NCBI RefSeq assembly: GCF_030758315.1
Contig: NZ_CP132336.1
Span: 4,431,001 to 4,495,000 of the forward strand
Length of the DNA stretch: 64,000 bases
Reading direction: 5' to 3'
DNA from: Pararhizobium sp. IMCC3301
GTDB taxonomy: Bacteria; Pseudomonadota; Alphaproteobacteria; Rhizobiales; GCA-2746425
Made by a program: the position numbers and the translations under genes. The notes beneath the pieces are model-generated. The model did no database searches. It saw only the letters and a program-made list of their open reading frames with translations, and was not told the DNA's origin. This document shows, in pieces, positions 1 through 64,000 of this stretch. Every line of letters starts with the position of its first letter. The stretch's first letter is position 1.

Positions 1-1
1 T

Positions 2-280
2 TTGAGCGCTGCCGCGCTTCAGACCTATGTCGCGAAAGGCGCGGCTGGTGTGATCTGCGGACGTTTGATCGACAGCAACGGCAGACATATGCCAACGGAA
101 AATGAGGATCGGATGCTGGGTGTGTCCCTTGAACAGATGCAAGGCAAGGATATGGCGTTGCTTGCCAGCGCCGGCATCGACCGCGTACACGCTGTGCTGG
201 CTGCATTGCAGGGTGGTTTTGTCACCCATCTGGCGATCTGCAGCGATACGGCCCGCCATCTTCTGGAGGCAGACGCATGA
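2..280 (+). CDS. SorC/DeoR-family sugar-binding regulator, C-terminal part (5' end outside window)
   Basis: Only the last 92 residues are inside the window; the frame is open at the left edge. The segment GAAGVICGRLIDSNG followed by LLASAGIDRVHAVLAAL and ending with SDTARHLLEAD has the pattern of the C-terminal effector-binding domain of SorC-family regulators, which bind phosphorylated sugars. The helix-turn-helix is not visible. The stop codon overlaps the ATG of the next gene (ATGA at 277-280), so the two are probably translationally coupled and the regulator may control the aldolase. The family call rests on a short segment. Confidence 0.65.
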   Translation: MSAAALQTYVAKGAAGVICGRLIDSNGRHMPTENEDRMLGVSLEQMQGKDMALLASAGIDRVHAVLAALQGGFVTHLAICSDTARHLLEADA

Positions 281-957
281 TATCTCATCAGTCCGATACG
301 AAGGCGTTGCGCCAGTCCATTATCGATGCCTGTCTGTCGATGAACCAGCTTGGGCTCAATCAGGGAACATCGGGTAATATTTCGGCACGCTGCGGTGAGC
401 GCATGCTGATTACGCCTTCCGGCATTGCTTACGAGACACTGACCCCGGAGATGCTGCTGTCGCTGCCACTGGCTGGCGGGCTGGATGTTCCATTTCCCGG
501 CGAGTCTCAGCCGGCGCTGCGGCCGTCCAGTGAATGGCGGTTTCACAAGGCCCTGTTGCAAAACCATGCTGATATGGGCTTTGTCGTTCATGCCCATCCG
601 GCCTATGCGACGGCACTGGCTATGATCCGCAAGCCGATCCCGGCATCTCACTACATGATTGCCGCCTTTGGCGGCGACAGCCTGCGTGTCGCGGACTATG
701 CGATCTTTGGCAGCAAAACCCTGGCGGAAAATGTTGTCCGCGCAAGCGCAAACCGTCATGGATGCCTGATGGCCAATCATGGCGCTCTGGTTCTTGGTGA
801 AACACTGGCACGTGGCCTCTGGCGCCTTGGAGAACTGGAGGTGCTGGCGAAGAGTTATACGCTGGCCCAAATGCTTGGAACACCGGCGATTCTGAGCGCT
901 GCGGAAATCGAAGAGGCTCTGCAGGCGTTTGCTGACTATGGATTGAAGGACAGCTGA
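277..957 (+). CDS. Class II aldolase/adducin family protein (sugar-phosphate aldolase type)
   Basis: This 226-residue protein has the size and fold pattern of zinc-dependent class II aldolases such as L-fuculose-phosphate aldolase. The expected sites are visible: an N-terminal GTSGNISAR phosphate-binding loop, a glutamate in SSEWRFH (catalytic acid/base position), the HAHP zinc ligands, and a third histidine in MANHGAL. The family cleaves sugar phosphates to dihydroxyacetone phosphate and an aldehyde; related OtnC enzymes decarboxylate 3-oxo-tetronate phosphates, so the substrate is open. It is coupled to the upstream SorC-type regulator by a 4-base overlap. The next gene is on the opposite strand and unrelated. 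Confidence 0.85.
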   Translation: MISHQSDTKALRQSIIDACLSMNQLGLNQGTSGNISARCGERMLITPSGIAYETLTPEMLLSLPLAGGLDVPFPGESQPALRPSSEWRFHKALLQNHADMGFVVHAHPAYATALAMIRKPIPASHYMIAAFGGDSLRVADYAIFGSKTLAENVVRASANRHGCLMANHGALVLGETLARGLWRLGELEVLAKSYTLAQMLGTPAILSAAEIEEALQAFADYGLKDS

Positions 958-1015
958 CACGGATACTCCAACATGCGCGGCTGATTGTGATCCGGCCATC
1001 CGGCCACGCCAACAC

Positions 1016-4000
1016 TTATGTCTTGAACAGCCGGTAGATCGCCGGAATCACCAACACTGTCAGGGCAGTTGAGGACAGCAGCCCGAATAAAAGCGATATT
1101 GCGAGGCCCTGAAAGATCGGGTCAATCAGGATCACAGCAGCCCCGATCATCGCCGCAATCGCGGTCAGCAGGATCGGTTTGAAGCGTGTTGCCCCGGCCA
1201 TGATCAGGATCTCAAGATCGACCCGCCCGTCAGGGTCGGCATGGCGGATGAAATCCACCAGAAGGATCGAATTGCGCACGATGATTCCGGCCAGCGCGAT
1301 AAACCCGATCATCGAAGTTGCCGAAAATGGCGCATTAAACAACCAGTGTCCGCCAATGATGCCGAGAAAGGTCAGCGGCACTGGCGTCAGGATGACCAGT
1401 GGCAGCCGGAACGAGCCGAACTGCGCCACAACCAGCACATATATGCCCAGCAGCGCTACGGCAAACGCTGCGCCCATATCGCGGAAAGTGACCCAGGTCA
1501 CCTCCCATTCTCCATCCCACAACAATACCGGCCTGTCTGTCTCTTCGGGTTGGCCGTTAAGCCGGATTTCCGGTGGTTCAAGGTCTCCCCACGCCGTGGC
1601 GTCAAGCCGGTCGGCCACTGCCAGCATTCCGTAGAGCGGGGCCTCGAAATCGCCGGCCAGCTCGCCCGTTACCATCACCGCATCATAGCCATTGTGGCGG
1701 AACATTGGATACGAGGCGCGTTCTTCCGTCAGCTTGACCACATCGCCAAGTTCTACAATTCCGCGCCCGCCGGGCACTGCATTGGCCGGCACCGGCGTGG
1801 ACAGGGCACGCTCGTCCATGACCTGATCAGCCCTGGCGCGGGCAATGACAATCGGGATCGGGCGGCGGCCTTCGCCGCGGTGCGAATAGCCCACGGTGGT
1901 GGAGCCGGTCAAAAGCCGCAATGTGTCGAGCGCATCACGTTCCTGAACCTTAAAGAAATCCATATCGCCGGCCAGAAGCTCGGCCCGCAGCCGCCGGGCA
2001 GGTTCGCCGGAACTGTCATCGACATCCACGATGTAGGGGACCGCCTCAAAGGCGTCGCGCACCTTGCCTGCGACGGCCCTGCGCGTCACAGCGTCAGGTC
2101 CGTAAATCTCGGCCAGAAGCGTGGATAGCACGGGCGGGCCGGGCGGTGGTTCGACCACCTTCAGCACAGTGCCGGCCGGAACATCAAGGCTGTTCAATCG
2201 CTGGCGCAGGTCCAGCGCAATGGCGTGACTGGGCCGCTCACGGTCATCTTTTGCCGCAAGGTTCAACTGCACTTCGCCCAATTCAGGGCTCTGGCGCAGG
2301 AAGTAGTGGCGCACGAGGCCATTGAAATTGAACGCTGCGGCAGTGCCTGCATGAGTCTGCGCCGACAGAATTTCGGGCAATGCCAGCGCCAGGCGTGCGG
2401 CGTCCTGGGCAACCGCATCGGTAGCCTCGACCGAGCTGCCTTCGGGCAGGTCGATCACGATGGCCAGCTCGGATTTGTTGTCAAACGGCAGCAGCTTCAC
2501 TGTGACGTCACGGGTAAAGAGTGCGCCCAGCGATCCGAACGACAGTATCGCTACAATCAGCAGAAACAGTGCGCTGCGCCATTTGCTGCGCAACAATGGC
2601 CGGGCAATGGCGGCATAGAACCGGCCCAGCCGGCCACCGGGATGGCTGTCCCTGCCTGCGTGGTGTGCAGTCCCCCCCGGCCCGGCGATTCTCAGCATCA
2701 ACCAGGGTGTGATCATCACGGCGACAAAGAATGAAAAGATCATCGCTGCCGAAGCATTGGCTGGAATCGGGCTCATATAGGGGCCCATGAGCCCGGAGAC
2801 GAACAGCATCGGCAACAGCGCCACCACGACTGTCAGCGTTGCCACGATGGTCGGATTGCCAACCTCTGCGACAGCTGAGATAGCCGCAGAATGCGCCGTT
2901 TGCGTGCCGCGTTTCCCGGCCCAGTGACGGGCGATGTTTTCGATCACCACAATCGCGTCATCCACCAGTATGCCGATTGAGAAGATCAGCGCGAACAGCG
3001 AAACGCGGTTCAGCGTGTAACCCATGATCCAGGAGGCAAACAGCGTCAGCAGGATGGTGACCGGTATCACGATAGCGACGACGATTGCCTCGCGCCAGCC
3101 GATAGCGAGCATCACCAGCGCCACAATCGACAATGTCGCAAGAGCCAGATGAAACAGCAACTCATTGGCCTTTTCATTGGCCGTCTCGCCGTAATTCCGC
3201 GTGACCTCGACGTCCAGGCTGTCTGGGATGATCCCGCCATGCATCGCCTCGACCCGGTCCAGGATGGCATCGGCAACACTCACCGCATTGGCCCCGGCGC
3301 GCTTGGCCAGAGCCAGCGTCACGGCAGGGCGGCGGATGATTTCGTCCCGAGAGCTACGGGTCAGGGTAGCAACATGCTGTTCATCCAGATCAGCGACGAA
3401 GGCGACATCGGAAACGTCGCGGACATAGACAGTGCGCCCGTCGCGCGTGGTCAGTTCCAGATTGCCGATCTCTTCAGGTGTCGACAGTGTCTTGCCGATG
3501 ATCAAACCGATCTGTTCGCCAGAATCACGCTGCAATCCGGCGGGCGCAGCACTGTTGGCACCTGAAACCTTTGCCGCCAGCTGTTGCAGCGTCACGCCGT
3601 AAAGCGCCAACCGCTCGGGGTCGGGGGCAATGCGCAAAGCTTCATCGGTGGCTCCGACCAGATAGGTCAATCCGATTTCGTCAGTCCGGGCAAGTTCGAC
3701 CTCGACTTCACGCGCCACCCGCGTCAGATCTGCGGCCGTTACAGCTTCCTGTCCGTCAGCCGGAGAGAAGGTCAGTGTGACGATGGCCACGTCATCGATC
3801 CCTCTTCCCACCACCAGTGGCTCGGGAATGCCGACCGGGATACGGTCGAGATTAGCCAGAATCTTGTCGCGCACCCGCAGAATTGCGGTATCCGCGGACA
3901 CTCCGACCAGAAATCTTGCCGTTACCATCACCTGGTCGTCACGGGTTTCGGAATAGACATGTTCGACCTGATCAAGGCCCATGATGATGGCTTCCAGCGG

Positions 4001-4237
4001 CTCCGTGATCAATTTCACCGCATCAACCGCTTTCAGCCCATCGGCACGGACAAGGATATCGACCAGCGGAACCGAGATTTGCGGCTCTTCCTCACGCGGC
4101 AGCGCGGCAAGGGCAATCAGTCCCATGGCCAGCGATGCCAGCAGCAACAGCGGCGTCAGTGGTGAGGCGATAAAGGCCCGGGTCAGACGTCCGGCAAGGC
4201 CAAGCGCGCCGCCAGGTTCAGGTGCGGCGTCACTCAT
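1016..4237 (-). CDS. RND efflux transporter permease (AcrB/HAE-1-like)
   Basis: At 1073 residues this is a full-length RND inner-membrane pump. A first membrane helix lies near residues 25-47, followed by the porter-domain pattern PREEEPQISVP. Two groups of membrane helices follow, at about 350-530 and 880-1070. The segment FSIGILVDDAIVVIENIARH, with adjacent aspartates in the fourth transmembrane helix, is the usual proton-relay signature. Such pumps export drugs, detergents or metabolites using the proton gradient, in complex with a periplasmic adaptor and an outer-membrane channel. The start overlaps the stop of the upstream adaptor gene by 8 bases, so the two form an operon. No outer-membrane factor is encoded nearby, so a TolC-like protein from elsewhere would be needed. 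Confidence 0.93.
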   Translation of the reverse strand: MSDAAPEPGGALGLAGRLTRAFIASPLTPLLLLASLAMGLIALAALPREEEPQISVPLVDILVRADGLKAVDAVKLITEPLEAIIMGLDQVEHVYSETRDDQVMVTARFLVGVSADTAILRVRDKILANLDRIPVGIPEPLVVGRGIDDVAIVTLTFSPADGQEAVTAADLTRVAREVEVELARTDEIGLTYLVGATDEALRIAPDPERLALYGVTLQQLAAKVSGANSAAPAGLQRDSGEQIGLIIGKTLSTPEEIGNLELTTRDGRTVYVRDVSDVAFVADLDEQHVATLTRSSRDEIIRRPAVTLALAKRAGANAVSVADAILDRVEAMHGGIIPDSLDVEVTRNYGETANEKANELLFHLALATLSIVALVMLAIGWREAIVVAIVIPVTILLTLFASWIMGYTLNRVSLFALIFSIGILVDDAIVVIENIARHWAGKRGTQTAHSAAISAVAEVGNPTIVATLTVVVALLPMLFVSGLMGPYMSPIPANASAAMIFSFFVAVMITPWLMLRIAGPGGTAHHAGRDSHPGGRLGRFYAAIARPLLRSKWRSALFLLIVAILSFGSLGALFTRDVTVKLLPFDNKSELAIVIDLPEGSSVEATDAVAQDAARLALALPEILSAQTHAGTAAAFNFNGLVRHYFLRQSPELGEVQLNLAAKDDRERPSHAIALDLRQRLNSLDVPAGTVLKVVEPPPGPPVLSTLLAEIYGPDAVTRRAVAGKVRDAFEAVPYIVDVDDSSGEPARRLRAELLAGDMDFFKVQERDALDTLRLLTGSTTVGYSHRGEGRRPIPIVIARARADQVMDERALSTPVPANAVPGGRGIVELGDVVKLTEERASYPMFRHNGYDAVMVTGELAGDFEAPLYGMLAVADRLDATAWGDLEPPEIRLNGQPEETDRPVLLWDGEWEVTWVTFRDMGAAFAVALLGIYVLVVAQFGSFRLPLVILTPVPLTFLGIIGGHWLFNAPFSATSMIGFIALAGIIVRNSILLVDFIRHADPDGRVDLEILIMAGATRFKPILLTAIAAMIGAAVILIDPIFQGLAISLLFGLLSSTALTVLVIPAIYRLFKT

Positions 4238-5219
4238 CCTCTATGACCACCTGATCTCCGGCGGAAAGGCCACTCAGGATTTCGCGCCAGACGATGCCGT
4301 CCCGTGTTACCGTGCCACCAGGCACCACGGCGCGCCGCCGCGCGCCATCATGACTGCTTTCCACGGTGACGAAATCCAGCCCGGCCAAGCGGGTCAGCGC
4401 TTTTGCGGGAACCAGTATGGCCAGCCGCTCGCCGATCGGCAGCCGCACCGGCAGGCGTTGGCCGACAAATCGGCTGTCCAGACCTTCGACTTCGACATCC
4501 GCCTGCACACGGCCGCCTTCGATCTGCGGATAAAGTTTCACCAGCCGCCCGGTGCGGCGTTCGCTGGCCACCCCGGAAGCGCCAGCGCCCAATTCAATTT
4601 CATCACCTTCTGCCAGCGTCAGAGCATGACGTTCGGGGATTGCAAGGCGCAGAAAAACACCACCGCCACCAATCACCGCCGCAGCTTCACCCGGTGCTAC
4701 GACCGAACCGCGCGAGATTGGCACGGACAATACCACGCCCGCCTCGGGGGCCAGGATTTCACCTTCGACAATAAGCCGTTCATTCACTTGTCGCTCGGAT
4801 TGAAGACTGCGCTCCTGGCCTTGAAGGACATCGACAGTAGTCTGCAACTGATCAAGCCGCTGGGTAGTGATAACCCCGCGCTCGATAAGCTGTTGGCCAC
4901 GTTCAAGGTCGGCACGTGCGGTTTCGATCTGCGCTGATAGCGCCGAGATCTGCGCGTCGATTGAAGCAAGCTGAAACACCAGCTTGTCGTCCTCGACCAT
5001 CGCGATGCGCCCGCCGGCTTCAACTCTGTCGCCCTCGGCGACATCAAGCTGGGTAACCGTACCGCCGATGCGTGCCCGCGCTGGCACCCGGTTGCGGGTT
5101 TCGACCTGACCATAGACAGCTTTCCATTCCACGATGGTGCCGGGCATCACAGTCAGGGTTTCGGCCGCGCCCGGTGTGCTCGCCGTGAGTGCCGCAAAAA
5201 TAATCGCAAGAATCCGCAT
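4230..5219 (-). CDS. RND efflux periplasmic adaptor (HlyD/MFP family)
   Basis: The start at 5219 begins a clear signal peptide (MRILAIIFAALTASTPGAAE) and is preceded by GAGG, so the longer upstream frame is rejected. The 329-residue product has the membrane-fusion-protein order: a lipoyl half-motif (RARIGGTVTQLDVAEGDRVEAG), a coiled-coil hairpin rich in Q/E/R (about residues 85-150), the second lipoyl half (APEAGVVLSVPISRGSVVAPGE), then beta-barrel and membrane-proximal domains. It links the RND pump to an outer-membrane channel. It is the first gene of a two-gene operon with the permease, which starts inside its stop region. Upstream 5220-5427 holds its promoter region. Confidence 0.9.
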   Translation of the reverse strand: MRILAIIFAALTASTPGAAETLTVMPGTIVEWKAVYGQVETRNRVPARARIGGTVTQLDVAEGDRVEAGGRIAMVEDDKLVFQLASIDAQISALSAQIETARADLERGQQLIERGVITTQRLDQLQTTVDVLQGQERSLQSERQVNERLIVEGEILAPEAGVVLSVPISRGSVVAPGEAAAVIGGGGVFLRLAIPERHALTLAEGDEIELGAGASGVASERRTGRLVKLYPQIEGGRVQADVEVEGLDSRFVGQRLPVRLPIGERLAILVPAKALTRLAGLDFVTVESSHDGARRRAVVPGGTVTRDGIVWREILSGLSAGDQVVIEDE

Positions 5220-5427
5220 CGTTGCCTCATATGAGTTCACCCCAGCAATGCTGCAGCTTCCAGGCCGACAAAACAAGGTTTGTATCTCTTGTGCATTGAC
5301 TTCGATCAACTGGTTCCGCCACCCGGCGTCGAACGGCAGTTGCACAAATTGGCACACCGAAAGCGAGCGGCACGCGGCAGTGATAGCCGCGCGCCGCCAG
5401 TCCTGGGAGGATATTGCTGATCTTTTG

Positions 5428-6933
5428 CTAGGGAACTTCGATGGCCCGTGGTTTGACGTCTTCAAGCAGGTAGCGGTGCGCATCCTTGTGGGTCATGTAG
5501 CCGGGGGGCGGGAACTGCATTTCAAGCTCCCACGCATCGCCGGTTTCTGCCATGTTTTTCAGGACCCGTGCATCCAGCTCGGCCTGAATGGCGGCATAGG
5601 CCGGATCGTTGACCAGATTGTTGGTCTCGTCCGGGTCGTTGGTCTGGTCGAACAGATAGAGCGGCCGGTCCTGTTTGCGCACATAAAGCCATTCCCTGGT
5701 GCGGATGCCGCGCTCCGGCTTCACATGGCGTTCGCTGCGGCCGCCGAAATCGGCCTTCATCAATTCAAACTGGACATGGTCACGGGTCGGTGCATCGCTG
5801 CTGCCCTCAAGCAGCGGCAGGTAACTCGTCCCCTGCACCCCATCGGGAATGGCGATGCCGCAGGTTTCAAGGATCGTCGGCATCGTATCCACCGCCACAT
5901 CGACAAGTGAGGTCACGCGTTTGCCAGGGGCAAAACGGGCAGGATAGCGGATGAACAGCGGCACATGCGCCGATGTGCGGTAGGCCTGACGCTTGATCCC
6001 GCAATAAGAACCGTGCTGGCCCAGCATGTCTCCATGATCTGAAAAGAAGATGACAATGGTGTCGTCAGCCAGCCCGTTTGCATCCAGCCAGTTCAGCAAC
6101 CGGCCGACATTGTAATCGACATTGGAGATCATGCCGTAATATTCGGCGGTGAATTTACGGATCTGCCATTCTGTTTCGATCTCCGGGTCCATACCCTCGA
6201 ACTTGTCGGCCTTGCTGCGCTCGCCAAACCGCCCGTCGCCGTCATAATCCAGCGCGGTCCGCTCCTGCGCCCGCCGTTTCTGCAACTCGGGATTGGGTGT
6301 GCCCATGGGCAGTCTGACCTTGTCCGGGTCATACATCGTGCGCCAATGCTCCGGCATGTCCATCGGGAAATGCGGCGGGCCGAAGCAGACATAGGCGTAG
6401 AACGGATCATCACCGCCCGACCCGGCGACTTTCTCCATGAATTCGATGGTGTGGTCGGTCTGAAAATCCGGCTCGTAACGTTTGCAATGATAGGGCTGGT
6501 CGGTGTCGCGATAGTACACCGCATCCATATACTGATGACCGCGATTGTAGCCGACGAAGTGGTCAAATCCCATGCGGTCGGGGCCGGGTGGAACAAAGCC
6601 GGGTTTGGGGCCGCCAAAAAGATGCCATTTACCAATATAACCAGAACTGTAGCCGCTGTCGTTGAGACAGGGTGCGAGCGATGGCTGGTCGGCACTGATC
6701 GGGAAATGATTGGAATACAGACCGGCCTGATGGGCATATTTTCCGGTCAGCAGCGAGGCCCGGAATGGCGTGCAAAGCGGATAAGAAGTATAGGCGTTTT
6801 CAAACATCACGCCTTGATTGGCGAGCCGGTCGAGATGCGGCGTCTTGACGTCCGGATTGCCCGAGCAGCCCATACAGTCATACCGCATCTGGTCAGCATA
6901 GATCATCAGAATGTTGGGTTTTTTGACAGACAA
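5428..6933 (-). CDS. Type I (formylglycine) sulfatase, cytoplasmic
   Basis: This 501-residue arylsulfatase-family enzyme hydrolyses a sulfate ester. Metal-binding residues lie in IYADQ near the N-terminus. The sulfatase signature begins LCTPFRASLLTG with Cys54 in C-x-P-x-R, the cysteine that is converted to formylglycine. GKWHLFG and FFSDHGDMLGQHG supply further catalytic and metal residues. There is no signal peptide, so it should act in the cytoplasm. The start is TTG at 6933, 5 bases after GAGGG. It lies downstream of a second sulfatase but behind its own 125-base gap holding two operator-like repeats, so it may have its own promoter. Maturation is expected from the FGE encoded at 14903-15928. 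The substrate is unknown. Confidence 0.93.
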   Translation of the reverse strand: MSVKKPNILMIYADQMRYDCMGCSGNPDVKTPHLDRLANQGVMFENAYTSYPLCTPFRASLLTGKYAHQAGLYSNHFPISADQPSLAPCLNDSGYSSGYIGKWHLFGGPKPGFVPPGPDRMGFDHFVGYNRGHQYMDAVYYRDTDQPYHCKRYEPDFQTDHTIEFMEKVAGSGGDDPFYAYVCFGPPHFPMDMPEHWRTMYDPDKVRLPMGTPNPELQKRRAQERTALDYDGDGRFGERSKADKFEGMDPEIETEWQIRKFTAEYYGMISNVDYNVGRLLNWLDANGLADDTIVIFFSDHGDMLGQHGSYCGIKRQAYRTSAHVPLFIRYPARFAPGKRVTSLVDVAVDTMPTILETCGIAIPDGVQGTSYLPLLEGSSDAPTRDHVQFELMKADFGGRSERHVKPERGIRTREWLYVRKQDRPLYLFDQTNDPDETNNLVNDPAYAAIQAELDARVLKNMAETGDAWELEMQFPPPGYMTHKDAHRYLLEDVKPRAIEVP

Positions 6934-7003
6934 TTTGCCCTCGCTTTATTTGGCTCACCTAACCGGTCTGGCTGATGCAAGGTAGTTTAACAGCGCAGCA
7001 AAA

Positions 7004-7053
7004 AGTTCCCAATTGAATGTTTGTTACGCGGTCAGTTCCAAATGGAATGTTTG
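7004..7053. promoter_or_regulatory. Two 20-bp near-identical sites upstream of the sulfatase gene
   Basis: AGTTCCCAATTGAATGTTTG (7004-7023) and AGTTCCAAATGGAATGTTTG (7034-7053) match at 18 of 20 positions and are 30 bases apart, about three helical turns. The second contains the dyad TTCC-AAAT-GGAA. A nearly identical core, TTCCAA-T-ATGGAATG, forms the palindrome in front of the LysR gene at 16890-16906. I infer these are binding sites for that LysR regulator controlling the sulfatase that starts at 6933. Binding is not shown by sequence alone. Confidence 0.55.
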
Positions 7054-7058
7054 ACGTT

Positions 7059-8549
7059 TCAAGCCGTGCTCGGACTGTTGATGCCACGGACATACTGCCG
7101 GGTTGCGTCGAAAATCGGCTGATAGTCCCAATGATAGCCTTCGCTGCCCTCTAATGCGCTGTGAAGAAACATGCGGGTTTTCTTGCTGTCGACTGCACGC
7201 GCCGTCACCGTTTCGACGTCGTAGCGGTCAAGAAGACGCGCGCACAGTTCATCCTTGATGCCGGCATGGGCAGGATCGCCGGTCAGATCGTGCTGTTCAG
7301 CCGGATCGTCGGCAATATTGAACAAAACATCCGCGTGGTTGCGGGTCCAGACATATTTCCAGTCGCCCCTGCGGATGCAGAGCCAGGGCTCGATGACGCC
7401 CGGGCCGAAATATTCCGAGATTGCCTCATCCTTGCGGCTGTCACCTTCACCGGTCAGCAGACTGAGGAAACTGGCGCTGTCAGCGCTGCCATAGCGGTCA
7501 GAGTCCGCTTTGGCACCGCCAAGTTCAGCCAGTGTCGGGCAAAGATCGGCAAGTGTGACACATTCGGTGACCCGTCCCGGCTGGAACCGGCCGGGGGCAT
7601 GAAAGATCATCGGCACCTGCAGCGAGCCTTCGTAGAAAGTGCGTTTGAACCACATGCCGCGCTCGCCCAGCATGTCGCCGTGATCACTGGTGAAGACAAT
7701 CACTGTGTCGTCATAAAGGCCGAGATGCTTCAGCTCTGCCACCAACTCTCCCAGATAATCGTCGAGATGGCTGATCATCGCATAATAGGCGCGGCGCGAC
7801 AGCTTTATGGTTTCCTCGTCGGGCGGGTATTGGTCGATCCCGTGATGGATTTTCAGCCACTCTGTCGTGGGGTGCGGATCGGCGTCCTCGGGAATTTCCG
7901 GCAATGATATCTCGACACCCTCATAACGGTCCCAATAGTCCGGGATCGACTGATAAGCCTCATGCGGCTGGGTGTAGGAAACATGCAGGAAGAAGGGTTG
8001 CTCCGGCTGGGCCAGCGCCTCGTGGCGGAGAAATTCAAGGGCACGGAACTGCACTTCGGCGTCATAGAGAAGCTGGTTATTGGTTCTGCAAAGGCCGCTG
8101 ACTTCGAGTTTCTTGGTTGATGTTCCGAGCCGGTGTTCGGGCCCTTTGGACCAGTCGATGGTCCAGTCGAAACCGGACGGATACATGTCCGTCGTCAGCC
8201 GCTTGTCGAAGCCATGAAGCTGATCGGCACCGATGAAGTGACATTTGCCCGAGACCACACAACGGTATCCTGCAGAGCGCAGGAAATGCATCATCGTCGG
8301 GATTTCGGAGCGAAATTCTGCGCCGTTGCCCCAGACTTCATGGCTTGATGGCTGTCGGCCGGAGAACTTCGAGGCCCGCGAAGGACAACACAATGGCGAG
8401 TTCGAATAGGCATTTTCGAACACCACGCCGTCACGCGCCAAAGCGTCAAGGTTTGGTGTCATGGCCTGGCCACCGGGCCGGTAGATCGACAGCACGAAAG
8501 CCGTCAATTGGTCGGCTTCAATCAGAAGAATGTTGGGCTGTTCGGTCAT
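7059..8549 (-). CDS. Type I sulfatase, choline-sulfatase-like, cytoplasmic
   Basis: The 496-residue product carries the sulfatase signature LCCPSRASKFSGR, with Cys54 as the formylglycine precursor and Arg58. EADQL near the N-terminus and SDHGDMLGERGMW give the metal and active-site residues. The latter segment and the following FYEGSLQVPMIFHAPGRF resemble choline-O-sulfatase (BetC) closely, but the transporter context argues for an anionic sulfate ester rather than choline sulfate. No signal peptide is present. The ATG overlaps the stop of the PdxA-like gene by 4 bases, so it is the fifth gene of the tctCBA-pdxA-sulfatase operon reading leftward. FGE at 14903 would activate it. Confidence 0.92.
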   Translation of the reverse strand: MTEQPNILLIEADQLTAFVLSIYRPGGQAMTPNLDALARDGVVFENAYSNSPLCCPSRASKFSGRQPSSHEVWGNGAEFRSEIPTMMHFLRSAGYRCVVSGKCHFIGADQLHGFDKRLTTDMYPSGFDWTIDWSKGPEHRLGTSTKKLEVSGLCRTNNQLLYDAEVQFRALEFLRHEALAQPEQPFFLHVSYTQPHEAYQSIPDYWDRYEGVEISLPEIPEDADPHPTTEWLKIHHGIDQYPPDEETIKLSRRAYYAMISHLDDYLGELVAELKHLGLYDDTVIVFTSDHGDMLGERGMWFKRTFYEGSLQVPMIFHAPGRFQPGRVTECVTLADLCPTLAELGGAKADSDRYGSADSASFLSLLTGEGDSRKDEAISEYFGPGVIEPWLCIRRGDWKYVWTRNHADVLFNIADDPAEQHDLTGDPAHAGIKDELCARLLDRYDVETVTARAVDSKKTRMFLHSALEGSEGYHWDYQPIFDATRQYVRGINSPSTA

Positions 8550-9559
8550 ACTGGCATCCCCTTGGCAGTCAGCGCGGCGCGGCGCATCAGTTTCAGAGCG
8601 TTGACCATCGGCGTCTCCGAGGCTTTTCCACTGCCGGCAATGTCATAGGCTGTGCCGTGGGCCGGGGTGGTGATCGGATAGGGCAGACCGCCGAAATAGG
8701 TGACGCCTTCGTCAAACCCCATCAACTTCGTCGCGATCTGGCACTGGTCGTGATACATTGAGACAACGCCGAGATAGTCTTCCTGCCGGACGGTCAGAAA
8801 GATCGTGTCCGGCGGATAGGGACCGGCAACGTTGATCTGGTGTTGTCTGGCGTCTTCAACAGCGGGGCCGATGGCATCGATTTCCTCGCGCCCGAACATG
8901 CCGCCATCGCCATTGTGCGGGTTCAGGCCGGAAACCGCGATCTTCGGGTTGTCGTAGCCAAAACGCCTGAGCTCACGGTCGAAATACCGTATGATCCTGA
9001 GGACGTTTTCGCGTGTGATATAGCTGGGCACCTCGGCGATGGACACGTGCGAGGAGACGCGCGTCGTCCACAGATGTCCAATTGTGTTGATCTCGGCAGC
9101 AGGCCCCGTTTCACCCATATAGTCGGCGATATAGGCTTTGTAGCCTTCGAAATTCGATCCGCCCATTTTCAGGGAAACCTTGTTGACAGGCGCGAAGACG
9201 AAACCGTCGATGATACCGTCCTTGTAAAGATCTGCGGCATAGCGGCCGAGCGCCAGGTCAAGCGTACCGGCCGCCTTGCTGCTTTCGCCAAAGCCGACGC
9301 CAGCAAAATCAGTCGGGTTACAGTCAACCAGAGCGATGGGGCAGGGGTCGTTGATGGCCTCTTCGACGCTGTCGAAGGTGGTCAGATCCGGCTCGGTGCC
9401 GGCCACCTTGCAGCCGGATTCGTAGAGCGCGCGCGGCCCCACGATCAGACGTTTGACACCTTGCGTGATGTCCTTGTGCGTCAACGATCTGGCTACGAGT
9501 TCCGGACCGATTCCCCCGGCGTCGCCGAGCGTCGTGAAAATTACCGGCGTATCAGTCAT
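8546..9559 (-). CDS. PdxA-family NAD-dependent dehydrogenase (PdxA2-like)
   Basis: This 337-residue protein belongs to the PdxA family, which oxidatively decarboxylates beta-hydroxy acids such as 4-phospho-hydroxythreonine, D-erythronate/threonate 4-phosphates or cis-diol carboxylates. Seen are the N-terminal GDAGGIGPE motif and the three metal-binding histidines in SSHVSI, LNPHNGDGG and PAHGTAYDIAG. The second of two adjacent ATGs (9559) is chosen because AGGAGG sits 5 bases upstream of it. It overlaps the end of tctA and lies inside a transporter-sulfatase operon, so a catabolic role is far more likely than pyridoxine synthesis. The exact substrate is not deducible. Confidence 0.85.
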   Translation of the reverse strand: MTDTPVIFTTLGDAGGIGPELVARSLTHKDITQGVKRLIVGPRALYESGCKVAGTEPDLTTFDSVEEAINDPCPIALVDCNPTDFAGVGFGESSKAAGTLDLALGRYAADLYKDGIIDGFVFAPVNKVSLKMGGSNFEGYKAYIADYMGETGPAAEINTIGHLWTTRVSSHVSIAEVPSYITRENVLRIIRYFDRELRRFGYDNPKIAVSGLNPHNGDGGMFGREEIDAIGPAVEDARQHQINVAGPYPPDTIFLTVRQEDYLGVVSMYHDQCQIATKLMGFDEGVTYFGGLPYPITTPAHGTAYDIAGSGKASETPMVNALKLMRRAALTAKGMPV

Positions 9560-11063
9560 CATCGCCTCCTATCATAGCTGCCTGCCGCTCGCGGATCGAG
9601 CCAATTGCCCTGGTAATGAACGGCATTGCGATCCCCAGCACCGAGAGTGCCAGGAACACCAGCGCGATCGGTTGTTGCAGGATCACGAACAGGTTGCCGT
9701 CATAAATCAGGAAGGACTGCTTCAGCGAGGTCTCGATCAGCCCGCCGAGGATCAGCCCCATGACGATCGGTGCCGGAGCGTAGCCATGGCGCTTCATGAA
9801 GTATCCGAGGAACGAGAAGATCAACATCAGCCAGACATCGAACATGCTCTGTTGCAGGCTGTAGGCACCGAGCGCTGCCAGCACAAAAACCATCGGCCAC
9901 AGGATCGTCGTTGGAATCAGCGTGATCTTGCTGAAATATTTGGCACCCAACATGCCGAATACCAGAAAACAGATATTGGCACCAAGCATCGCAGCGAAGA
10001 GGCCGGCCAGAAGGTCTGGCTGCTCGACGAACAATTGCGGGCCAGGCCGCAGACCAAGGATCAGCATTGCCGTCAGGATAATCGCGGTCGAACCGCCGCC
10101 GGGAATGCCCAGCGCCAGTGTCGGAACCATCGTACCGCCGGTCGCCGCGTTGTTGGCGGATTCTGGAGCGGCGATACCTTCGATTGCGCCTTTGCCGAAT
10201 TCGGCCTTGTTTTTTGACCAGCGCCGTTCCTCATTATAGGCGATCATCGCGGCAACCGTACCGCCTTCAGCCGGCAGAATGCCGATGAATACGCCAATGC
10301 CAGTGCCGCGCAGGATGGTTTTCCAGATGCGTTTGAAATCCTCTATCGAGGGCAGCTTTGCCACGGCATCTGCAATCAGGTTCCGCGTCTGACCAGCCAG
10401 AGTGGCCTGACGCAGCAACTCGCCGCCGGCAAAAATGCCGATCATCATCTGCACCGGCGCAATGCCCTCGGCAAGGTCGGCCTGGTTGAAGGTAAAGCGT
10501 TCAATTCCAGTGGCGATGTCGGTTCCAACGATCGCCAGCAGAACGCCGAAGGCGCCGCCGATCAGGTTCTTGAACACTGATTGACCGCTGATAGAAGCCA
10601 GCATCGACATGCCGAAGATTGCCAGTGCAAAATACTCCGCAGGCCCGAAATTATAGGCCAGTCGTGCCAGCAGCGGAGTCGCGATGACCATCACGATGAT
10701 CCCCATGATCCCCGCAATGGCGCTTGAAAAAGTCGCGATACCAAGCGCGCGGCCGGCCTCACCGCGTTGTGCCAGCGGATAGCCGTCGAATGTGGTGGCC
10801 GCTGCTGCTGCGGTTCCGGGCGTGTTGATGAGAATAGCCGTAATTGAGCCGCCATAGATCGTCGCACAATAGACGATTCCGGTGAGTGCGATGCCGGTGA
10901 CTGGCTCCATGCGCACGACAAAGGGCAGTAGCAGCGCGATCAGGATCACTGATCCGAGGCCGGGCAGGGCGCCGACAATCACGCCGACGAATGTGCCAAC
11001 GATGATCAGAACGATGTTGTAAGGGTCCAGCAAAAACTGGATGACCATCATGAGGGAGTCCAT
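9552..11063 (-). CDS. tctA: Tripartite tricarboxylate transporter, large membrane subunit TctA (set 1)
   Basis: A 503-residue, highly hydrophobic protein with the TctA hallmarks: VGVIVGALPGLGSV near the N-terminus, YGGSITAILINTPGTAAAAATTFDGYP, and the internally repeated IGILPAEGGTVAAMIAYNEERR and GIPGGGSTAIIL elements. About 11-12 membrane spans are expected. TctA is the sodium- or proton-driven channel of TTT importers and takes carboxylates from the TctC binding protein. The start at 11063 is preferred over the longer frame because of the upstream AAGG and the fit to family N-termini. It follows tctB closely and overlaps the PdxA-like gene by 8 bases. Confidence 0.95.
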   Translation of the reverse strand: MDSLMMVIQFLLDPYNIVLIIVGTFVGVIVGALPGLGSVILIALLLPFVVRMEPVTGIALTGIVYCATIYGGSITAILINTPGTAAAAATTFDGYPLAQRGEAGRALGIATFSSAIAGIMGIIVMVIATPLLARLAYNFGPAEYFALAIFGMSMLASISGQSVFKNLIGGAFGVLLAIVGTDIATGIERFTFNQADLAEGIAPVQMMIGIFAGGELLRQATLAGQTRNLIADAVAKLPSIEDFKRIWKTILRGTGIGVFIGILPAEGGTVAAMIAYNEERRWSKNKAEFGKGAIEGIAAPESANNAATGGTMVPTLALGIPGGGSTAIILTAMLILGLRPGPQLFVEQPDLLAGLFAAMLGANICFLVFGMLGAKYFSKITLIPTTILWPMVFVLAALGAYSLQQSMFDVWLMLIFSFLGYFMKRHGYAPAPIVMGLILGGLIETSLKQSFLIYDGNLFVILQQPIALVFLALSVLGIAMPFITRAIGSIRERQAAMIGGDDD

Positions 11064-11088
11064 GTCTCGACCTTTCGAAAATGCTGCC

Positions 11089-11577
11089 TCAGGGCAGGGG
11101 AACGTTGAGCAGAACGACAAACAGCAGATAGACGAAGGCCAGAAAGCCGCCGAAGCTGAGCCCCATCAACAGCCAGCGACGTTCTCCCCACAAAAACGCC
11201 AGGCCCGGACAGAACAGGATCAGCGTCGGAAAGGTGCCGATGAGCGGCATCAGCATGAGAAAGCCGATTAGCACCAGGCCGGTCAGGTAAACGATTCTGG
11301 CGATGCGCTTGTGCGGTTTCAGCGCCTCAGCTTCCGCAGGCTTCAGCCGGATCGCCTTCAGTGCCTGAAACACTGCGAGTAGGAACATCACGAAAATTAC
11401 AGCCCGGGGAAACACCGTTGGCTGGATACCCTGGGCGAGAATTGGAGGCACTTCTTCGAACGTATAGGTGACGCCGAAGAGGAACGCGGCGAAAGCCATG
11501 ACAAACAGCGACTCAAACAACAATTCCTTGTCGACTGCTCGCCCGGTGCCATTGGCAGTTTTTTGTTCAGATGACAT
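11089..11577 (-). CDS. tctB: Tripartite tricarboxylate transporter, small membrane subunit TctB (set 1)
   Basis: The 162-residue product has four predicted membrane segments (around LLFESLFVMAFAAFLFGVTY, TVFPRAVIFVMFLLAVFQAL, IVYLTGLVLIGFLMLMPLIG and the C-terminal LLMGLSFGGFLAFVYLLFVV), as TctB subunits do. The start at 11577 follows GGGAGGG at a normal distance. It sits between tctC and tctA in the usual order. TctB sequences are poorly conserved, so the call relies partly on position. Confidence 0.9.
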   Translation of the reverse strand: MSSEQKTANGTGRAVDKELLFESLFVMAFAAFLFGVTYTFEEVPPILAQGIQPTVFPRAVIFVMFLLAVFQALKAIRLKPAEAEALKPHKRIARIVYLTGLVLIGFLMLMPLIGTFPTLILFCPGLAFLWGERRWLLMGLSFGGFLAFVYLLFVVLLNVPLP

Positions 11578-11650
11578 CAAGTTACCCTCCCCATTTCCAG
11601 ATCGCCTCATTGGCCCGCGACAGGCCCAGCCATCTCTAAAACCTGTTTGT

Positions 11651-11681
11651 TGATCCGCCCCATGTGAAACGGGACGGATCA
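11651..11681 (-). terminator. Intercistronic hairpin between tctC and tctB (set 1)
   Basis: TGATCCGCCCC (11651-11661) pairs with GGGACGGATCA (11671-11681) at 10 of 11 positions around a 9-base loop. It has no T-tract on the minus strand. Hairpins placed directly after binding-protein genes often stabilise that part of the mRNA or reduce read-through, giving excess binding protein. The other TTT set and the polyol ABC operon have hairpins in the same place. Confidence 0.5.
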
Positions 11682-11689
11682 GGCTTCGA

Positions 11690-12661
11690 CTATTTGGAAA
11701 TCAGGCGCAGCTCTTCGGCTACAGCCTGGTATCCTGCATTCAGGCGAACCAGCTGCTTGGCAAAAACCTCGCTTCCGGCGATGCTGGCGGAAGTCTGACC
11801 GGCACCTTCGAGATATTTCAGGTAGCCCTCGGAATTCATGGATTCGATCAGCGCGGCTTCCAACTGGTCTACCACCGGCTGCGGCGTGCCCTTCAGAACG
11901 CCAATACCGCGAACCGTGGCCAGGTCGAGATCAAGGCCGACCTCATGGCCGGTCGGCACGTCGGGCGATGAATCGACTCTTTCTTCGGTCAGAACCGCCA
12001 GAGGTACGACTTCACCGGCCTTCCACTGCGACTCGAACTCGTCCAAGTTCAACAGAGCGACATCAAGGTTTCCGTTGACCAAATTGATGACAATTTCACC
12101 GGACTTCTCGAATGGCACATAGACTTGCTTGTTCATGCCGATTTCTTTGCTCATCAAAAGTGCCTCCACATGCGGGTTTCCGCCGACATTGGTTCCGCCC
12201 TGTTTGACCGGGCCGCTCTTGGCCGCGTCGATAAATGCGGCGGCATCGGCATATTTTCCCGCCTTCACGACAATATAGTTGGGATCAATCGTGCCGCGCG
12301 CCAGCGGAACAATATCATCGAAGGACAGATCCACCGTGCCGCGCATGATCGTCAGCAGTGTTCCTGCATTGACGATGAAAAGTGTCTGCCCGTCAGCAGG
12401 TTTGCCGCTGACATATTTCAGGGTGTTTGTCGCAACTCCGCCGGTTTTCGACATATGGATGAAATCGGTGCCGAGGATTTCGCCGGCCTTTTCCGTCGCA
12501 AAGCGCAGAAAGATGTCCGAACCGCCGCCGGGACGTGAATTGTTGATCACTTCAATAGGCCCATTCGGAAAATCCTGAGCCACGGCACGTTCGGGAATCG
12601 CCTGGATAGCGAATGTTGCGGCAAGGCCGAGAAGCGCCAACTTCCTGATATTGTTTAGCAT
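11690..12661 (-). CDS. tctC: TTT periplasmic substrate-binding protein TctC (set 1)
   Basis: A 323-residue Bug/TctC-family protein: a signal peptide (MLNNIRKLALLGLAATFAIQ, cleavage after ERAVAQ), then FPNGPIEVINNSRPGGGSD, the region that binds a substrate carboxylate through backbone and water contacts. The family captures di-, tri- and aromatic carboxylates in the periplasm for TctAB. The start codon follows GGGGGAGGAC. It is the first gene of the leftward operon tctC-tctB-tctA-pdxA-like-sulfatase, and its promoter region is shared with the divergent dehydratase gene, with a direct-repeat operator between them. Confidence 0.93.
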   Translation of the reverse strand: MLNNIRKLALLGLAATFAIQAIPERAVAQDFPNGPIEVINNSRPGGGSDIFLRFATEKAGEILGTDFIHMSKTGGVATNTLKYVSGKPADGQTLFIVNAGTLLTIMRGTVDLSFDDIVPLARGTIDPNYIVVKAGKYADAAAFIDAAKSGPVKQGGTNVGGNPHVEALLMSKEIGMNKQVYVPFEKSGEIVINLVNGNLDVALLNLDEFESQWKAGEVVPLAVLTEERVDSSPDVPTGHEVGLDLDLATVRGIGVLKGTPQPVVDQLEAALIESMNSEGYLKYLEGAGQTSASIAGSEVFAKQLVRLNAGYQAVAEELRLISK

Positions 12662-12730
12662 TAGTCCTCCCCCTATGGGTAGATGTGTGGGTTGTTCAAA
12701 TTGGTTCGACCGAAATTAAAGGTTCCGGTT

Positions 12731-12757
12731 GCATTTGGTATACGGCATTTGGTATAC
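12731..12757. promoter_or_regulatory. Direct repeat GCATTTGGTATAC x2, likely GntR operator in a divergent promoter
   Basis: GCATTTGGTATAC occurs at 12731-12743 and exactly again at 12745-12757, a 14-base period. The second copy runs into TTGGTATACTAA, close to the TTGGTATACCAA palindromes bound by FadR-subfamily GntR proteins such as UxuR/ExuR. The site lies between the divergent starts of tctC (12661) and the dehydratase (12821). The GntR regulator encoded at 14191 is the obvious candidate to bind it. A further CCAA-TAT-TTGG dyad lies at 12785-12795. Confidence 0.6.
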
Positions 12758-12820
12758 TAAATCAAGTTACCTTTTAACAGGCCACCAATATTTGGCGCCG
12801 GAACCTGAAGAGACACCGAT

Positions 12821-13996
12821 ATGACCGCAATCAAATCTGTTCGCACCCGTGTGTGGAATTGGACCGGGCCCACAGTACCGCCCTCCGGGAATTTCTGTAC
12901 CAATGCTTCGGACGCATTGTGGATGAAGGGTGATGCGATGTCTTCGTTCCGATTTCACCAGTGGCTGACCTGCGAGGTCGAGACCGAGGACGGAACAATT
13001 GGCATCGGCAACGCGGCACTCGCTCCGACCGTCGTCAAAAAAGCCATAGACGACTGGTACGCGCCTCTTGTCATTGGCGAGGACCCGTTCGACTACGCTT
13101 ACATCTGGGAAAAGATGTACCGCCGCACCCACGCCTGGGGGCGCAAGGGCATCGGCATGACGGCGATTTCGGCAATCGACATCGCAATCTGGGACCTGAT
13201 GGGCAAGCTCACCGGCAAACCGGTCTTCAAATTGCTCGGCGGTCGCACCAAGGAAAAGATCCCGGTCTATTACTCCAAACTCTATGCCGGCCCTGTTGAG
13301 GACATGCAGCGCGAGGCTGAAGCGGCGATGAAGAACGGATATACTGCCTACAAATCCCGGTTCGGGTATGGACCCGGGGACGGCATGGCTGGCATGCGCG
13401 AAAACCTGAAGCGGGTTGAAGCTGTGCGCGAGGTGATCGGCTACGACAACGACCTCATGCTTGAATGCTATATGGGCTGGAACCTCGACTACGCCAGGCG
13501 GATGCTTCCCAAGCTGGCGAAATATGAGCCGCGTTGGCTGGAAGAACCTGTCATTGCCGACGACGTCCACGGCTATGCCACGCTGAATGCCATGAACATA
13601 GTTCCGATTTCCGGCGGCGAACACGAATTTTCCGTCATCGGTTGCGCCGATCTGATCCGCAGCGGCGCAGTCAGTGTGTTGCAATATGACACCAACCGCG
13701 TCGGTGGCATTACCGCTGCGCAGAAGATCAACGCCATCGCCGAGGCGTTTCAGGTGCCGGTCATCCCGCATGCGGGACAGATGCACAATTATCACCTCAC
13801 CATGGCAAATGTGAATTGTCCGATCAGCGAGTATTTTCCTGTGTTTGATGTCGAGGTCGGCAATGAGCTGTTTTATTATATTTTTGAAGGCGATCCTGAA
13901 GCAGTGGACGGATTCCTGCAGCTTGATGATGACAAGCCGGGCCTCGGCATCACTATCTCTGACAAGCACCTTGAGCATTTCCAGATCACGGAGTAG
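12821..13996 (+). CDS. Enolase-superfamily sugar-acid dehydratase, L-rhamnonate-dehydratase-like
   Basis: This 391-residue protein is a mandelate racemase/enolase superfamily member. Segments such as [40 protein letters not shown] and [11 protein letters not shown] parallel L-rhamnonate dehydratases. Acidic metal ligands are seen in [15 protein letters not shown] and SGGEHE, and the catalytic histidine region is [15 protein letters not shown]. The reaction would be removal of water from an aldonate to a 2-keto-3-deoxy acid. It starts divergently from tctC and is followed, after 194 bases with nothing recognisable, by the GntR regulator and FGE. The substrate could be another aldonate or a desulfated sugar acid. 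Confidence 0.85.
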
Positions 13997-14190
13997 CCAT
14001 GGTAGGGAAAGCCATGGACGCTACGGAAACAATGTCTGCAAGGCGAGCTTGACTGCAGAGGGTGACGATTCGACAATTTCTTGACGGACGCGCGGCAAAT
14101 GGAGAATGAAAGAGCAATGTTAAATATCCGAACTTATTGTTGCTCGCATGTGCATCCGTGGCGCCAACTGTATGTCAGGAGGGCTGTGTG

Positions 14191-14901
14191 ATGCGGCCGG
14201 ATGGACCCGGTTCGCTGCGGGATCTGGTGGAAGAGGATTCGCTTGCGCTGCGGCGGCGCAGCCTTTCAGAAGAAGTCGTCGACAAATTGCGCGATTTGAT
14301 CTTGCTTGAAAAACTGCCGCCGGGACTGGCTCTCAACGAGCGCGAATTGTCGGAAATCCTTGGCACCAGCCGGACGCCGGTGCGCGAGGCGATCAAGCAG
14401 CTCGAAGCCGACGGGCTTGTGGAATATACCGAAACCCGCCGCCCGCGTGTTGCAGATCCGTCGATGAAAACACTGTCCCAATGGCTTATGATCCAGGGCA
14501 CACTGGAAGGCCTGGCGGGGGAACAGGCCTGTCTGTTGGCATCCGATAAGGAACTCGACCACATCGCATCCATTCAAAAACGCATGGTCGATTTGGCTGA
14601 AAGCGACAATCGGTTGGCGTTGTTTGGCCTGGATATGGATTTCCACCGGGCCATCGTTGCCGCGGCTCACAATCCACCGTTGCAGGAGACGCATAACCAG
14701 TATAATGCCCGGCTCTGGCGGGCACGGTTTGTGTCGTCTCAGCGCCATGCCAACCGGGAGATGCAGATGCGCAAACATCAGGATATTGTCGACGCATTAC
14801 TGGCCCGTGATGGGCACGCCGCCGCAGCCGCGTTGCGCAATCACCTCAACAACGCGATCAACAATATCGAAACCGCGTTGAAAGAACGGGCGGCGGGCTG
14901 A
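14191..14901 (+). CDS. GntR-family transcriptional regulator, FadR/FCD subfamily
   Basis: A 236-residue regulator with an N-terminal winged helix (LSEEVVDKLRDLILLEKLPPG, LNERELSEILGTSRTPVREA, LEADGLVEY) and a C-terminal all-helical FCD ligand-binding domain with metal-type residues (DMDFHRAIVAAAHN, KHQDIVDALLARD). The start at 14191 is chosen because AGGAGGG ends 7 bases before it. FCD proteins usually bind organic acids and are released from DNA on binding. It sits between the dehydratase and FGE genes, and the repeated CATTTGGTATAC motif at 12731-12757 is a likely target. It ends one base before the FGE start. Confidence 0.9.
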   Translation: MRPDGPGSLRDLVEEDSLALRRRSLSEEVVDKLRDLILLEKLPPGLALNERELSEILGTSRTPVREAIKQLEADGLVEYTETRRPRVADPSMKTLSQWLMIQGTLEGLAGEQACLLASDKELDHIASIQKRMVDLAESDNRLALFGLDMDFHRAIVAAAHNPPLQETHNQYNARLWRARFVSSQRHANREMQMRKHQDIVDALLARDGHAAAAALRNHLNNAINNIETALKERAAG

Positions 14902-14902
14902 C

Positions 14903-15928
14903 ATGACGAAACCCGGCGAGATCTCACAATGGGCCACGAAACGCTCGCCGCAGCCTCTGAAGACAGAGCGCGGCGGCGCGTCATTGCCTGAACATTCCCC
15001 TTGCTGCGGCGCTCCACCGCGTAAGACCGACAGAATGCAGCCGTCTGAGCATCCCATTGCTTTTGCTGCGGCACCTGGAGTGTCCCGATCCGGTATCGTC
15101 GACATTCCCGGCGGGCAAGGCCACCTTGGCACCAACTCGCCCGAACTACCCATCGACGGTGAGGCACCTTTGCGAACTAGATCAATAAAGCCGTTCCGCA
15201 TCGACGGCGCCGCCGTGACCAACGCGCGCTTTCGCGAATTTGTTGAGCAGACCGGCTACAGGACAGAAGCCGAAACCCTCGGCGATTCCTTCGTTTTCGA
15301 AGCGTTGCTGCCGAAGGATGCGCCGGATGGGCCACGCGTGGCGGTCGCTCCTTGGTGGCAGCCACTGCAAGGCACCAGTTGGCGATGCATTTATGGCCCG
15401 GGAAGCGAAGACGCCTGTGACCCCGAACACCCCGTGGTGCATGTGAGCTGGAATGACGCGAATGCCTTTGCCAGTTGGGCCGGTGGCCGATTGCCAACTG
15501 AAGCCGAGTGGGAACATGCAGCGCGCGGCGGATTGGGCGATGTCCGTTTTCCCTGGGGCGACCATGAGCCGAACGACGAGGATTTCTTTCCCTGCAACAT
15601 CTGGCAGGGTGTCTTTCCAAAGACGAACCTGACCCTCGATGGATTCTTCGGCACTGCGCCGGCCCGCTCCTTCGAGCCGAACGGCTTCGGCCTTTACAAC
15701 ATGGTCGGAAACGTCTGGGAGTGGACGTCGCAACCCTTCAAGGTGCAGTCACTGAAGAAATCCGTGCAACAGGCCCATGTCGGCAAGCATGGCTTCAAGC
15801 TGAGCAAGGGCGGGTCATTCCTGTGCCACGCAAGCTATTGCTACCGTTATCGGATCGCAGCGCGCAGCGGCACATCGCCCGACAGTTCCACATCGCATCA
15901 CGGGTTTCGCCTGGTCTACGATGTGTAA
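14903..15928 (+). CDS. Formylglycine-generating enzyme (sulfatase-maturating, SUMF1/FGE family)
   Basis: The 341-residue protein shows the FGE-sulfatase fold pattern: IVDIPGGQGHLG, PVVHVSWNDANAFASWAGGRLPTEAEWEHAARGG (quoted here only as the family signature region, about residues 175-210), NMVGNVWEWTSQPF, and GGSFLCHASYCYRYR. The last contains Cys308 and Cys313, matching the two copper-binding catalytic cysteines of true FGEs, unlike many catalytically different SUMF1-domain proteins. The enzyme uses oxygen to convert the sulfatase active-site cysteine to formylglycine. It follows the GntR gene directly and serves the three sulfatases in the island. The first about 60 residues are unusual, so a later start (for example 15035) is possible. 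Confidence 0.93.
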   Translation: MTKPGEISQWATKRSPQPLKTERGGASLPEHSPCCGAPPRKTDRMQPSEHPIAFAAAPGVSRSGIVDIPGGQGHLGTNSPELPIDGEAPLRTRSIKPFRIDGAAVTNARFREFVEQTGYRTEAETLGDSFVFEALLPKDAPDGPRVAVAPWWQPLQGTSWRCIYGPGSEDACDPEHPVVHVSWNDANAFASWAGGRLPTEAEWEHAARGGLGDVRFPWGDHEPNDEDFFPCNIWQGVFPKTNLTLDGFFGTAPARSFEPNGFGLYNMVGNVWEWTSQPFKVQSLKKSVQQAHVGKHGFKLSKGGSFLCHASYCYRYRIAARSGTSPDSSTSHHGFRLVYDV

Positions 15929-15940
15929 GTCGCAGGTGAT

Positions 15941-16867
15941 TCACTGTGGTCGTTGCGCCGCAATGCCACGGAACCGGGCGAATTCGGCACTGACCGCCTC
16001 CAACAAGGCAGATGTGGCGGGTTCCATTTCCTGCTCCTTGTTCACCAGGGCGCCATAGGTCAGACTGACCTGTGGCGTCCATTCCCGTGTGACCACATCG
16101 TCAGACGGGAACGCCGTTGCGCTGAACGGATCGCACACAGCAATGCCAAGCCCGGCGGCTGCCATCCGGCAGCAGGTGATCGCGGAGGACGATTCGATTG
16201 ACACGGACACTTCCCGTCCGATCCGTTTCAACTCCGCATCAATGCGAGTGCGCAAAGGTTGACGACTGGGAAGAATAAGGACTTCACCGTCGATGAGCTC
16301 AGGTGTGATGACCCGCTCCCGTGCAAGGCGGTGGCCTTTGGTCATGACGGCTACCACTTGGGTTTCGACCAGTGGGATCGTTTTCAGGGCAGGATGTTTT
16401 GTCGGCAAAAGCGCAAGAGCAAGATCGATGTGCCGGGCAGCGACCCAGTCTTCAATATCGAGTCTGTGCCTTGGCTCAAGTGCCAGCCGGGCGTCGGGCT
16501 CCCGTTCCATAAACCGCGCAATCGCTGCCATCAACGGTGCGCTGTTGATCAAGGGTGGAGTGGCCGCGATGCGCAGGCGCCGACGGGCTTGATTGCCGAT
16601 ATCGCGGGCGATGGTCTCGATCTCGTCGAGCCCTGCAATGGTCGGCTCGATTGTGCGAAAGAATTCAATTCCCTGCTGCGTAGGTGTTGTTGCACGCCCG
16701 CTGCGGCGGTTAAAAAGCCGCAATCCGACAGCATGTTCAAGAGCAGAAATCTGCTTGCTGATGGCCGGCTGGGTTAGATTCAGCCGAGTGGCGGCAACAG
16801 TTACGCTGCCTGTGACCATGACTGCGTGAAACGCTCTGAGTTGGCGCAATCCAAGTCGATTCGACAT
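15941..16867 (-). CDS. LysR-family transcriptional regulator
   Basis: A 308-residue LysR-type regulator: the N-terminal helix-turn-helix reads LRQLRAFHAVMVTGSVTVAA then LNLTQPAISKQISALE, and the C-terminal two-lobed effector domain starts near residue 90 (RRRLRIAATPPLINSAPLMA). The start at 16867 is preferred because AGGGA lies 8 bases upstream. It is convergent with FGE and divergent from the third sulfatase. The 123-base divergent gap contains a T-N11-A palindrome (16890-16906) typical of LysR control, with related sites in front of the sulfatase gene at 6933. It probably senses an intermediate of the sulfated-substrate pathway. Confidence 0.92.
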   Translation of the reverse strand: MSNRLGLRQLRAFHAVMVTGSVTVAATRLNLTQPAISKQISALEHAVGLRLFNRRSGRATTPTQQGIEFFRTIEPTIAGLDEIETIARDIGNQARRRLRIAATPPLINSAPLMAAIARFMEREPDARLALEPRHRLDIEDWVAARHIDLALALLPTKHPALKTIPLVETQVVAVMTKGHRLARERVITPELIDGEVLILPSRQPLRTRIDAELKRIGREVSVSIESSSAITCCRMAAAGLGIAVCDPFSATAFPSDDVVTREWTPQVSLTYGALVNKEQEMEPATSALLEAVSAEFARFRGIAAQRPQ

Positions 16868-16889
16868 AGTCATATTCCCTGCAAAATAC

Positions 16890-16906
16890 ATTCCAATATG
16901 GAATGA
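16890..16906. promoter_or_regulatory. LysR-type palindrome CATTCC-AATAT-GGAATG
   Basis: CATTCC (16890-16895) and GGAATG (16901-16906) form a perfect 6-bp dyad with a 5-base spacer, fitting the T-N11-A rule for LysR sites. It lies just upstream of the LysR start and 85 bases upstream of the divergent sulfatase. The same core occurs at 7034-7053. Confidence 0.6.
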
Positions 16907-16935
16907 TAAACCAAAGAACCTTCATTTGGTTTATT
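16907..16935. promoter_or_regulatory. Perfect 10-bp inverted repeat ATAAACCAAA / TTTGGTTTAT
   Basis: ATAAACCAAA (16907-16916) and TTTGGTTTAT (16926-16935) are exact reverse complements separated by 9 bases. The right arm sits in CATTTGGTTTAT, which shares CATTTGGT with the putative GntR repeats at 12731-12757. It may be a second operator in the divergent promoter, possibly letting the GntR protein act on the third sulfatase. Being upstream of both genes, it is not a terminator. Confidence 0.45.
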
Positions 16936-16990
16936 TTTTGACTGGGGTAGGTTGGCTGCAATGGATGACGTTGCCTGGGAGGAGTTTACC

Positions 16991-18502
16991 GTGGAAGATA
17001 ACAGACCGAACGTCCTGTTGATCGTAGCCGATCACTGGGCGGCGGAACATCTGGGATTTGCTGGCAATTCCTCGATCCTGACCCCTGGACTGAATGAATT
17101 GTCGGCCTGCGGTACGCGCTATACCAACGCCTATTCGGAATGCCCGGTCTGTATTCCCGCGCGCCGCACCCTGATGACCGGAATGAGCCCGAAATCCCAC
17201 GGCGACCGTGTTTTCAGGGACGATCTGCGCATGCCCGATGTCACCACGATGGCACAGGCGTTTCGCGATGCCGGCTATCAGGCGGATGCGGTCGGCAAAC
17301 TTCACGTCCATCCGCAACGTGACCGGATTGGTTTTGACAGCGTCCTGCTGGATGACGAGGGCCGGCCGCAATGGGGCACACTCGACGATTATGATATTTA
17401 CCTCGGCGATCAGGGGCTGGCAGGACGTCAATTCGACCACGGTATGTCGAACAATCAGTATAACTGGCGCCCCTGGCACCTGGCTGAAGAACATCACGCC
17501 ACGGCATGGGCCGGCCGCAACATGGCGCGCACAATCAAGCGGCGCGATCCGGGCAAACCGTCCTTCTGGTATCTGGGCTTCCGCCATCCACATCCGCCGC
17601 TGGTGCCACCGCAGGCGTTTCTCGAACTCTATCGCGACGTTGAGCTGGAACAGCCCTATATCGGCGATTGGGCCAGGAACCCCGATGACTTGCCCTTCGC
17701 CATTTCAGCATTGCTGAGCCGCACAAATCTCTACACTCATGACCAGCTGATGGCGGCAAAGAAGGCTTTCTATGCACTGTGTACCCAGATCGACTATCAG
17801 ATCCGTTATCTGATCGGCACGCTGCGTCTGGAAGGATTGCTCGACAACACCATCGTGATGTTTACTTCCGATCACGGCGATATGCTGGGTAACCACGATA
17901 TGGCGGCAAAGCGGGTGTTTTACGAAAGTTCTGCGAATATCCCGATGATTCTGTCGCCCAACAAGGGCAATCAGAAAGCAGGAGAGGGTGTGATTGACGA
18001 GCGTCTGGTGACGTTTGCCGATGTGATGCCGACGCTTCTTGACCTGTGCGACATCGACGCACCCGATACGGTCGATGGCGTCTCCATGGTTGGCACGGCG
18101 CAGCGCGGGCACATTTACGGGGAATGCGGCGAGGACGATCATTCCAGCCGCATGATCCGCGACGGCCATCACAAGCTGATCTATTATCCGGTTGGCGATC
18201 ATTGCCAGCTTTTCGACATGATCGATGACCCGCACGAAATGTCCGATGTTGCACGCCAGCCGGAACATGCCGACACGCTGCAGCGGCTTCAGCAAATCCT
18301 GATTTCCGAAATGTACGGCGTCGATCTGGACTGGATTGAGGACGGGGCGCTTGTCGGCAAACCTGACCGGGACTACTCCTGGGCACCGCACCGCAGTTTG
18401 AACTCGCAGCGCGGCGACGGCTGGCCGCCGTCGCCCAAAGTCGAGATTCCGCAAATCGAGTGGACCAGAGAACGTCCGTCCGGCACAGCAAAAAACGGTT
18501 GA
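16991..18502 (+). CDS. Type I sulfatase, cytoplasmic (third in the island)
   Basis: A 503-residue sulfatase when started at GTG 16991, which follows GGGAGGAG by 6 bases; an ATG frame from 16952 lacks such a site. The signature is VCIPARRTLMTG with Cys54 as the formylglycine precursor. LLIVADHW, GKLHVHP and FTSDHGDMLGNHDM hold further active-site residues. There is no signal peptide. It diverges from the LysR gene and heads a rightward operon with the second TctCBA transporter and an alpha/beta hydrolase. The overall family matches the two other sulfatases, but the sequences between motifs differ a good deal, so substrates may differ. Confidence 0.93.
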   Translation: MEDNRPNVLLIVADHWAAEHLGFAGNSSILTPGLNELSACGTRYTNAYSECPVCIPARRTLMTGMSPKSHGDRVFRDDLRMPDVTTMAQAFRDAGYQADAVGKLHVHPQRDRIGFDSVLLDDEGRPQWGTLDDYDIYLGDQGLAGRQFDHGMSNNQYNWRPWHLAEEHHATAWAGRNMARTIKRRDPGKPSFWYLGFRHPHPPLVPPQAFLELYRDVELEQPYIGDWARNPDDLPFAISALLSRTNLYTHDQLMAAKKAFYALCTQIDYQIRYLIGTLRLEGLLDNTIVMFTSDHGDMLGNHDMAAKRVFYESSANIPMILSPNKGNQKAGEGVIDERLVTFADVMPTLLDLCDIDAPDTVDGVSMVGTAQRGHIYGECGEDDHSSRMIRDGHHKLIYYPVGDHCQLFDMIDDPHEMSDVARQPEHADTLQRLQQILISEMYGVDLDWIEDGALVGKPDRDYSWAPHRSLNSQRGDGWPPSPKVEIPQIEWTRERPSGTAKNG

Positions 18503-18579
18503 ATTAATGCGAAGCGGGGCCGCCTCATTCCGCTTCTTAAAAACAGTGAGGTAGCAGCTTCCAGGAGGAGGAATTAAAA

Positions 18580-19554
18580 ATGAAGCATAGATTGAATCGC
18601 AGAAGCGCCACACAAATTCTGGCGGGCACGATGATTGCCCTGGCCGGTTTCGCAACCGCTCCCGCCCTCGCTGAATACCCTGAAAAGCCAATCAACCTTG
18701 TAATCGGATTTTCCGCAGGAGGCGGCACCGATCTGACCGGTCGCGCCTTGGCGGTACACCTGCGCAATGTTCTCGGCAAACCCGTTGTCGTCGTCAACAA
18801 ACCTGGTGCCGCCAGCATGATTGCGGCCAAATTCGTGGCCGACAGCCGACCGGACGGATACACTCTTTGGTATGGTTCAGTGGGCACGATGATTCTGGCG
18901 CGGGAATTGGAAAAGTCGGAACTTGGAGTTGACACCGATTTCGTTCAGGCAGGCACAACCACGCGTCTGGTGCCCGCCATTGCAGTTCCTGTCGAAAGCC
19001 CCTACCAGACGCTGCAGGATCTGCTTGACGACGCCAAGGCGCGGCCGGGCGAATTGCGCTGGGCCCATGGCGGTGCCGGATCGGCGTTCATGGCCTCTGG
19101 TGTCGGATTCATCGAGGCCAACGGTCTGGAAGTGCAGGCGGTGCCATTCAGCGGGACGGCGAAAGCGCGCCTCGCCATTATTGGCGGTCAGGTTGATTTC
19201 GGCATCCAGAACATGAATGCCAGCATGAATTTCGGCGAAAAGATGCGCATCCTCGGGGTTTTGCGCGGGTCGAAGCAAGAATTGATCGACAAGAGCGTGC
19301 CGGCCGCAGGTGAACTGGGCATCGACTACATCGCCATCGACAGCCCGGTCGGCATTTTGGCTCCGGCCGGAACCCCGGAAGATGTGTTGAAAATCCTTGC
19401 ATCTGCTGTCGCAGAGGCTGAAACCAGCGACGCCTACCGTGAAGCTATGGAAAAGCTGCAATTTCCAATCGCCGTGGTGCCGCAATCCGAGACCGCAGCA
19501 CAGGCCGGTGCCATCCTTGAAAACGTCCGCAGAATCCTTCCCAAACTGAAGTGA
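18580..19554 (+). CDS. tctC: TTT periplasmic substrate-binding protein TctC (set 2)
   Basis: A 324-residue Bug/TctC protein with a signal peptide (ending ATAPALAEYPEKP), then INLVIGFSAGGGTDLTGRAL, the carboxylate-contact region. The start is supported by AGGAGGAGG about 7 bases upstream, one of the strongest ribosome sites in the window. It follows the third sulfatase by 77 bases and precedes tctB and tctA. It is clearly different in sequence from the set 1 TctC, so the two importers probably take different carboxylates. Confidence 0.93.
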   Translation: MKHRLNRRSATQILAGTMIALAGFATAPALAEYPEKPINLVIGFSAGGGTDLTGRALAVHLRNVLGKPVVVVNKPGAASMIAAKFVADSRPDGYTLWYGSVGTMILARELEKSELGVDTDFVQAGTTTRLVPAIAVPVESPYQTLQDLLDDAKARPGELRWAHGGAGSAFMASGVGFIEANGLEVQAVPFSGTAKARLAIIGGQVDFGIQNMNASMNFGEKMRILGVLRGSKQELIDKSVPAAGELGIDYIAIDSPVGILAPAGTPEDVLKILASAVAEAETSDAYREAMEKLQFPIAVVPQSETAAQAGAILENVRRILPKLK

Positions 19555-19563
19555 TGAACGCTT

Positions 19564-19593
19564 CCGCAGCGGTCCGTGTGTTGGCCGCTGCGG
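19564..19593 (+). terminator. Intercistronic hairpin between tctC and tctB (set 2)
   Basis: CCGCAGCGG (19564-19572) and CCGCTGCGG (19585-19593) are perfect reverse complements around a 12-base loop, with no T-tract. Its place between tctC stop and tctB start favours the tctB start at 19626 and suggests mRNA stabilisation or partial termination favouring TctC. Confidence 0.5.
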
Positions 19594-19625
19594 GACAAGG
19601 GCGGCATCAGACTGAAAGAATTGTC

Positions 19626-20117
19626 ATGGACCGGAAAATCGATTTCATAACTGTGTTGCTGGCGCTGGTTGTCGGTCTGGTCTTCCTTTGGCAGGCCTGG
19701 GCTATTCCTGTGGGAGCGAGCGATTCCATCGGCCCCAGGCTGGTGCCGTTGATCATCGCGATGTCGGCAATCGGTCTGGCTGGCGTGCAGCTGTATTTTG
19801 ATTTTCACGCAGACGGGGTGGCAGGGACCGAACTGGCTGGAGACGACCATATAAGCATACGCAGCCTGTTTTTACAGGCCGGGCCTCTCATCCTTGCTGC
19901 TGTTCTCTATGGGCAGATGATGGTTTGGTTCGGATATCTTGTGGCGACATTTGTCGCCGCGCTGCTGGTGTTCCGGCTCTACGCAAATTCGCTGGCCCTG
20001 ACCCTCGTCAATTCCACTGCAGGTTCGCTGATCTTCTACATCGCTTTCATCAAGGGGATGGGTATCTATGATCCGCCGGGCACGATCCTGGACATCTCCG
20101 GTTTCCTGACCTGGTAG
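19626..20117 (+). CDS. tctB: Tripartite tricarboxylate transporter, small membrane subunit TctB (set 2)
   Basis: A 163-residue protein with four predicted membrane spans starting MDRKIDFITVLLALVVGLVF, normal for TctB. An upstream GTG/ATG at 19551-19554 in the same frame would run translation through a strong hairpin and add a charged, non-membrane leader, so 19626 is preferred even though its ribosome site is weak. It lies between tctC and tctA in the standard order. Confidence 0.88.
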   Translation: MDRKIDFITVLLALVVGLVFLWQAWAIPVGASDSIGPRLVPLIIAMSAIGLAGVQLYFDFHADGVAGTELAGDDHISIRSLFLQAGPLILAAVLYGQMMVWFGYLVATFVAALLVFRLYANSLALTLVNSTAGSLIFYIAFIKGMGIYDPPGTILDISGFLTW

Positions 20118-20127
20118 GAGCGGGCAA

Positions 20128-21657
20128 ATGGATATTCTCAACGGCTTCGTTTACCTGTTCAGCAACCCGACCGCTGTGGCCTTTGTGTTTCTCGCGGCCC
20201 TTGTTGGTGTCATCGTTGGCGCGATACCGGGACTGACTGCGGCTGCCGCTATCGCCATGCTGGTTCCCGTGACCTTCTATCTGGACCCGCTGACGGCCCT
20301 GGCATTTCTGTACGTGATCGGAAAATCCGGCCGCTTCGGCGGATCAATCTCGGCCATTCTGTTCAATACTCCTGGTACTGCGGCGTCAGCAGCGACGCTG
20401 ATTGACGGCTATCCGATGACCAGGCGGGGCCAGGCTGGCAAGGCGCTTAAGACGGCAAGCATAGCGTCCGTATTCGGCGATACCGTTGGCGAGCTGATCC
20501 TGATTTTCGGTGCCGTCGCCATTGCCTCGGTAACGCAACAATTCGGTCCTCCGGAATATTTCGCGGTCTATATGATGGCTTTTATCATCATCAGTTCCGT
20601 AACCGGCGATTCAATTATCAAGGGGCTGCTGAGCACGGTCCTGGGTATTCTTGTGGCGTTGATCGGAATTGATCCGATTTCGGCAGAGCCACGGCTCGAC
20701 TTCGGGCTGCTTGAGTTTCAGTCGGGCCTTGCACTGATCCCGCTGCTGCTGGGGATTTTCGTCCTCTCCGAGCTGGCGATCCAGGTTGAGATCGTAGCCA
20801 GGGGCGGTGTGTTGAAGGAGCGTGAAATCAGCGATGATCCGGATGCTTCAAGATTCACGCTGCCGGAATTTCGCCGTTGCATCCCCGTGATGCTGCGATC
20901 ATCGCTGATCGGTGCATTCATAGGCATTCTGCCTGGCCTTGGCTCGGCAGTGGCAGGGTTCGCAGCCTACGGCGAAGAGAAACGACGCGCAAAGGAGCCA
21001 GAAAAGTGGGGTACGGGTATCGTTGAGGGCGTCGCAGCGCCAGAATCGGCCAACAACGCCGTATCTGGCCCGACCATGATCCCGCTGCTGGCACTCGGTG
21101 TCCCCGGCAGCACCATCGCCGCTATCCTGATCGGCGTCTTCCTGATCCACGGAATTCCGATCGGCCCGTCCATATTCGATACTTCGCGCGATCTGATCTT
21201 CGGGCTGTTTGCGGCCGGTCTGGTTGGAATAGTGCTGTACGGAATTATCGGCTATTACGGCGGACCGCTGATCGGCCATGTTATTGCCCTGGTGCCACCA
21301 CGGCTGATCTATCCTTACATCTTCCTGACCTGCATTGTGTCGGCCTATTCCGCCCGCACCAGCGTTTTCGATGTCTTCATCATGAGTGCGGCGGGCCTTT
21401 TCGGCTACCTCATGCGCAAGGTCGATTTTTCGCCTGCCGCTTTCATCATCGCCTTCGTGTTGGCGTCAGGTGCCGAAGAGGCGTTCCGCCAGTCTCTGCT
21501 GTTGTCGAGCAGCGGCTGGCTGGTCTTTTTTGAACGGCCCTGGGCACTGGTATTTTTCGCATTCGCGGTGCTTGTTTCCGGGCAGCGCATCTGGAAGAAG
21601 ATGCGCCCGTCCCACGACCCCAAACCGGTGCGGCCCTTTGATGACCTTTCGGAATGA
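20128..21657 (+). CDS. tctA: Tripartite tricarboxylate transporter, large membrane subunit TctA (set 2)
   Basis: A 509-residue polytopic protein with the TctA motifs VGVIVGAIPGLTAAAA, FGGSISAILFNTPGTAASAA, IGILPGLGSAVAGFAAYGEE and GVPGSTIAAILIG. GGAGCGGG upstream supports the ATG at 20128. It forms the transport channel fed by the set 2 TctC. Its stop overlaps the hydrolase start by 4 bases, so the hydrolase belongs to the same mRNA. Confidence 0.95.
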   Translation: MDILNGFVYLFSNPTAVAFVFLAALVGVIVGAIPGLTAAAAIAMLVPVTFYLDPLTALAFLYVIGKSGRFGGSISAILFNTPGTAASAATLIDGYPMTRRGQAGKALKTASIASVFGDTVGELILIFGAVAIASVTQQFGPPEYFAVYMMAFIIISSVTGDSIIKGLLSTVLGILVALIGIDPISAEPRLDFGLLEFQSGLALIPLLLGIFVLSELAIQVEIVARGGVLKEREISDDPDASRFTLPEFRRCIPVMLRSSLIGAFIGILPGLGSAVAGFAAYGEEKRRAKEPEKWGTGIVEGVAAPESANNAVSGPTMIPLLALGVPGSTIAAILIGVFLIHGIPIGPSIFDTSRDLIFGLFAAGLVGIVLYGIIGYYGGPLIGHVIALVPPRLIYPYIFLTCIVSAYSARTSVFDVFIMSAAGLFGYLMRKVDFSPAAFIIAFVLASGAEEAFRQSLLLSSSGWLVFFERPWALVFFAFAVLVSGQRIWKKMRPSHDPKPVRPFDDLSE

Positions 21658-22466
21658 AGCGGATATCAGCAAATCGCCTGACATTCATGGTCGGCATTGC
21701 GGGAACGGGGCCACGGCTGCTATTTCTGACCGGCAGCAGCGGGGATCTGCGAAACGCCAACACACCGCTTAAAGCGTCTCTCACGCGGCATTTCGAGGTG
21801 CTGACATTCGATCAACGTGGCATGGGTCAAAGCGACAAACCCGATCTCCCGTACACAATGCGGGATTACGCGCAGGACGCCGCAGCCATTCTGGACGCTG
21901 TGGGCTGGGAGGCAGCCTGTGTTGCCGGATATTCCTTTGGTGGCATGGTGGCGCAGGAACTGGCGCTGGGCTGGCCGGAGCGAGTCACGCGGCTGGCGCT
22001 TGTGGCAACGACTGCAGGAGGCAAGGGTGGCGCTTCCTATCCGATCCATGAGCTGGACGCACTGGCCGGTTCAGATCGAGCGCGCAGAGGCCTGGAGATC
22101 ACGGATCTCAGCTTCACACCCGAGTGGCAGGCGGCCCACCCTGAGGAAGCCAAAGCCCGCATCGATGCAAAAATGGCGACCGGCTTGGGTTTTGCCGCAG
22201 AGCTTGGCGCGGCGACCGGCCGGCGCCAGCAACTGGCGGCGCGGGCGGCCCATGACACTTATGACCGGCTACCGTGGATTGCGGTTCCAACGCTGGTTCT
22301 GGGCGGGCGCAGCGACGGACAGGCACCGTTGGCACCCCAGAAAGCGATGGCGCAGCGAATTCCGGGAAGCCGGTTTGAAGAAATCGACGGAACCCACGAG
22401 ATGCTATGGCGGGATGATGCGATCTTTGCCCGCATCGCCCGTTTCTTTTCAGAACCAGCGGGATGA
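21654..22466 (+). CDS. Alpha/beta hydrolase (3-oxoadipate enol-lactonase-like)
   Basis: A 270-residue alpha/beta hydrolase with the nucleophile elbow GYSFGG (Ser94), an acid in LGGRSDGQAPL and the histidine in IDGTHEMLW, a complete triad. The oxyanion-side motif is the LTGSSGD region and FDQRGMGQSDKP follows. Similar proteins open lactones or cleave esters of small carboxylic acids; a lactonase acting on a desulfated sugar or aromatic lactone would fit the island. ATG overlaps the tctA stop (ATGA), so it is translationally coupled. It is the last intact gene of the operon; a dehydrogenase remnant follows. Confidence 0.85.
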   Translation: MKRISANRLTFMVGIAGTGPRLLFLTGSSGDLRNANTPLKASLTRHFEVLTFDQRGMGQSDKPDLPYTMRDYAQDAAAILDAVGWEAACVAGYSFGGMVAQELALGWPERVTRLALVATTAGGKGGASYPIHELDALAGSDRARRGLEITDLSFTPEWQAAHPEEAKARIDAKMATGLGFAAELGAATGRRQQLAARAAHDTYDRLPWIAVPTLVLGGRSDGQAPLAPQKAMAQRIPGSRFEEIDGTHEMLWRDDAIFARIARFFSEPAG

Positions 22467-22531
22467 GCCGCCAGTACAGGGACCGGACCTCAGCCGTGAT
22501 CTCAACCTGAACACGTAATTGAAATACAAGT

Positions 22532-22642
22532 ATGATGAACAATGTCGTCATTGGTCTGGGCTCGATGGGCTATGGAATAGCGCAATCGGTCCGGCGTGGA
22601 AGCGGGAGTATCCGCCGGACCGCGCGCTTTATTTACGTGTAA
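22532..22642 (+). pseudogene. Remnant of a beta-hydroxyacid dehydrogenase (N-terminal NAD-binding piece)
   Basis: Two in-frame ATGs at 22532 and 22535 begin NNVVIGLGSMGYGIAQSVRRG, the Rossmann start of 3-hydroxyisobutyrate/tartronate-semialdehyde dehydrogenases (GLGxMGxxxA). The frame then turns into unrelated sequence and stops after 36 codons at 22640-22642. The rest of the gene is missing, which looks like a deletion or recombination scar at the right edge of the sulfatase island. The following 277 bases to the Rieske gene hold nothing I recognise. Confidence 0.65.
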
Positions 22643-22919
22643 CGGATGCCGCTAGGAAGCGTCTACTCCCATAATGCGTCAGAACGTGTCCTGGCCAGAC
22701 GAGGAACCGCCGGTGCGCCCAGCGTCCGCCATGGAATTGTAGACCCTCGTTCACCAGATGTGTTGCGCGAGTGTGCACCTGCGCGCTGTCCGAACACGCG
22801 AATGTCACAGCACCTGTTTGCCGCGTCGAAGGTCACTGACGAATGCTGGTCATGGGGCAGGCCGGGGCCGTGAGGGACGGTGTCGCGAAACCGGCCCGCA
22901 GCAAGTGAAGGAGAGCGAG

Positions 22920-23531
22920 ATGTCCGACGCAGGCCCGACAATTGACCAATCCGCGGACGAACCCGGCAAGGGTGACCGCCGCGATTTTCTATATTTGGCA
23001 ACCGCTGCCACAGGCGCGGTCGCGATAGGTGCCGCCATCTGGCCCTTGATCGATTCCATGAACCCCGCTGCGGACGTTTTGAGCCAGTCGGTCATTTCTC
23101 TCGATCTGACAGACGTGGTTGTGGGGTCGCGGATCACCATCACATGGGCCGGCAAACCAGTTTTCATCTGGCGCCGCTCGCCCGAGACGATCTCAGAGGC
23201 GCGGGCAACACCGCTTGATGACCTTGTCGACCAGATCGACAAGACTGCCGAAAATCCCAACAACAGTCAGGATATGCCTGCACTCGATGTGAACCGGGCT
23301 GCAGATGAGACTGGAGAATGGCTGGTTGTGATCGGAATTTGCACCCATCTGGGCTGTGTTCCTCTGGGCCAGGATGGCTCCAGCATCGGAGACTTTGGAG
23401 GCTGGTTCTGCCCCTGCCACGGCTCGCACTACGACCGGTCCGGCCGCATCCGCAAAGGACCTGCGCCGCGCAATCTGGATATCCCACCCTATACCCTTGG
23501 ACCCGATCTGATGCTGACTATCGGCGCCTGA
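22920..23531 (+). CDS. petA: Rieske iron-sulfur protein of the cytochrome bc1 complex, without bc partners nearby
   Basis: A 203-residue ubiquinol-cytochrome c reductase iron-sulfur subunit. A Tat-type [20 protein letters not shown] segment near residues 20-40 forms the membrane anchor. The [2Fe-2S] ligands lie in CTHLGC (Cys141, His143) and CPCHGSHYD (Cys164, His167), with disulfide cysteines Cys146 and Cys166. AAGGAGAG lies upstream of ATG 22920. In most alphaproteobacteria petA is followed by cytochrome b and c1 genes; here a convergent SDR gene follows, so this is an isolated or second copy. Its electron partner cannot be told from the window. Confidence 0.9.
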
Positions 23532-23583
23532 GTTATTTTGCAGAAGCCTGGGAAATGCAGGAAGACGCCGTGAAAGCAGGCGA

Positions 23584-24354
23584 TCAACCTGCGGCCATGC
23601 CGCCATCGACTGGATATTGCGCACCTGTAATGAAAGCGGAGTCGTCCGAGGCGAGGAACAGGACAAGTTTGGCAATATCTGCGCTTTCACCATAGCGGCC
23701 GAGCGGAATCGTCGACGCAAGTTGCTGTTTCACCGCCTCGCCGTGACCCGGACTGAACCCGTCTTCGAGCGAACGCATCATACGGGTGTTGACGGGCGAG
23801 GGGTGGACGGAATTGACCCGCACGCCATACGGAGCGGCTTCGATTGCGGCGGCGCGGGTCAGGCCGACGACCGCATGTTTCGATGTGATATAGGGCGCCA
23901 CGTTGGGGCTGCCCTTCAGCCCGGCAATGGAGGACATGTTGATGATGCTGCCGGATTTGCGGCCGGTCATCACCGGCAGAACATGCTGAAGCCCCAAAAA
24001 GGCGCCGCGCACATTGACGGCCATAACCCGGTCGAAATCGTCGAGCTTCTGATCGACCAGTGGCGCAACCTTGCCTTCGATGCCGGCATTGTTGAAGAAC
24101 ACGTCAATGCGTCCGAACCGTTCCACAGTCTCTTTCACATATCGTGCAGTGTCGTCGGCCTGCGACACATCGGCGGCAATGGTGAGAACATCGCCAAGGC
24201 CGTCAAGTTCGCTCGCGACCCTCTCCAGATCGCGTTTTTTCAGATCGACCAGCGCAACGCGGGCCCCTTCGTTCAGGAACAGCCTGGCCGTTTCCAGCCC
24301 GATGCCGGCCGCGCCACCGGTAATCAGGGCAACCTTGTCCTTGAGACGTTTCAT
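23584..24354 (-). CDS. Short-chain dehydrogenase/reductase
   Basis: A 256-residue classical SDR with the NAD(P) motif TGGAAGIG, the NNAG motif (FFNNAGIEG), catalytic serine in NMSS, and the YITSK active-site tyrosine and lysine. The C-terminal GAQYPVDGGMAAG is typical. Asp in VALVDLKKRD after the second strand suggests NAD preference. Start 24354 follows AAGGAG. It lies downstream of nirK on the same strand, separated by 215 bases with two hairpins, so it may be transcribed on its own. No substrate can be assigned. Confidence 0.88.
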   Translation of the reverse strand: MKRLKDKVALITGGAAGIGLETARLFLNEGARVALVDLKKRDLERVASELDGLGDVLTIAADVSQADDTARYVKETVERFGRIDVFFNNAGIEGKVAPLVDQKLDDFDRVMAVNVRGAFLGLQHVLPVMTGRKSGSIINMSSIAGLKGSPNVAPYITSKHAVVGLTRAAAIEAAPYGVRVNSVHPSPVNTRMMRSLEDGFSPGHGEAVKQQLASTIPLGRYGESADIAKLVLFLASDDSAFITGAQYPVDGGMAAG

Positions 24355-24486
24355 GGCAAATCTCCTTATGCGTGAATTTTCATTGCTTGCAGTGCTGTGT
24401 TGCGGCGGTTCCAGGCCGGATATATAGCCGGTCATTCCATCCCTTTTGGCCGCCGGAACGTTGCGCAGACAAGCTTCATCGGTTTT

Positions 24487-24542
24487 GGTCTGTCGGCACT
24501 CTGAAGTGCCGGCAGACCTATTTGCACTCCGTTAGCGGAGTG
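24487..24542 (-). terminator. Two back-to-back hairpins downstream of nirK
   Basis: GGTCTGTCGGCACT (24487-24500) pairs with AGTGCCGGCAGACC (24505-24518) at 13 of 14 positions around a 4-base loop, and CACTCCG (24525-24531) pairs perfectly with CGGAGTG (24536-24542) around TTAG. They begin 28 bases beyond the nirK stop. Neither has a proper T-run, so a factor-independent terminator is only probable. Confidence 0.5.
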
Positions 24543-24569
24543 ATGGCCGGGCAGTGCGCCGCGGGGCTT

Positions 24570-25754
24570 CTAGTTTTCCGAACCTTCCGTTGCCGGTGCG
24601 CCGTCAAGCGACGCGAATATGTCCGGATTCTCATCGCCTTCCACGTAGAGGTAGCCGGCAAGACCTCGCTCGGCGCGGGACAGCGCGTGATCGACCAGAA
24701 CGTAGCGCCCTGGCACATCGCATTTGAACTCCACCATTGCAGCCCCACCGGCCGGAACGGCGATGGTCTGAACGTTTTCCAGCGGTGGCGTTTGCAAGGA
24801 GCCGTGCAGATAGACCCTGTCAAAAATTTCACCGATCACATGGAACGAAGAGATGTAGTTGGGACCACCAACACCGAAAAAGATACGCACTGTCTCGCCG
24901 ACTTTTGCCTTTAAAGGGTAGTGTTCGGTCAGAGCACCAGTATGGCCGTTGAAAACCAGATACTCGGCTCGCTCGTCGATCAGCTTGTCGTAGCTTTCGT
25001 TCAGAAGACCCGTGGTTCCGTACCGCTCTTCAGTATAGATCTCGCCTTGCATGACGTAGTACTCGCGATCGACCGGCGGCAGTCCGCCTTCGGGTTCCAC
25101 GAGGATCAACCCGTACATGCCGTTGGCAATGTGAAGCGCCACCGGCGCAACCGCACAATGATAGACATAAAGACCGGGGTTGAGCGCCTTAAAGCGGAAA
25201 CTGTAGTCCTCGCCCGGCCCGGGCATTCCCAGTGCAGCCCCGCCGCCGGGGCCGGTCACGGCATGCAGGTCGATATTGTGCGCAAACCAGCTCTCCTCAT
25301 TATTCTTCAGGTAAACCTCAACCGTGTCGCCGACCCGCACCCGCTGGAAAGGCCCCGGTATCTTGCCGTTGAAGGTCCAGAACCGGTAGCGGGTATTGGT
25401 GTCGAGATGGCCCTCGATCTCGATCGTTTCGAATTCGAGCCGGACAGTGGCAGGTTCCGTCCGGGTGATAGGAGGGGGCACGTTCGCAGGATTTTGGCTG
25501 ATGTCGGTGATGTTGGGGTGGGTTGGGTTGGCGGTGTAGAGCCGGTTGCCGGAATTGCTGACGGCACCGGCGTGCGGGCTGCCGATTGTATCGGCAGACT
25601 GGGCAACTGCAGGCGAAGCGCCCAGCATGCTGCCGACCGCGAGACCGGCAGAGCTTGCCAAAAGATTGCGTCGGCTGACGGGTACAGCGAAACCCTTCTC
25701 AGGGCTCAAAGCGGCCTCCTGATCGACCGGGATATGATCGGGTTTATCGGACAT
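24570..25754 (-). CDS. nirK: Copper-containing nitrite reductase NirK
   Basis: This enzyme reduces nitrite to nitric oxide in the periplasm. The 394-residue protein starts at 25754 (AAGGAG upstream) and has a Tat signal (SRRNLLASSAG). Two cupredoxin domains follow. Type 1 copper ligands are His159, Cys200, His208 and Met213 (in YHCAVAPVALHIANGMYG). Type 2 ligands are His164, His199 and His305 (ISSFHVIGEI). The catalytic Asp162 is in NIDLHAV. The CAVAPV form with one residue fewer between Cys and His is that of one of the two main NirK groups. No nor or nos genes lie in the window. An FNR/NNR-like box lies upstream, so induction at low oxygen or by nitric oxide is likely. Confidence 0.96.
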   Translation of the reverse strand: MSDKPDHIPVDQEAALSPEKGFAVPVSRRNLLASSAGLAVGSMLGASPAVAQSADTIGSPHAGAVSNSGNRLYTANPTHPNITDISQNPANVPPPITRTEPATVRLEFETIEIEGHLDTNTRYRFWTFNGKIPGPFQRVRVGDTVEVYLKNNEESWFAHNIDLHAVTGPGGGAALGMPGPGEDYSFRFKALNPGLYVYHCAVAPVALHIANGMYGLILVEPEGGLPPVDREYYVMQGEIYTEERYGTTGLLNESYDKLIDERAEYLVFNGHTGALTEHYPLKAKVGETVRIFFGVGGPNYISSFHVIGEIFDRVYLHGSLQTPPLENVQTIAVPAGGAAMVEFKCDVPGRYVLVDHALSRAERGLAGYLYVEGDENPDIFASLDGAPATEGSEN

Positions 25755-25815
25755 GGCGAACTCCTTGGTTGCTCCGAATAATGTCTGGACGATAGCTGTT
25801 TCGGGAGTGCGAACT

Positions 25816-25829
25816 TTGTTCCAGATCAA
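25816..25829 (-). promoter_or_regulatory. FNR/NNR-type box upstream of nirK
   Basis: TTGTT-CCAG-ATCAA matches the FNR/NNR/DNR consensus TTGAT-N4-ATCAA at 9 of 10 positions. Its centre is 68 bases upstream of the nirK start, which suits activation from about -41.5 of a promoter starting near 25781. Control of nirK by CRP/FNR-family regulators is well established in denitrifiers; no such regulator is encoded in this window. Confidence 0.65.
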
Positions 25830-26437
25830 ACCCAGATCAATTCTCCGGGTTTTCCATTCGCAACGTCTGCCGCCGCAAACTTAGTGTGTTCAGCACGCCC
25901 GACAGCGACGACGCTCTCATCGCGGAGGCGGCAATGAATGGGCCTATCAGAATCCTGGTGAGCGCATAGAGCACACTGGCTCCGAGGGAAGCGCAAAGGA
26001 CATGGCGCAACGACTTCGGCGGAAAGGCCCGATTTCTGATCAACAAGCCGGATCAGGCAAGTGGTTACAGAAGCGAGGTTACCGAAAACTGCGAAGGGGT
26101 ACTTGTGACGCTCCTTCGCGGTCTCGGTCCCTGCAACGAATCTGTCTATCTCGCTGGCGGACTGGTGCAGCGTTAGCTGGCAAATGTGAAACTGCCGGAA
26201 TTCCGTGCGTATGCGGGAACCGGTGATGTCGAAATTGTGGTCGGATTGCAGATGCCGGCAGACACTGAAGCAGAGCGGGAACATGCATTGTGCAGCAAGA
26301 GCAGATCACCAGAGTGGACACGAAATTGTCAAGTTTGTTCGCTTCTGTTTTCGACACGGACTGGTATAGTTATCGGCAGAATTCAATGCGCGGACCCCGG
26401 GTCTGGCAAGGAAAAATCTGAAAGAAACCATCAATTT
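25830..26437. other. Intergenic region upstream of nirK with one doubtful small membrane ORF
   Basis: About 600 bases lie between the nirK box and the next rightward gene. A minus-strand frame at 25837-26046 could encode 69 residues with one hydrophobic stretch (LGASVLYALTRILIGPFIAA) and a basic tail, but I see no family match and no convincing ribosome site. It may be a decayed gene end or chance. Longer frames here on both strands have no recognisable content. Confidence 0.3.
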
Positions 26438-27085
26438 ATGAAGCAAGCGGGAAAGATCATGCACAACGCACCCTTCAGTTTAAAACGTATTGCCGGGCTG
26501 GCGGCCTTCAGTCTCCTGTCATTTCTGGCGCTGCCGGCCCAACCAGCTCTTTCACATGAATTCATCGTCGCACTGCGAGCCGTCGGGGTGGAGCAGGAGA
26601 CGATTCTGACCGACGCACTTCGGGGCTTTTTGCTGGCGACAGCAGAGCAGGACGGTCACGCAGATGAGACATCGAATGGCCACCTCGGCGGCTTGGATGT
26701 CTACATCCTGCCGCAGTCCGATGGCTTTGCTACCCGCTTCCCGGACCTCAAAACCGCGCCCGGCGAGCGCCCCGACATTACTGTTGTGATCGGGCCTTCC
26801 GACGCCGTCGCCGCCGAGATCGAAAAGACCGGTGCAGAAAGCGTGGTTATCTCTCCTGGGACGCTTTCCAGCGCCAACAGCTGGCGCGCGGATGAAACTC
26901 AAAAACCCGGCAGTTTCGCCGCCCGGTATGCTTCTGCTTACAGCCAGCCAGCCAGCCGCTGGGCCGCCGAGGGCTACAACGCCGCCCGCCGCCTCGATGC
27001 TGCCATCCGCCCCCTTGGTGGGGTGAGCAACCAGGCCGCGCTTGAACGCGGCTTTGCTGACAGCGCCGACGGCATCCAGTGGTAA
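26438..27085 (+). CDS. Exported protein resembling a shortened type I periplasmic-binding protein
   Basis: The 215-residue product starts with a signal peptide (LKRIAGLAAFSLLSFLALPA, cleavage near PALSHE). GLDVYILPQSDGF and RWAAEGYNAARRLDAAIRPLGGV resemble pieces of Leu/Ile/Val-type binding proteins, whose C-termini read much like the latter, but at about 190 mature residues it is half the usual length and would lack a full two-lobed fold. ATG 26438 is used; ATG 26459, with GGGAAAG before it, is equally possible. The stop overlaps the PAP2 gene start by 7 bases, implying a shared mRNA and perhaps a shared function. The function is not known. Confidence 0.6.
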   Translation: MKQAGKIMHNAPFSLKRIAGLAAFSLLSFLALPAQPALSHEFIVALRAVGVEQETILTDALRGFLLATAEQDGHADETSNGHLGGLDVYILPQSDGFATRFPDLKTAPGERPDITVVIGPSDAVAAEIEKTGAESVVISPGTLSSANSWRADETQKPGSFAARYASAYSQPASRWAAEGYNAARRLDAAIRPLGGVSNQAALERGFADSADGIQW

Positions 27086-27774
27086 GCGAACGGGCCACCA
27101 ATAGATTTGCAATCGAAATCCGGCGCGTGATCGGCACGCTGCGGGGCTGGTGGATGATCCTTGCCAGTATTGCAGCGGCGCTGCTCCTGACCGCTCTTCT
27201 CGTAATGACTGGGATGGACTGGGCCTATTTCGTCCTGATTCAGAATGTGGGTCTGTTTGGGCCACTGATGGTTGCGGATGGGTTTGGCTACGCGTTTCCC
27301 GTACTGCTTTCCGGCGGCTTGATGCTGGCCGGAGTGTTGCGGCCAGGACGAGGTTACGGTTTCGCCGGGGTGGCGGCGCTGATTGCAGCGAGTCTTGCGT
27401 TAGTGGTTTCCATGACGCTGAAGGCGTTCTCCGGACGGGCGTCACCGCCGCACCACAATTTTGGTCTTGACCTGGCCAACGCTGACAACAGCGCTGCGTT
27501 CAAATTCGGCTTCATGAACGAAGCACTCCTGGGCGGCTGGCCATCGTCCCACGCCACGGTGGCATTTGCGGTGGCTGTTGCCGTTGCGGTGGCACTGCCC
27601 GCAGCGCGCGCCCTGCATCATGTCAGCTTTGCCCTTGCCGCCTTCATCGGCATCGGCGTCACCTTCGGCTTTCACTGGCTGTCTGAATTCCTGTCCGGTG
27701 CGCTGATTGGTGCAACTATCGGGATTTGGGTGGGCAGCCTGGCTGCAGCGCGCGGAGTTCAAAGCAAGCGTTGA
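27079..27774 (+). CDS. PAP2-family membrane phosphatase (lipid phosphatase-like)
   Basis: A 231-residue protein with about six membrane spans and the three PAP2 signature regions: KAFSGRASPPHH (variant of K-x6-RP), GGWPSSHATVAFA (PSxH) and FGFHWLSEFLSGALIG (histidine of the third motif). The third motif has Glu where Asp is usual and lacks the standard SR pair, so activity may be altered. The family removes phosphate from lipid phosphates or undecaprenyl pyrophosphate at the outer face of the inner membrane. It starts at GTG 27079 inside the end of the preceding gene. 27775-28047 holds nothing clear. Confidence 0.85.
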   Translation: MVSERATNRFAIEIRRVIGTLRGWWMILASIAAALLLTALLVMTGMDWAYFVLIQNVGLFGPLMVADGFGYAFPVLLSGGLMLAGVLRPGRGYGFAGVAALIAASLALVVSMTLKAFSGRASPPHHNFGLDLANADNSAAFKFGFMNEALLGGWPSSHATVAFAVAVAVAVALPAARALHHVSFALAAFIGIGVTFGFHWLSEFLSGALIGATIGIWVGSLAAARGVQSKR

Positions 27775-28047
27775 TAGCAATTGTCAGGGTACCTTTTCTG
27801 TAATCATGAAACATTCTAGCGCTTCACCGTCACATTCATTGTCGCGTGCTCCACTTCAGCCAATCGGTCTTTCTCCCGGTGCTCGGAGACTATCCGCTGC
27901 AGCGCGAGGTGGACGTGACCGGCTGTCCCCGTGGATCAACTTTCAATTTGTCCGAAAATTCGATAATGTTGGTCTGTAGACATCGTCAACGGACCCGTTG
28001 AAACGACTGATCTGTACGATCTGTATATAGCCGGACAGGAGCTTGTG

Positions 28048-29034
28048 ATGGCCACCCCCGCGCCGACCGTAAAACAACTTCGATATTTCGTCCATGTGGT
28101 GGATGCCGGAAGCATCAGCCGCGCGGCTGATCAGCTTCATGTGGCGCAGACGGCGCTTGGAATACAGATTCGAATGCTTGAGCAAGGGCTTGCAACGGTG
28201 CTGTTGCGTCGGCATCACAATGGCGTGACGGTCACCAAGGCTGGCCGCTACATATATGACCGCGCCTGCCAGATTCTCCAGAGTGTGGATGCGCTGGCGG
28301 AGGAGGTGGCCAGTCTTGCCGCCGGGGCACGTCGCGAAGTTTCGTTGGGGCTGACTCCGACCCTGATGCATGGGATCGGGCCGCGGGCAGTGCGAGAAGC
28401 GGACAGGCGGGTGCCTGGCATGCATCTGCATCTGGCCGAGGGGCTGCGCGATCAACTGATCAGGGGCATGGAGGCCGGCGAGTTCGATTATATCTTTACC
28501 CATGACGTCGGCTCGGGCGGGGCGCTGCGCGCGATGCCGATCCTGCGGCAACCACTCGTTCTGGTTTCACGTCCCGGCACCCTGCCTGATCGACGCCCGA
28601 TATCTTTTGCCGCAGCGCTTGCCACTGATCTCGTTGTTCGCCGGGATTCCAGCCATGCGCTCGACATTGTGTCCAGAACTGCTCTCGGATTCGGCCTGGT
28701 TCCCAACATCGTCTACGAAATTGATTCTCTTCCGGGTTTGAATCAGATGATTATTCAATACGGAAGCACGTCGATCATGCCTTCCGATTACGTTGTAGAT
28801 GCTGTTGCACGCGGCGAACTCGAAATACACGATATCGTCGATCCGCCGCTTGAGATGACGCTCGAATTCATCATGCACAGCGCCCAGCCGCCGACCGAGG
28901 CGGAGTTTCCTTTGCTGGCGTTTCTGGATGACCTTCTGGACGATTTCTTCCGCGAAATTGGAGCCGAGAGTCGTCGTTTGGGGCATCTGACAGGAATCGT
29001 GATGCCGTCGCTCGCACAGGCAAAGACGGCCTGA
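28048..29034 (+). CDS. LysR-family transcriptional regulator
   Basis: A 328-residue LysR-type regulator. The winged helix-turn-helix spans about residues 6-65 (KQLRYFVHVVDAGSISRAAD, then LHVAQTALGIQIRMLEQ), and the effector-binding domain begins near residue 92 (REVSLGLTPTLMHGIGPRAV). AGGAG lies 6 bases before ATG 28048. It is transcribed in the same direction as the flavoprotein-cytochrome genes 410 bases downstream and is a candidate regulator of them, similar in style to Nac/Cbl-like LysR proteins. Confidence 0.9.
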   Translation: MATPAPTVKQLRYFVHVVDAGSISRAADQLHVAQTALGIQIRMLEQGLATVLLRRHHNGVTVTKAGRYIYDRACQILQSVDALAEEVASLAAGARREVSLGLTPTLMHGIGPRAVREADRRVPGMHLHLAEGLRDQLIRGMEAGEFDYIFTHDVGSGGALRAMPILRQPLVLVSRPGTLPDRRPISFAAALATDLVVRRDSSHALDIVSRTALGFGLVPNIVYEIDSLPGLNQMIIQYGSTSIMPSDYVVDAVARGELEIHDIVDPPLEMTLEFIMHSAQPPTEAEFPLLAFLDDLLDDFFREIGAESRRLGHLTGIVMPSLAQAKTA

Positions 29035-29444
29035 CCGCGCAGCTAGTCATTTTTTGACTTGCCCTTAGCGGATTTTTGATTTGGACGGCTGCTAGGTTGT
29101 TAGCATAGCTTTTTTCTGACGGCGTCACGCAATCAGAAGACGGGCTGCCGGGCATAGCCTGCGTTGCTCGCATGTGCGTCGGTGCTGCAAGTCATGGTGT
29201 GTCTTAGACACGAAAGACGGCCTTGCCGAACAGCGTAGCGTGCCGAATTCGGGCTGCAATGAAAGCTGGGGCGCGACGGTCACCGTGGATGCGGAACCGG
29301 ATCGTGGCGTTGATCCAAGCCCAGGCGCAGACATTCGAACAGTGAGCCCGATCAGGTTGCCATCCGGGCCGGAGCAGAGCGTGCGCCTAGCCGTGCATTC
29401 AACCAATATGCGCTGGATCACACAGCGTGAACGGAGGAACCGCA
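29035..29444. other. 410-base non-coding gap before the flavoprotein gene
   Basis: No gene is supported here on either strand. The left part is AT-rich (29050-29110) and could hold a promoter. GGAGG at 29433-29437 is the ribosome site of the flavoprotein gene. No clear operator or terminator was recognised. Confidence 0.5.
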
Positions 29445-31553
29445 ATGTCTGACAACAAAAAACACCCCAAGATCGACCACCCCAAGATCAAAGACGAAGG
29501 TGCCGGAGGGCTGAGCCGTCGCGACTTCTTTCAGGCCAGCGCTGCTGCCGGTGTAAGTGCCGCAGCATTGAGTGCCGGGGGCACCGGACCCGCTGCTGCC
29601 GCCAGCCATGAGGAAATGAATTGGGATTATGAAGCCGACATAGTGGTCCTTGGGGCCGGATGCACGGGTTTGCCCGCGGCAATTCGGGCCCGCGACCTTG
29701 ATGCTTCGGTTCTGGTGATCGACCAGAACTTTGATGCCGGTGGCCGGATGATGCACAGCGGGTCCTGGGTGTCGCTCGGCGGTGGCGATCCCGTTCAGAT
29801 GCGCGATCTCAACAATGAAGCTGATGCCGAGGGCTTTATCACTGTCGGTTCGCTGGTGCCGCCCGGGGCGCTTGAAGACGATGTCGAGTTGCTTTTCAAA
29901 GACGTCACCGACTGGTCCGTGCTCGACGAACAGGGTTATGGCTATTATCGTTTCAACAATCCCGACCAGCACCGTGGCTGGGCCGAGAACTGCCCTGCCA
30001 CGCGGCAGTTCCTGATCGACAATTATATCCGCTTCACCCGCATAAATGGCACCCATTTTGGCGGCGGCGTTTCACGCGCTCGTGCGGCTTATTGCTTCCT
30101 CAAGATCGGCGAGGTTACAGACATCAAGGCGGGTACGATTACCGCCGAGGACGCGGGAGTTGCCGACCCTGAACGCGCCAGCCCATTCTGCCCGGTACAA
30201 CAGTCTATCGGAGCGCAGGAGGCCACGATAGATGCCGTCCGGGGCGGCGGTATCATGGCGCGGTGTCTGGAATTTTCCGCGCGCGAAAAAGGTGTCCAGT
30301 TCATGTTCAACCGCCACATGGACGAGATGATACGCGACGAAACCGGCCGGGTAATAGGCGTCGAAGCGAGCTACAAACCGCGCCACGACCCGGATAGCGG
30401 CGAGCAGCTCACGAGCTACTGGAGCCAGGGCAATATCGAAGAAACCAGCGAAAAGATTCGGATTCGGGCGCGCAGGGCAGTTGTTGTCGGCACCGGTGGC
30501 CATTCCGGCAATCCGACCTTCCGCAGCCAGTTTTACCCGCGCATGAACGAGCCCTGGTTTCCAACCAGTGGCTGGGCGCTATTGGGTGGCGCAGGACGTG
30601 CGGCCAATGCCAGCGGCATCAAGGCAGGCATCAAAGTGGGCGCCAGCCTCGACGGGCTTCACCAGAATCTCGGCAGGCGGACCTATCATATCCAGACGCG
30701 GATCGCCACCCGCGACGCCTATACCTCAATGTATCCGGGACATCCGACCTTTCCCTTCCGGAAATCTGCCGGTATCTCAATCGGGCAGGCGGGCTTTGAG
30801 CATCTGATCGCCGTCAACCAGGTCGGCAAGCGCTTTTTCAATGAGATGCTGCTGGCGGACGAAGCGATCGAACCGCGTTATCCCGGCGGCAAGGCGCAAG
30901 GGGTTCCCAATGAGTGGAACAACCACACGCCTTATGACTGGCGCAATTGCCGCTCGGAGTGGGTTCGGGAGATGTATGACTATTCGCACGGCGTGGATGC
31001 GGCTATTCAGATCAACGAGGGATCGGAAGCACCTGAATATTATTGCGGACCCATCTGGGCGATCTTCGACCAGGCCGGTGCAGATAGGGGCGATTTTCCG
31101 CTACGCGAACCCTTCGTCTCGACGGAGAACGGTACCTTCTTCAAGGCCGACACAATCGAGGAACTTGCCGAGAAGATATTTGCCGGCAACGAATTCCAGC
31201 GTATGCAACTGAAACACCTGCCCGCCACGATTTCGCAGTGGAATGGATATGTCGACAACGGACAGGATCCGGATTTTGAGCGCGGTCAGAACGACGCGCC
31301 AATGCACCGGATCGATAAGCCGCCATATTATGCTGCATCGATTATGGTCGTCTGGCACGATTCCTATGGCGGCCTGCGGATCAATCGGAATTGTCAGGTG
31401 CTGGACATGGAAGGCGAGCCGATACCGGGGCTCTACGCTGGCGGCGAAGCCAGTGGTGGTGGCCAGATGCACGGACTTGGACGCGCTACGGTGCACGGCT
31501 ACATCGCCGCTACCAACGCCGTCAACAGCGGCGCCGCGGTCGAAGGCCAATAG
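29445..31553 (+). CDS. Tat-exported FAD-dependent oxidoreductase (fumarate-reductase flavoprotein family)
   Basis: The 702-residue protein carries a Tat signal (LSRRDFFQASAAAG, residues 23-36) and then the FAD motif ADIVVLGAGCTGLPAA with G70-x-G72-x-x-G75. The C-terminal YGGLRINRNCQVLDMEGEPI and GLYAGGEASGGGQMHGLGRA complete the FAD-binding fold of fumarate reductase/3-ketosteroid dehydrogenase-type proteins. The middle has a large insertion beyond the usual size of about 500. As an exported flavoprotein followed by a diheme cytochrome c gene, it most likely oxidises a substrate in the periplasm and hands electrons to the cytochrome, or works in reverse as a reductase. The substrate is unknown. 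Confidence 0.88.
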   Translation: MSDNKKHPKIDHPKIKDEGAGGLSRRDFFQASAAAGVSAAALSAGGTGPAAAASHEEMNWDYEADIVVLGAGCTGLPAAIRARDLDASVLVIDQNFDAGGRMMHSGSWVSLGGGDPVQMRDLNNEADAEGFITVGSLVPPGALEDDVELLFKDVTDWSVLDEQGYGYYRFNNPDQHRGWAENCPATRQFLIDNYIRFTRINGTHFGGGVSRARAAYCFLKIGEVTDIKAGTITAEDAGVADPERASPFCPVQQSIGAQEATIDAVRGGGIMARCLEFSAREKGVQFMFNRHMDEMIRDETGRVIGVEASYKPRHDPDSGEQLTSYWSQGNIEETSEKIRIRARRAVVVGTGGHSGNPTFRSQFYPRMNEPWFPTSGWALLGGAGRAANASGIKAGIKVGASLDGLHQNLGRRTYHIQTRIATRDAYTSMYPGHPTFPFRKSAGISIGQAGFEHLIAVNQVGKRFFNEMLLADEAIEPRYPGGKAQGVPNEWNNHTPYDWRNCRSEWVREMYDYSHGVDAAIQINEGSEAPEYYCGPIWAIFDQAGADRGDFPLREPFVSTENGTFFKADTIEELAEKIFAGNEFQRMQLKHLPATISQWNGYVDNGQDPDFERGQNDAPMHRIDKPPYYAASIMVVWHDSYGGLRINRNCQVLDMEGEPIPGLYAGGEASGGGQMHGLGRATVHGYIAATNAVNSGAAVEGQ

Positions 31554-31570
31554 CTGCACGCAGATCAGAC

Positions 31571-31603
31571 GCGGCCCGGACGGAACCCTCCCGCCCGGGC
31601 CGC
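31571..31603 (+). terminator. Intercistronic hairpin after the flavoprotein gene
   Basis: GCGGCCCGG (31571-31579) and CCGGGCCGC (31595-31603) are perfect reverse complements around a 15-base loop and lie 18 bases after the flavoprotein stop. There is no T-run, so it is probably an mRNA-stabilising or attenuating structure within the operon. Confidence 0.5.
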
Positions 31604-31675
31604 GCCTCAGGCTTGAGGTGGTCGGGACCCAGGCAAATCTCTTCATACGGTCTATTTACACGGAGTGTACGAAAG

Positions 31676-32605
31676 ATGAGCTTCACGATCAGATCTTGCG
31701 ACGTCCAGAATTCGCCTCAGGAAGTGGCGGCCGGTGCTGAATTCATTTTAACGGCCCGAGTGGTATGTGATCCCCCTTTCGATCTGAGGGGATCGCCACT
31801 TTGGATTTTGGATCACGATGGCAACCGGATGGTGGAGGTCCTGTTCAAGGATTTCGATGGTACGGTGAACATCGCCTCGCGGGCTACTGTCTGCGCGCCC
31901 GATTTACCGGGGAGCTACACCTGGTCCGCAATGGTTGTATCGGATGAGGAAGACGAAGACGACGCCCTGCGCCCATTCACCGGACAGTCCACCCCATTCT
32001 CCTTCGTAGTGGCTCCTCACGCCACGCGCCTGATGGTCTGGGATGTGCCATCGGCGATCGAGACCGGCGCGCGTTTTTCCATCAAAATCGGCCTGAAATG
32101 CTCCAGCGGCTGTGACATGGAAGGGCGCAGGGTGGCGATCATGGATCACTTCGACGCGGAAGTCGGTGCGGCCCGGATTTCCGGCGCGCTCTGGCCGGAA
32201 TGTGACGGCCTCTATTTCGTCGAGGTGGACCTGACGGCACCTGACACCAGCGGTCAGTACCAGTGGCAGATCCAGGCAACCTCACACGAGACAGCATATT
32301 CACACCAAGCAGCAGTGATCTGCTTTGGCGTGCACACTGTGACGCGAGCAAACTGTACCGTTCGGATTGAGGCTGTAGACAGCGTGAAGGACGAGCCGTT
32401 GCGAAATATGAGTGTCGTCATGCATCCCTATCGTGCCCGCACCGATGATGCAGGTGTCGCCGAGATCAGAGTGGCGCGCGGAAGCTATTCGGTCTTCCTT
32501 TCGGGACGCGGATATTATCCAATGCGGCGCGAAATGGACGTGAACAAGGACGTCACGACCCGTGCCGCACTGGAAGCCGAACCGCCCCAGTCGAAGGACT
32601 GGTAA
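31676..32605 (+). CDS. Unknown beta-rich protein with two Ig-like modules and a CarboxypepD_reg-like C-terminus
   Basis: I do not recognise this 309-residue protein as a named family. Residues 1-115 and 118-225 look like two related beta-sandwich modules: both end in a G-x-Y-x-W pattern (LPGSYTWSAMVV and TSGQYQWQIQAT). Residues 228-305 (NCTVRIEAVDSVKDEPLRNM, TDDAGVAEIRVARGSYSVFL) resemble the transthyretin-like carboxypeptidase regulatory fold. It contains cysteine pairs (KCSSGC) but no signal peptide. It lies between the exported flavoprotein and the diheme cytochrome, 48 bases before the latter, which implies a part in the same complex or its assembly. Confidence 0.7.
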   Translation: MSFTIRSCDVQNSPQEVAAGAEFILTARVVCDPPFDLRGSPLWILDHDGNRMVEVLFKDFDGTVNIASRATVCAPDLPGSYTWSAMVVSDEEDEDDALRPFTGQSTPFSFVVAPHATRLMVWDVPSAIETGARFSIKIGLKCSSGCDMEGRRVAIMDHFDAEVGAARISGALWPECDGLYFVEVDLTAPDTSGQYQWQIQATSHETAYSHQAAVICFGVHTVTRANCTVRIEAVDSVKDEPLRNMSVVMHPYRARTDDAGVAEIRVARGSYSVFLSGRGYYPMRREMDVNKDVTTRAALEAEPPQSKDW

Positions 32606-32653
32606 GTGCTGCAAACAGACCGATATTCAATCCATAATAAACTGGAGCTTGCG

Positions 32654-33424
32654 ATGAAAAAAGTAGTTTTCCGGGTCGTTGGCGTCGCAGCGTCGATTCT
32701 TGCTGCCGTGAGCCTAGAGGCTGGAGCCCAGGAGGGGAACGGACCGCTGTTCGATCAGGGCAGGGCGATCTACGAGGAAAACTGCGCAGCGTGCCACCAG
32801 GAAACGGGCAAAGGCGTACCGCCAAATTTCCCTGCGCTTAACGGCAATGGCCGTCTTGCCGACCACGCTTTCATAGTGCGGCAGGTCCGGGCAGGCAAAG
32901 AGGCGATGCCCGCCTTTACGGATCTGGGTGCGGAGGAAATCGCCGCTGTCGCAAGCTATATCCGCAATGCATGGAGCAACGATTTCGGTCCCGTCACGGC
33001 CACCGAGGCGGCGCAGATCCTGACCACTGTGAAGGTGACGGAGGCATCACGGTCGATCCTGGACGGCGTCTACACCGAGTCCCAGGCCAAGAGCGCCCGG
33101 CTAATCTATCTGGGCGCTTGCGCCGCCTGCCACGGCAGCCGACTGAACGGAGCCCCCGATGAAGCGGACATGTCGCCCGGCCCGCCCTTGGCAGGGGTCG
33201 CTTTCCTGCGTGAATGGGACGGCCGCACCCTGGCCGCGCTCTTCGAATACGCCCGTACCACGATGCCCATCCGAAACCCGGGCCAGCTCAGTGACAAGCA
33301 ATATATCGACGTCATTGCCTATATGCTCTCTTACGGAAAATTCCCCGCAGGCGATGAAAAACTCGTACCCGATATGAGCGTACTGGCGGATATCCTGATC
33401 GAAAAGAACCCGGCCGCCGAGTAG
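32654..33424 (+). CDS. Diheme cytochrome c (two class I domains), periplasmic
   Basis: The 256-residue protein has a signal peptide (MKKVVFRVVGVAASILAAVS, cleavage after EAGAQ) and two haem-binding motifs: CAACH at residues 44-48 and CAACH at 156-160. Candidate methionine axial ligands are in EAMPAF and TTMPIRN. The two domains resemble each other, as in gluconate/alcohol dehydrogenase cytochrome subunits. GGAG precedes ATG 32654. It would accept electrons from the upstream Tat-exported flavoprotein and pass them to the respiratory chain. It is convergent with the histidine kinase gene that ends at 33516. Confidence 0.92.
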   Translation: MKKVVFRVVGVAASILAAVSLEAGAQEGNGPLFDQGRAIYEENCAACHQETGKGVPPNFPALNGNGRLADHAFIVRQVRAGKEAMPAFTDLGAEEIAAVASYIRNAWSNDFGPVTATEAAQILTTVKVTEASRSILDGVYTESQAKSARLIYLGACAACHGSRLNGAPDEADMSPGPPLAGVAFLREWDGRTLAALFEYARTTMPIRNPGQLSDKQYIDVIAYMLSYGKFPAGDEKLVPDMSVLADILIEKNPAAE

Positions 33425-33515
33425 CATCCGGCACGGCGTGTCTTGAGCGGCGAACCCGCCTGATCTGGCAGGTTGGCCGCAGCACTATCACACCCTTGTG
33501 GCCGAGCTTACCGTG

Positions 33516-35552
33516 TTATGGTGTATTTCGGCTCACCGTGACCAGCGCGCTTGCAAGTTGGGCGGTTGTGTAGGGCTTGCGCAGAAATACCGATTTGCGC
33601 TTTGGCAATGGGACTTCCTTCCCGCGATAGCCGGAAGTGAATATGACAACAAGGTTGGGGTCTCGGCTTGTCATGGTTTCGGCGAGTTTCACGCCGTCCA
33701 ATTTTCCGGGCATGACGCAGTCGGTAAACAGGACGGATATGTCGTGATAATCGTCCAGACAGGCTGCGGCGATATCACCGCTTGCAGCCGTTGACGCCTC
33801 GCATCCCAACGCTTCCAGCATGGAAACTGCGACTTCGCGAACGTCGTCATTGTCCTCGACCACCAACACTTTGAGACCATCGAAACGTTCGCTCGTGGGG
33901 CCGCCTTCTTCCGTGCGACGAGCGGACGCGGGATCGTTGGAGCGCGGCAGGTACAAGTGCATGGCCGTGCCTTTGCCCGGCTCGCTGTCGATTTCCAGTC
34001 CCCCGCCGGATTGGCGCATGAAACCGTAGATGGAGCTGAGCCCCAGGCCGGTTCCCTTGCCGGGGTCCTTGGTGGTGAAAAACGGCTCCAGAGCTTTCTT
34101 CTGTGTGGCCTGATCCATTCCTGTCCCGGTGTCGGCCACCGACAGGCGGACGTAATCGCCCGGCTTGAGATTGGCCGCCTTGGCCGCCTCGGAATCCAGA
34201 GACAGGTTTTCGCCGCCGATGGTCAAACGACCTCCTTCCGGCATGGCGTCCCGGGCGTTTACGGCCAGATTGACAATGGCGGCCTCGAATTGCGAGGGGT
34301 CCAGATATACCGGCCACAAATCCTCGGGACAGCTGATTTCCGTGGTTACCGAACTGCCCAGAAGGCGATCGAACAGCCCCTGGAACCGGTTAATTTCCTC
34401 ATTTAGCTGAAGGTGCCGGGGGTCGAGCGACTGACGTCGCGCAAATCCGAGCAATTGCTTGGTCAGATCGGCGCAACTGTTGGCAGCTTGCATGGCAAGG
34501 TCCAGCCTGCGTCGGGTTTTCTCCGAAAGGTCGGATGCATCCAGCACCCGGTCGAGGCTTCCGATTATAACGCTCAACATATTGTTGAAATCATGTGCGA
34601 TGCCGCCACTCATCTGCCCAACGGCTTCCATCTTCTGGGCGTGGACCAACTGTCCCTCGAGGCTTTTCTGACTGGAGATATCCGACAGAATTCCGTACAT
34701 CTCTGGCGGGCCGCCATTTTCGCTTTTACGGAACCCGGCCCTTTCGAACAGCCAACGCTGATTATCACCGGGGCCGTTGAACCGGTATTCAATTTCAAGC
34801 CGTCCAGTCTCGGTGGCGTTGTCGATTGCTGTCGCCAGCCTGTCTCGGTCAGACTCGTGGACATGTTGCAGCCAGTTGGCCCCGACATCCGTCAGGATAT
34901 CCTCGCTTTCCCCCAGAAGCCGCCCGATATTCCCACCGACAAAGCGGCGTGTCTGATAGCGGTCTTGCGGCGACGCTGAATAAAGCGCGATGGGCAGCGT
35001 GTCGATGACCAGAGATTGCTGAATCTGGGCACGGTCCAGCGCCTCGACCACTTCCATCTGGCGCAGCTTGACCCGCAGATTCTCGGCCATCAGACGTTTT
35101 TCATGCTCGGCCTGGCGGCGGATTTCCTGCGCCTGGTTATAGAGGTTGGCAAAAACCGTTACCTTGGAGCGCAACGCCATCGGCTCGACTGGCTTGAAAA
35201 CAAAGTCGACAGCACCGGTCGCATAACCGCGAAACAGGTTCGACGGGTCCTTGTCCACTCCCGACAGGAAAATGATCGGGATGCTGCGGCTGCGCATCCT
35301 TCCGCGGATAAGTTCGGCAGTTTCGTAGCCGTCGATGCCAGGCATACGAACGTCCAGAAGGATCACCGCGAATTCGTTGCGCAATACCTGGCGCAAGGCG
35401 TCTTCGCCTGAACGCACACAGACAACGGGATGGCCAAGATCGGCGAGGATTCCCTCCATCGCGACGAGGTTTCCCTCATCGTCATCAACAACAAGAATTC
35501 TGGCCACCGGCTGATTGCCTTTTCCGTTCTGATTTTTCGAATTTTCTGACAT
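33516..35552 (-). CDS. Hybrid sensor histidine kinase (REC-PAS-HisKA-HATPase-REC)
   Basis: A 678-residue cytoplasmic kinase. An N-terminal receiver spans about residues 18-135 with phospho-Asp in ILLDVRMPG (Asp67). A PAS domain lies at about 185-295. The HisKA dimerisation helix contains His320 in GGIAHDFNN, followed by an HATPase domain (GTGMDQATQKKALEPF, GTGLGLSS). A C-terminal receiver starts near 560 with LFTDCVMPG. A receiver in front of a kinase suggests input from another kinase, most likely the giant one just upstream. ATG 35552 is two bases after that gene's stop and has GGA upstream; an in-frame ATG at 35573, overlapping it, is also possible. Confidence 0.9.
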   Translation of the reverse strand: MSENSKNQNGKGNQPVARILVVDDDEGNLVAMEGILADLGHPVVCVRSGEDALRQVLRNEFAVILLDVRMPGIDGYETAELIRGRMRSRSIPIIFLSGVDKDPSNLFRGYATGAVDFVFKPVEPMALRSKVTVFANLYNQAQEIRRQAEHEKRLMAENLRVKLRQMEVVEALDRAQIQQSLVIDTLPIALYSASPQDRYQTRRFVGGNIGRLLGESEDILTDVGANWLQHVHESDRDRLATAIDNATETGRLEIEYRFNGPGDNQRWLFERAGFRKSENGGPPEMYGILSDISSQKSLEGQLVHAQKMEAVGQMSGGIAHDFNNMLSVIIGSLDRVLDASDLSEKTRRRLDLAMQAANSCADLTKQLLGFARRQSLDPRHLQLNEEINRFQGLFDRLLGSSVTTEISCPEDLWPVYLDPSQFEAAIVNLAVNARDAMPEGGRLTIGGENLSLDSEAAKAANLKPGDYVRLSVADTGTGMDQATQKKALEPFFTTKDPGKGTGLGLSSIYGFMRQSGGGLEIDSEPGKGTAMHLYLPRSNDPASARRTEEGGPTSERFDGLKVLVVEDNDDVREVAVSMLEALGCEASTAASGDIAAACLDDYHDISVLFTDCVMPGKLDGVKLAETMTSRDPNLVVIFTSGYRGKEVPLPKRKSVFLRKPYTTAQLASALVTVSRNTP

Positions 35553-35553
35553 A

Positions 35554-41391
<5,838 letters not shown>

Positions 41392-41466
41392 GGTTTATCC
41401 TCATAGCGATAACACGCCGCTCCTTCACCGGGAACGTGTGACTGAATTTGTTCGAAAGTGATCGTT

Positions 41467-41868
41467 CTAGACTGAAACAGCGGTGCTGACCGCCTGGTGC
41501 AATGCAGCCTCAATTTGGGCTGGCAAGCAGGGCTTGTTCAACACTGCGACAGGAGACAGGGCCATAACCTCAGGCCATTCCGCTACACCGTCATGGCCGG
41601 ACATGAATATGATTTTGGTCCCGAACCGGTCGACAAGATCGCGAGCGATTTCAACCCCGTCACGCTCAGCAGCCAGGCTGATGTCGACCATGGCGACATC
41701 CGGCTGTTCCTGTTCGGCCAGTCTCGAAGCTTCGGCCCCGTTGCACGCAAGTCCGAGCACAGAAAAACCAAGATCATCCAATAGGTCTGTCAGGAACATG
41801 GCGATTATCATCTGGTCTTCGACTACCAGGATTTTGGCGGAGCTTCCACCGGGGAGCGATGTTGTCAT
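41467..41868 (-). CDS. Single-domain response regulator
   Basis: A 133-residue receiver-only protein: acidic pair in ILVVEDQMIIAMFL, phospho-acceptor Asp in VAMVDISLAAERDG, the threonine/serine position in IIFMSGHDG and the lysine in VAVLNKPCLP. There is no output domain, as in CheY-like or FixJ-N-like relays. The start at 41868 is chosen because the receiver fold begins soon after it; the longer frame from 42009 adds a leader without features. It lies just upstream of the giant kinase on the same strand and is a natural phosphorelay partner of the two hybrid kinases. Confidence 0.88.
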   Translation of the reverse strand: MTTSLPGGSSAKILVVEDQMIIAMFLTDLLDDLGFSVLGLACNGAEASRLAEQEQPDVAMVDISLAAERDGVEIARDLVDRFGTKIIFMSGHDGVAEWPEVMALSPVAVLNKPCLPAQIEAALHQAVSTAVSV

Positions 41869-42241
41869 GGTTGTTAGTTCCACTGTTATGACATGCCCCC
41901 GCCCGAGTTTTAGTCGAACCGACGTGCGGTGTCCACACTGTGCAATCCCCCGCAAGAATAAAGATGTTCCGACCATCAAAATGCGCCGGTTGCACCATTT
42001 TTTGAACATGATTGCGTCTCGATTCCGTTCGCTGGTGTACGAGGAAACTCACAACCATTGCCGCCGCTTAACGACATAGACCCGGCGATATTTTTGCGGC
42101 CAACCAGGTCACATCGTCGTCCGCCACTTTCAAGCGAACGACGTCATTCCCGCGCAGTTTGCAATCGCTCGCCATATTATCGCTCGCCATATTGAGAGCG
42201 TCACCTACCACCACTTGACGCCGTTGAAGCCTTCATGTTAA
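41869..42241. other. Divergent gap between response regulator and GntR genes, with a 15-bp tandem duplication
   Basis: About 370 bases without a supported gene. ATCGCTCGCCATATT occurs twice in perfect tandem at 42164-42178 and 42179-42193, which could be a recent slippage event or a pair of protein sites. The region should hold promoters for the kinase cluster (leftward) and the GntR-TRAP cluster (rightward). Confidence 0.6.
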
Positions 42242-42254
42242 TTGGTCTTACCAA
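42242..42254. promoter_or_regulatory. FadR/PdhR-type operator TTGGT-CTT-ACCAA
   Basis: TTGGTCTTACCAA is a perfect dyad with 5-bp arms and a 3-base spacer, matching the TGGTnnnACCA core bound by FadR-subfamily GntR proteins (FadR, PdhR, LldR). It ends 15 bases before the ATG of the GntR gene, so binding would block its transcription or translation start. Autoregulation together with the downstream TRAP genes is likely. Confidence 0.7.
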
Positions 42255-42269
42255 GGTAAGGGCAATATA

Positions 42270-43007
42270 ATGAAAGCTGTCGCTGAAACATCGAAGTCCG
42301 AGAAAGTCATCGCCAGCATTCGTGACGCGATCATCACAGGTGAGCTCAAGCCGGGAGACCGGCTGCTCAATGAGCGCGAGTTGGCCAGGAAGCTTGATGT
42401 CGGGCGTCCGCTTCTGCGCGAAGTCACGCGCTCCCTATCCATTCTCGGCATTCTGGAGACCCGACAGGGCGACGGCACCTATGTCGGCAGGATCAGTATC
42501 GAGTCGTTTTCCGAATATTTTACATTCTATCTGGCCCAGAATGGTGACGCGCTGTCGGACATCATCCAGTCGCGCATTGCCATTGAATCCCAGGCCGTAC
42601 GGCTTGCCTGCAACTTCGCCACGTCAAGCGACCTCAGCCTGATGGAGCGCTGTCTTGCAGACCTGCTCGATACAGCGCTCGACACGACGGCCGGCGCGGA
42701 AGCCGATTTTCGCTTTCACTGCGCAATCGTAGGGGCCAGTCACAGTGCCTCTTTGATTACGGTCTATCGGGCAATCTCTGAGCTGATGCGCCACAGCCAT
42801 TTGCGGCGGCGCCAAAGAACCACAATCAAGCCGGAGCTGATTCCGGATCTCATTGAGTGCCACCGGGATATCTACAAGGCGATCATTCTCAAACGTGAAG
42901 ATGTGGCTGAAACAAAGCTCCGCGAGCATTTTGACTTTTCCAGCAAGCTCGAAGCCGAGCAAAAACTGACCGATATCGTCGCTCACCAATCACAGCACGA
43001 CACCTAA
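42270..43007 (+). CDS. GntR-family transcriptional regulator, FadR/FCD subfamily
   Basis: A 245-residue regulator with the winged helix (KVIASIRDAIITGELKPGDR, LNERELARKLDVGRPLLREV, LSILGILETRQGDGTYVG) and a C-terminal FCD domain including DFRFHCAIVGASH and ECHRDIYKAI, residues typical of metal-bound carboxylate sensing. A FadR-type operator lies directly in front. The TRAP binding-protein gene follows after 60 bases, so this is the local repressor of the TRAP/aldolase operon, probably released by the imported acid or its breakdown product. Confidence 0.92.
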   Translation: MKAVAETSKSEKVIASIRDAIITGELKPGDRLLNERELARKLDVGRPLLREVTRSLSILGILETRQGDGTYVGRISIESFSEYFTFYLAQNGDALSDIIQSRIAIESQAVRLACNFATSSDLSLMERCLADLLDTALDTTAGAEADFRFHCAIVGASHSASLITVYRAISELMRHSHLRRRQRTTIKPELIPDLIECHRDIYKAIILKREDVAETKLREHFDFSSKLEAEQKLTDIVAHQSQHDT

Positions 43008-43067
43008 ACGATTGTGCGGCTGGAGGAGTCGCAGGATCGGAACTGCAGCGCCATAGAGGAGGACATC

Positions 43068-44090
43068 ATGGCAAAACACTTCGCGAATATATGGAAATCG
43101 AAAACCCTGGCCCTATTGATAGGCGGCTGTGCTTTGGGAGGATTGGCAACATCCCCCGGTCTGGCCGCAAATGACGAACAAATCGTTCTCAACTATTCCG
43201 ATACCGCCGGTCCGGCGGAAGCTCAAATCGCATTCGCCAAAAAGTTCTCGGACTATGCGGCTGAATTGTCGGACAGCTCGATCAAGATCGTGGTTCATCC
43301 CGGCGGCACGCTGGCAGGTTACAGCCTGGAGCCCGTACGTGCGGGGATCGCGGACATTACCCAGGTTTCGCCGACATTGGCAGCCGATGTATTACCCTGG
43401 ATATCCCTTCTGGAGGCCCCGTTCCTGATCGAATCCAACGAGCACTTCGACAACGTCACTGCGCGTGACAGCGTCGTCTTCACTGAAATTAATGAGAAAA
43501 TGTTGGGTGATGGCATCAAACTGCTCGGCTTTTTCAACTTTGGCGTCCGCGACCTGACGATGAAGGAGCCCGTACTCAGTCCGGCCCAATTGAAGGGCAA
43601 GCGGATGCGGGTGATCCCGTCGCCGCTGTGGAGTGACATGTGGAAGAATTTTGGCGCTGTTCCCGTACCGATGCCGAGCACCGAAACGGTTTCGGCAATC
43701 CTGACCAATGTTATCGAGGGCCAGGAAAACCAGTGGCATGATATCATCGGCAAAGGTATTTACGACGTCAACAAATACCTGATGAAAACCGAACATGTCG
43801 TGACCTTCGCCGGGGTCTGGATGAATGCGGGTAAGTGGAATTCAATGTCTGAAGCGCAGCAGACAGCCCTCAATGAAGCCTTCGACAAGGCCAAGGAGTG
43901 GTTCCAGACAGAATACAACCCGAAGAAGCTTGGCGAATATGAAGTGTTTCTCAAAGAAAAGGGCGTCACAATTATCCGTCAGGAAGACGGGCTGGATCGT
44001 CAGGCCTTCATCGACCAGGCCGACCAGCTTTATGTCGACTACAAAGACACATGGGGCGACTGGGTGAAAACCATCAAGGATATGAAATAG
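43068..44090 (+). CDS. dctP: TRAP transporter periplasmic substrate-binding protein (DctP family)
   Basis: A 340-residue DctP-type protein. The signal peptide ends near GLAAND, followed by QIVLNYSDTAGPAEAQIAFA. The conserved region LKGKRMRVIPSPLWSDMWKNFGA includes the arginine that normally pairs with a substrate carboxylate. GAGGAC precedes ATG 43068. It delivers an organic acid to the DctQM membrane pair encoded 2.2 kb downstream; the two genes between are not transport genes, which is unusual. Confidence 0.92.
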   Translation: MAKHFANIWKSKTLALLIGGCALGGLATSPGLAANDEQIVLNYSDTAGPAEAQIAFAKKFSDYAAELSDSSIKIVVHPGGTLAGYSLEPVRAGIADITQVSPTLAADVLPWISLLEAPFLIESNEHFDNVTARDSVVFTEINEKMLGDGIKLLGFFNFGVRDLTMKEPVLSPAQLKGKRMRVIPSPLWSDMWKNFGAVPVPMPSTETVSAILTNVIEGQENQWHDIIGKGIYDVNKYLMKTEHVVTFAGVWMNAGKWNSMSEAQQTALNEAFDKAKEWFQTEYNPKKLGEYEVFLKEKGVTIIRQEDGLDRQAFIDQADQLYVDYKDTWGDWVKTIKDMK

Positions 44091-44148
44091 CGCGCCGAGC
44101 CGTCGGCCCGGTCTCACTTCACCACATATCAAAACTTTCATAAAACGA

Positions 44149-44216
44149 ATCCGGCGGCCGGGGATTCCGGCTGCAAGCGACAGCGCGTGACCGCAGATCC
44201 TTGTGCGCCGCCGGAT
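44149..44216 (+). other. Long-range inverted repeat after dctP
   Basis: ATCCGGCGGC (44149-44158) and GCCGCCGGAT (44207-44216) are perfect reverse complements 48 bases apart, with GC-rich sequence between that could fold further. It lies between the dctP stop and the proposed GTG start of the oxidoreductase, and may lower downstream expression relative to the binding protein. Confidence 0.4.
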
Positions 44217-44235
44217 CCACAATCATGGTGATCAT

Positions 44236-45375
44236 GTGTCAAACAACAGCAATTCTCATGCATCCAGGCGCATTCGAACGGTATTGATCGGCTGTGGAGA
44301 GCATGCCTCGGTTGTCATCCACACGTCCGTTAGCCTGTTGGAAGGCCTCGAGGTTGTAGGGGTTTGCGATCTGGACCCCAGCCGCGCCGCAAGCGCATCG
44401 CGCCGCTTTGGAAATTGTCCCCAATTCATTGATCCCGCTGTCATGCTTGAAAGCTGCGATGCGGAGGCGGCGATCATCGTTGCGCCGCCCTTCGTCCATG
44501 CGCAGCTGACATGCCAGTGCATCAAGGCTGGCCTCCATGTCTTCATCGAGAAACCGATGTTCATCATGGCGGAACATCTGGTTGAGGTTGCGCAGGCCGC
44601 CCAGGCGAAACCGCACCTCAATGTTTCAGTGACCTTCAACAAGCGCTATTCGCCCTACATCCAGCAGATCAAGTCGATCATTGCTCTGGAAGAGTTCGGC
44701 GCGCCGTCCTATTTCTTCGGCAAGTTTGCCGGTGGCTACCGCAACGGGCCAACAGATCTGCTGCGCGTTGGCGCCATTCATTATTTCGACCTGGCCCGTT
44801 ACCTGTTTGGCGAGATTTCCCGAGTTTCAGCCCTGTCCTACGAAAAACAATCAGGCCAGGCGCATTTCGCAGTCAACGTCCAGTTCGAAAATGGCGCCGT
44901 CGGCAATTTTTTCCTCAGCTCCCTGGGACTGTGGTCGGCCAAGGGTGCGGAATCGCTGGAGATCCGCGGCGACAGAAATTTCGTTTCGCTTGTCAATCTG
45001 CGGGAGCTGACCTGGCAGAAGCCGCCTTTAGCGGTGGGCCAGACCCAGAGTTCACACCAGTCCGGTGTCGAGATCCCGTCTCCGGCGCAATATCTGGAAC
45101 CCAACTACAGCAATGTCAGCAGGCTGGAATATCAGAGTTATCATCACAACGGATATTACCCCAGGCTCGAGACATTCGTGTCCGATCTGCAATCCGGAAT
45201 TCAGACCGGGCCGGGGATAACCGACAGCCAGCGTGCCCTGGAAATTGCCATCGCGGTTGAGCAAAGCGCTGCTGCAGACGGTGAATACATCAGCCCGCAT
45301 GGTCAGGAGAGGTCCCTCCAAAGCACCGCGCCATCAATGCATCAATCGACCGTATCGGCCCATCCAACGGAGTGA
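44236..45375 (+). CDS. Gfo/Idh/MocA-family oxidoreductase
   Basis: A 379-residue NAD(P)-dependent oxidoreductase: N-terminal Rossmann motif IRTVLIGCGEHA, VAPPFVHAQLTCQCIKAGLH, the EKP motif (HVFIEKPMFI) with the conserved lysine, and a C-terminal alpha/beta domain with GAIHYFDLARYLFG holding the usual catalytic histidine region. The family oxidises or reduces sugars, inositols and related compounds. No ATG fits; GTG 44236 is chosen because it lies past a strong inverted repeat, but GTG 44203 in the same frame cannot be excluded. It precedes the unknown 45380 gene by 4 bases, indicating tight coupling inside the TRAP operon. Confidence 0.85.
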   Translation: MSNNSNSHASRRIRTVLIGCGEHASVVIHTSVSLLEGLEVVGVCDLDPSRAASASRRFGNCPQFIDPAVMLESCDAEAAIIVAPPFVHAQLTCQCIKAGLHVFIEKPMFIMAEHLVEVAQAAQAKPHLNVSVTFNKRYSPYIQQIKSIIALEEFGAPSYFFGKFAGGYRNGPTDLLRVGAIHYFDLARYLFGEISRVSALSYEKQSGQAHFAVNVQFENGAVGNFFLSSLGLWSAKGAESLEIRGDRNFVSLVNLRELTWQKPPLAVGQTQSSHQSGVEIPSPAQYLEPNYSNVSRLEYQSYHHNGYYPRLETFVSDLQSGIQTGPGITDSQRALEIAIAVEQSAAADGEYISPHGQERSLQSTAPSMHQSTVSAHPTE

Positions 45376-45379
45376 AGAC

Positions 45380-46240
45380 ATGAAGAAAGTAATACAGAGA
45401 GAACTGGCGAACTTTTATAAATCAGATTTCTGGCTCTCTTTCCTTGACCAGATCGAGCTCAAGAAAGGCGTGCGCCATGCGCACCTGTCGGTCGATTCGT
45501 CAATCCATCCCGCCAATCTGCTCTATCTGACCCGCGCCTACTTCGCCAAACAAGACGAACCGTTGCGACGCTCGATCTGGCTGACGAGCGAAGGCCCGGG
45601 ATTCTCCAATTGCTATTACATCGCGCCGCAGACCAGGTGTCATTTCGAGATTATGCAGCGCTATAACCCCGAAGTCGTCATCGAGCCGATGCCCGCCGAA
45701 GAGGCCATCGGCGGCAAGAATATTGACATCTGGGACGACGCCTATATGGCCGAGCACTACAAGAAATTCGAGTTCCGCCCGGTGGATGATGCAGCCGCCG
45801 GGACGATAGATGCGTTTTTTGATTCCGCGCCCTGGCACCGGCTGCTCGAGTTGATGGTGTACAACGTTCAACGAAACAAGCACGGCCATCTGGTGGTGCG
45901 GATGGGCGTTCATCCCGAAGAAGTCGCAAAGCGCGGGCTGGCTGCCCTGCGCAAGCGCGGATGGATCGTTGACCGCGCCGTCGATATCACATTCCGCGGC
46001 GATGTCGGCGGGGCTTTGACCAGTGAAAACTTCGAATACAAGAAAATCACCTTCCTGCTGCAGCAACCGGAGACCGTACTGGAAATCGAATGGGAATATG
46101 ATCCCTCTATTGTCATAGAAGCCCGTCCCTATGACGTTACACGGCTGTTGACGATCGACAACATTCAGAAGGATTTGGGAGCCGTTCCCTATCAAAAGCT
46201 CACCGAAAGCGAGTTGAAGGAAATCGTCCGCGAGATTTAG
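45380..46240 (+). CDS. Unknown protein within the TRAP operon
   Basis: I do not recognise this 286-residue soluble protein. It starts MKKVIQRELANFYKSDFWL, has no signal peptide or membrane span, and is rich in aromatic residues (WLTSEGPGFSNCYYIAPQTR, DIWDDAYMAEHYKKFEF). The C-terminal half reads as alternating strands and helices (LLELMVYNVQRNKHGHLVVR, KKITFLLQQPETVLEIEWEY). GGAG precedes the ATG. It lies 4 bases after the Gfo/Idh/MocA gene and 81 bases before dctQ, so it most likely acts on the imported compound or partners the oxidoreductase. Confidence 0.75.
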   Translation: MKKVIQRELANFYKSDFWLSFLDQIELKKGVRHAHLSVDSSIHPANLLYLTRAYFAKQDEPLRRSIWLTSEGPGFSNCYYIAPQTRCHFEIMQRYNPEVVIEPMPAEEAIGGKNIDIWDDAYMAEHYKKFEFRPVDDAAAGTIDAFFDSAPWHRLLELMVYNVQRNKHGHLVVRMGVHPEEVAKRGLAALRKRGWIVDRAVDITFRGDVGGALTSENFEYKKITFLLQQPETVLEIEWEYDPSIVIEARPYDVTRLLTIDNIQKDLGAVPYQKLTESELKEIVREI

Positions 46241-46321
46241 AATGTGGATCGTCACTGTGGTTCGTGGCAGGGTTTTCTGCGGACCACCGCGATGGAAAAC
46301 TAGGGTCGGAGCAAGCGGGCA

Positions 46322-46795
46322 ATGGATCGGTTTATTTCTCGATTTCGCAAAGTCGTAGGCGGCCTGGCCGCTGTTGTCGCTGCGCTGATGCTGCTGGTTG
46401 CGACCCTGAGCGTAGTGGTTCAGATTGTCACCCGTTATCAAAACAATCCGACATTGTGGTCGCTCGAATTGTCGCAATTTGCAGTGATCGCCATGGTATT
46501 CATCGGCGCTGCCGCGGCGGCCAGAGACAAGCAGCATTTCCGGATTGATTACATTTCGCTTTTCATGGGGCCTCACGTCGGAAGGATCCTCGATATCATC
46601 AGCAGGATCATCGGTCTGGCAACCTTGGCTGCACTCGGCTTTTTTTCAATCAGTATGCTCCAGAGTGTGATGAACACCTATTCCACGGCAGCGCAGATCC
46701 CGGTGAGATACGTCTACTACCTGATGATTTACGGCATCGCGAGCTGGTTGCTCATTCTGGTGTTTGAGTTTTTTGAAAGTCAGCCAGATGATTAA
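46322..46795 (+). CDS. dctQ: TRAP transporter small membrane subunit (DctQ family)
   Basis: A 157-residue protein with four membrane spans (VVGGLAAVVAALMLLVATLS, SLELSQFAVIAMVFIGAAAA with the family-typical W-x-E/E pattern, IIGLATLAALGFFSISMLQS, and a C-terminal span). DctQ proteins join the large DctM channel. It is followed by dctM after 17 bases. Confidence 0.9.
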   Translation: MDRFISRFRKVVGGLAAVVAALMLLVATLSVVVQIVTRYQNNPTLWSLELSQFAVIAMVFIGAAAAARDKQHFRIDYISLFMGPHVGRILDIISRIIGLATLAALGFFSISMLQSVMNTYSTAAQIPVRYVYYLMIYGIASWLLILVFEFFESQPDD

Positions 46796-46812
46796 GCGCG
46801 GGGAGTGACGAA

Positions 46813-48111
46813 ATGGTTGCGCTAACGATCTTATCGGTCTTCGCGATCTTTATGTTGCTGCAGGTTCCAATTGTGCTGTCGCTGATCGCGATAGCCTTTG
46901 CCTATTTCTATATCAGCGGATTTCCGCTGACCATTGTTCCCTATACGATGTACAAGACGCTCAACACCTTCACCATAGTCGCAATTCCGATGTTCATATT
47001 CATGGGGGAGTTGCTGTCAAGGTTCGGCTTTGCCAAGGATATCATACGCATCACAAAACGTATGTTCCGCGAAAAATTCGGATACTCTCTGCGCTTGAAC
47101 GTCATCCTCAGCCTGGTCTTTTCCGGCATGTCGGGTTCCGCCCTTGCTGATATCGGCGCAACCGGAAAAATGCTGATTGACGCATCCGACCGGGAGGGAA
47201 TCAAAAAGCCGTTTGCGGCCGGGTTGACCATGGCCAGCGCCACTATCGGGCCCATCTTCCCGCCAAGCATTCCGCTGCTTGTCTATGCCATCGCAGCCAA
47301 CACCTCGAGCGTTCGTATGCTCATCGCCGGTGTGCTTCCGGCCATCATCATCGCCGCGATCCTTTATATCTTTGTCAGCATTTACATCGTCATGCTGAAG
47401 CGAAAGCGGTCAATCAGCGGCGTCCACCAGCCAACACCGCAACCATCGGGCACGCCATTCTGGAAGGATCTCGCGCTTTCGCTCCCCACTTTGCTGATCA
47501 TCCCGACAATTACCGGCGGCATGATTTTCGGGTTGCTCAGTCCCTCGGAGGTCGGTGCGGCAGCGGTAGTCTACATTCTGTCGCTGGCGGTGGCTTATGG
47601 TCGCTTTACGTTTTCCAGTCTTTGGCTGGCATTCCGCTCGGCAATCGTCAGTTCTTCGGCAGTGGTCATCCTGCTGGCTGCGGGCTCGCTCTATTCGACT
47701 ATCATGGTCAACGAGGGCGTGAGCCAATTTGCCGCCAGCGCTTTCGACAATATCGGCAACAATCCGCTGGTGTTCTTTCTTGTCATCAATCTGATCCTGA
47801 TCGTCGTCGGCATGTTTATCGACGGATTGACCATCATCATCCTGCTTACTCCGGTGTTGCTGCCCATCGCCTTGTCGTTGGGGATACAGCCCGAACAACT
47901 GGGTATCGTCATGGTGTTCAACACCATGATCGGGATGATGACGCCTCCCTTCGGTCTCAGTATTTTTGCCGTATCCTCGGTCAGTGATTTAAAGATCGGT
48001 GATATCCTGCGATCGATTGCTCCATTCTACGCGGTCATGCTGACCTGTTTGTTGGCACTCTCCGCGTTTCCGGAAATCTCTCAATGGCTCCCCGCAAAGG
48101 TTTTCCAGTGA
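46813..48111 (+). CDS. dctM: TRAP transporter large membrane subunit (DctM family)
   Basis: A 432-residue protein with about 12 membrane segments and DctM hallmarks: FTIVAIPMFIFMGELLSRFG, FSGMSGSALADIGATGKMLI and ATIGPIFPPSIPLLVYA, plus the second-half PVLLPIALSLGIQPEQLGIV and NTMIGMMTPPFGLSIFAVSS, the paired re-entrant loops of the sodium-coupled elevator fold. GGGGAG precedes the ATG. It imports the acid bound by the upstream DctP. Confidence 0.94.
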   Translation: MVALTILSVFAIFMLLQVPIVLSLIAIAFAYFYISGFPLTIVPYTMYKTLNTFTIVAIPMFIFMGELLSRFGFAKDIIRITKRMFREKFGYSLRLNVILSLVFSGMSGSALADIGATGKMLIDASDREGIKKPFAAGLTMASATIGPIFPPSIPLLVYAIAANTSSVRMLIAGVLPAIIIAAILYIFVSIYIVMLKRKRSISGVHQPTPQPSGTPFWKDLALSLPTLLIIPTITGGMIFGLLSPSEVGAAAVVYILSLAVAYGRFTFSSLWLAFRSAIVSSSAVVILLAAGSLYSTIMVNEGVSQFAASAFDNIGNNPLVFFLVINLILIVVGMFIDGLTIIILLTPVLLPIALSLGIQPEQLGIVMVFNTMIGMMTPPFGLSIFAVSSVSDLKIGDILRSIAPFYAVMLTCLLALSAFPEISQWLPAKVFQ

Positions 48112-48133
48112 GTAACAAATCAGGAGACTGCTC

Positions 48134-48907
48134 ATGAGCATCGATAATATCATGATCCGGACGATGCAGTCCGGTAAAACCGCCATCGGGCTTGCCGCGT
48201 CCATGCCTGCCTCGGCGCAAGTGCCGATGCTCGCATCCAAAGCCGGCTTCGATTGGGCCTTCATCGATCTGGAACACACGCTGATCTCGCCCCAGGATGT
48301 GGATCTGCTAGCCAATATGTTGAGGGTTCTGGATGTGACGCCGTTGGCGCGGATCCCCAATGCCGCTCTGTTCGACATCGCTCGCCTGCTGGATAGCGGC
48401 GTCCAGGGCATCATCCGTCCGCATGTCGAAACTGCCGAGCAAGCACGGCAACTGGTTGACATGTGCAAATACGCGCCGGTGGGGGCCCGCTCCTGGGGCG
48501 GTGCCTCACCCCAACTCGGTCATCCACAAAAACCCACCAGACAGCTCATGGACGAAGCCAACCGAACCACACTGGCTATTGTGATGATTGAATCAGCGAA
48601 TGGCATCGAAAACATCGATGCGATCGCCAATGTCCCCGGTCTCGATGGCATCCTGGTCGGGTGTATCGACCTATCTGTCGATCTTGACGTGATCGGCGAG
48701 CCCAAAGCTCCTGCCATGGTAGAGGCTCTGGAAAAAATTGGGCGGGCGGTCAATTCTGCGGGACTGTATTTCGGTCTTGGCGGTATTCCATCGCCCGAGG
48801 TTCTTTTGGATCATCCGGGGTTGACCGTCGATTTCGTCCTCGCCGGAATGGATTGCAGGATACTGGCATCCGCACTTGAGGACCGTATGGACCTGTGGCG
48901 CCGATGA
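48134..48907 (+). CDS. HpcH/HpaI-family aldolase
   Basis: A 257-residue class II pyruvate aldolase relative. Seen are FDWAFIDLEHTLI with the catalytic histidine near the N-terminal third, RIPN, GIIRPHVETAEQARQLV, and the metal-binding glutamate and aspartate positions in IVMIESANGIEN and GILVGCIDLSVDL. Enzymes of this type split 2-keto-3-deoxy acids (for example 2-keto-3-deoxyrhamnonate or 4-hydroxy-2-ketoheptanedioate) to pyruvate and an aldehyde. AGGAG precedes the ATG. It closes the TRAP operon and supplies a cleavage step for the imported acid after oxidation or dehydration. Confidence 0.9.
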   Translation: MSIDNIMIRTMQSGKTAIGLAASMPASAQVPMLASKAGFDWAFIDLEHTLISPQDVDLLANMLRVLDVTPLARIPNAALFDIARLLDSGVQGIIRPHVETAEQARQLVDMCKYAPVGARSWGGASPQLGHPQKPTRQLMDEANRTTLAIVMIESANGIENIDAIANVPGLDGILVGCIDLSVDLDVIGEPKAPAMVEALEKIGRAVNSAGLYFGLGGIPSPEVLLDHPGLTVDFVLAGMDCRILASALEDRMDLWRR

Positions 48908-48991
48908 CAAACCAGTTTGCAGTGCTGTTCTCATATGGCGACGGACCGGGCCTGCCGGATTCAGTGAGGAGGCCTCCATCTTCAGTGAAGT

Positions 48992-49462
48992 CTAGGGAAT
49001 CCTGGCCATTCCGGCTTTCACCCGCCGCAAGGGAACTGAGGATTCAATTGAAGCCACGGCGCTTACCTTGGTCAACTTTCCGACCAGAAATTGTTCGTAT
49101 TCCTTAAGACCCGTTGTCGCGATTCTGAGCAAATAGTCGCGGTTACCCGTCATCAACCAACATTCGACAACCTCGGGAAACTCTGCAATAGCCGCTTCGA
49201 ACTGGGCCAGTGCTTCATCTACTTGTTTGTCCAACTGGACAGAGACAAAAACCGAGACACTGAACCCCAGCGCCGCCTCGTCAATGACCGCGCGATAGCC
49301 CGTGATGATGCCAGATGATTCCAGATTTCGAATACGCCGCGACACGGGCGAAGGGCTTAGCCCGACCTGTTCGCTGAGATCGTTTATCGGGATTATTCCA
49401 TCATGCTGGAGCGCGCGCAGTATCCTGATATCAAACTCATCAAACTTGGTGTTTTCTGCCAT
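48992..49462 (-). CDS. Lrp/AsnC-family transcriptional regulator
   Basis: A 156-residue regulator with an AsnC-type helix-turn-helix (DEFDIRILRALQHDGIIPIN, LSEQVGLSPSPVSRRIRNLE) and a C-terminal RAM ligand-binding domain (VFVSVQLDKQVDEALAQFEA, VVECWLMTGNRDYLLRI). The start at 49462 is chosen from family N-termini. It is divergent from the 2-oxoacid dehydrogenase E1 gene with 76 bases between, a standard arrangement for Lrp-type control by an amino acid or 2-oxoacid. Confidence 0.93.
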   Translation of the reverse strand: MAENTKFDEFDIRILRALQHDGIIPINDLSEQVGLSPSPVSRRIRNLESSGIITGYRAVIDEAALGFSVSVFVSVQLDKQVDEALAQFEAAIAEFPEVVECWLMTGNRDYLLRIATTGLKEYEQFLVGKLTKVSAVASIESSVPLRRVKAGMARIP

Positions 49463-49538
49463 GATATTCGAATTTCTTGATTGGGGACAAATTGCCCTGA
49501 ATATCTCCACGAAACATCTGCGAACCAAAGGCTGAGCC

Positions 49539-51899
49539 ATGACTGCAAATCATCTGAAGACCGTGGAACAGCGCCTTTTGTGGCTGTCACACTGGCTGAT
49601 TCACAATGCCAATCACATTCGACCCAAGACTGATGGCATCAAGATCGGTGGGCACCAGGCATCGTCGGCGTCAATGGTGTCGATCATGACCGCATTGTAT
49701 TACACCGTGCTCCAGCCCGCGGACCGGGTGGCAGTCAAACCACATGCATCGCCAGTCTTTCACGCCATGCAATACCTGATGGGCAACCAAACCCGCGAGA
49801 AGTTGGAAAACTTTCGCGGATATGGAGGGGCGCAGAGCTATCCAAGCCGCACCAAGGATGTCGATGACGTGGATTTCTCAACCGGTTCGGTCGGGCTCGG
49901 TGTTGCGATCACTTCCTTTGCGTCGATTGTCCAGGATTACATCAAGGCAAAGAGCTGGGGACAGGATCAGAAACTGGGCCGGATGGTCGCCCTGGTTGGA
50001 GATGCAGAACTGGACGAGGGCAATATCTATGAAGCCCTGCAAGAGGGGTGGAAGAACGAGCTGCGTAATTGCTGGTGGATCATTGACTACAACCGGCAGT
50101 CCCTCGATGGGGTGGTGCGTGAGGGGTTGTTCAAGCGGATCGAGCAGATTTTTGAAGCCTTCGGCTGGGATGTGGTGCGCCTGAAATACGGCACCTTGCA
50201 GCGAGCCGCCTTCGCCCGGGCGGGCGGCGAGAAGCTGCGCGATTGGATCGACAACTGTCCCAACCAGCTTTACTCGGCGCTGACTTTCATGGGCGGGGCG
50301 GTGTGGCGTGAACGCCTGATGGATGCTCTGGGAGATCAGGGCGATGTAACCGCGTTACTGGAATCCTATAGCGACGACGAGTTGGCTGAACTAATGGAAA
50401 ACCTCGGCGGAAACTGCGTCGAGACCCTGGCTGAAACCTTTGCCGGCATCGACCATGATCGCCCGGTGTGTTTCCTCGCCTATACGATCAAAGGGTGGGG
50501 AACCCCGATTGCCGGGCACAAGGATAACCATGGCGGTTTGATGAACAAGACCCAGATGGCGGCTTGGCAGAAACATATGGGTGTTGCCGAGGGCGACGAA
50601 TGGGAAAAATTTGCGACGGTGGAAGACCCGGCCGCTCTTCGGGCTTTTCTCGACTCGGTGCCGTTTTTTGCAAAGGGGCGGCGGCGCTATGCCGATGATA
50701 TCATTGACGTGCCTGCAATCGAACTGAGTTTGGAACGGGAGATCTCGACGCAAACGGGTTTTGGCAAAATACTCGATGAACTGTCCAGGGGGACCAGCAA
50801 GCTTGCCGAGCGGATTGTAACCACATCACCGGACGTGACCGGAACAACAAACCTCGGAGCATGGGTAAACCGGCGTAAACTGTTCTCTCGGTGGCATCAG
50901 GAAGATACGTTTAAAAAAGAAAACATTCCTTCGACCGCAAAATGGGAGTTTGATCCCGAAGGTCAGCATATCGAACTTGGCATTGCCGAGATGAACCTGT
51001 TCCTGCTTCTGGGCGCGGCGGGGCTTTCGCATTCGCTGTTTGGCAAACGGCTGATCCCCATTGGCACGATCTATGATCCGTTTGTCGCGCGTGGCCTCGA
51101 TGCACTGAATTATGCCTGCTATCAGGATGCGCGTTTCATGATTGTCGGCACGCCCTCAGGGGTGACGCTAGCCCCGGAAGGAGGCGCACATCAGTCGGTC
51201 GGTTCGCCTCTGATCGGCATGTCGCAGGATGGTCTGGCTTCGTTTGAACCCGCTTTTGTCGATGAACTGGCAGTGATCATGGAGTGGGCCTTTGCCTACA
51301 TGCAAAAAGACGGCGAAGGCGACCCGGACGAGCGCACCTGGCTGCGCGACGAAACCGGCGGTTCAGTCTATCTGCGCCTGACCACAAACCCGATCGAACA
51401 GCCAGGTAAACGCGTCGATGATGACTTTGTGCGAGGCTCGATCGACGGCGCCTATTGGTTGCGCAAACCCGGTCCCAACTGCGATGTGGTGATTGCCTAT
51501 CAGGGTGCGGTGGCACCCGAGGCGATCAAGGCTGCGGGCATGATCGGCGAGGGTAGACGTGATGTCGGCGTTCTTGCGGTCACCTCTGCTGATCGACTGA
51601 ATGCCGGCTGGACCGCAGCCCAACGTGCCCGTTCGCGTGGCAATAAAGCGGCGGTTGCGCATGTGGAGCGCCTGTTGGGCGATTTGCCACGACACTGCCG
51701 GATCATCTCAGTTATTGACGGCCATCCCGCCACATTGTCCTGGCTGGGCAGCGTCGCCGGCCATCAGTCGATCCCGCTGGGTGTGGAGCATTTCGGGCAA
51801 ACCGGCACGATAGGCGACCTTTATCGCCACCATGGCATCGACGCGCAAAGCATCGTTGAAAAGGTCAACGGGCTGACATTCGGCCGCAATGTCGAATGA
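49539..51899 (+). CDS. Homodimeric-type 2-oxoacid (pyruvate-like) dehydrogenase E1, MdeB-like
   Basis: A 786-residue thiamine-diphosphate enzyme of the AceE type, about 100 residues shorter than typical AceE (about 887). N-terminal features are GGHQASSASMVSIMTALYY and the ThDP motif LVGDAELDEGNIYEALQEGW through DYNRQSLDG. The transketolase-like pyrimidine domain includes QHIELGIAEMNLFLLLGAAG, and a C-terminal domain follows. Pseudomonas MdeB, a homologue acting on 2-oxobutyrate, is likewise next to an Lrp-type regulator (MdeR), so a 2-oxoacid from amino-acid breakdown is a plausible substrate. No E2 or E3 genes lie nearby. Confidence 0.85.
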   Translation: MTANHLKTVEQRLLWLSHWLIHNANHIRPKTDGIKIGGHQASSASMVSIMTALYYTVLQPADRVAVKPHASPVFHAMQYLMGNQTREKLENFRGYGGAQSYPSRTKDVDDVDFSTGSVGLGVAITSFASIVQDYIKAKSWGQDQKLGRMVALVGDAELDEGNIYEALQEGWKNELRNCWWIIDYNRQSLDGVVREGLFKRIEQIFEAFGWDVVRLKYGTLQRAAFARAGGEKLRDWIDNCPNQLYSALTFMGGAVWRERLMDALGDQGDVTALLESYSDDELAELMENLGGNCVETLAETFAGIDHDRPVCFLAYTIKGWGTPIAGHKDNHGGLMNKTQMAAWQKHMGVAEGDEWEKFATVEDPAALRAFLDSVPFFAKGRRRYADDIIDVPAIELSLEREISTQTGFGKILDELSRGTSKLAERIVTTSPDVTGTTNLGAWVNRRKLFSRWHQEDTFKKENIPSTAKWEFDPEGQHIELGIAEMNLFLLLGAAGLSHSLFGKRLIPIGTIYDPFVARGLDALNYACYQDARFMIVGTPSGVTLAPEGGAHQSVGSPLIGMSQDGLASFEPAFVDELAVIMEWAFAYMQKDGEGDPDERTWLRDETGGSVYLRLTTNPIEQPGKRVDDDFVRGSIDGAYWLRKPGPNCDVVIAYQGAVAPEAIKAAGMIGEGRRDVGVLAVTSADRLNAGWTAAQRARSRGNKAAVAHVERLLGDLPRHCRIISVIDGHPATLSWLGSVAGHQSIPLGVEHFGQTGTIGDLYRHHGIDAQSIVEKVNGLTFGRNVE

Positions 51900-51917
51900 G
51901 GTGCCGGACAAGAATAG

Positions 51918-51960
51918 GTTGACAACAATGGGTTGACAACAATGGGTTGACCCCGTTGTC
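51918..51960. repeat. 14-bp tandem repeat and hairpin between convergent genes
   Basis: GTTGACAACAATGG is repeated exactly at 51918-51931 and 51932-51945, followed by a partial third copy. The last part, GACAAC (51935-51940) with GTTGTC (51955-51960) and an inner GGG/CCC pair, can fold into a hairpin. It may be a bidirectional terminator for the E1 gene and the HAD gene; no T-run is present. Confidence 0.5.
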
Positions 51961-52043
51961 GGTGCCAGACGTTTGCGAGCGGTCTGGAGCAACCTTTGTG
52001 TGTGTGTTTGTTGCTTCGATCCGGTTTTCCGCGATCCCTGACT

Positions 52044-52742
52044 TCAATCGGTATTCGGCATTTTCCACCGTGTTCTCATCTTCTCGAACGTGATCTCGTT
52101 CAGGTGCTCCACCACATCATGAGCCCCATGTTCCAGTAGTAAATCGCGGTGTTCTGCCCGAATGTCCTCAAGATGTGCTCCGCCGACAAAACCCAACGCG
52201 CGCATTCCGGCAGACTTTGCGGCCTGGATTCCATAGGGTGAATCTTCAAGCACAAGACATCTGTGAGGCGGCACACCAATGGTTTTCGCCGCGTGCAAAA
52301 ACAGGTCGGGAGCCGGCTTGCCATGGGTGACTTGTTCTGCGCTGAACACATGAGAAAACCGCGCGCCAAGGCCCATTGCACCCAGAGCGAAGCCAATTCG
52401 CTCCAAACTGCCGCTGGATGCAATGCAATAGGGCAGGCCGCGAGCTTCGGCCCGATCAAGCAGGGCGACGAGTCCAGGCAGAGGCCTGAGTTCTTTGCGG
52501 AACCGGTCGAATAGAATTGCATTCCAGTGTACGTCGAATCCATCCCAGTCGGCACCAGAATATTCCGCCTGCATGTCCTTTTTGATCTGCTTCATCGCCT
52601 TGCCAAGATAGCGGCGGCGCACTTCGTCCAACGGCAAATCGTTGCCATAGGCGCGCAAGGCGCTTTGCAAGGTCGACAAGGAGATGCTCTCGCTGTCCGC
52701 AATGACACCGTCAAAATCAAAAATCAGTAGGTCGGGGAACAT
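52044..52742 (-). CDS. HAD-superfamily phosphatase/phosphoglucomutase-like hydrolase
   Basis: A 232-residue HAD subfamily I protein: motif I is FDFDGVIADSE with the nucleophile and acid aspartates, motif II is IASSGS, motif III includes HGKPAPDLF, and motif IV is CLVLEDSPYGIQAA. A helical cap lies at residues 15-85. Such enzymes remove phosphate from or isomerise sugar phosphates. It is downstream of the ABC ATPase gene on the same strand (42 bases) and so belongs to the polyol cluster; similar HAD genes accompany sorbitol/mannitol operons in Rhodobacter and rhizobia. Confidence 0.9.
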   Translation of the reverse strand: MFPDLLIFDFDGVIADSESISLSTLQSALRAYGNDLPLDEVRRRYLGKAMKQIKKDMQAEYSGADWDGFDVHWNAILFDRFRKELRPLPGLVALLDRAEARGLPYCIASSGSLERIGFALGAMGLGARFSHVFSAEQVTHGKPAPDLFLHAAKTIGVPPHRCLVLEDSPYGIQAAKSAGMRALGFVGGAHLEDIRAEHRDLLLEHGAHDVVEHLNEITFEKMRTRWKMPNTD

Positions 52743-52784
52743 GTGGTTTTCAAATGGTCTGGGAATCCTGAATCTCCGCGCCTC

Positions 52785-53801
52785 CTAGCGCAGGGCACGT
52801 CCGTCGCGATCGAACTGGTGCAAACGATGCGCCGGTATGCCAAGACCGACCTGATCACCCACTGCAGTTTCGTCATCGCCATCAAGGCGCGCGACGAGGG
52901 TCAAACCTTCGGAAACACCAAGATACAACAGGTTCTCGCCGCCCAGTTGCTCTTTGACCTTTACAACGGCGTCGACATTTCCCTGGCCCTTTTCCAGAAC
53001 CTCAAAGTGCTCTGGGCGGCAACCCACAAAATGGGTTTCTGCCCGCAAATCCAGGCCCCGCAGGCCTGAAGCATCAAACACATTCATCGCCGGGGAGCCG
53101 ATGAATTCAGCCACGAATTTGCTGTTTGGTTTGTGGTAGATCTCCATAGGGGAGCCGACCTGTTCCACACGCCCGGCATTTAGCACGACGATTTTGTCCG
53201 CCATGGTCATCGCCTCGACCTGATCATGGGTGACGTAAATCATGGTGGCATCAAGCTGCTTGTGCAGCGCTTCAAGTTCAACCCGCATTTGCACACGCAG
53301 CTTGGCATCCAGATTCGACAGCGGCTCATCAAACAAAAAAACCTTGGGGTTTTTCACGATAGAGCGGCCAATGGCGACGCGCTGGCGCTGGCCACCGGAA
53401 AGCTGACCCGGCTTGCGATCGAGGTAGTCGTCCAATTGCAGAATACGCGCGGCCTCATTGATGCGCTGGGTGCGTTCGGCTGGATCGACGCCATTGACCT
53501 TCATGCCAAATTCCATGTTCTGGCGCACGCTCATATGTGGATAAAGCGCGTAGGACTGGAACACCATGGACACATCGCGGTCCGCCGGTTCTGCATGGGA
53601 GACGTCTTTGCCGCCGATGGTCACGGTGCCATCGTCTATCGCCTCCAACCCGGCGAGTGTGCGCAAGAGCGTGGATTTACCACAGCCTGAAGGCCCGACA
53701 AAAACCACGAATTCGCCATCGGCGACCTCAAGGTCCACATCAAACAGCGCCTGCGTATTGCCATAGAATTTATTGATTTTTCTGATTTCGACCGTTGCCA
53801 C
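52785..53801 (-). CDS. ABC transporter ATP-binding protein, sugar/polyol type (MalK/UgpC/SmoK family)
   Basis: A 338-residue ATPase with Walker A GPSGCGKSTLL, Q-loop, signature LSGGQRQRVAIGRSI, Walker B VFLFDEPLSNLD, and a C-terminal OB-fold regulatory domain (FIGSPAMNVF onward) as in MalK-type proteins. The start is GTG at 53801 after GGGGAGGAC. It is divergent from the binding protein gene and forms a two-gene leftward unit with the HAD hydrolase. It energises the two permeases encoded at 55356-57044. Confidence 0.95.
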   Translation of the reverse strand: MATVEIRKINKFYGNTQALFDVDLEVADGEFVVFVGPSGCGKSTLLRTLAGLEAIDDGTVTIGGKDVSHAEPADRDVSMVFQSYALYPHMSVRQNMEFGMKVNGVDPAERTQRINEAARILQLDDYLDRKPGQLSGGQRQRVAIGRSIVKNPKVFLFDEPLSNLDAKLRVQMRVELEALHKQLDATMIYVTHDQVEAMTMADKIVVLNAGRVEQVGSPMEIYHKPNSKFVAEFIGSPAMNVFDASGLRGLDLRAETHFVGCRPEHFEVLEKGQGNVDAVVKVKEQLGGENLLYLGVSEGLTLVARLDGDDETAVGDQVGLGIPAHRLHQFDRDGRALR

Positions 53802-53862
53802 TTTCGTCCTCCCCTGACCTCGTGATTTGCCGCCGTGTCGCTAATCTTTCCAAAACTTTGCA

Positions 53863-53925
53863 TTGACAACGGTGCAATATTTACATTTGTATGCACAGTG
53901 ACACAAATGAATGTCAAATATTTAC
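53863..53925 (+). promoter_or_regulatory. Divergent promoter region with inverted and direct repeats
   Basis: TTGACA (53863-53868) is a consensus -35 element, with TTGTAT (53887-53892) as a possible -10 at 18 bases. CATTTGT (53884-53890) and ACAAATG (53903-53909) form a perfect 7-bp dyad overlapping it, and AATATTTAC occurs at 53876-53884 and again at 53917-53925, 41 bases apart. A regulator bound here would block the binding-protein gene; the SorC-type protein at 57122 is the candidate. Confidence 0.5.
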
Positions 53926-53939
53926 TGGGAGAAATCAAA

Positions 53940-55283
53940 ATGAGACTGAGAAAACTTCTTTGCTCCGCTGCTATGGCGAGCGTCATGGCGACTGGAGCGT
54001 CAGCTGCCAGTCATAGTGAGTGGAGCCTGGCCAAAGCGGCCGAGCCATATGCGGGGACGACGGTGGACGTGGTTTTCCTGCTGCGGCCGGGCTACGAAGC
54101 AATCGAAGCCATGCTGCCCGCTTTTGAGGCGGAAACCGGCATCAAGGTCAACGTCATCAAGCACCCTTACGAAAATGCGCTGGGTGAACAGGTCCGTGAC
54201 TTCGTGTCCGGCGGTGATTTGGATGTGGCATTGATAGATCTCGTCTGGATCGGCAATTTCGCTGAGAACGACTGGATTCTGCCGATCGACAAATTCACCT
54301 CCAACCCGGACCTTGTCGATCCCGATCTGGACATTGACGACTTCTTTCCATTGGTCCTGAACGCGTTTGGCGGCTGGAATGGCACGATTTATGGCCTGCC
54401 GGTCGACAATTATTCCGGCCTGCTGTTCTACAACAAATGCATGCTGGAAGCGGCCGGTTTTGATGGCCCGCCCGAGACATGGTCCGATTTGAAGGATGTT
54501 TATGGTCCGGCGCTGACCAAGGACGGCAAATACGCATTCGCTCTGCAGTCCAAACGTAATGAAACGCAGTCGGCGGACAGCTTTGCCCGCGTCATCTGGC
54601 CTTTTGGCGGCTCTTTTCTGGATGCAGATTTCAAGTCCAATCTGAACTCTGCGGAATCACAGGCAGGTCTCAAGTTCCGCCAGGACCTGATGCAGTATAT
54701 GCCCGATGGGATCGTGGCCTATGACCACGCTGAAGTCGTCAACGGTTTCGCTCAGGGCGATGTGGCCATGATCACCGAGTGGTCGGCTTTCTATTCCGGC
54801 GTGATGTCGCCGGAAACCTCCAAAGTGGCCGATTGCGTTGAAATCGCACCAGAGCCAAAAGGGCCAGCAGGGCGCAAACCAGCGCTTGGCGGGTTCTCCA
54901 TGTCCGTTGCTGCACAAGCTGACGAGAAGGAGCAGGCAGCAGCCTGGTTGTTCATCCAGTGGGCAACGTCCAAAGCAAATGCAGGTGAATACCTTGAGCG
55001 CGGCGGTGTACCGGCGCGTCAGTCCGCTTATGCGGACCCTGCGCTGGCAGAGACCTACAAGTTCGTCCCTGCGCTGGTTGAAAGCTGGCAGGACGGTGTG
55101 CCTGAATTCCGTCCGCGGTTCGCGGAGTGGCCTGAAATCACCGAGATCGTGCAGGAGTGGGGCACGAAAATAATGCTCGGCGACGTCACGACGGAAGAAG
55201 GCGCAACCGAAATTGGTACCCGTATGGAAGCCGTTCTGGATGCTGCCGGCTACTATTCCGGTGACAAGCCTTTGGCACAATAA
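53940..55283 (+). CDS. ABC transporter sugar/polyol-binding protein
   Basis: A 447-residue extracellular solute-binding protein, family 1. The signal peptide (MRLRKLLCSAAMASVMATGA) is cleaved near GASAAS. Motifs typical of the family include EAIEAMLPAFEAETGIKVNV, DVALIDLVWIGNFAENDWIL and NGTIYGLPVDNYSGLLFYN. GGGAGAA precedes ATG 53940. It captures the polyol or sugar for the permeases; cluster content (ribitol and xylitol dehydrogenases) points to a pentitol or hexitol. Confidence 0.92.
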   Translation: MRLRKLLCSAAMASVMATGASAASHSEWSLAKAAEPYAGTTVDVVFLLRPGYEAIEAMLPAFEAETGIKVNVIKHPYENALGEQVRDFVSGGDLDVALIDLVWIGNFAENDWILPIDKFTSNPDLVDPDLDIDDFFPLVLNAFGGWNGTIYGLPVDNYSGLLFYNKCMLEAAGFDGPPETWSDLKDVYGPALTKDGKYAFALQSKRNETQSADSFARVIWPFGGSFLDADFKSNLNSAESQAGLKFRQDLMQYMPDGIVAYDHAEVVNGFAQGDVAMITEWSAFYSGVMSPETSKVADCVEIAPEPKGPAGRKPALGGFSMSVAAQADEKEQAAAWLFIQWATSKANAGEYLERGGVPARQSAYADPALAETYKFVPALVESWQDGVPEFRPRFAEWPEITEIVQEWGTKIMLGDVTTEEGATEIGTRMEAVLDAAGYYSGDKPLAQ

Positions 55284-55306
55284 CACCTGAAACACCTGAA
55301 ACACCT

Positions 55307-55331
55307 GGGGCGGCGCAGCGCGTGCCGCCCC
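55307..55331 (+). terminator. Intercistronic hairpin after the ABC binding-protein gene
   Basis: GGGGCGGC (55307-55314) and GCCGCCCC (55324-55331) are perfect reverse complements around a 9-base loop, followed by CTCATTT. Just before it AACACCTGA is repeated in tandem (55282-55307). The position between binding protein and permease is where stabilising or attenuating hairpins commonly occur. Confidence 0.6.
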
Positions 55332-55355
55332 TCATTTGAATGCCGGGAGGGCACT

Positions 55356-56222
55356 ATGCGCGGACAGGTTTCCAGACGCACGATTTTTGCTTTTATAGCT
55401 CCGGCTGTGTTTGGTCTGGCGATCGTCGGGATCGCGCCGTTGCTCTACGCGGCCTGGACCTCGCTTCATTTCTTCAATCTGACAAAGTTGAAGCGCCTCG
55501 AATTCATTGGCCTCGAGAACTATGGGACCGTTCTGACGGATGAAGTTTTCTGGCAGGCAATGGGGCGCACGTTTTTCTTGCTCGGCACCGCCTTGCCCTT
55601 GCAATTGGCGCTTGGCCTCGGGATTGCACTGGTCTTGCACAAGCCGGGGCTGACGATCCTCAAGACGTTGGCGCGCCTCGGACTGGTGCTGCCGATGGCC
55701 ACCACCTATGCGGTTGTGGGCTTGCTCGGGCAGGTCATGTTCAACCAGAAATTCGGCGTCGTGAACCAGCTTCTGGGCGGCGCCAACATCAACTGGATTG
55801 GTGATCCGACCAATGCTTTTGCGATGATCATTTTCTGGGATGTCTGGCAGTGGACACCTTTCGTGGCGCTGGTGCTTCTGGCAGGGCTGACAATGGTCCC
55901 GGGCGAAGTCGAGGAGGCCGCCCGGTTGGAGACCAAAAGCTGGTGGGTGGTGCTGCGCTATGTGCAGTTGCCTTTCCTGCTGCCCGGTCTGGTGGCGGTG
56001 CTGATCCTGCGCACGGCGGATACGCTGAAACTGTTCGACATGGTGTTCACATTGACACGCGGCGGGCCGGGGGCGGCAACTGAGTTCATATCGCTCATGA
56101 TCCAGCGCGTGGGTTTTCGTGGTTTCGACCAGGGATTGGCCTCGGCGCAGGCGATTATCCTGCTGATCATCACCATCGTTCTGGCGCAAATCTACATTCG
56201 CGTCTTCTACAAGGAGGTCTGA
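55356..56222 (+). CDS. ABC transporter permease, sugar/polyol type (first)
   Basis: A 288-residue inner-membrane permease with six predicted spans and the EAA loop EVEEAARLETKSWWVVLRYV, which contacts the ATPase. GGGAGG precedes ATG 55356. It pairs with the following permease (3 bases apart), like MalF/SmoF with MalG/SmoG. Confidence 0.94.
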   Translation: MRGQVSRRTIFAFIAPAVFGLAIVGIAPLLYAAWTSLHFFNLTKLKRLEFIGLENYGTVLTDEVFWQAMGRTFFLLGTALPLQLALGLGIALVLHKPGLTILKTLARLGLVLPMATTYAVVGLLGQVMFNQKFGVVNQLLGGANINWIGDPTNAFAMIIFWDVWQWTPFVALVLLAGLTMVPGEVEEAARLETKSWWVVLRYVQLPFLLPGLVAVLILRTADTLKLFDMVFTLTRGGPGAATEFISLMIQRVGFRGFDQGLASAQAIILLIITIVLAQIYIRVFYKEV

Positions 56223-56225
56223 GAC

Positions 56226-57044
56226 ATGAACACCTCCCGGTCGATCCTGTGGCAGATTATCCTGTTGTTGATCATCATTTCGATCTGCGTGTTTCCATTC
56301 TACTGGATGGTCACGACGTCATTGAAAACGCAGATCGTGGCGCTTGAATCGCCTCCCGTCTGGATATTCGAGCCAACGCTCAACAACTACCGCGAAGCCT
56401 TGTTCGAGGACGGCGTATTGCGCACGCTGATCAACTCGCTGGTGATTGCCATATCGACAACGACACTGGCGCTGATCCTGGGCGTGCCTGCTGCATTTGC
56501 TTTGGCGCGGTTTGAATTTCGCGGCAAGAAAGACCTGTGGTTCTGGTTCATCACCAACCGTATGGTGTCGCCCATCGTGCTGGCGCTGCCGTTCTTCCTG
56601 ATCGCGCGCAATCTTGGGATGTTGGACAAGCACATCACGCTGATCCTGATCTACCTGACCTTCAACCTGCCGATTGTCATCTGGATTGTGACGGACCAGT
56701 TTCGGGGCATTCCCTATGATCTGGACGAAGCGGCACGTCTTGAAGGGGCCTCTCAATTCACCATCATGCGCAAGATCTGCCTGCCTTTGGCAATGCCGGG
56801 CGTGGCAGTCTCGGCAATCTTTTCCTTTATTTTCTCATGGAACGAGCTGATGTTCGGTCTGATCCTGACCCGGTCGGAAGCCAAGACCGCCCCGGCTATG
56901 GCTGTGTCCTTCATGGAGGGTTACAATCTGCCCTACGGCAAGATCATGGCGACCTCAACGCTGATTGTTATTCCAGTCCTGATCTTTGCGCTGATCGCGT
57001 CCAAGCAGCTCGTGCGTGGCTTGACCATGGGGGCAGTGAAGTGA
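56226..57044 (+). CDS. ABC transporter permease, sugar/polyol type (second)
   Basis: A 272-residue permease of the MalG type with six spans and the EAA loop YDLDEAARLEGASQFTIMRK. The N-terminal segment FPFYWMVTTSLKT is typical. It follows the first permease directly and precedes the SorC regulator by 77 bases. Confidence 0.95.
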   Translation: MNTSRSILWQIILLLIIISICVFPFYWMVTTSLKTQIVALESPPVWIFEPTLNNYREALFEDGVLRTLINSLVIAISTTTLALILGVPAAFALARFEFRGKKDLWFWFITNRMVSPIVLALPFFLIARNLGMLDKHITLILIYLTFNLPIVIWIVTDQFRGIPYDLDEAARLEGASQFTIMRKICLPLAMPGVAVSAIFSFIFSWNELMFGLILTRSEAKTAPAMAVSFMEGYNLPYGKIMATSTLIVIPVLIFALIASKQLVRGLTMGAVK

Positions 57045-57121
57045 CACTTTGCCTGCCCAGCAGGCTTGGAGCAGCTCATTCGTCGTTGCGCGATACTCTG
57101 TGTGTTTTATAGAGAGGTTTC

Positions 57122-58111
57122 ATGGCGCGACGCATCAAGATTGACCAGATCGACGAGGAAGAGCAATTGCTGGTCCGTCTGGCTTGGGCGTGCGAAGTCG
57201 AAGGGTTGACACAGGCTGAAGCCGCCAAACGCTTTGGTATCACGCGGCTGCGTGTCAACAAGGGTCTGGCCGAGGCGCGGCAGCGTGGCATCCTGCGGGT
57301 CAGTGTCGATTCAATCTATGCCGCCGCCGCTGATCTGGAATGGCAGCTTGAGCGCCAATACGGCCTGTCGCGCAGCATCGTGGTACCAACTCCGGAGAAT
57401 CCCGCCTCGGTTACGCCGCTGGTGAGCGCGGCGCTTGGCAGCTATCTTGGCAAAGTCCTGTCGCAGCCGGACCTGCGGACCTTCGGGATGTCCTGGGGCA
57501 ACACGCTCAATCTGGCGACACGATTCATGCAGCCCATCGACAGGCCGGATCTGGAGATCGTATCCATCATGGGCGGGGTGACGCGTGGCTCCGATGTAAA
57601 CGGCTACGAGATCACCACAAGGCTGGCGGACCTGTGCAATGCGGAGCACAGCTTTTTCACGGCACCGCTGTTTGCCGGTAGCGCGGAAAGCCAGGCCGTT
57701 TTCATGGAGCAGGACGTAATCAAAGAGATGCTGGACAAAGTGCGTTCCTGCGGCGCGGTCGCACTTGCGACGGGCGATCTGTCCAGTTCGCTGCTGGTAC
57801 GCGATGCCCTGCCGCGCGATATTGATTCCCGCGAGTTGATCGCCAAAGGCGGTGTCGGAGACATCATTGGTCATGTCCTTGACGCCAGAGGCGGGCTTCT
57901 CGACCACGTCGTGAACCAACGGGTCATCGGTGTTTCGCTGGAAGATCTGCATAATATACCCAATGTAATCCTGGCTGCAGGGGGTCTGCACAAGGTGCCT
58001 GTGATCCGCGCTGCGCTGCGACGTTGTTTTGTCAACTCGCTGGTCACTGACGAGCACACCGCCCGCGCGTTGCTGCAAGGGGAAGACGTGCCTGCACTGG
58101 CAGGCGCATAA
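57122..58111 (+). CDS. SorC-family transcriptional regulator
   Basis: A 329-residue regulator with an N-terminal sigma-70-region-4-like helix-turn-helix (LVRLAWACEVEGLTQAEAAK, GITRLRVNKGLAEARQRGIL) and a C-terminal sugar-binding domain (SWGNTLNLATRF, VSIMGGVTRGSD, GGVGDIIGHVLDARGG, AAGGLHKVPVIRAALR). The family responds to phosphorylated sugars or free polyols. GAGAGG precedes the ATG. It sits between the transport and enzyme genes and probably controls the cluster through the repeats at 53863-53925. Confidence 0.93.
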   Translation: MARRIKIDQIDEEEQLLVRLAWACEVEGLTQAEAAKRFGITRLRVNKGLAEARQRGILRVSVDSIYAAAADLEWQLERQYGLSRSIVVPTPENPASVTPLVSAALGSYLGKVLSQPDLRTFGMSWGNTLNLATRFMQPIDRPDLEIVSIMGGVTRGSDVNGYEITTRLADLCNAEHSFFTAPLFAGSAESQAVFMEQDVIKEMLDKVRSCGAVALATGDLSSSLLVRDALPRDIDSRELIAKGGVGDIIGHVLDARGGLLDHVVNQRVIGVSLEDLHNIPNVILAAGGLHKVPVIRAALRRCFVNSLVTDEHTARALLQGEDVPALAGA

Positions 58112-58135
58112 GGGATGAAGGAAGAGGGGGAAAAC

Positions 58136-59179
58136 ATGTCGATTGCTTTGGTTCTCGAAGAAAAAAACAGGCTGTCGTTGCGGGAGATTGACCTGCCGCA
58201 CAAGCTTGAACCGGGAGATGTGCGTATCGCGATCAATACGGTCGGGGTTTGCGGCAGTGACGTGCATTATTACACCCACGGCAAGATCGGGCCCTTCGTC
58301 GTCAAAGCGCCCATGGTTCTGGGGCATGAGGCCTCGGGTGTGGTGACGCAGTTGGGCGAGCATGTGAGCCATCTGGCTGTCGGCGACCGCGTTTGCATGG
58401 AGCCCGGCATACCCAACATGGCGTCCAAGGCAAGCAAACTGGGTGCGTATAATGTCGATCCGGATGTCAGGTTCTGGGCGACCCCTCCGGTGCATGGCTG
58501 TCTGACACCCGAGGTCATCCATCCCGCGGCTTTCACCTACAAACTGCCCGATCACGTCAGCTTTGCCGAAGGCGCGATGGTCGAACCCTTCGCCATCGGC
58601 ATGCAGGCAGCAGCGCGCGCGCGTATCAAACCCGGCGATGTGGCGCTGGTCACAGGTGCCGGCCCCATTGGGATCATGGTAGCGCTGGCCGCCCTGGCCG
58701 GGGGCTGCTCCAAGGTCTATATCTCTGATCTTGTAGACGAAAAATTGGGCATTGCCGCGCAGTACGACAACATCCACCCGATCAATGTGACAAAATCCTC
58801 TGTTGCCGATGTGATTGGCAGCGGCACCGGGGGCTGGGGCGCGGATGTGGTCTTTGAATGCGCGGGCGCCGCTGCGTCGGTGCAAACAGCACTTGAAGCT
58901 GTGTCTCCGGCAGGATGCGTGGTCTGGGTTGGCATGCCGGTTGAACGGGTGCCCATGGACATCGTCCTGGCGCAGTCCAAGGAAATCCGGATGGAGACGG
59001 TGTTTCGCTATGCCAACATGTATGACCGCGCGATTGAGCTGCTGGCTTCGGGCAAAGTCGACCTCAAGCCGCTGGTCTCGGAGACATTCGCTTTTGCCGA
59101 CAGCATTGCCGCTTTTGATCGCGCGGTAGAGGCACGACCGACGGATGTGAAAATCCAGATCAGACTGCAGGGCAGCTAA
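58136..59179 (+). CDS. Zinc-dependent polyol dehydrogenase (xylitol/sorbitol dehydrogenase type)
   Basis: A 347-residue medium-chain dehydrogenase. Catalytic zinc ligands are the cysteine in [11 protein letters not shown] and the His/Glu pair in LGHEASG, with a further glutamate in [11 protein letters not shown]. The cofactor motif is [10 protein letters not shown] and the acidic ISDLVDEK suggests NAD use. The sorbitol/xylitol dehydrogenase signature [16 protein letters not shown] is nearly complete, whereas the four-cysteine structural zinc loop is missing. GAGGGGG precedes ATG 58136. It would oxidise xylitol to xylulose or sorbitol to fructose. Confidence 0.88.
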
Positions 59180-59182
59180 GCC

Positions 59183-59749
59183 ATGAGTGGCGCGTCAGAC
59201 ACGCTGTGCGACCGCCTTCTGGAGGAGTTGCGCCCCGGTCTTGCCCCATCCGTCCTGGCGCAGATTGCGCCATTGACCGAAGTGCTGGCGAAAGCGCGGC
59301 GCATCGCCTGCTTCGGAGTGGGGCGTGAGGGATTGATGATGAAGGCACTGACCATGCGGTTGTTTCATCTGGGTCTCGAGGCGCATGTGGTCGGCGACAT
59401 GACCACACCACCCATCGCAACCGGGGATGTTTTATTTGTCAGCGCCGGGCCGGGTGATTTTGGCACCGTTGCAGCGCTGTGCAATGTCGCACGCGCGGCC
59501 GGTGCGCAGGTGATCTGCATTACTGCAACGCGCGATGGTCCCGTGCCCGCCATGGCCGATCTGATCGTGCATCTGCCAGCCCAGACCATGGCCTCGGATC
59601 AGGGTCCGGCGGCCAGCTCCGTTCTGCCGATGGGCTCGCTGTATGAGGTGCTGATGGTCCTGTTTTTCGAACTTCTTGTTCTCGACCTGCGAGGCCGGTT
59701 GAGCATTGCTCCCGAAGCCATGCGCGCACGTCACACAAATTTGGAATAG
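59183..59749 (+). CDS. SIS-domain sugar-phosphate isomerase-like protein (hexuloisomerase type)
   Basis: A 188-residue single SIS-domain protein: CFGVGREGLMMKALTMRLFH near the start, TTPPIATGDVLFVSAGPGDF, and the SVLPMGSLYEVLMVLFFELL C-terminal helix, as in 6-phospho-3-hexuloisomerases. Such proteins interconvert ketohexose and aldose phosphates. It lies 3 bases after the dehydrogenase and 3 bases before an SDR, so it is firmly part of the polyol operon. The precise reaction here is not known, as no partner hexulose-phosphate synthase or kinase is present. Confidence 0.85.
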   Translation: MSGASDTLCDRLLEELRPGLAPSVLAQIAPLTEVLAKARRIACFGVGREGLMMKALTMRLFHLGLEAHVVGDMTTPPIATGDVLFVSAGPGDFGTVAALCNVARAAGAQVICITATRDGPVPAMADLIVHLPAQTMASDQGPAASSVLPMGSLYEVLMVLFFELLVLDLRGRLSIAPEAMRARHTNLE

Positions 59750-59752
59750 ATC

Positions 59753-60526
59753 ATGTCCGATTGGGAAAACCGCTTTCGCCTCTCCGGTCGCACAGCACTT
59801 GTCACCGGCGCGTCCTCGGGCATCGGCTATGCGATTGCCGAGGTTTTTGCCGATGCCGGTGCCGATATCATCGGCCATGGTCGATCGACAGAAAGGTTGG
59901 CCGATCTTGGGCGCGTCGTCATGGCAAAAGGCCGCAAGTTCACTGCCATCACGGGCGATCTGGCGTCCAGCGAGCAAACCGCCGCCATCGCGGCCGAGGC
60001 GCTGGCCGCAGCGGGAGGCAGGATTGACATTCTGGTCAATTCCGCAGGGATTGCTGTCACCGGTCCGGTAGTGGATTTCGCCGTCGAGGACTGGACCCGG
60101 ACCTTGGCCGTGAACCTGACCGCGCCCTTCATCCTGTCCAGGGCGTTGCTGCCGGGGATGATGGCGCGGCGCATGGGCAAGATCATCAACATCTCGTCCC
60201 AGACAGGGGTCATCGCACTTGAGGATCACGCGGCATATGCCTCCTCCAAGGGCGGGCTGAACGCGCTGACAAAATCCCTGATGGTCGAGGCCGCCCCCCA
60301 TAATGTGCAGGTCAACGCGATTTGTCCCACGGTTGTGCTGACAAAGATGGGCAAACAGCTTTGGTCGCCGCCGGAGAAAAAAGACCCTTTCATTGCGCGC
60401 ACCCCCTTGGGCCGGTTCGGTGAGCCGGTGGAAATTGCTGACATGGCGCTTTATCTCGCCTCGCCTGCATCCGACCTCGTCAACGGGGCGATCATGATGA
60501 TCGAGGGCGGCTATTCCAGTATCTGA
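59753..60526 (+). CDS. Short-chain dehydrogenase (gluconate 5-dehydrogenase-like)
   Basis: A 257-residue SDR with [16 protein letters not shown] serine and YASSK catalytic residues. The opening [20 protein letters not shown] and the closing [15 protein letters not shown] resemble gluconate 5-dehydrogenases and related sugar-alcohol SDRs. It is tightly packed between the SIS and ribitol dehydrogenase genes and probably oxidises another polyol or keto-sugar of the same pathway. Confidence 0.87.
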
Positions 60527-60548
60527 GCAAGGTTTTGAGGAGAACGCC

Positions 60549-61274
60549 ATGAACACTCTCGAAGGAAAGGTCGTGGCCATCACCGGCGGGGCATCGGGCA
60601 TCGGGCTGGCTTGCGCGCGGCACTGTCTGGCAGCTGGCGCACAGGTTGCGCTGGTGGACCGCGACGAGGCGGCGCTGCGGCAAGTCTGCGCCGATCTGGG
60701 GGCAGGTGCGCATCCCATTGTGACCGATCTGCTTGTCCCCGATAGCGTAGCCCGGATGCTGCCGCAGATCCTTGCAGCGGCAGGCAGGCTTGATGTGTTT
60801 CATGCCAATGCTGGCGCCTATGTGGGCGGCGATATTCTTGATGGGGACCCGGATCAGTGGGATATGGTCCTGAACCTCAATATCAATGCGACCTTCCGGT
60901 CGGTCCATGCGGTGCTGCCCCATCTGGCGGCGCAGAAATCCGGCGATGTGATCCTGACGAGCTCTGTCGCCGGGGTGATCCCGGTGGTGTGGGAGCCGAT
61001 CTATACCGCCTCGAAACATGCGGTGCAGGCCTTTACCCATACGGTGCGCCGCCAGATGGCAAAACATGGCGTGCGCGTCGGGGCGATCCTGCCAGGGCCT
61101 GTGGTGACGGCACTTCTGGATGACTGGCCAAAGGCCAAACTGGAGCAGGCTCTGGCAGAAGGCAGCCTGATGCAACCCGAAGAAGTCGCGGAGTGTGTCG
61201 TCTTCATGCTGACACGGCCCAAGCATGTGACAATCCGGGACCTCGTCCTGTTGCCCAACGCCGTCGATCTCTAG
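60549..61274 (+). CDS. rbtD: Ribitol 2-dehydrogenase
   Basis: A 241-residue SDR whose segments [52 protein letters not shown] and [11 protein letters not shown] follow, almost word for word, the Klebsiella ribitol 2-dehydrogenase that I know. It oxidises ribitol to D-ribulose with NAD. Cofactor motif TGGASGIG, acidic VDRDE after strand 2 (NAD preference), catalytic SS and YTASK. GAGGAGA precedes ATG 60549. It is the last gene of the polyol operon. No ribulokinase is present in the window. Confidence 0.88.
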
Positions 61275-61459
61275 ATCGTCTCGTGATGACACTGAATAAT
61301 TTGACCGGATCACCGGCTCTCAAGCGGGGCAGTCAATCCACATGATCAGTCCGCAAATCCGGTCAAGACGTTGCATGCGGCAAGGCATGGCTGCCATGCC
61401 AATTGAACAGGTCTCCACAATGCCATTTGCACCTATATAGTGTGCGAAAGGATACAATC

Positions 61460-61600
61460 ATGAAAAAACCAACATTCTTCGCACAAATTTTCGCCGCTCA
61501 GCGTTTGGCAACTGCTTTTGAATCGGGCCGCACGCCTGCAGCAAGCGATCTCGATATTTTGGGCATGCCGCCCCATATGAAGGACACCTTCAGACGCTGA
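61460..61600 (+). CDS. Small conserved-looking protein of 46 residues
   Basis: AAAGGA stands 7 bases before ATG 61460. The product, MKKPTFFAQIFAAQRLATAF through DILGMPPHMKDTFRR, resembles small uncharacterised proteins frequent in Rhodobacterales and Hyphomicrobiales with an F-x-x-I-x-A-A-x-R-x-A-x-A core and a C-terminal LG motif. I know of no function. It stands alone after the polyol operon. Confidence 0.55.
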   Translation: MKKPTFFAQIFAAQRLATAFESGRTPAASDLDILGMPPHMKDTFRR

Positions 61601-61893
61601 CAGATTCACTCTGGCAGGGTAGGTTGAGCGATACCGTTTTCGCCAGCTGACTCATCGCTTCGCCGGTGCTGATGTCGAGGTAACAGCCACGCGGCTTCGC
61701 GACATCCTTGGCCAGAGACAATCCAGATCCACAGCCGGAGTTGGTCTGTTCGCCCGTTGAAAAGGGCTTGAAGCGCGCGATGAGTGTAGCTTCATCAAAG
61801 CGGGCCGATATCGGTAACGCCGATATGGGTGCTGATTTTGCTGTCGTCGGCACCATGGCCCACGGCATTGTCGACCAGGTTCACTCCGGCTTC
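61590..61893 (-). pseudogene. Frameshifted remnant of a sensor histidine kinase C-terminus
   Basis: Reading leftward, one frame gives GVNLVDNAVGHGADDSKI, the N-box of an HATPase domain, and stops after DIGPL; the next frame then gives FKPFSTGEQTNSGCGSGLSL and LDISTGE, the F- and G2-boxes of the same domain. A frameshift near 61800 and stops before 61893 break the gene, and the dimerisation and sensor parts are gone. It overlaps the end of the small gene at 61460-61600. Confidence 0.7.
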
Positions 61894-62862
61894 TCACATC
61901 AAAAACTCATGACCACGATAGGATCTTGCCGGAAACGTCACTCGTTTGACTGTTTCGGCGGGAGCTATATGCATGGCCGCCTTGCTGTGACGGGCGGTTT
62001 CCCAACTGCGCACACATCGTCTATATGCTGGTCAACGAGAACGCCAATCGTGGCGCTGCAAGGTCTCGCTGGCATAGTGGCCCTTGCGTCGGTTCTGATC
62101 CCGGCAGGCACCGGAGGGAAGCTTGTTTATGGCGGCCAACGCGTGCGCGCTGTGTGTGCTATAACTCGCCGAAACTGTTTGAAGATGCAAAATGCAAATA
62201 AATCAACACACTAAAATTTCCATTGCCCCGATGATGGATTGGATGGGACGCCCATAAAAATCAACTGGTTATTGTAGCGTGCGTGCACAATACGTGCACC
62301 AGGAAATCAATGATGATCCAGTGCAGTCAAAGCCACATGCAATGAAAAATACAATTTTCAGCATGTCGGATGTAAATGTTTTTGGAAAAGCCTGCAGTGA
62401 TGCTTACTGGAACCGACTAATCTAAGCGTATTGGTTTCAAATGCTCTGATCATTTCACCGCCCATTGAATCAGATTTGCAAATTCATTTAGGACACACCG
62501 CAGAGTTTATCCTATTTCTGTTTTTTGACATCTCTTCAAAACGACCTTGTGCAGTGGGAAACGAGAGGTCAAAGAAATCGCGTGTTTTAGGATCGCGGAT
62601 GACCTCAGCCTCAAGGCCAAATACCGGCTTAAGTCGCTCAGAGGTGAGAGTTGAATGCATTTCTAACAAATTGGTTAGTTTCCTGACAAAATGGATAGTT
62701 GCCGCTGCGCTTTAAGTTCGGCTATCGCCGAATAGAAATTTTTTACCGTTACGCTGCTGAGGCCGCATTTAACTTTTTTGAAGCTGCCAATGGTGGCAAC
62801 CAAATGGATGTGCCGTCAAAAGGCGCTCCAGGGTAACACAGACTAATTCAGGAGACACTAAC
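61894..62862. other. About 1 kb without a recognisable gene, AT-richer than its surroundings
   Basis: I see no supported gene here on either strand. The sequence becomes AT-rich from about 62200, with two GTGCAC palindromes 11 bases apart (62283-62288, 62294-62299). The short frames present lack known motifs. Together with the adjacent kinase remnant this looks like decayed DNA or the edge of an acquired segment. AGGAG at 62850-62854 serves the next gene. Confidence 0.55.
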
Positions 62863-64000
62863 TTGCGTAGAATTGTCATATTGATTGTTTCGGCACTGAT
62901 AATTGCAGGAGCATATTTAATTACATTTGGCGTCCCATCATTTTGGGGAGACCCTTCTGCGACTGAAAGTGCAGGTGATGCGCAAACGGGTAGACCTACC
63001 GGTGGCCCTGGCGGTCGTGGCGGTGCATTACAAGCGACAACGGTGAGTGTAACCCCATTGGACATGCAGCCGTATGAAAGTATCCTGCTAGCGATTGGCA
63101 GCGCCGATGCTGTGCATAGTGCCAGTGTGATCTCGAGTGTTTCGGGCGAAGTGATCGAAACCAACCTTACGGCAAATCAGGAGATTTCGGCCGGAGACGT
63201 GCTGGTTCAGCTTGACGCACGTACGGAGACATTCAATCTCGAAATTGCCCAAGCCGAACTTGACCAAGCGCGTGAAAAGGTTGAGCGATATGAGAAATTG
63301 AGCGCGGCAGGAAACTCGTCGATTGCCGATGTCTCTATATCAGAGGCGCGGGTTGAGCTGCGCCTTGCAGAGGCCAATGTTGGACTCGTCCAGATTGCGC
63401 TAGATGACCGGACAATCAGGGCTCCCATCTCCGGTAAGCTGGGTATGAGCGATATTAAAGTCGGCGATGTCTTATCGGTGGGCAGTGATGTTGTCACCAT
63501 TGATGACGCTGAACAACTGCTGGTGGTTTTCGAATTACCGGAACGCGCTGTCGGGCTGTTGGCAACAGGACAGAAGGTGCTGACAACCACGCCGACATTT
63601 GCCGGAGAGATATTCGAAGGTGAGATCATATCCTTCGATAGCCGCATCGACGACGTTACGCGTAGCGTGACTGTACATGCGCTAATTGACAATGCCGACG
63701 CTCAGCTTTGGCCGGGCATGACATTTACAGTCCGTATTGTGCAAGAGAGTGAGCCGTTGGCTTTGGTTCCCGCTACGGCAATTACTTGGTCACGCGACGG
63801 GTCGAGTATCTGGGTCAACAATGATGGCGTTGCCGAGCAGGTCGCTGCAACAATTTTGTTTCGGCGTAATGAGCAGGTTTGGATTGAGACTGATCTTGCC
63901 CCAGGTACGCTTGTGGTAACTGAAGGGGCGCAAAAACTGCGGGCCGGATCCGCCATCGCGGTGGCAGGGGCAGAAGGCGCACGGACCGGCGACAGAAAGC
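62863..64000 (+). CDS. RND efflux periplasmic adaptor (HlyD/MFP family), runs off window
   Basis: A reading frame from TTG 62863 (AGGAG 8 bases upstream) stays open to the window end, giving at least 379 residues. It begins with a membrane anchor (ILIVSALIIAGAYLITF) and a Gly-rich linker, then the lipoyl halves (SVISSVSGEVIETNLTANQE and IRAPISGKLGMSDIKVGDVL) around a coiled-coil hairpin, then beta-barrel segments. It resembles MdtA/MexE-type adaptors, so the pump gene should follow outside the window. It differs from the adaptor at 4230-5219 and its DNA is less GC-rich than most of the window. Confidence 0.88.
   Translation, partial: MRRIVILIVSALIIAGAYLITFGVPSFWGDPSATESAGDAQTGRPTGGPGGRGGALQATTVSVTPLDMQPYESILLAIGSADAVHSASVISSVSGEVIETNLTANQEISAGDVLVQLDARTETFNLEIAQAELDQAREKVERYEKLSAAGNSSIADVSISEARVELRLAEANVGLVQIALDDRTIRAPISGKLGMSDIKVGDVLSVGSDVVTIDDAEQLLVVFELPERAVGLLATGQKVLTTTPTFAGEIFEGEIISFDSRIDDVTRSVTVHALIDNADAQLWPGMTFTVRIVQESEPLALVPATAITWSRDGSSIWVNNDGVAEQVAATILFRRNEQVWIETDLAPGTLVVTEGAQKLRAGSAIAVAGAEGARTGDRK

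Follow-up and report, generated by a model that had tools for sequence, protein, structure and literature searches.

A gene island in Pararhizobium sp. IMCC3301 that probably serves the catabolism of small sulfated carboxylic acids

A cluster of 15 genes in Pararhizobium sp. IMCC3301, contained in a 64,000-nucleotide stretch of DNA (the window), probably serves as a unit for the breakdown of small sulfated carboxylic acids. These would most likely be sulfate esters of acid sugars such as aldonates or tetronates, or of the lactones of these sugars. The original prediction held that sulfated carboxylates are imported intact. The linkage of sulfatase genes to TTT importer genes and the lack of export signals agree with this idea at the level of sequence and support it in part, and we infer on these genomic grounds only, but with good support, that sulfated sugar acids are taken up by TTT carriers and then desulfated in the cytosol. 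Our best guess for the substrates is sulfate esters of acid sugars or of their lactones. Small organosulfates are thought to make up a large and poorly resolved share of marine and host-derived sulfur, and few importers for them are known.

The genes of the island are listed below. Identities to locus L124, from a Rhodobacteraceae metagenome-assembled genome, and to loci L125 (Phaeobacter sp. J2-8) and L127 were measured here and throughout against the window's own proteins.

5428-6933, minus strand: sulfatase 1, S1 type with SGSH_C end, TTG start, motif CTPFR (Pfam; 81% in L124 and L125)
7059-8549, minus strand: sulfatase 2, choline-sulfatase-like, Pro in place of the choline-recognising Glu (Pfam, NCBIfam; 79% in L124)
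8546-9562, minus strand: PdxA-like dehydrogenase without the PdxA phosphate-site residues (Pfam, NCBIfam, alignment)
9552-11120, minus strand: TctA large permease, importer 1 (Pfam)
11089-11610, minus strand: TctB small permease, importer 1 (Pfam)
11690-12661, minus strand: TctC periplasmic receptor, importer 1 (Pfam)
12821-13996, plus strand: enolase-superfamily protein, candidate acid-sugar dehydratase (NCBIfam below cut-off, solved chains)
14137-14901, plus strand: GntR/FCD regulator (Pfam)
14903-15928, plus strand: formylglycine-generating enzyme (FGE), C308 and C313 (Pfam, alignment)
15941-16891, minus strand: LysR regulator, divergent from sulfatase 3 (Pfam)
16952-18502, plus strand: sulfatase 3, motif CIPAR (Pfam)
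18580-19554, plus strand: TctC periplasmic receptor, importer 2 (Pfam; matches solved TTT receptors)
19551-20117, plus strand: TctB small permease, importer 2 (Pfam)
20128-21657, plus strand: TctA large permease, importer 2 (Pfam)
21654-22466, plus strand: alpha/beta hydrolase, enol-lactonase/esterase-like, 4-base overlap with TctA (Pfam, NCBIfam)

Every gene named in the original prediction is present at these coordinates. Pfam recovers the alpha/beta hydrolase, both regulators and two complete TctC/TctB/TctA sets, all six subunits scoring over their cut-offs, and the enolase is recognised through NCBIfam and solved chains. Three transcription units are likely, because the gaps inside them span only -32 to +125 bases: a predicted minus-strand unit (TctC-TctB-TctA-PdxA-sulfatase 2-sulfatase 1), a plus-strand GntR-FGE pair, and a plus-strand unit running from sulfatase 3 through TctC, TctB and TctA to the alpha/beta hydrolase. 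The enolase gene ends 140 bases ahead of the GntR gene. A scan for promoters and terminators gave no excess over shuffled sequence (3 and 8 found, compared with 3.6 and 7.5), a repeat search gave diverged matches only, no tRNA genes were found in the window, and no sulfate exporter was found by Pfam among the 15 island genes.

Sulfatases 1, 2 and 3 score 204, 173 and 144 bits against PF00884 (cut-off 25), and each carries a CxPxR motif with a convertible cysteine (CTPFR, CCPSR and CIPAR), which lies at residue 54, 54 and 67, respectively. Because the Pfam domain begins at residue 6, 5 and 19, no signal peptide fits; inspection of the sequences indicates that there is no room for one, as had been predicted. 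The FGE scores 240 bits against PF03781 (cut-off 23.3), and its C308 and C313, which we take to be the active-site cysteine pair expected from the original prediction, are invariant in all five FGEs aligned.

One concern is that the three enzymes might cleave phosphodiesters or phosphonate esters, like the related PehA and PMH enzymes. The PehA model does match them (212, 133 and 147 bits), and PMH structures are among their PDB matches. However, these scores lie far below the model's cut-off of 900, sulfatase 2 exceeds the choline-sulfatase cut-off, and the best matches of sulfatase 3 are an arylsulfatase model (411.8, under its cut-off of 481) and a PDB chain named choline-sulfatase. Family scores by themselves are not decisive on this point, but we consider phosphodiester or phosphonate ester hydrolysis very unlikely.

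Sulfatase 2 alone passes the choline-sulfatase model TIGR03417 (497.2, cut-off 433.45). We nevertheless rejected choline sulfatase as its identity on the basis of one residue and the gene context. Glu386 of choline sulfatase recognises choline (PMC5870055). The corresponding position (S. meliloti numbering) holds Glu in all three annotated choline sulfatases aligned and Pro in both sulfatase 2 and its L124 relative. Neither bet genes nor a choline transporter were found among the island genes by Pfam and NCBIfam.

Sulfatase 1 has no match at E<=1e-100 in 384 other genomes of the class (genus mates lay outside this search) and none among viral contigs, and plasmid records hold nothing at 60% identity or more to sulfatase 1, sulfatase 2 or the PdxA relative. 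More distant relatives of sulfatase 1 in Bryobacterales (about 33% identical) have signal-like N-termini. The best identity to sulfatase 3 among the genus mates is 45%.

There are 33 sulfatase genes in the host genome (36 HMM rows before merging), of which 18 have a TctA gene no more than 5 kb away, where circular shifts predict 2.4. This count was reached in only 3 of 5000 shifts (TctA ends were set at start+1260 for the distance test). The TRAP permease gene DctM, used as a control, shows no such linkage (4 of 33, with 3.2 expected). Among the 72 sulfatase genes of four genus mates (75 rows before merging), those near TctA number 8 of 18, 12 of 27 and 12 of 25 in three genomes and 0 of 2 in the fourth. 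The pairing of sulfatase and TTT genes is beyond local chance, and the conserved linkage that the original prediction called for is seen across this genome, in three of the four genus mates and in further taxa. On a tree of 32 of the host's sulfatases, 8 changes of the TTT label are required and starred branches force at least 5 of them; the pairing is thus not confined to one clade but found in several. The genome appears to hold the combination of importer and sulfatase many times over.

By inspection, none of these 32 sulfatases has an export-type N-terminus. The motif falls inside the first 71 residues in 29, and the other three have long open frames in which a Met directly precedes the core; L032, also among the 32, carries Ser where the motif cysteine would be. 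The 33rd gene (G000:2371162) was unlabelled by the BLAST set and stands outside both the N-terminus check and the tree. The possibility that exported sulfatases feed a carboxylate importer, which would have spoken against the original prediction, was rejected on this inspection.

A different explanation is that the genes are independent neighbours: the TTT importers and the enolase and PdxA proteins would serve to import and degrade acid sugars that carry no sulfate, and the sulfatases would obtain sulfur from unrelated esters imported by other means. A PdxA-enolase-DHDPS module without an annotated sulfatase indeed occurs in other bacteria: Ruegeria pomeroyi and Paracoccus albus have it next to TRAP genes, Qingshengfaniella next to TctCBA and Variovorax next to a single TctC. 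The genus mates G003 and G004 have a TctCBA-enolase-DHDPS-GntR-PdxA arrangement that holds no sulfatase, although an ABC-linked sulfatase is found about 2.2 kb past it. Moreover, 385 genomes of the class gave 20 further loci with PdxA relatives, each of 3-4 kb; TctA is present in three of these and a sulfatase in none, and hence PdxA shows no general link with sulfatases. Against this, sulfatases of several clades are linked to TTT genes, with TTT carriers that also differ, and in the window the sulfatase 2 and PdxA genes overlap, as do those for PdxA and TctA, in an order that is kept in L124. On balance we consider independent functions unlikely.

The enolase and the PdxA relative are both under curated cut-offs, and so the names rhamnonate dehydratase and PdxA, which the original prediction used as likenesses, stand for family resemblances only. 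The enolase reaches the cut-off of none of the 13 NCBIfam models that it matches (203.1 for L-rhamnonate dehydratase, cut-off 393). It also matches solved enolase-superfamily chains and shares 85-89% identity with five plasmid proteins of Rhodobacterales. It may lie outside the core of the island, since L124 yielded only short enolase and ALDH pieces. The PdxA relative scores 240.2 against TIGR00557 (cut-off 290.35) and 203.2 against the D-threonate-form NCBIfam model (cut-off 583). It retains K274 and the three metal His, and it has Tyr, Lys, Thr and Ile at positions H136, T137, N283 and R292 (E. coli numbering), the phosphate-site residues of PdxA. It forms a separate subgroup, with 58% identity to its L124 counterpart and 40-43% to the relatives in Ruegeria pomeroyi, Qingshengfaniella and Paracoccus albus. 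No DHDPS was identified in the island.

The substrates might instead be phenolic acid sulfates, with the alpha/beta hydrolase acting as an enol-lactonase of an aromatic pathway. The TctC of importer 2 matches terephthalate-binding receptors among other solved TTT receptors, and the best NCBIfam model for the hydrolase is 3-oxoadipate enol-lactonase. However, that score is far under the cut-off (122.1, cut-off 255.85), no ring-cleavage gene is present among the 15 island genes by Pfam and NCBIfam, and acid-sugar genes (LtnD, OtnK, DHDPS, ALDH and SMP-30) recur beside relatives. We regard an aromatic substrate as distinctly improbable.

We considered 48 sulfatase 3 homologues in named genomes, and a TTT subunit lies within 5 kb of 21 of them, or of 11 of the 17 that are at least 69% identical to the window protein. 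The remaining 27 have no labelled TTT subunit within that distance, and some have ABC or MFS genes instead; loci were annotated by BLAST to a labelled reference set, in which an unlabelled gene is no proof of absence. Most of the island is kept in L124, where LysR-sulfatase 3 and sulfatase 1-sulfatase 2-PdxA-TctA-TctB-TctC are found in conserved order at 57-82% identity. In L125 it is the right-hand operon that is kept (sulfatase 3, 82%; TctC, 72%; TctB, 50%; TctA, 82%; alpha/beta hydrolase, 63%), as is LysR, followed by LtnD-OtnK-aldolase-OtnI and by sulfatase 1 (81%). NCBIfam cut-offs are passed by OtnK and the decarboxylase in L125, and by LtnD in L122 and in two sulfatase/TTT loci of the host genome. 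L127 has LysR, sulfatase 3, the same TctCBA and sulfatase 1 (64%). Paracoccus seriniphilus combines the same sulfatase and a LysR at the same place (55% identical) with a different TTT carrier (TctC 29%, TctA 37%).

Candidate lactonase genes are found at several loci: the alpha/beta hydrolase in the window and L125, a 7-bladed lactonase in L121, and SMP-30 in eight Bryobacterales/Terriglobia loci. Their recurrence may be a suggestive clue to the substrate. MBL-fold genes in L128 and L129 were not counted as lactonases; the best model for both is RNase Z, below cut-off, and the best solved match of the L128 gene is an MBL arylsulfatase.

Gene content, intact motifs, N-termini free of export signals and conserved linkage are read directly from the sequences. 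The inward transport, the sulfated nature of the substrate, the sequence of reactions and the assignment to acid sugars are our proposal, which is as follows. TctC receptors would capture the anionic ester in the periplasm and TctAB permeases would bring it in unchanged. In the cytosol, sulfatases 1-3, with their active-site cysteine turned into formylglycine by the FGE, would strip the sulfate, and the alpha/beta hydrolase might hydrolyse a lactone or ester. The acid sugar so released could then be oxidised or dehydrated by the PdxA-like dehydrogenase and the enolase or, in relatives, pass to LtnD-OtnK-aldolase-OtnI. GntR and LysR may switch the units by substrate. Several of the results above weigh against this proposal: no sulfate exporter and no L-threonate genes among the island genes, only enolase pieces in L124, no sulfatase beside the 20 PdxA relatives, no match to sulfatase 1 in the class search, at best 45% identity to sulfatase 3 in the genus mates, and 27 sulfatase 3 homologues with no labelled TTT subunit nearby.

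A broader and more speculative possibility, which we advance only tentatively, is that this represents an undescribed organosulfate strategy, wherein TTT carriers are repeatedly wired to cytosolic sulfatases with roughly one pair for each sulfated acid. The sulfatase 3 clade might then act on a sulfated C4 acid sugar or lactone (for example sulfated L-threonate or threonolactone, or ascorbate 2-sulfate), leading to L-threonate and dihydroxyacetone phosphate, and the joint presence of sulfatases 1 and 3 might reflect a doubly sulfated substrate. If the pairing is a rule, a single genome would offer many uncharacterised TctC receptors and sulfatases that can be tested as pairs for a substrate, and the operon linked to L-threonate points to a concrete class of molecules to try first. 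If it is general, choline-sulfatase labels can mislead in such genomes.

Several known systems share parts of this arrangement. Exported sulfatase systems for sulfated glycans likewise use S1 sulfatases and FGE, but the island's sulfatases have no export signal by inspection. The PdxA/enolase/DHDPS modules of Ruegeria pomeroyi, Qingshengfaniella alkalisoli and Paracoccus albus have an enolase 87-89% identical with a PdxA relative alongside; they lack an annotated sulfatase, whereas the island has sulfatases. Genes for L-threonate/D-erythronate catabolism (LtnD, OtnI, OtnK and OtnC) lie next to an operon of the right-hand type in L125 and next to sulfatase 3 relatives in L122, L134 and L113, but are absent from the island: Pfam and NCBIfam find neither LtnD nor OtnK among its 15 genes, and an OtnK lies about 180 kb away in the same genome. 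No report of a sulfated substrate for this pathway was seen among the entries listed by a literature search.

Choline sulfate is taken up whole in the BetC systems of Sinorhizobium meliloti and others, which likewise join a small sulfate ester to an S1 sulfatase, and sulfatase 2 passes the corresponding model. However, BetC relies on Glu386 for choline where sulfatase 2 has Pro, and the BetC loci examined have a choline transporter and bet genes, not TTT genes, next to BetC. The premise of the original prediction is thus too wide: import followed by desulfation by a sulfatase without a signal peptide was already known for choline-O-sulfate (BetC). TTT/Bug systems, such as that for terephthalate, likewise have complete Pfam TctC, TctB and TctA, and their solved receptors match the TctC of importer 2; what differs is that each island carrier adjoins sulfatases without export signals. 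No description of TTT-sulfatase systems was found in the literature search, and the element of this island that looks new is the pairing of a TTT carrier with sulfatases that seem to lack signal peptides.

Scans with Pfam and NCBIfam bore out the gene list that the original prediction gave for the island (window 5428-22466), which includes three S1 sulfatases:

5428-6933, minus strand, sulf1
7059-8549, minus strand, sulf2
16952-18502, plus strand, sulf3

All three carry the CxPxR motif and have a sulfatase domain that begins at residue 5-19, and the cysteine pair is present in the island FGE. Gene spacing suggests a minus-strand unit TctC-TctB-TctA-PdxA-sulf2-sulf1, a plus-strand unit sulf3-TctC-TctB-TctA-abhydrolase, the enolase, a GntR-FGE group and a LysR gene divergent from sulf3. 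Elsewhere in the window lies a hybrid histidine kinase of 1945 aa (35554-41391; GAF, HisKA and receiver domains); its HAMP score implies multiple copies of that domain, and a second kinase-type gene adjoins it (33516-35573). There is also a further organic-acid uptake locus (43014-48111), with a TRAP receptor (DctP), a GFO/IDH/MocA oxidoreductase and a DctM permease.

After merging, this genome holds 33 sulfatase genes, 30 for TctA, 35 for the TRAP large permease DctM and 2 for FGE. TctA of the tripartite tricarboxylate transporter (TTT) is located within 5 kb of 18 of the 33 sulfatases, against a mean of 2.4 under circular shifts of the sulfatase set, which attain 18 in 3 of 5000 cases. For the DctM control the count is 4 of 33 (3.2 from shifts). 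Counted in reverse, a sulfatase lies within 5 kb of 14/30 TctA genes versus 3/35 DctM genes. Four genus mates have 8/18, 12/27, 12/25 and 0/2 sulfatases near TctA; in the two single-contig genomes to which the shift test was restricted, the observed value was attained in 5/5000 and 6/5000. When mapped on a tree of this genome's sulfatases (32 included), TTT association, which 18 rows carry, requires 8 changes, at least five of them forced, and is only mildly clustered (equally low in 36/500 shuffles). Several other own sulfatases adjoin ABC sugar importers, and thus removal of sulfate inside the cell may be a general trait of this organism.

Three other loci of this genome deserve mention. One encodes a possibly inactive sulfatase-like protein of 406 aa (L032:6159-7379), with SGPVR lacking the cysteine, flanked by two normal sulfatases. 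The only other FGE found adjoins a TRAP large permease (L049, G000:C1:2256300-2258679), and a different TRAP permease gene lies between two further sulfatases (L046, G000:C1:3986003-3992628).

Scanning named genomes with a sulf3 alignment gave 50 loci, or 48 once the weak L169 and L170 were dropped. A TTT subunit is found within 5 kb in 21 of these, comprising 11 of the 17 at least 69% identical to window sulf3 and 10 of the remaining 31 (nine TctC only, one TctC plus TctA); these counts are lower bounds because many loci are truncated at contig ends. Full-length sulf1 (at least 45%, within 10 kb) accompanies sulf3 in 7/48. The window's arrangement is kept in a Rhodobacteraceae MAG (L124), with identities to the window's own proteins of 81% for sulf1, 79% for sulf2, 57% for PdxA, 76% for TctA, 59% for TctB, 67% for TctC, 65% for GntR, 60% for LysR and 82% for sulf3; its enolase and an ALDH are short pieces only, and FGE and importer 2, the plus-strand TTT, were not seen in this locus. 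Phaeobacter sp. J2-8 (L125) has LysR (65%), sulf3 (82%), TctC2 (72%), TctB2 (50%), TctA2 (82%) and the alpha/beta hydrolase (63%), followed by LtnD, OtnK, aldolase, OtnI and sulf1 (81%). An uncultured Granulosicoccus (L127) has the same TctCBA (67, 49 and 82%) with sulf3 and sulf1. In Paracoccus seriniphilus, sulf3 (82%) and its LysR (55%) occur, but with a different TTT and then ltnD-otnK-aldolase.

Beside the Phaeobacter sulf3 operon, and divergent from it, is a second TTT operon that carries, besides an alpha/beta hydrolase and a piece of LtnD, a TauE/SafE family exporter gene (L125:4030-4860), a candidate route to shed sulfite or sulfate. In two other loci an MBL-fold hydrolase lies between TctA and sulf1 (L128:4112-4993 and L129:7627-8508). 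The best solved match of the former is an MBL arylsulfatase, making a second sulfatase type in one operon possible.

A second sulfatase island in this genome (L038/L186, G000:C1:2190000-2216000) contains LtnD, two sulfatases, two TctA-containing units and an enolase-DHDPS-GntR-PdxA-ALDH module whose enolase is 87% identical to the window's. Its LtnD and that of L042, the latter starting 12 bases past a sulfatase of another clade, exceed the NCBIfam cut-off, as do LtnD of L122 and both OtnK and 3-oxo-tetronate-4-phosphate decarboxylase of the Phaeobacter locus. Phaeobacter OtnI (284.8 versus 325) and LtnD, in frame as read (272 versus 350), fall below theirs. The one OtnK gene of this genome, with an aldolase, is located away from the island. 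According to the abstract of PMC12540250, bacteria turn L-threonate into dihydroxyacetone phosphate by a route of three or four steps. Taken together, the family matches, the second island and this route suggest that the carbon product is an acid sugar. Neighbours of lactonase type (the window and Phaeobacter hydrolases, L121 and SMP-30 proteins of Bryobacterales) give a weak hint of a lactone.

Two gene labels required correction. The window PdxA relative retains the metal histidines and K274, but H136, T137, N283 and R292, phosphate-site residues of PdxA, are all replaced. With those four missing, the protein probably does not act on a 4-phosphate substrate. Loss of the same set is also seen in the PdxAs of the PdxA-enolase-DHDPS module, in which the enolase occurs in other genera. 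There is no sulfatase in any of 20 short loci around PdxA relatives, which counts against a tight PdxA role. The window enolase closely resembles three proteins of solved structure, whose names are putative or give only the superfamily. Sulf2 exceeds the NCBIfam choline-sulfatase cut-off, but the position of Glu386, reported as the choline-recognition residue in PMC5870055, aligns with Pro in both sulf2 and its L124 counterpart and with Glu in three of three annotated choline sulfatases, so this label was set aside.

TTT and sulfatases appear in separate contexts in passages of PMC7029141 and PMC6383258. Among the open-licence papers listed in the searches, no description of their pairing was found. 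Import plus intracellular desulfation is already known for choline sulfate. The systems described here would share that logic, but differ in that import appears to be fed by TTT, apparently for acids, and the arrangement is multiplied within genomes.
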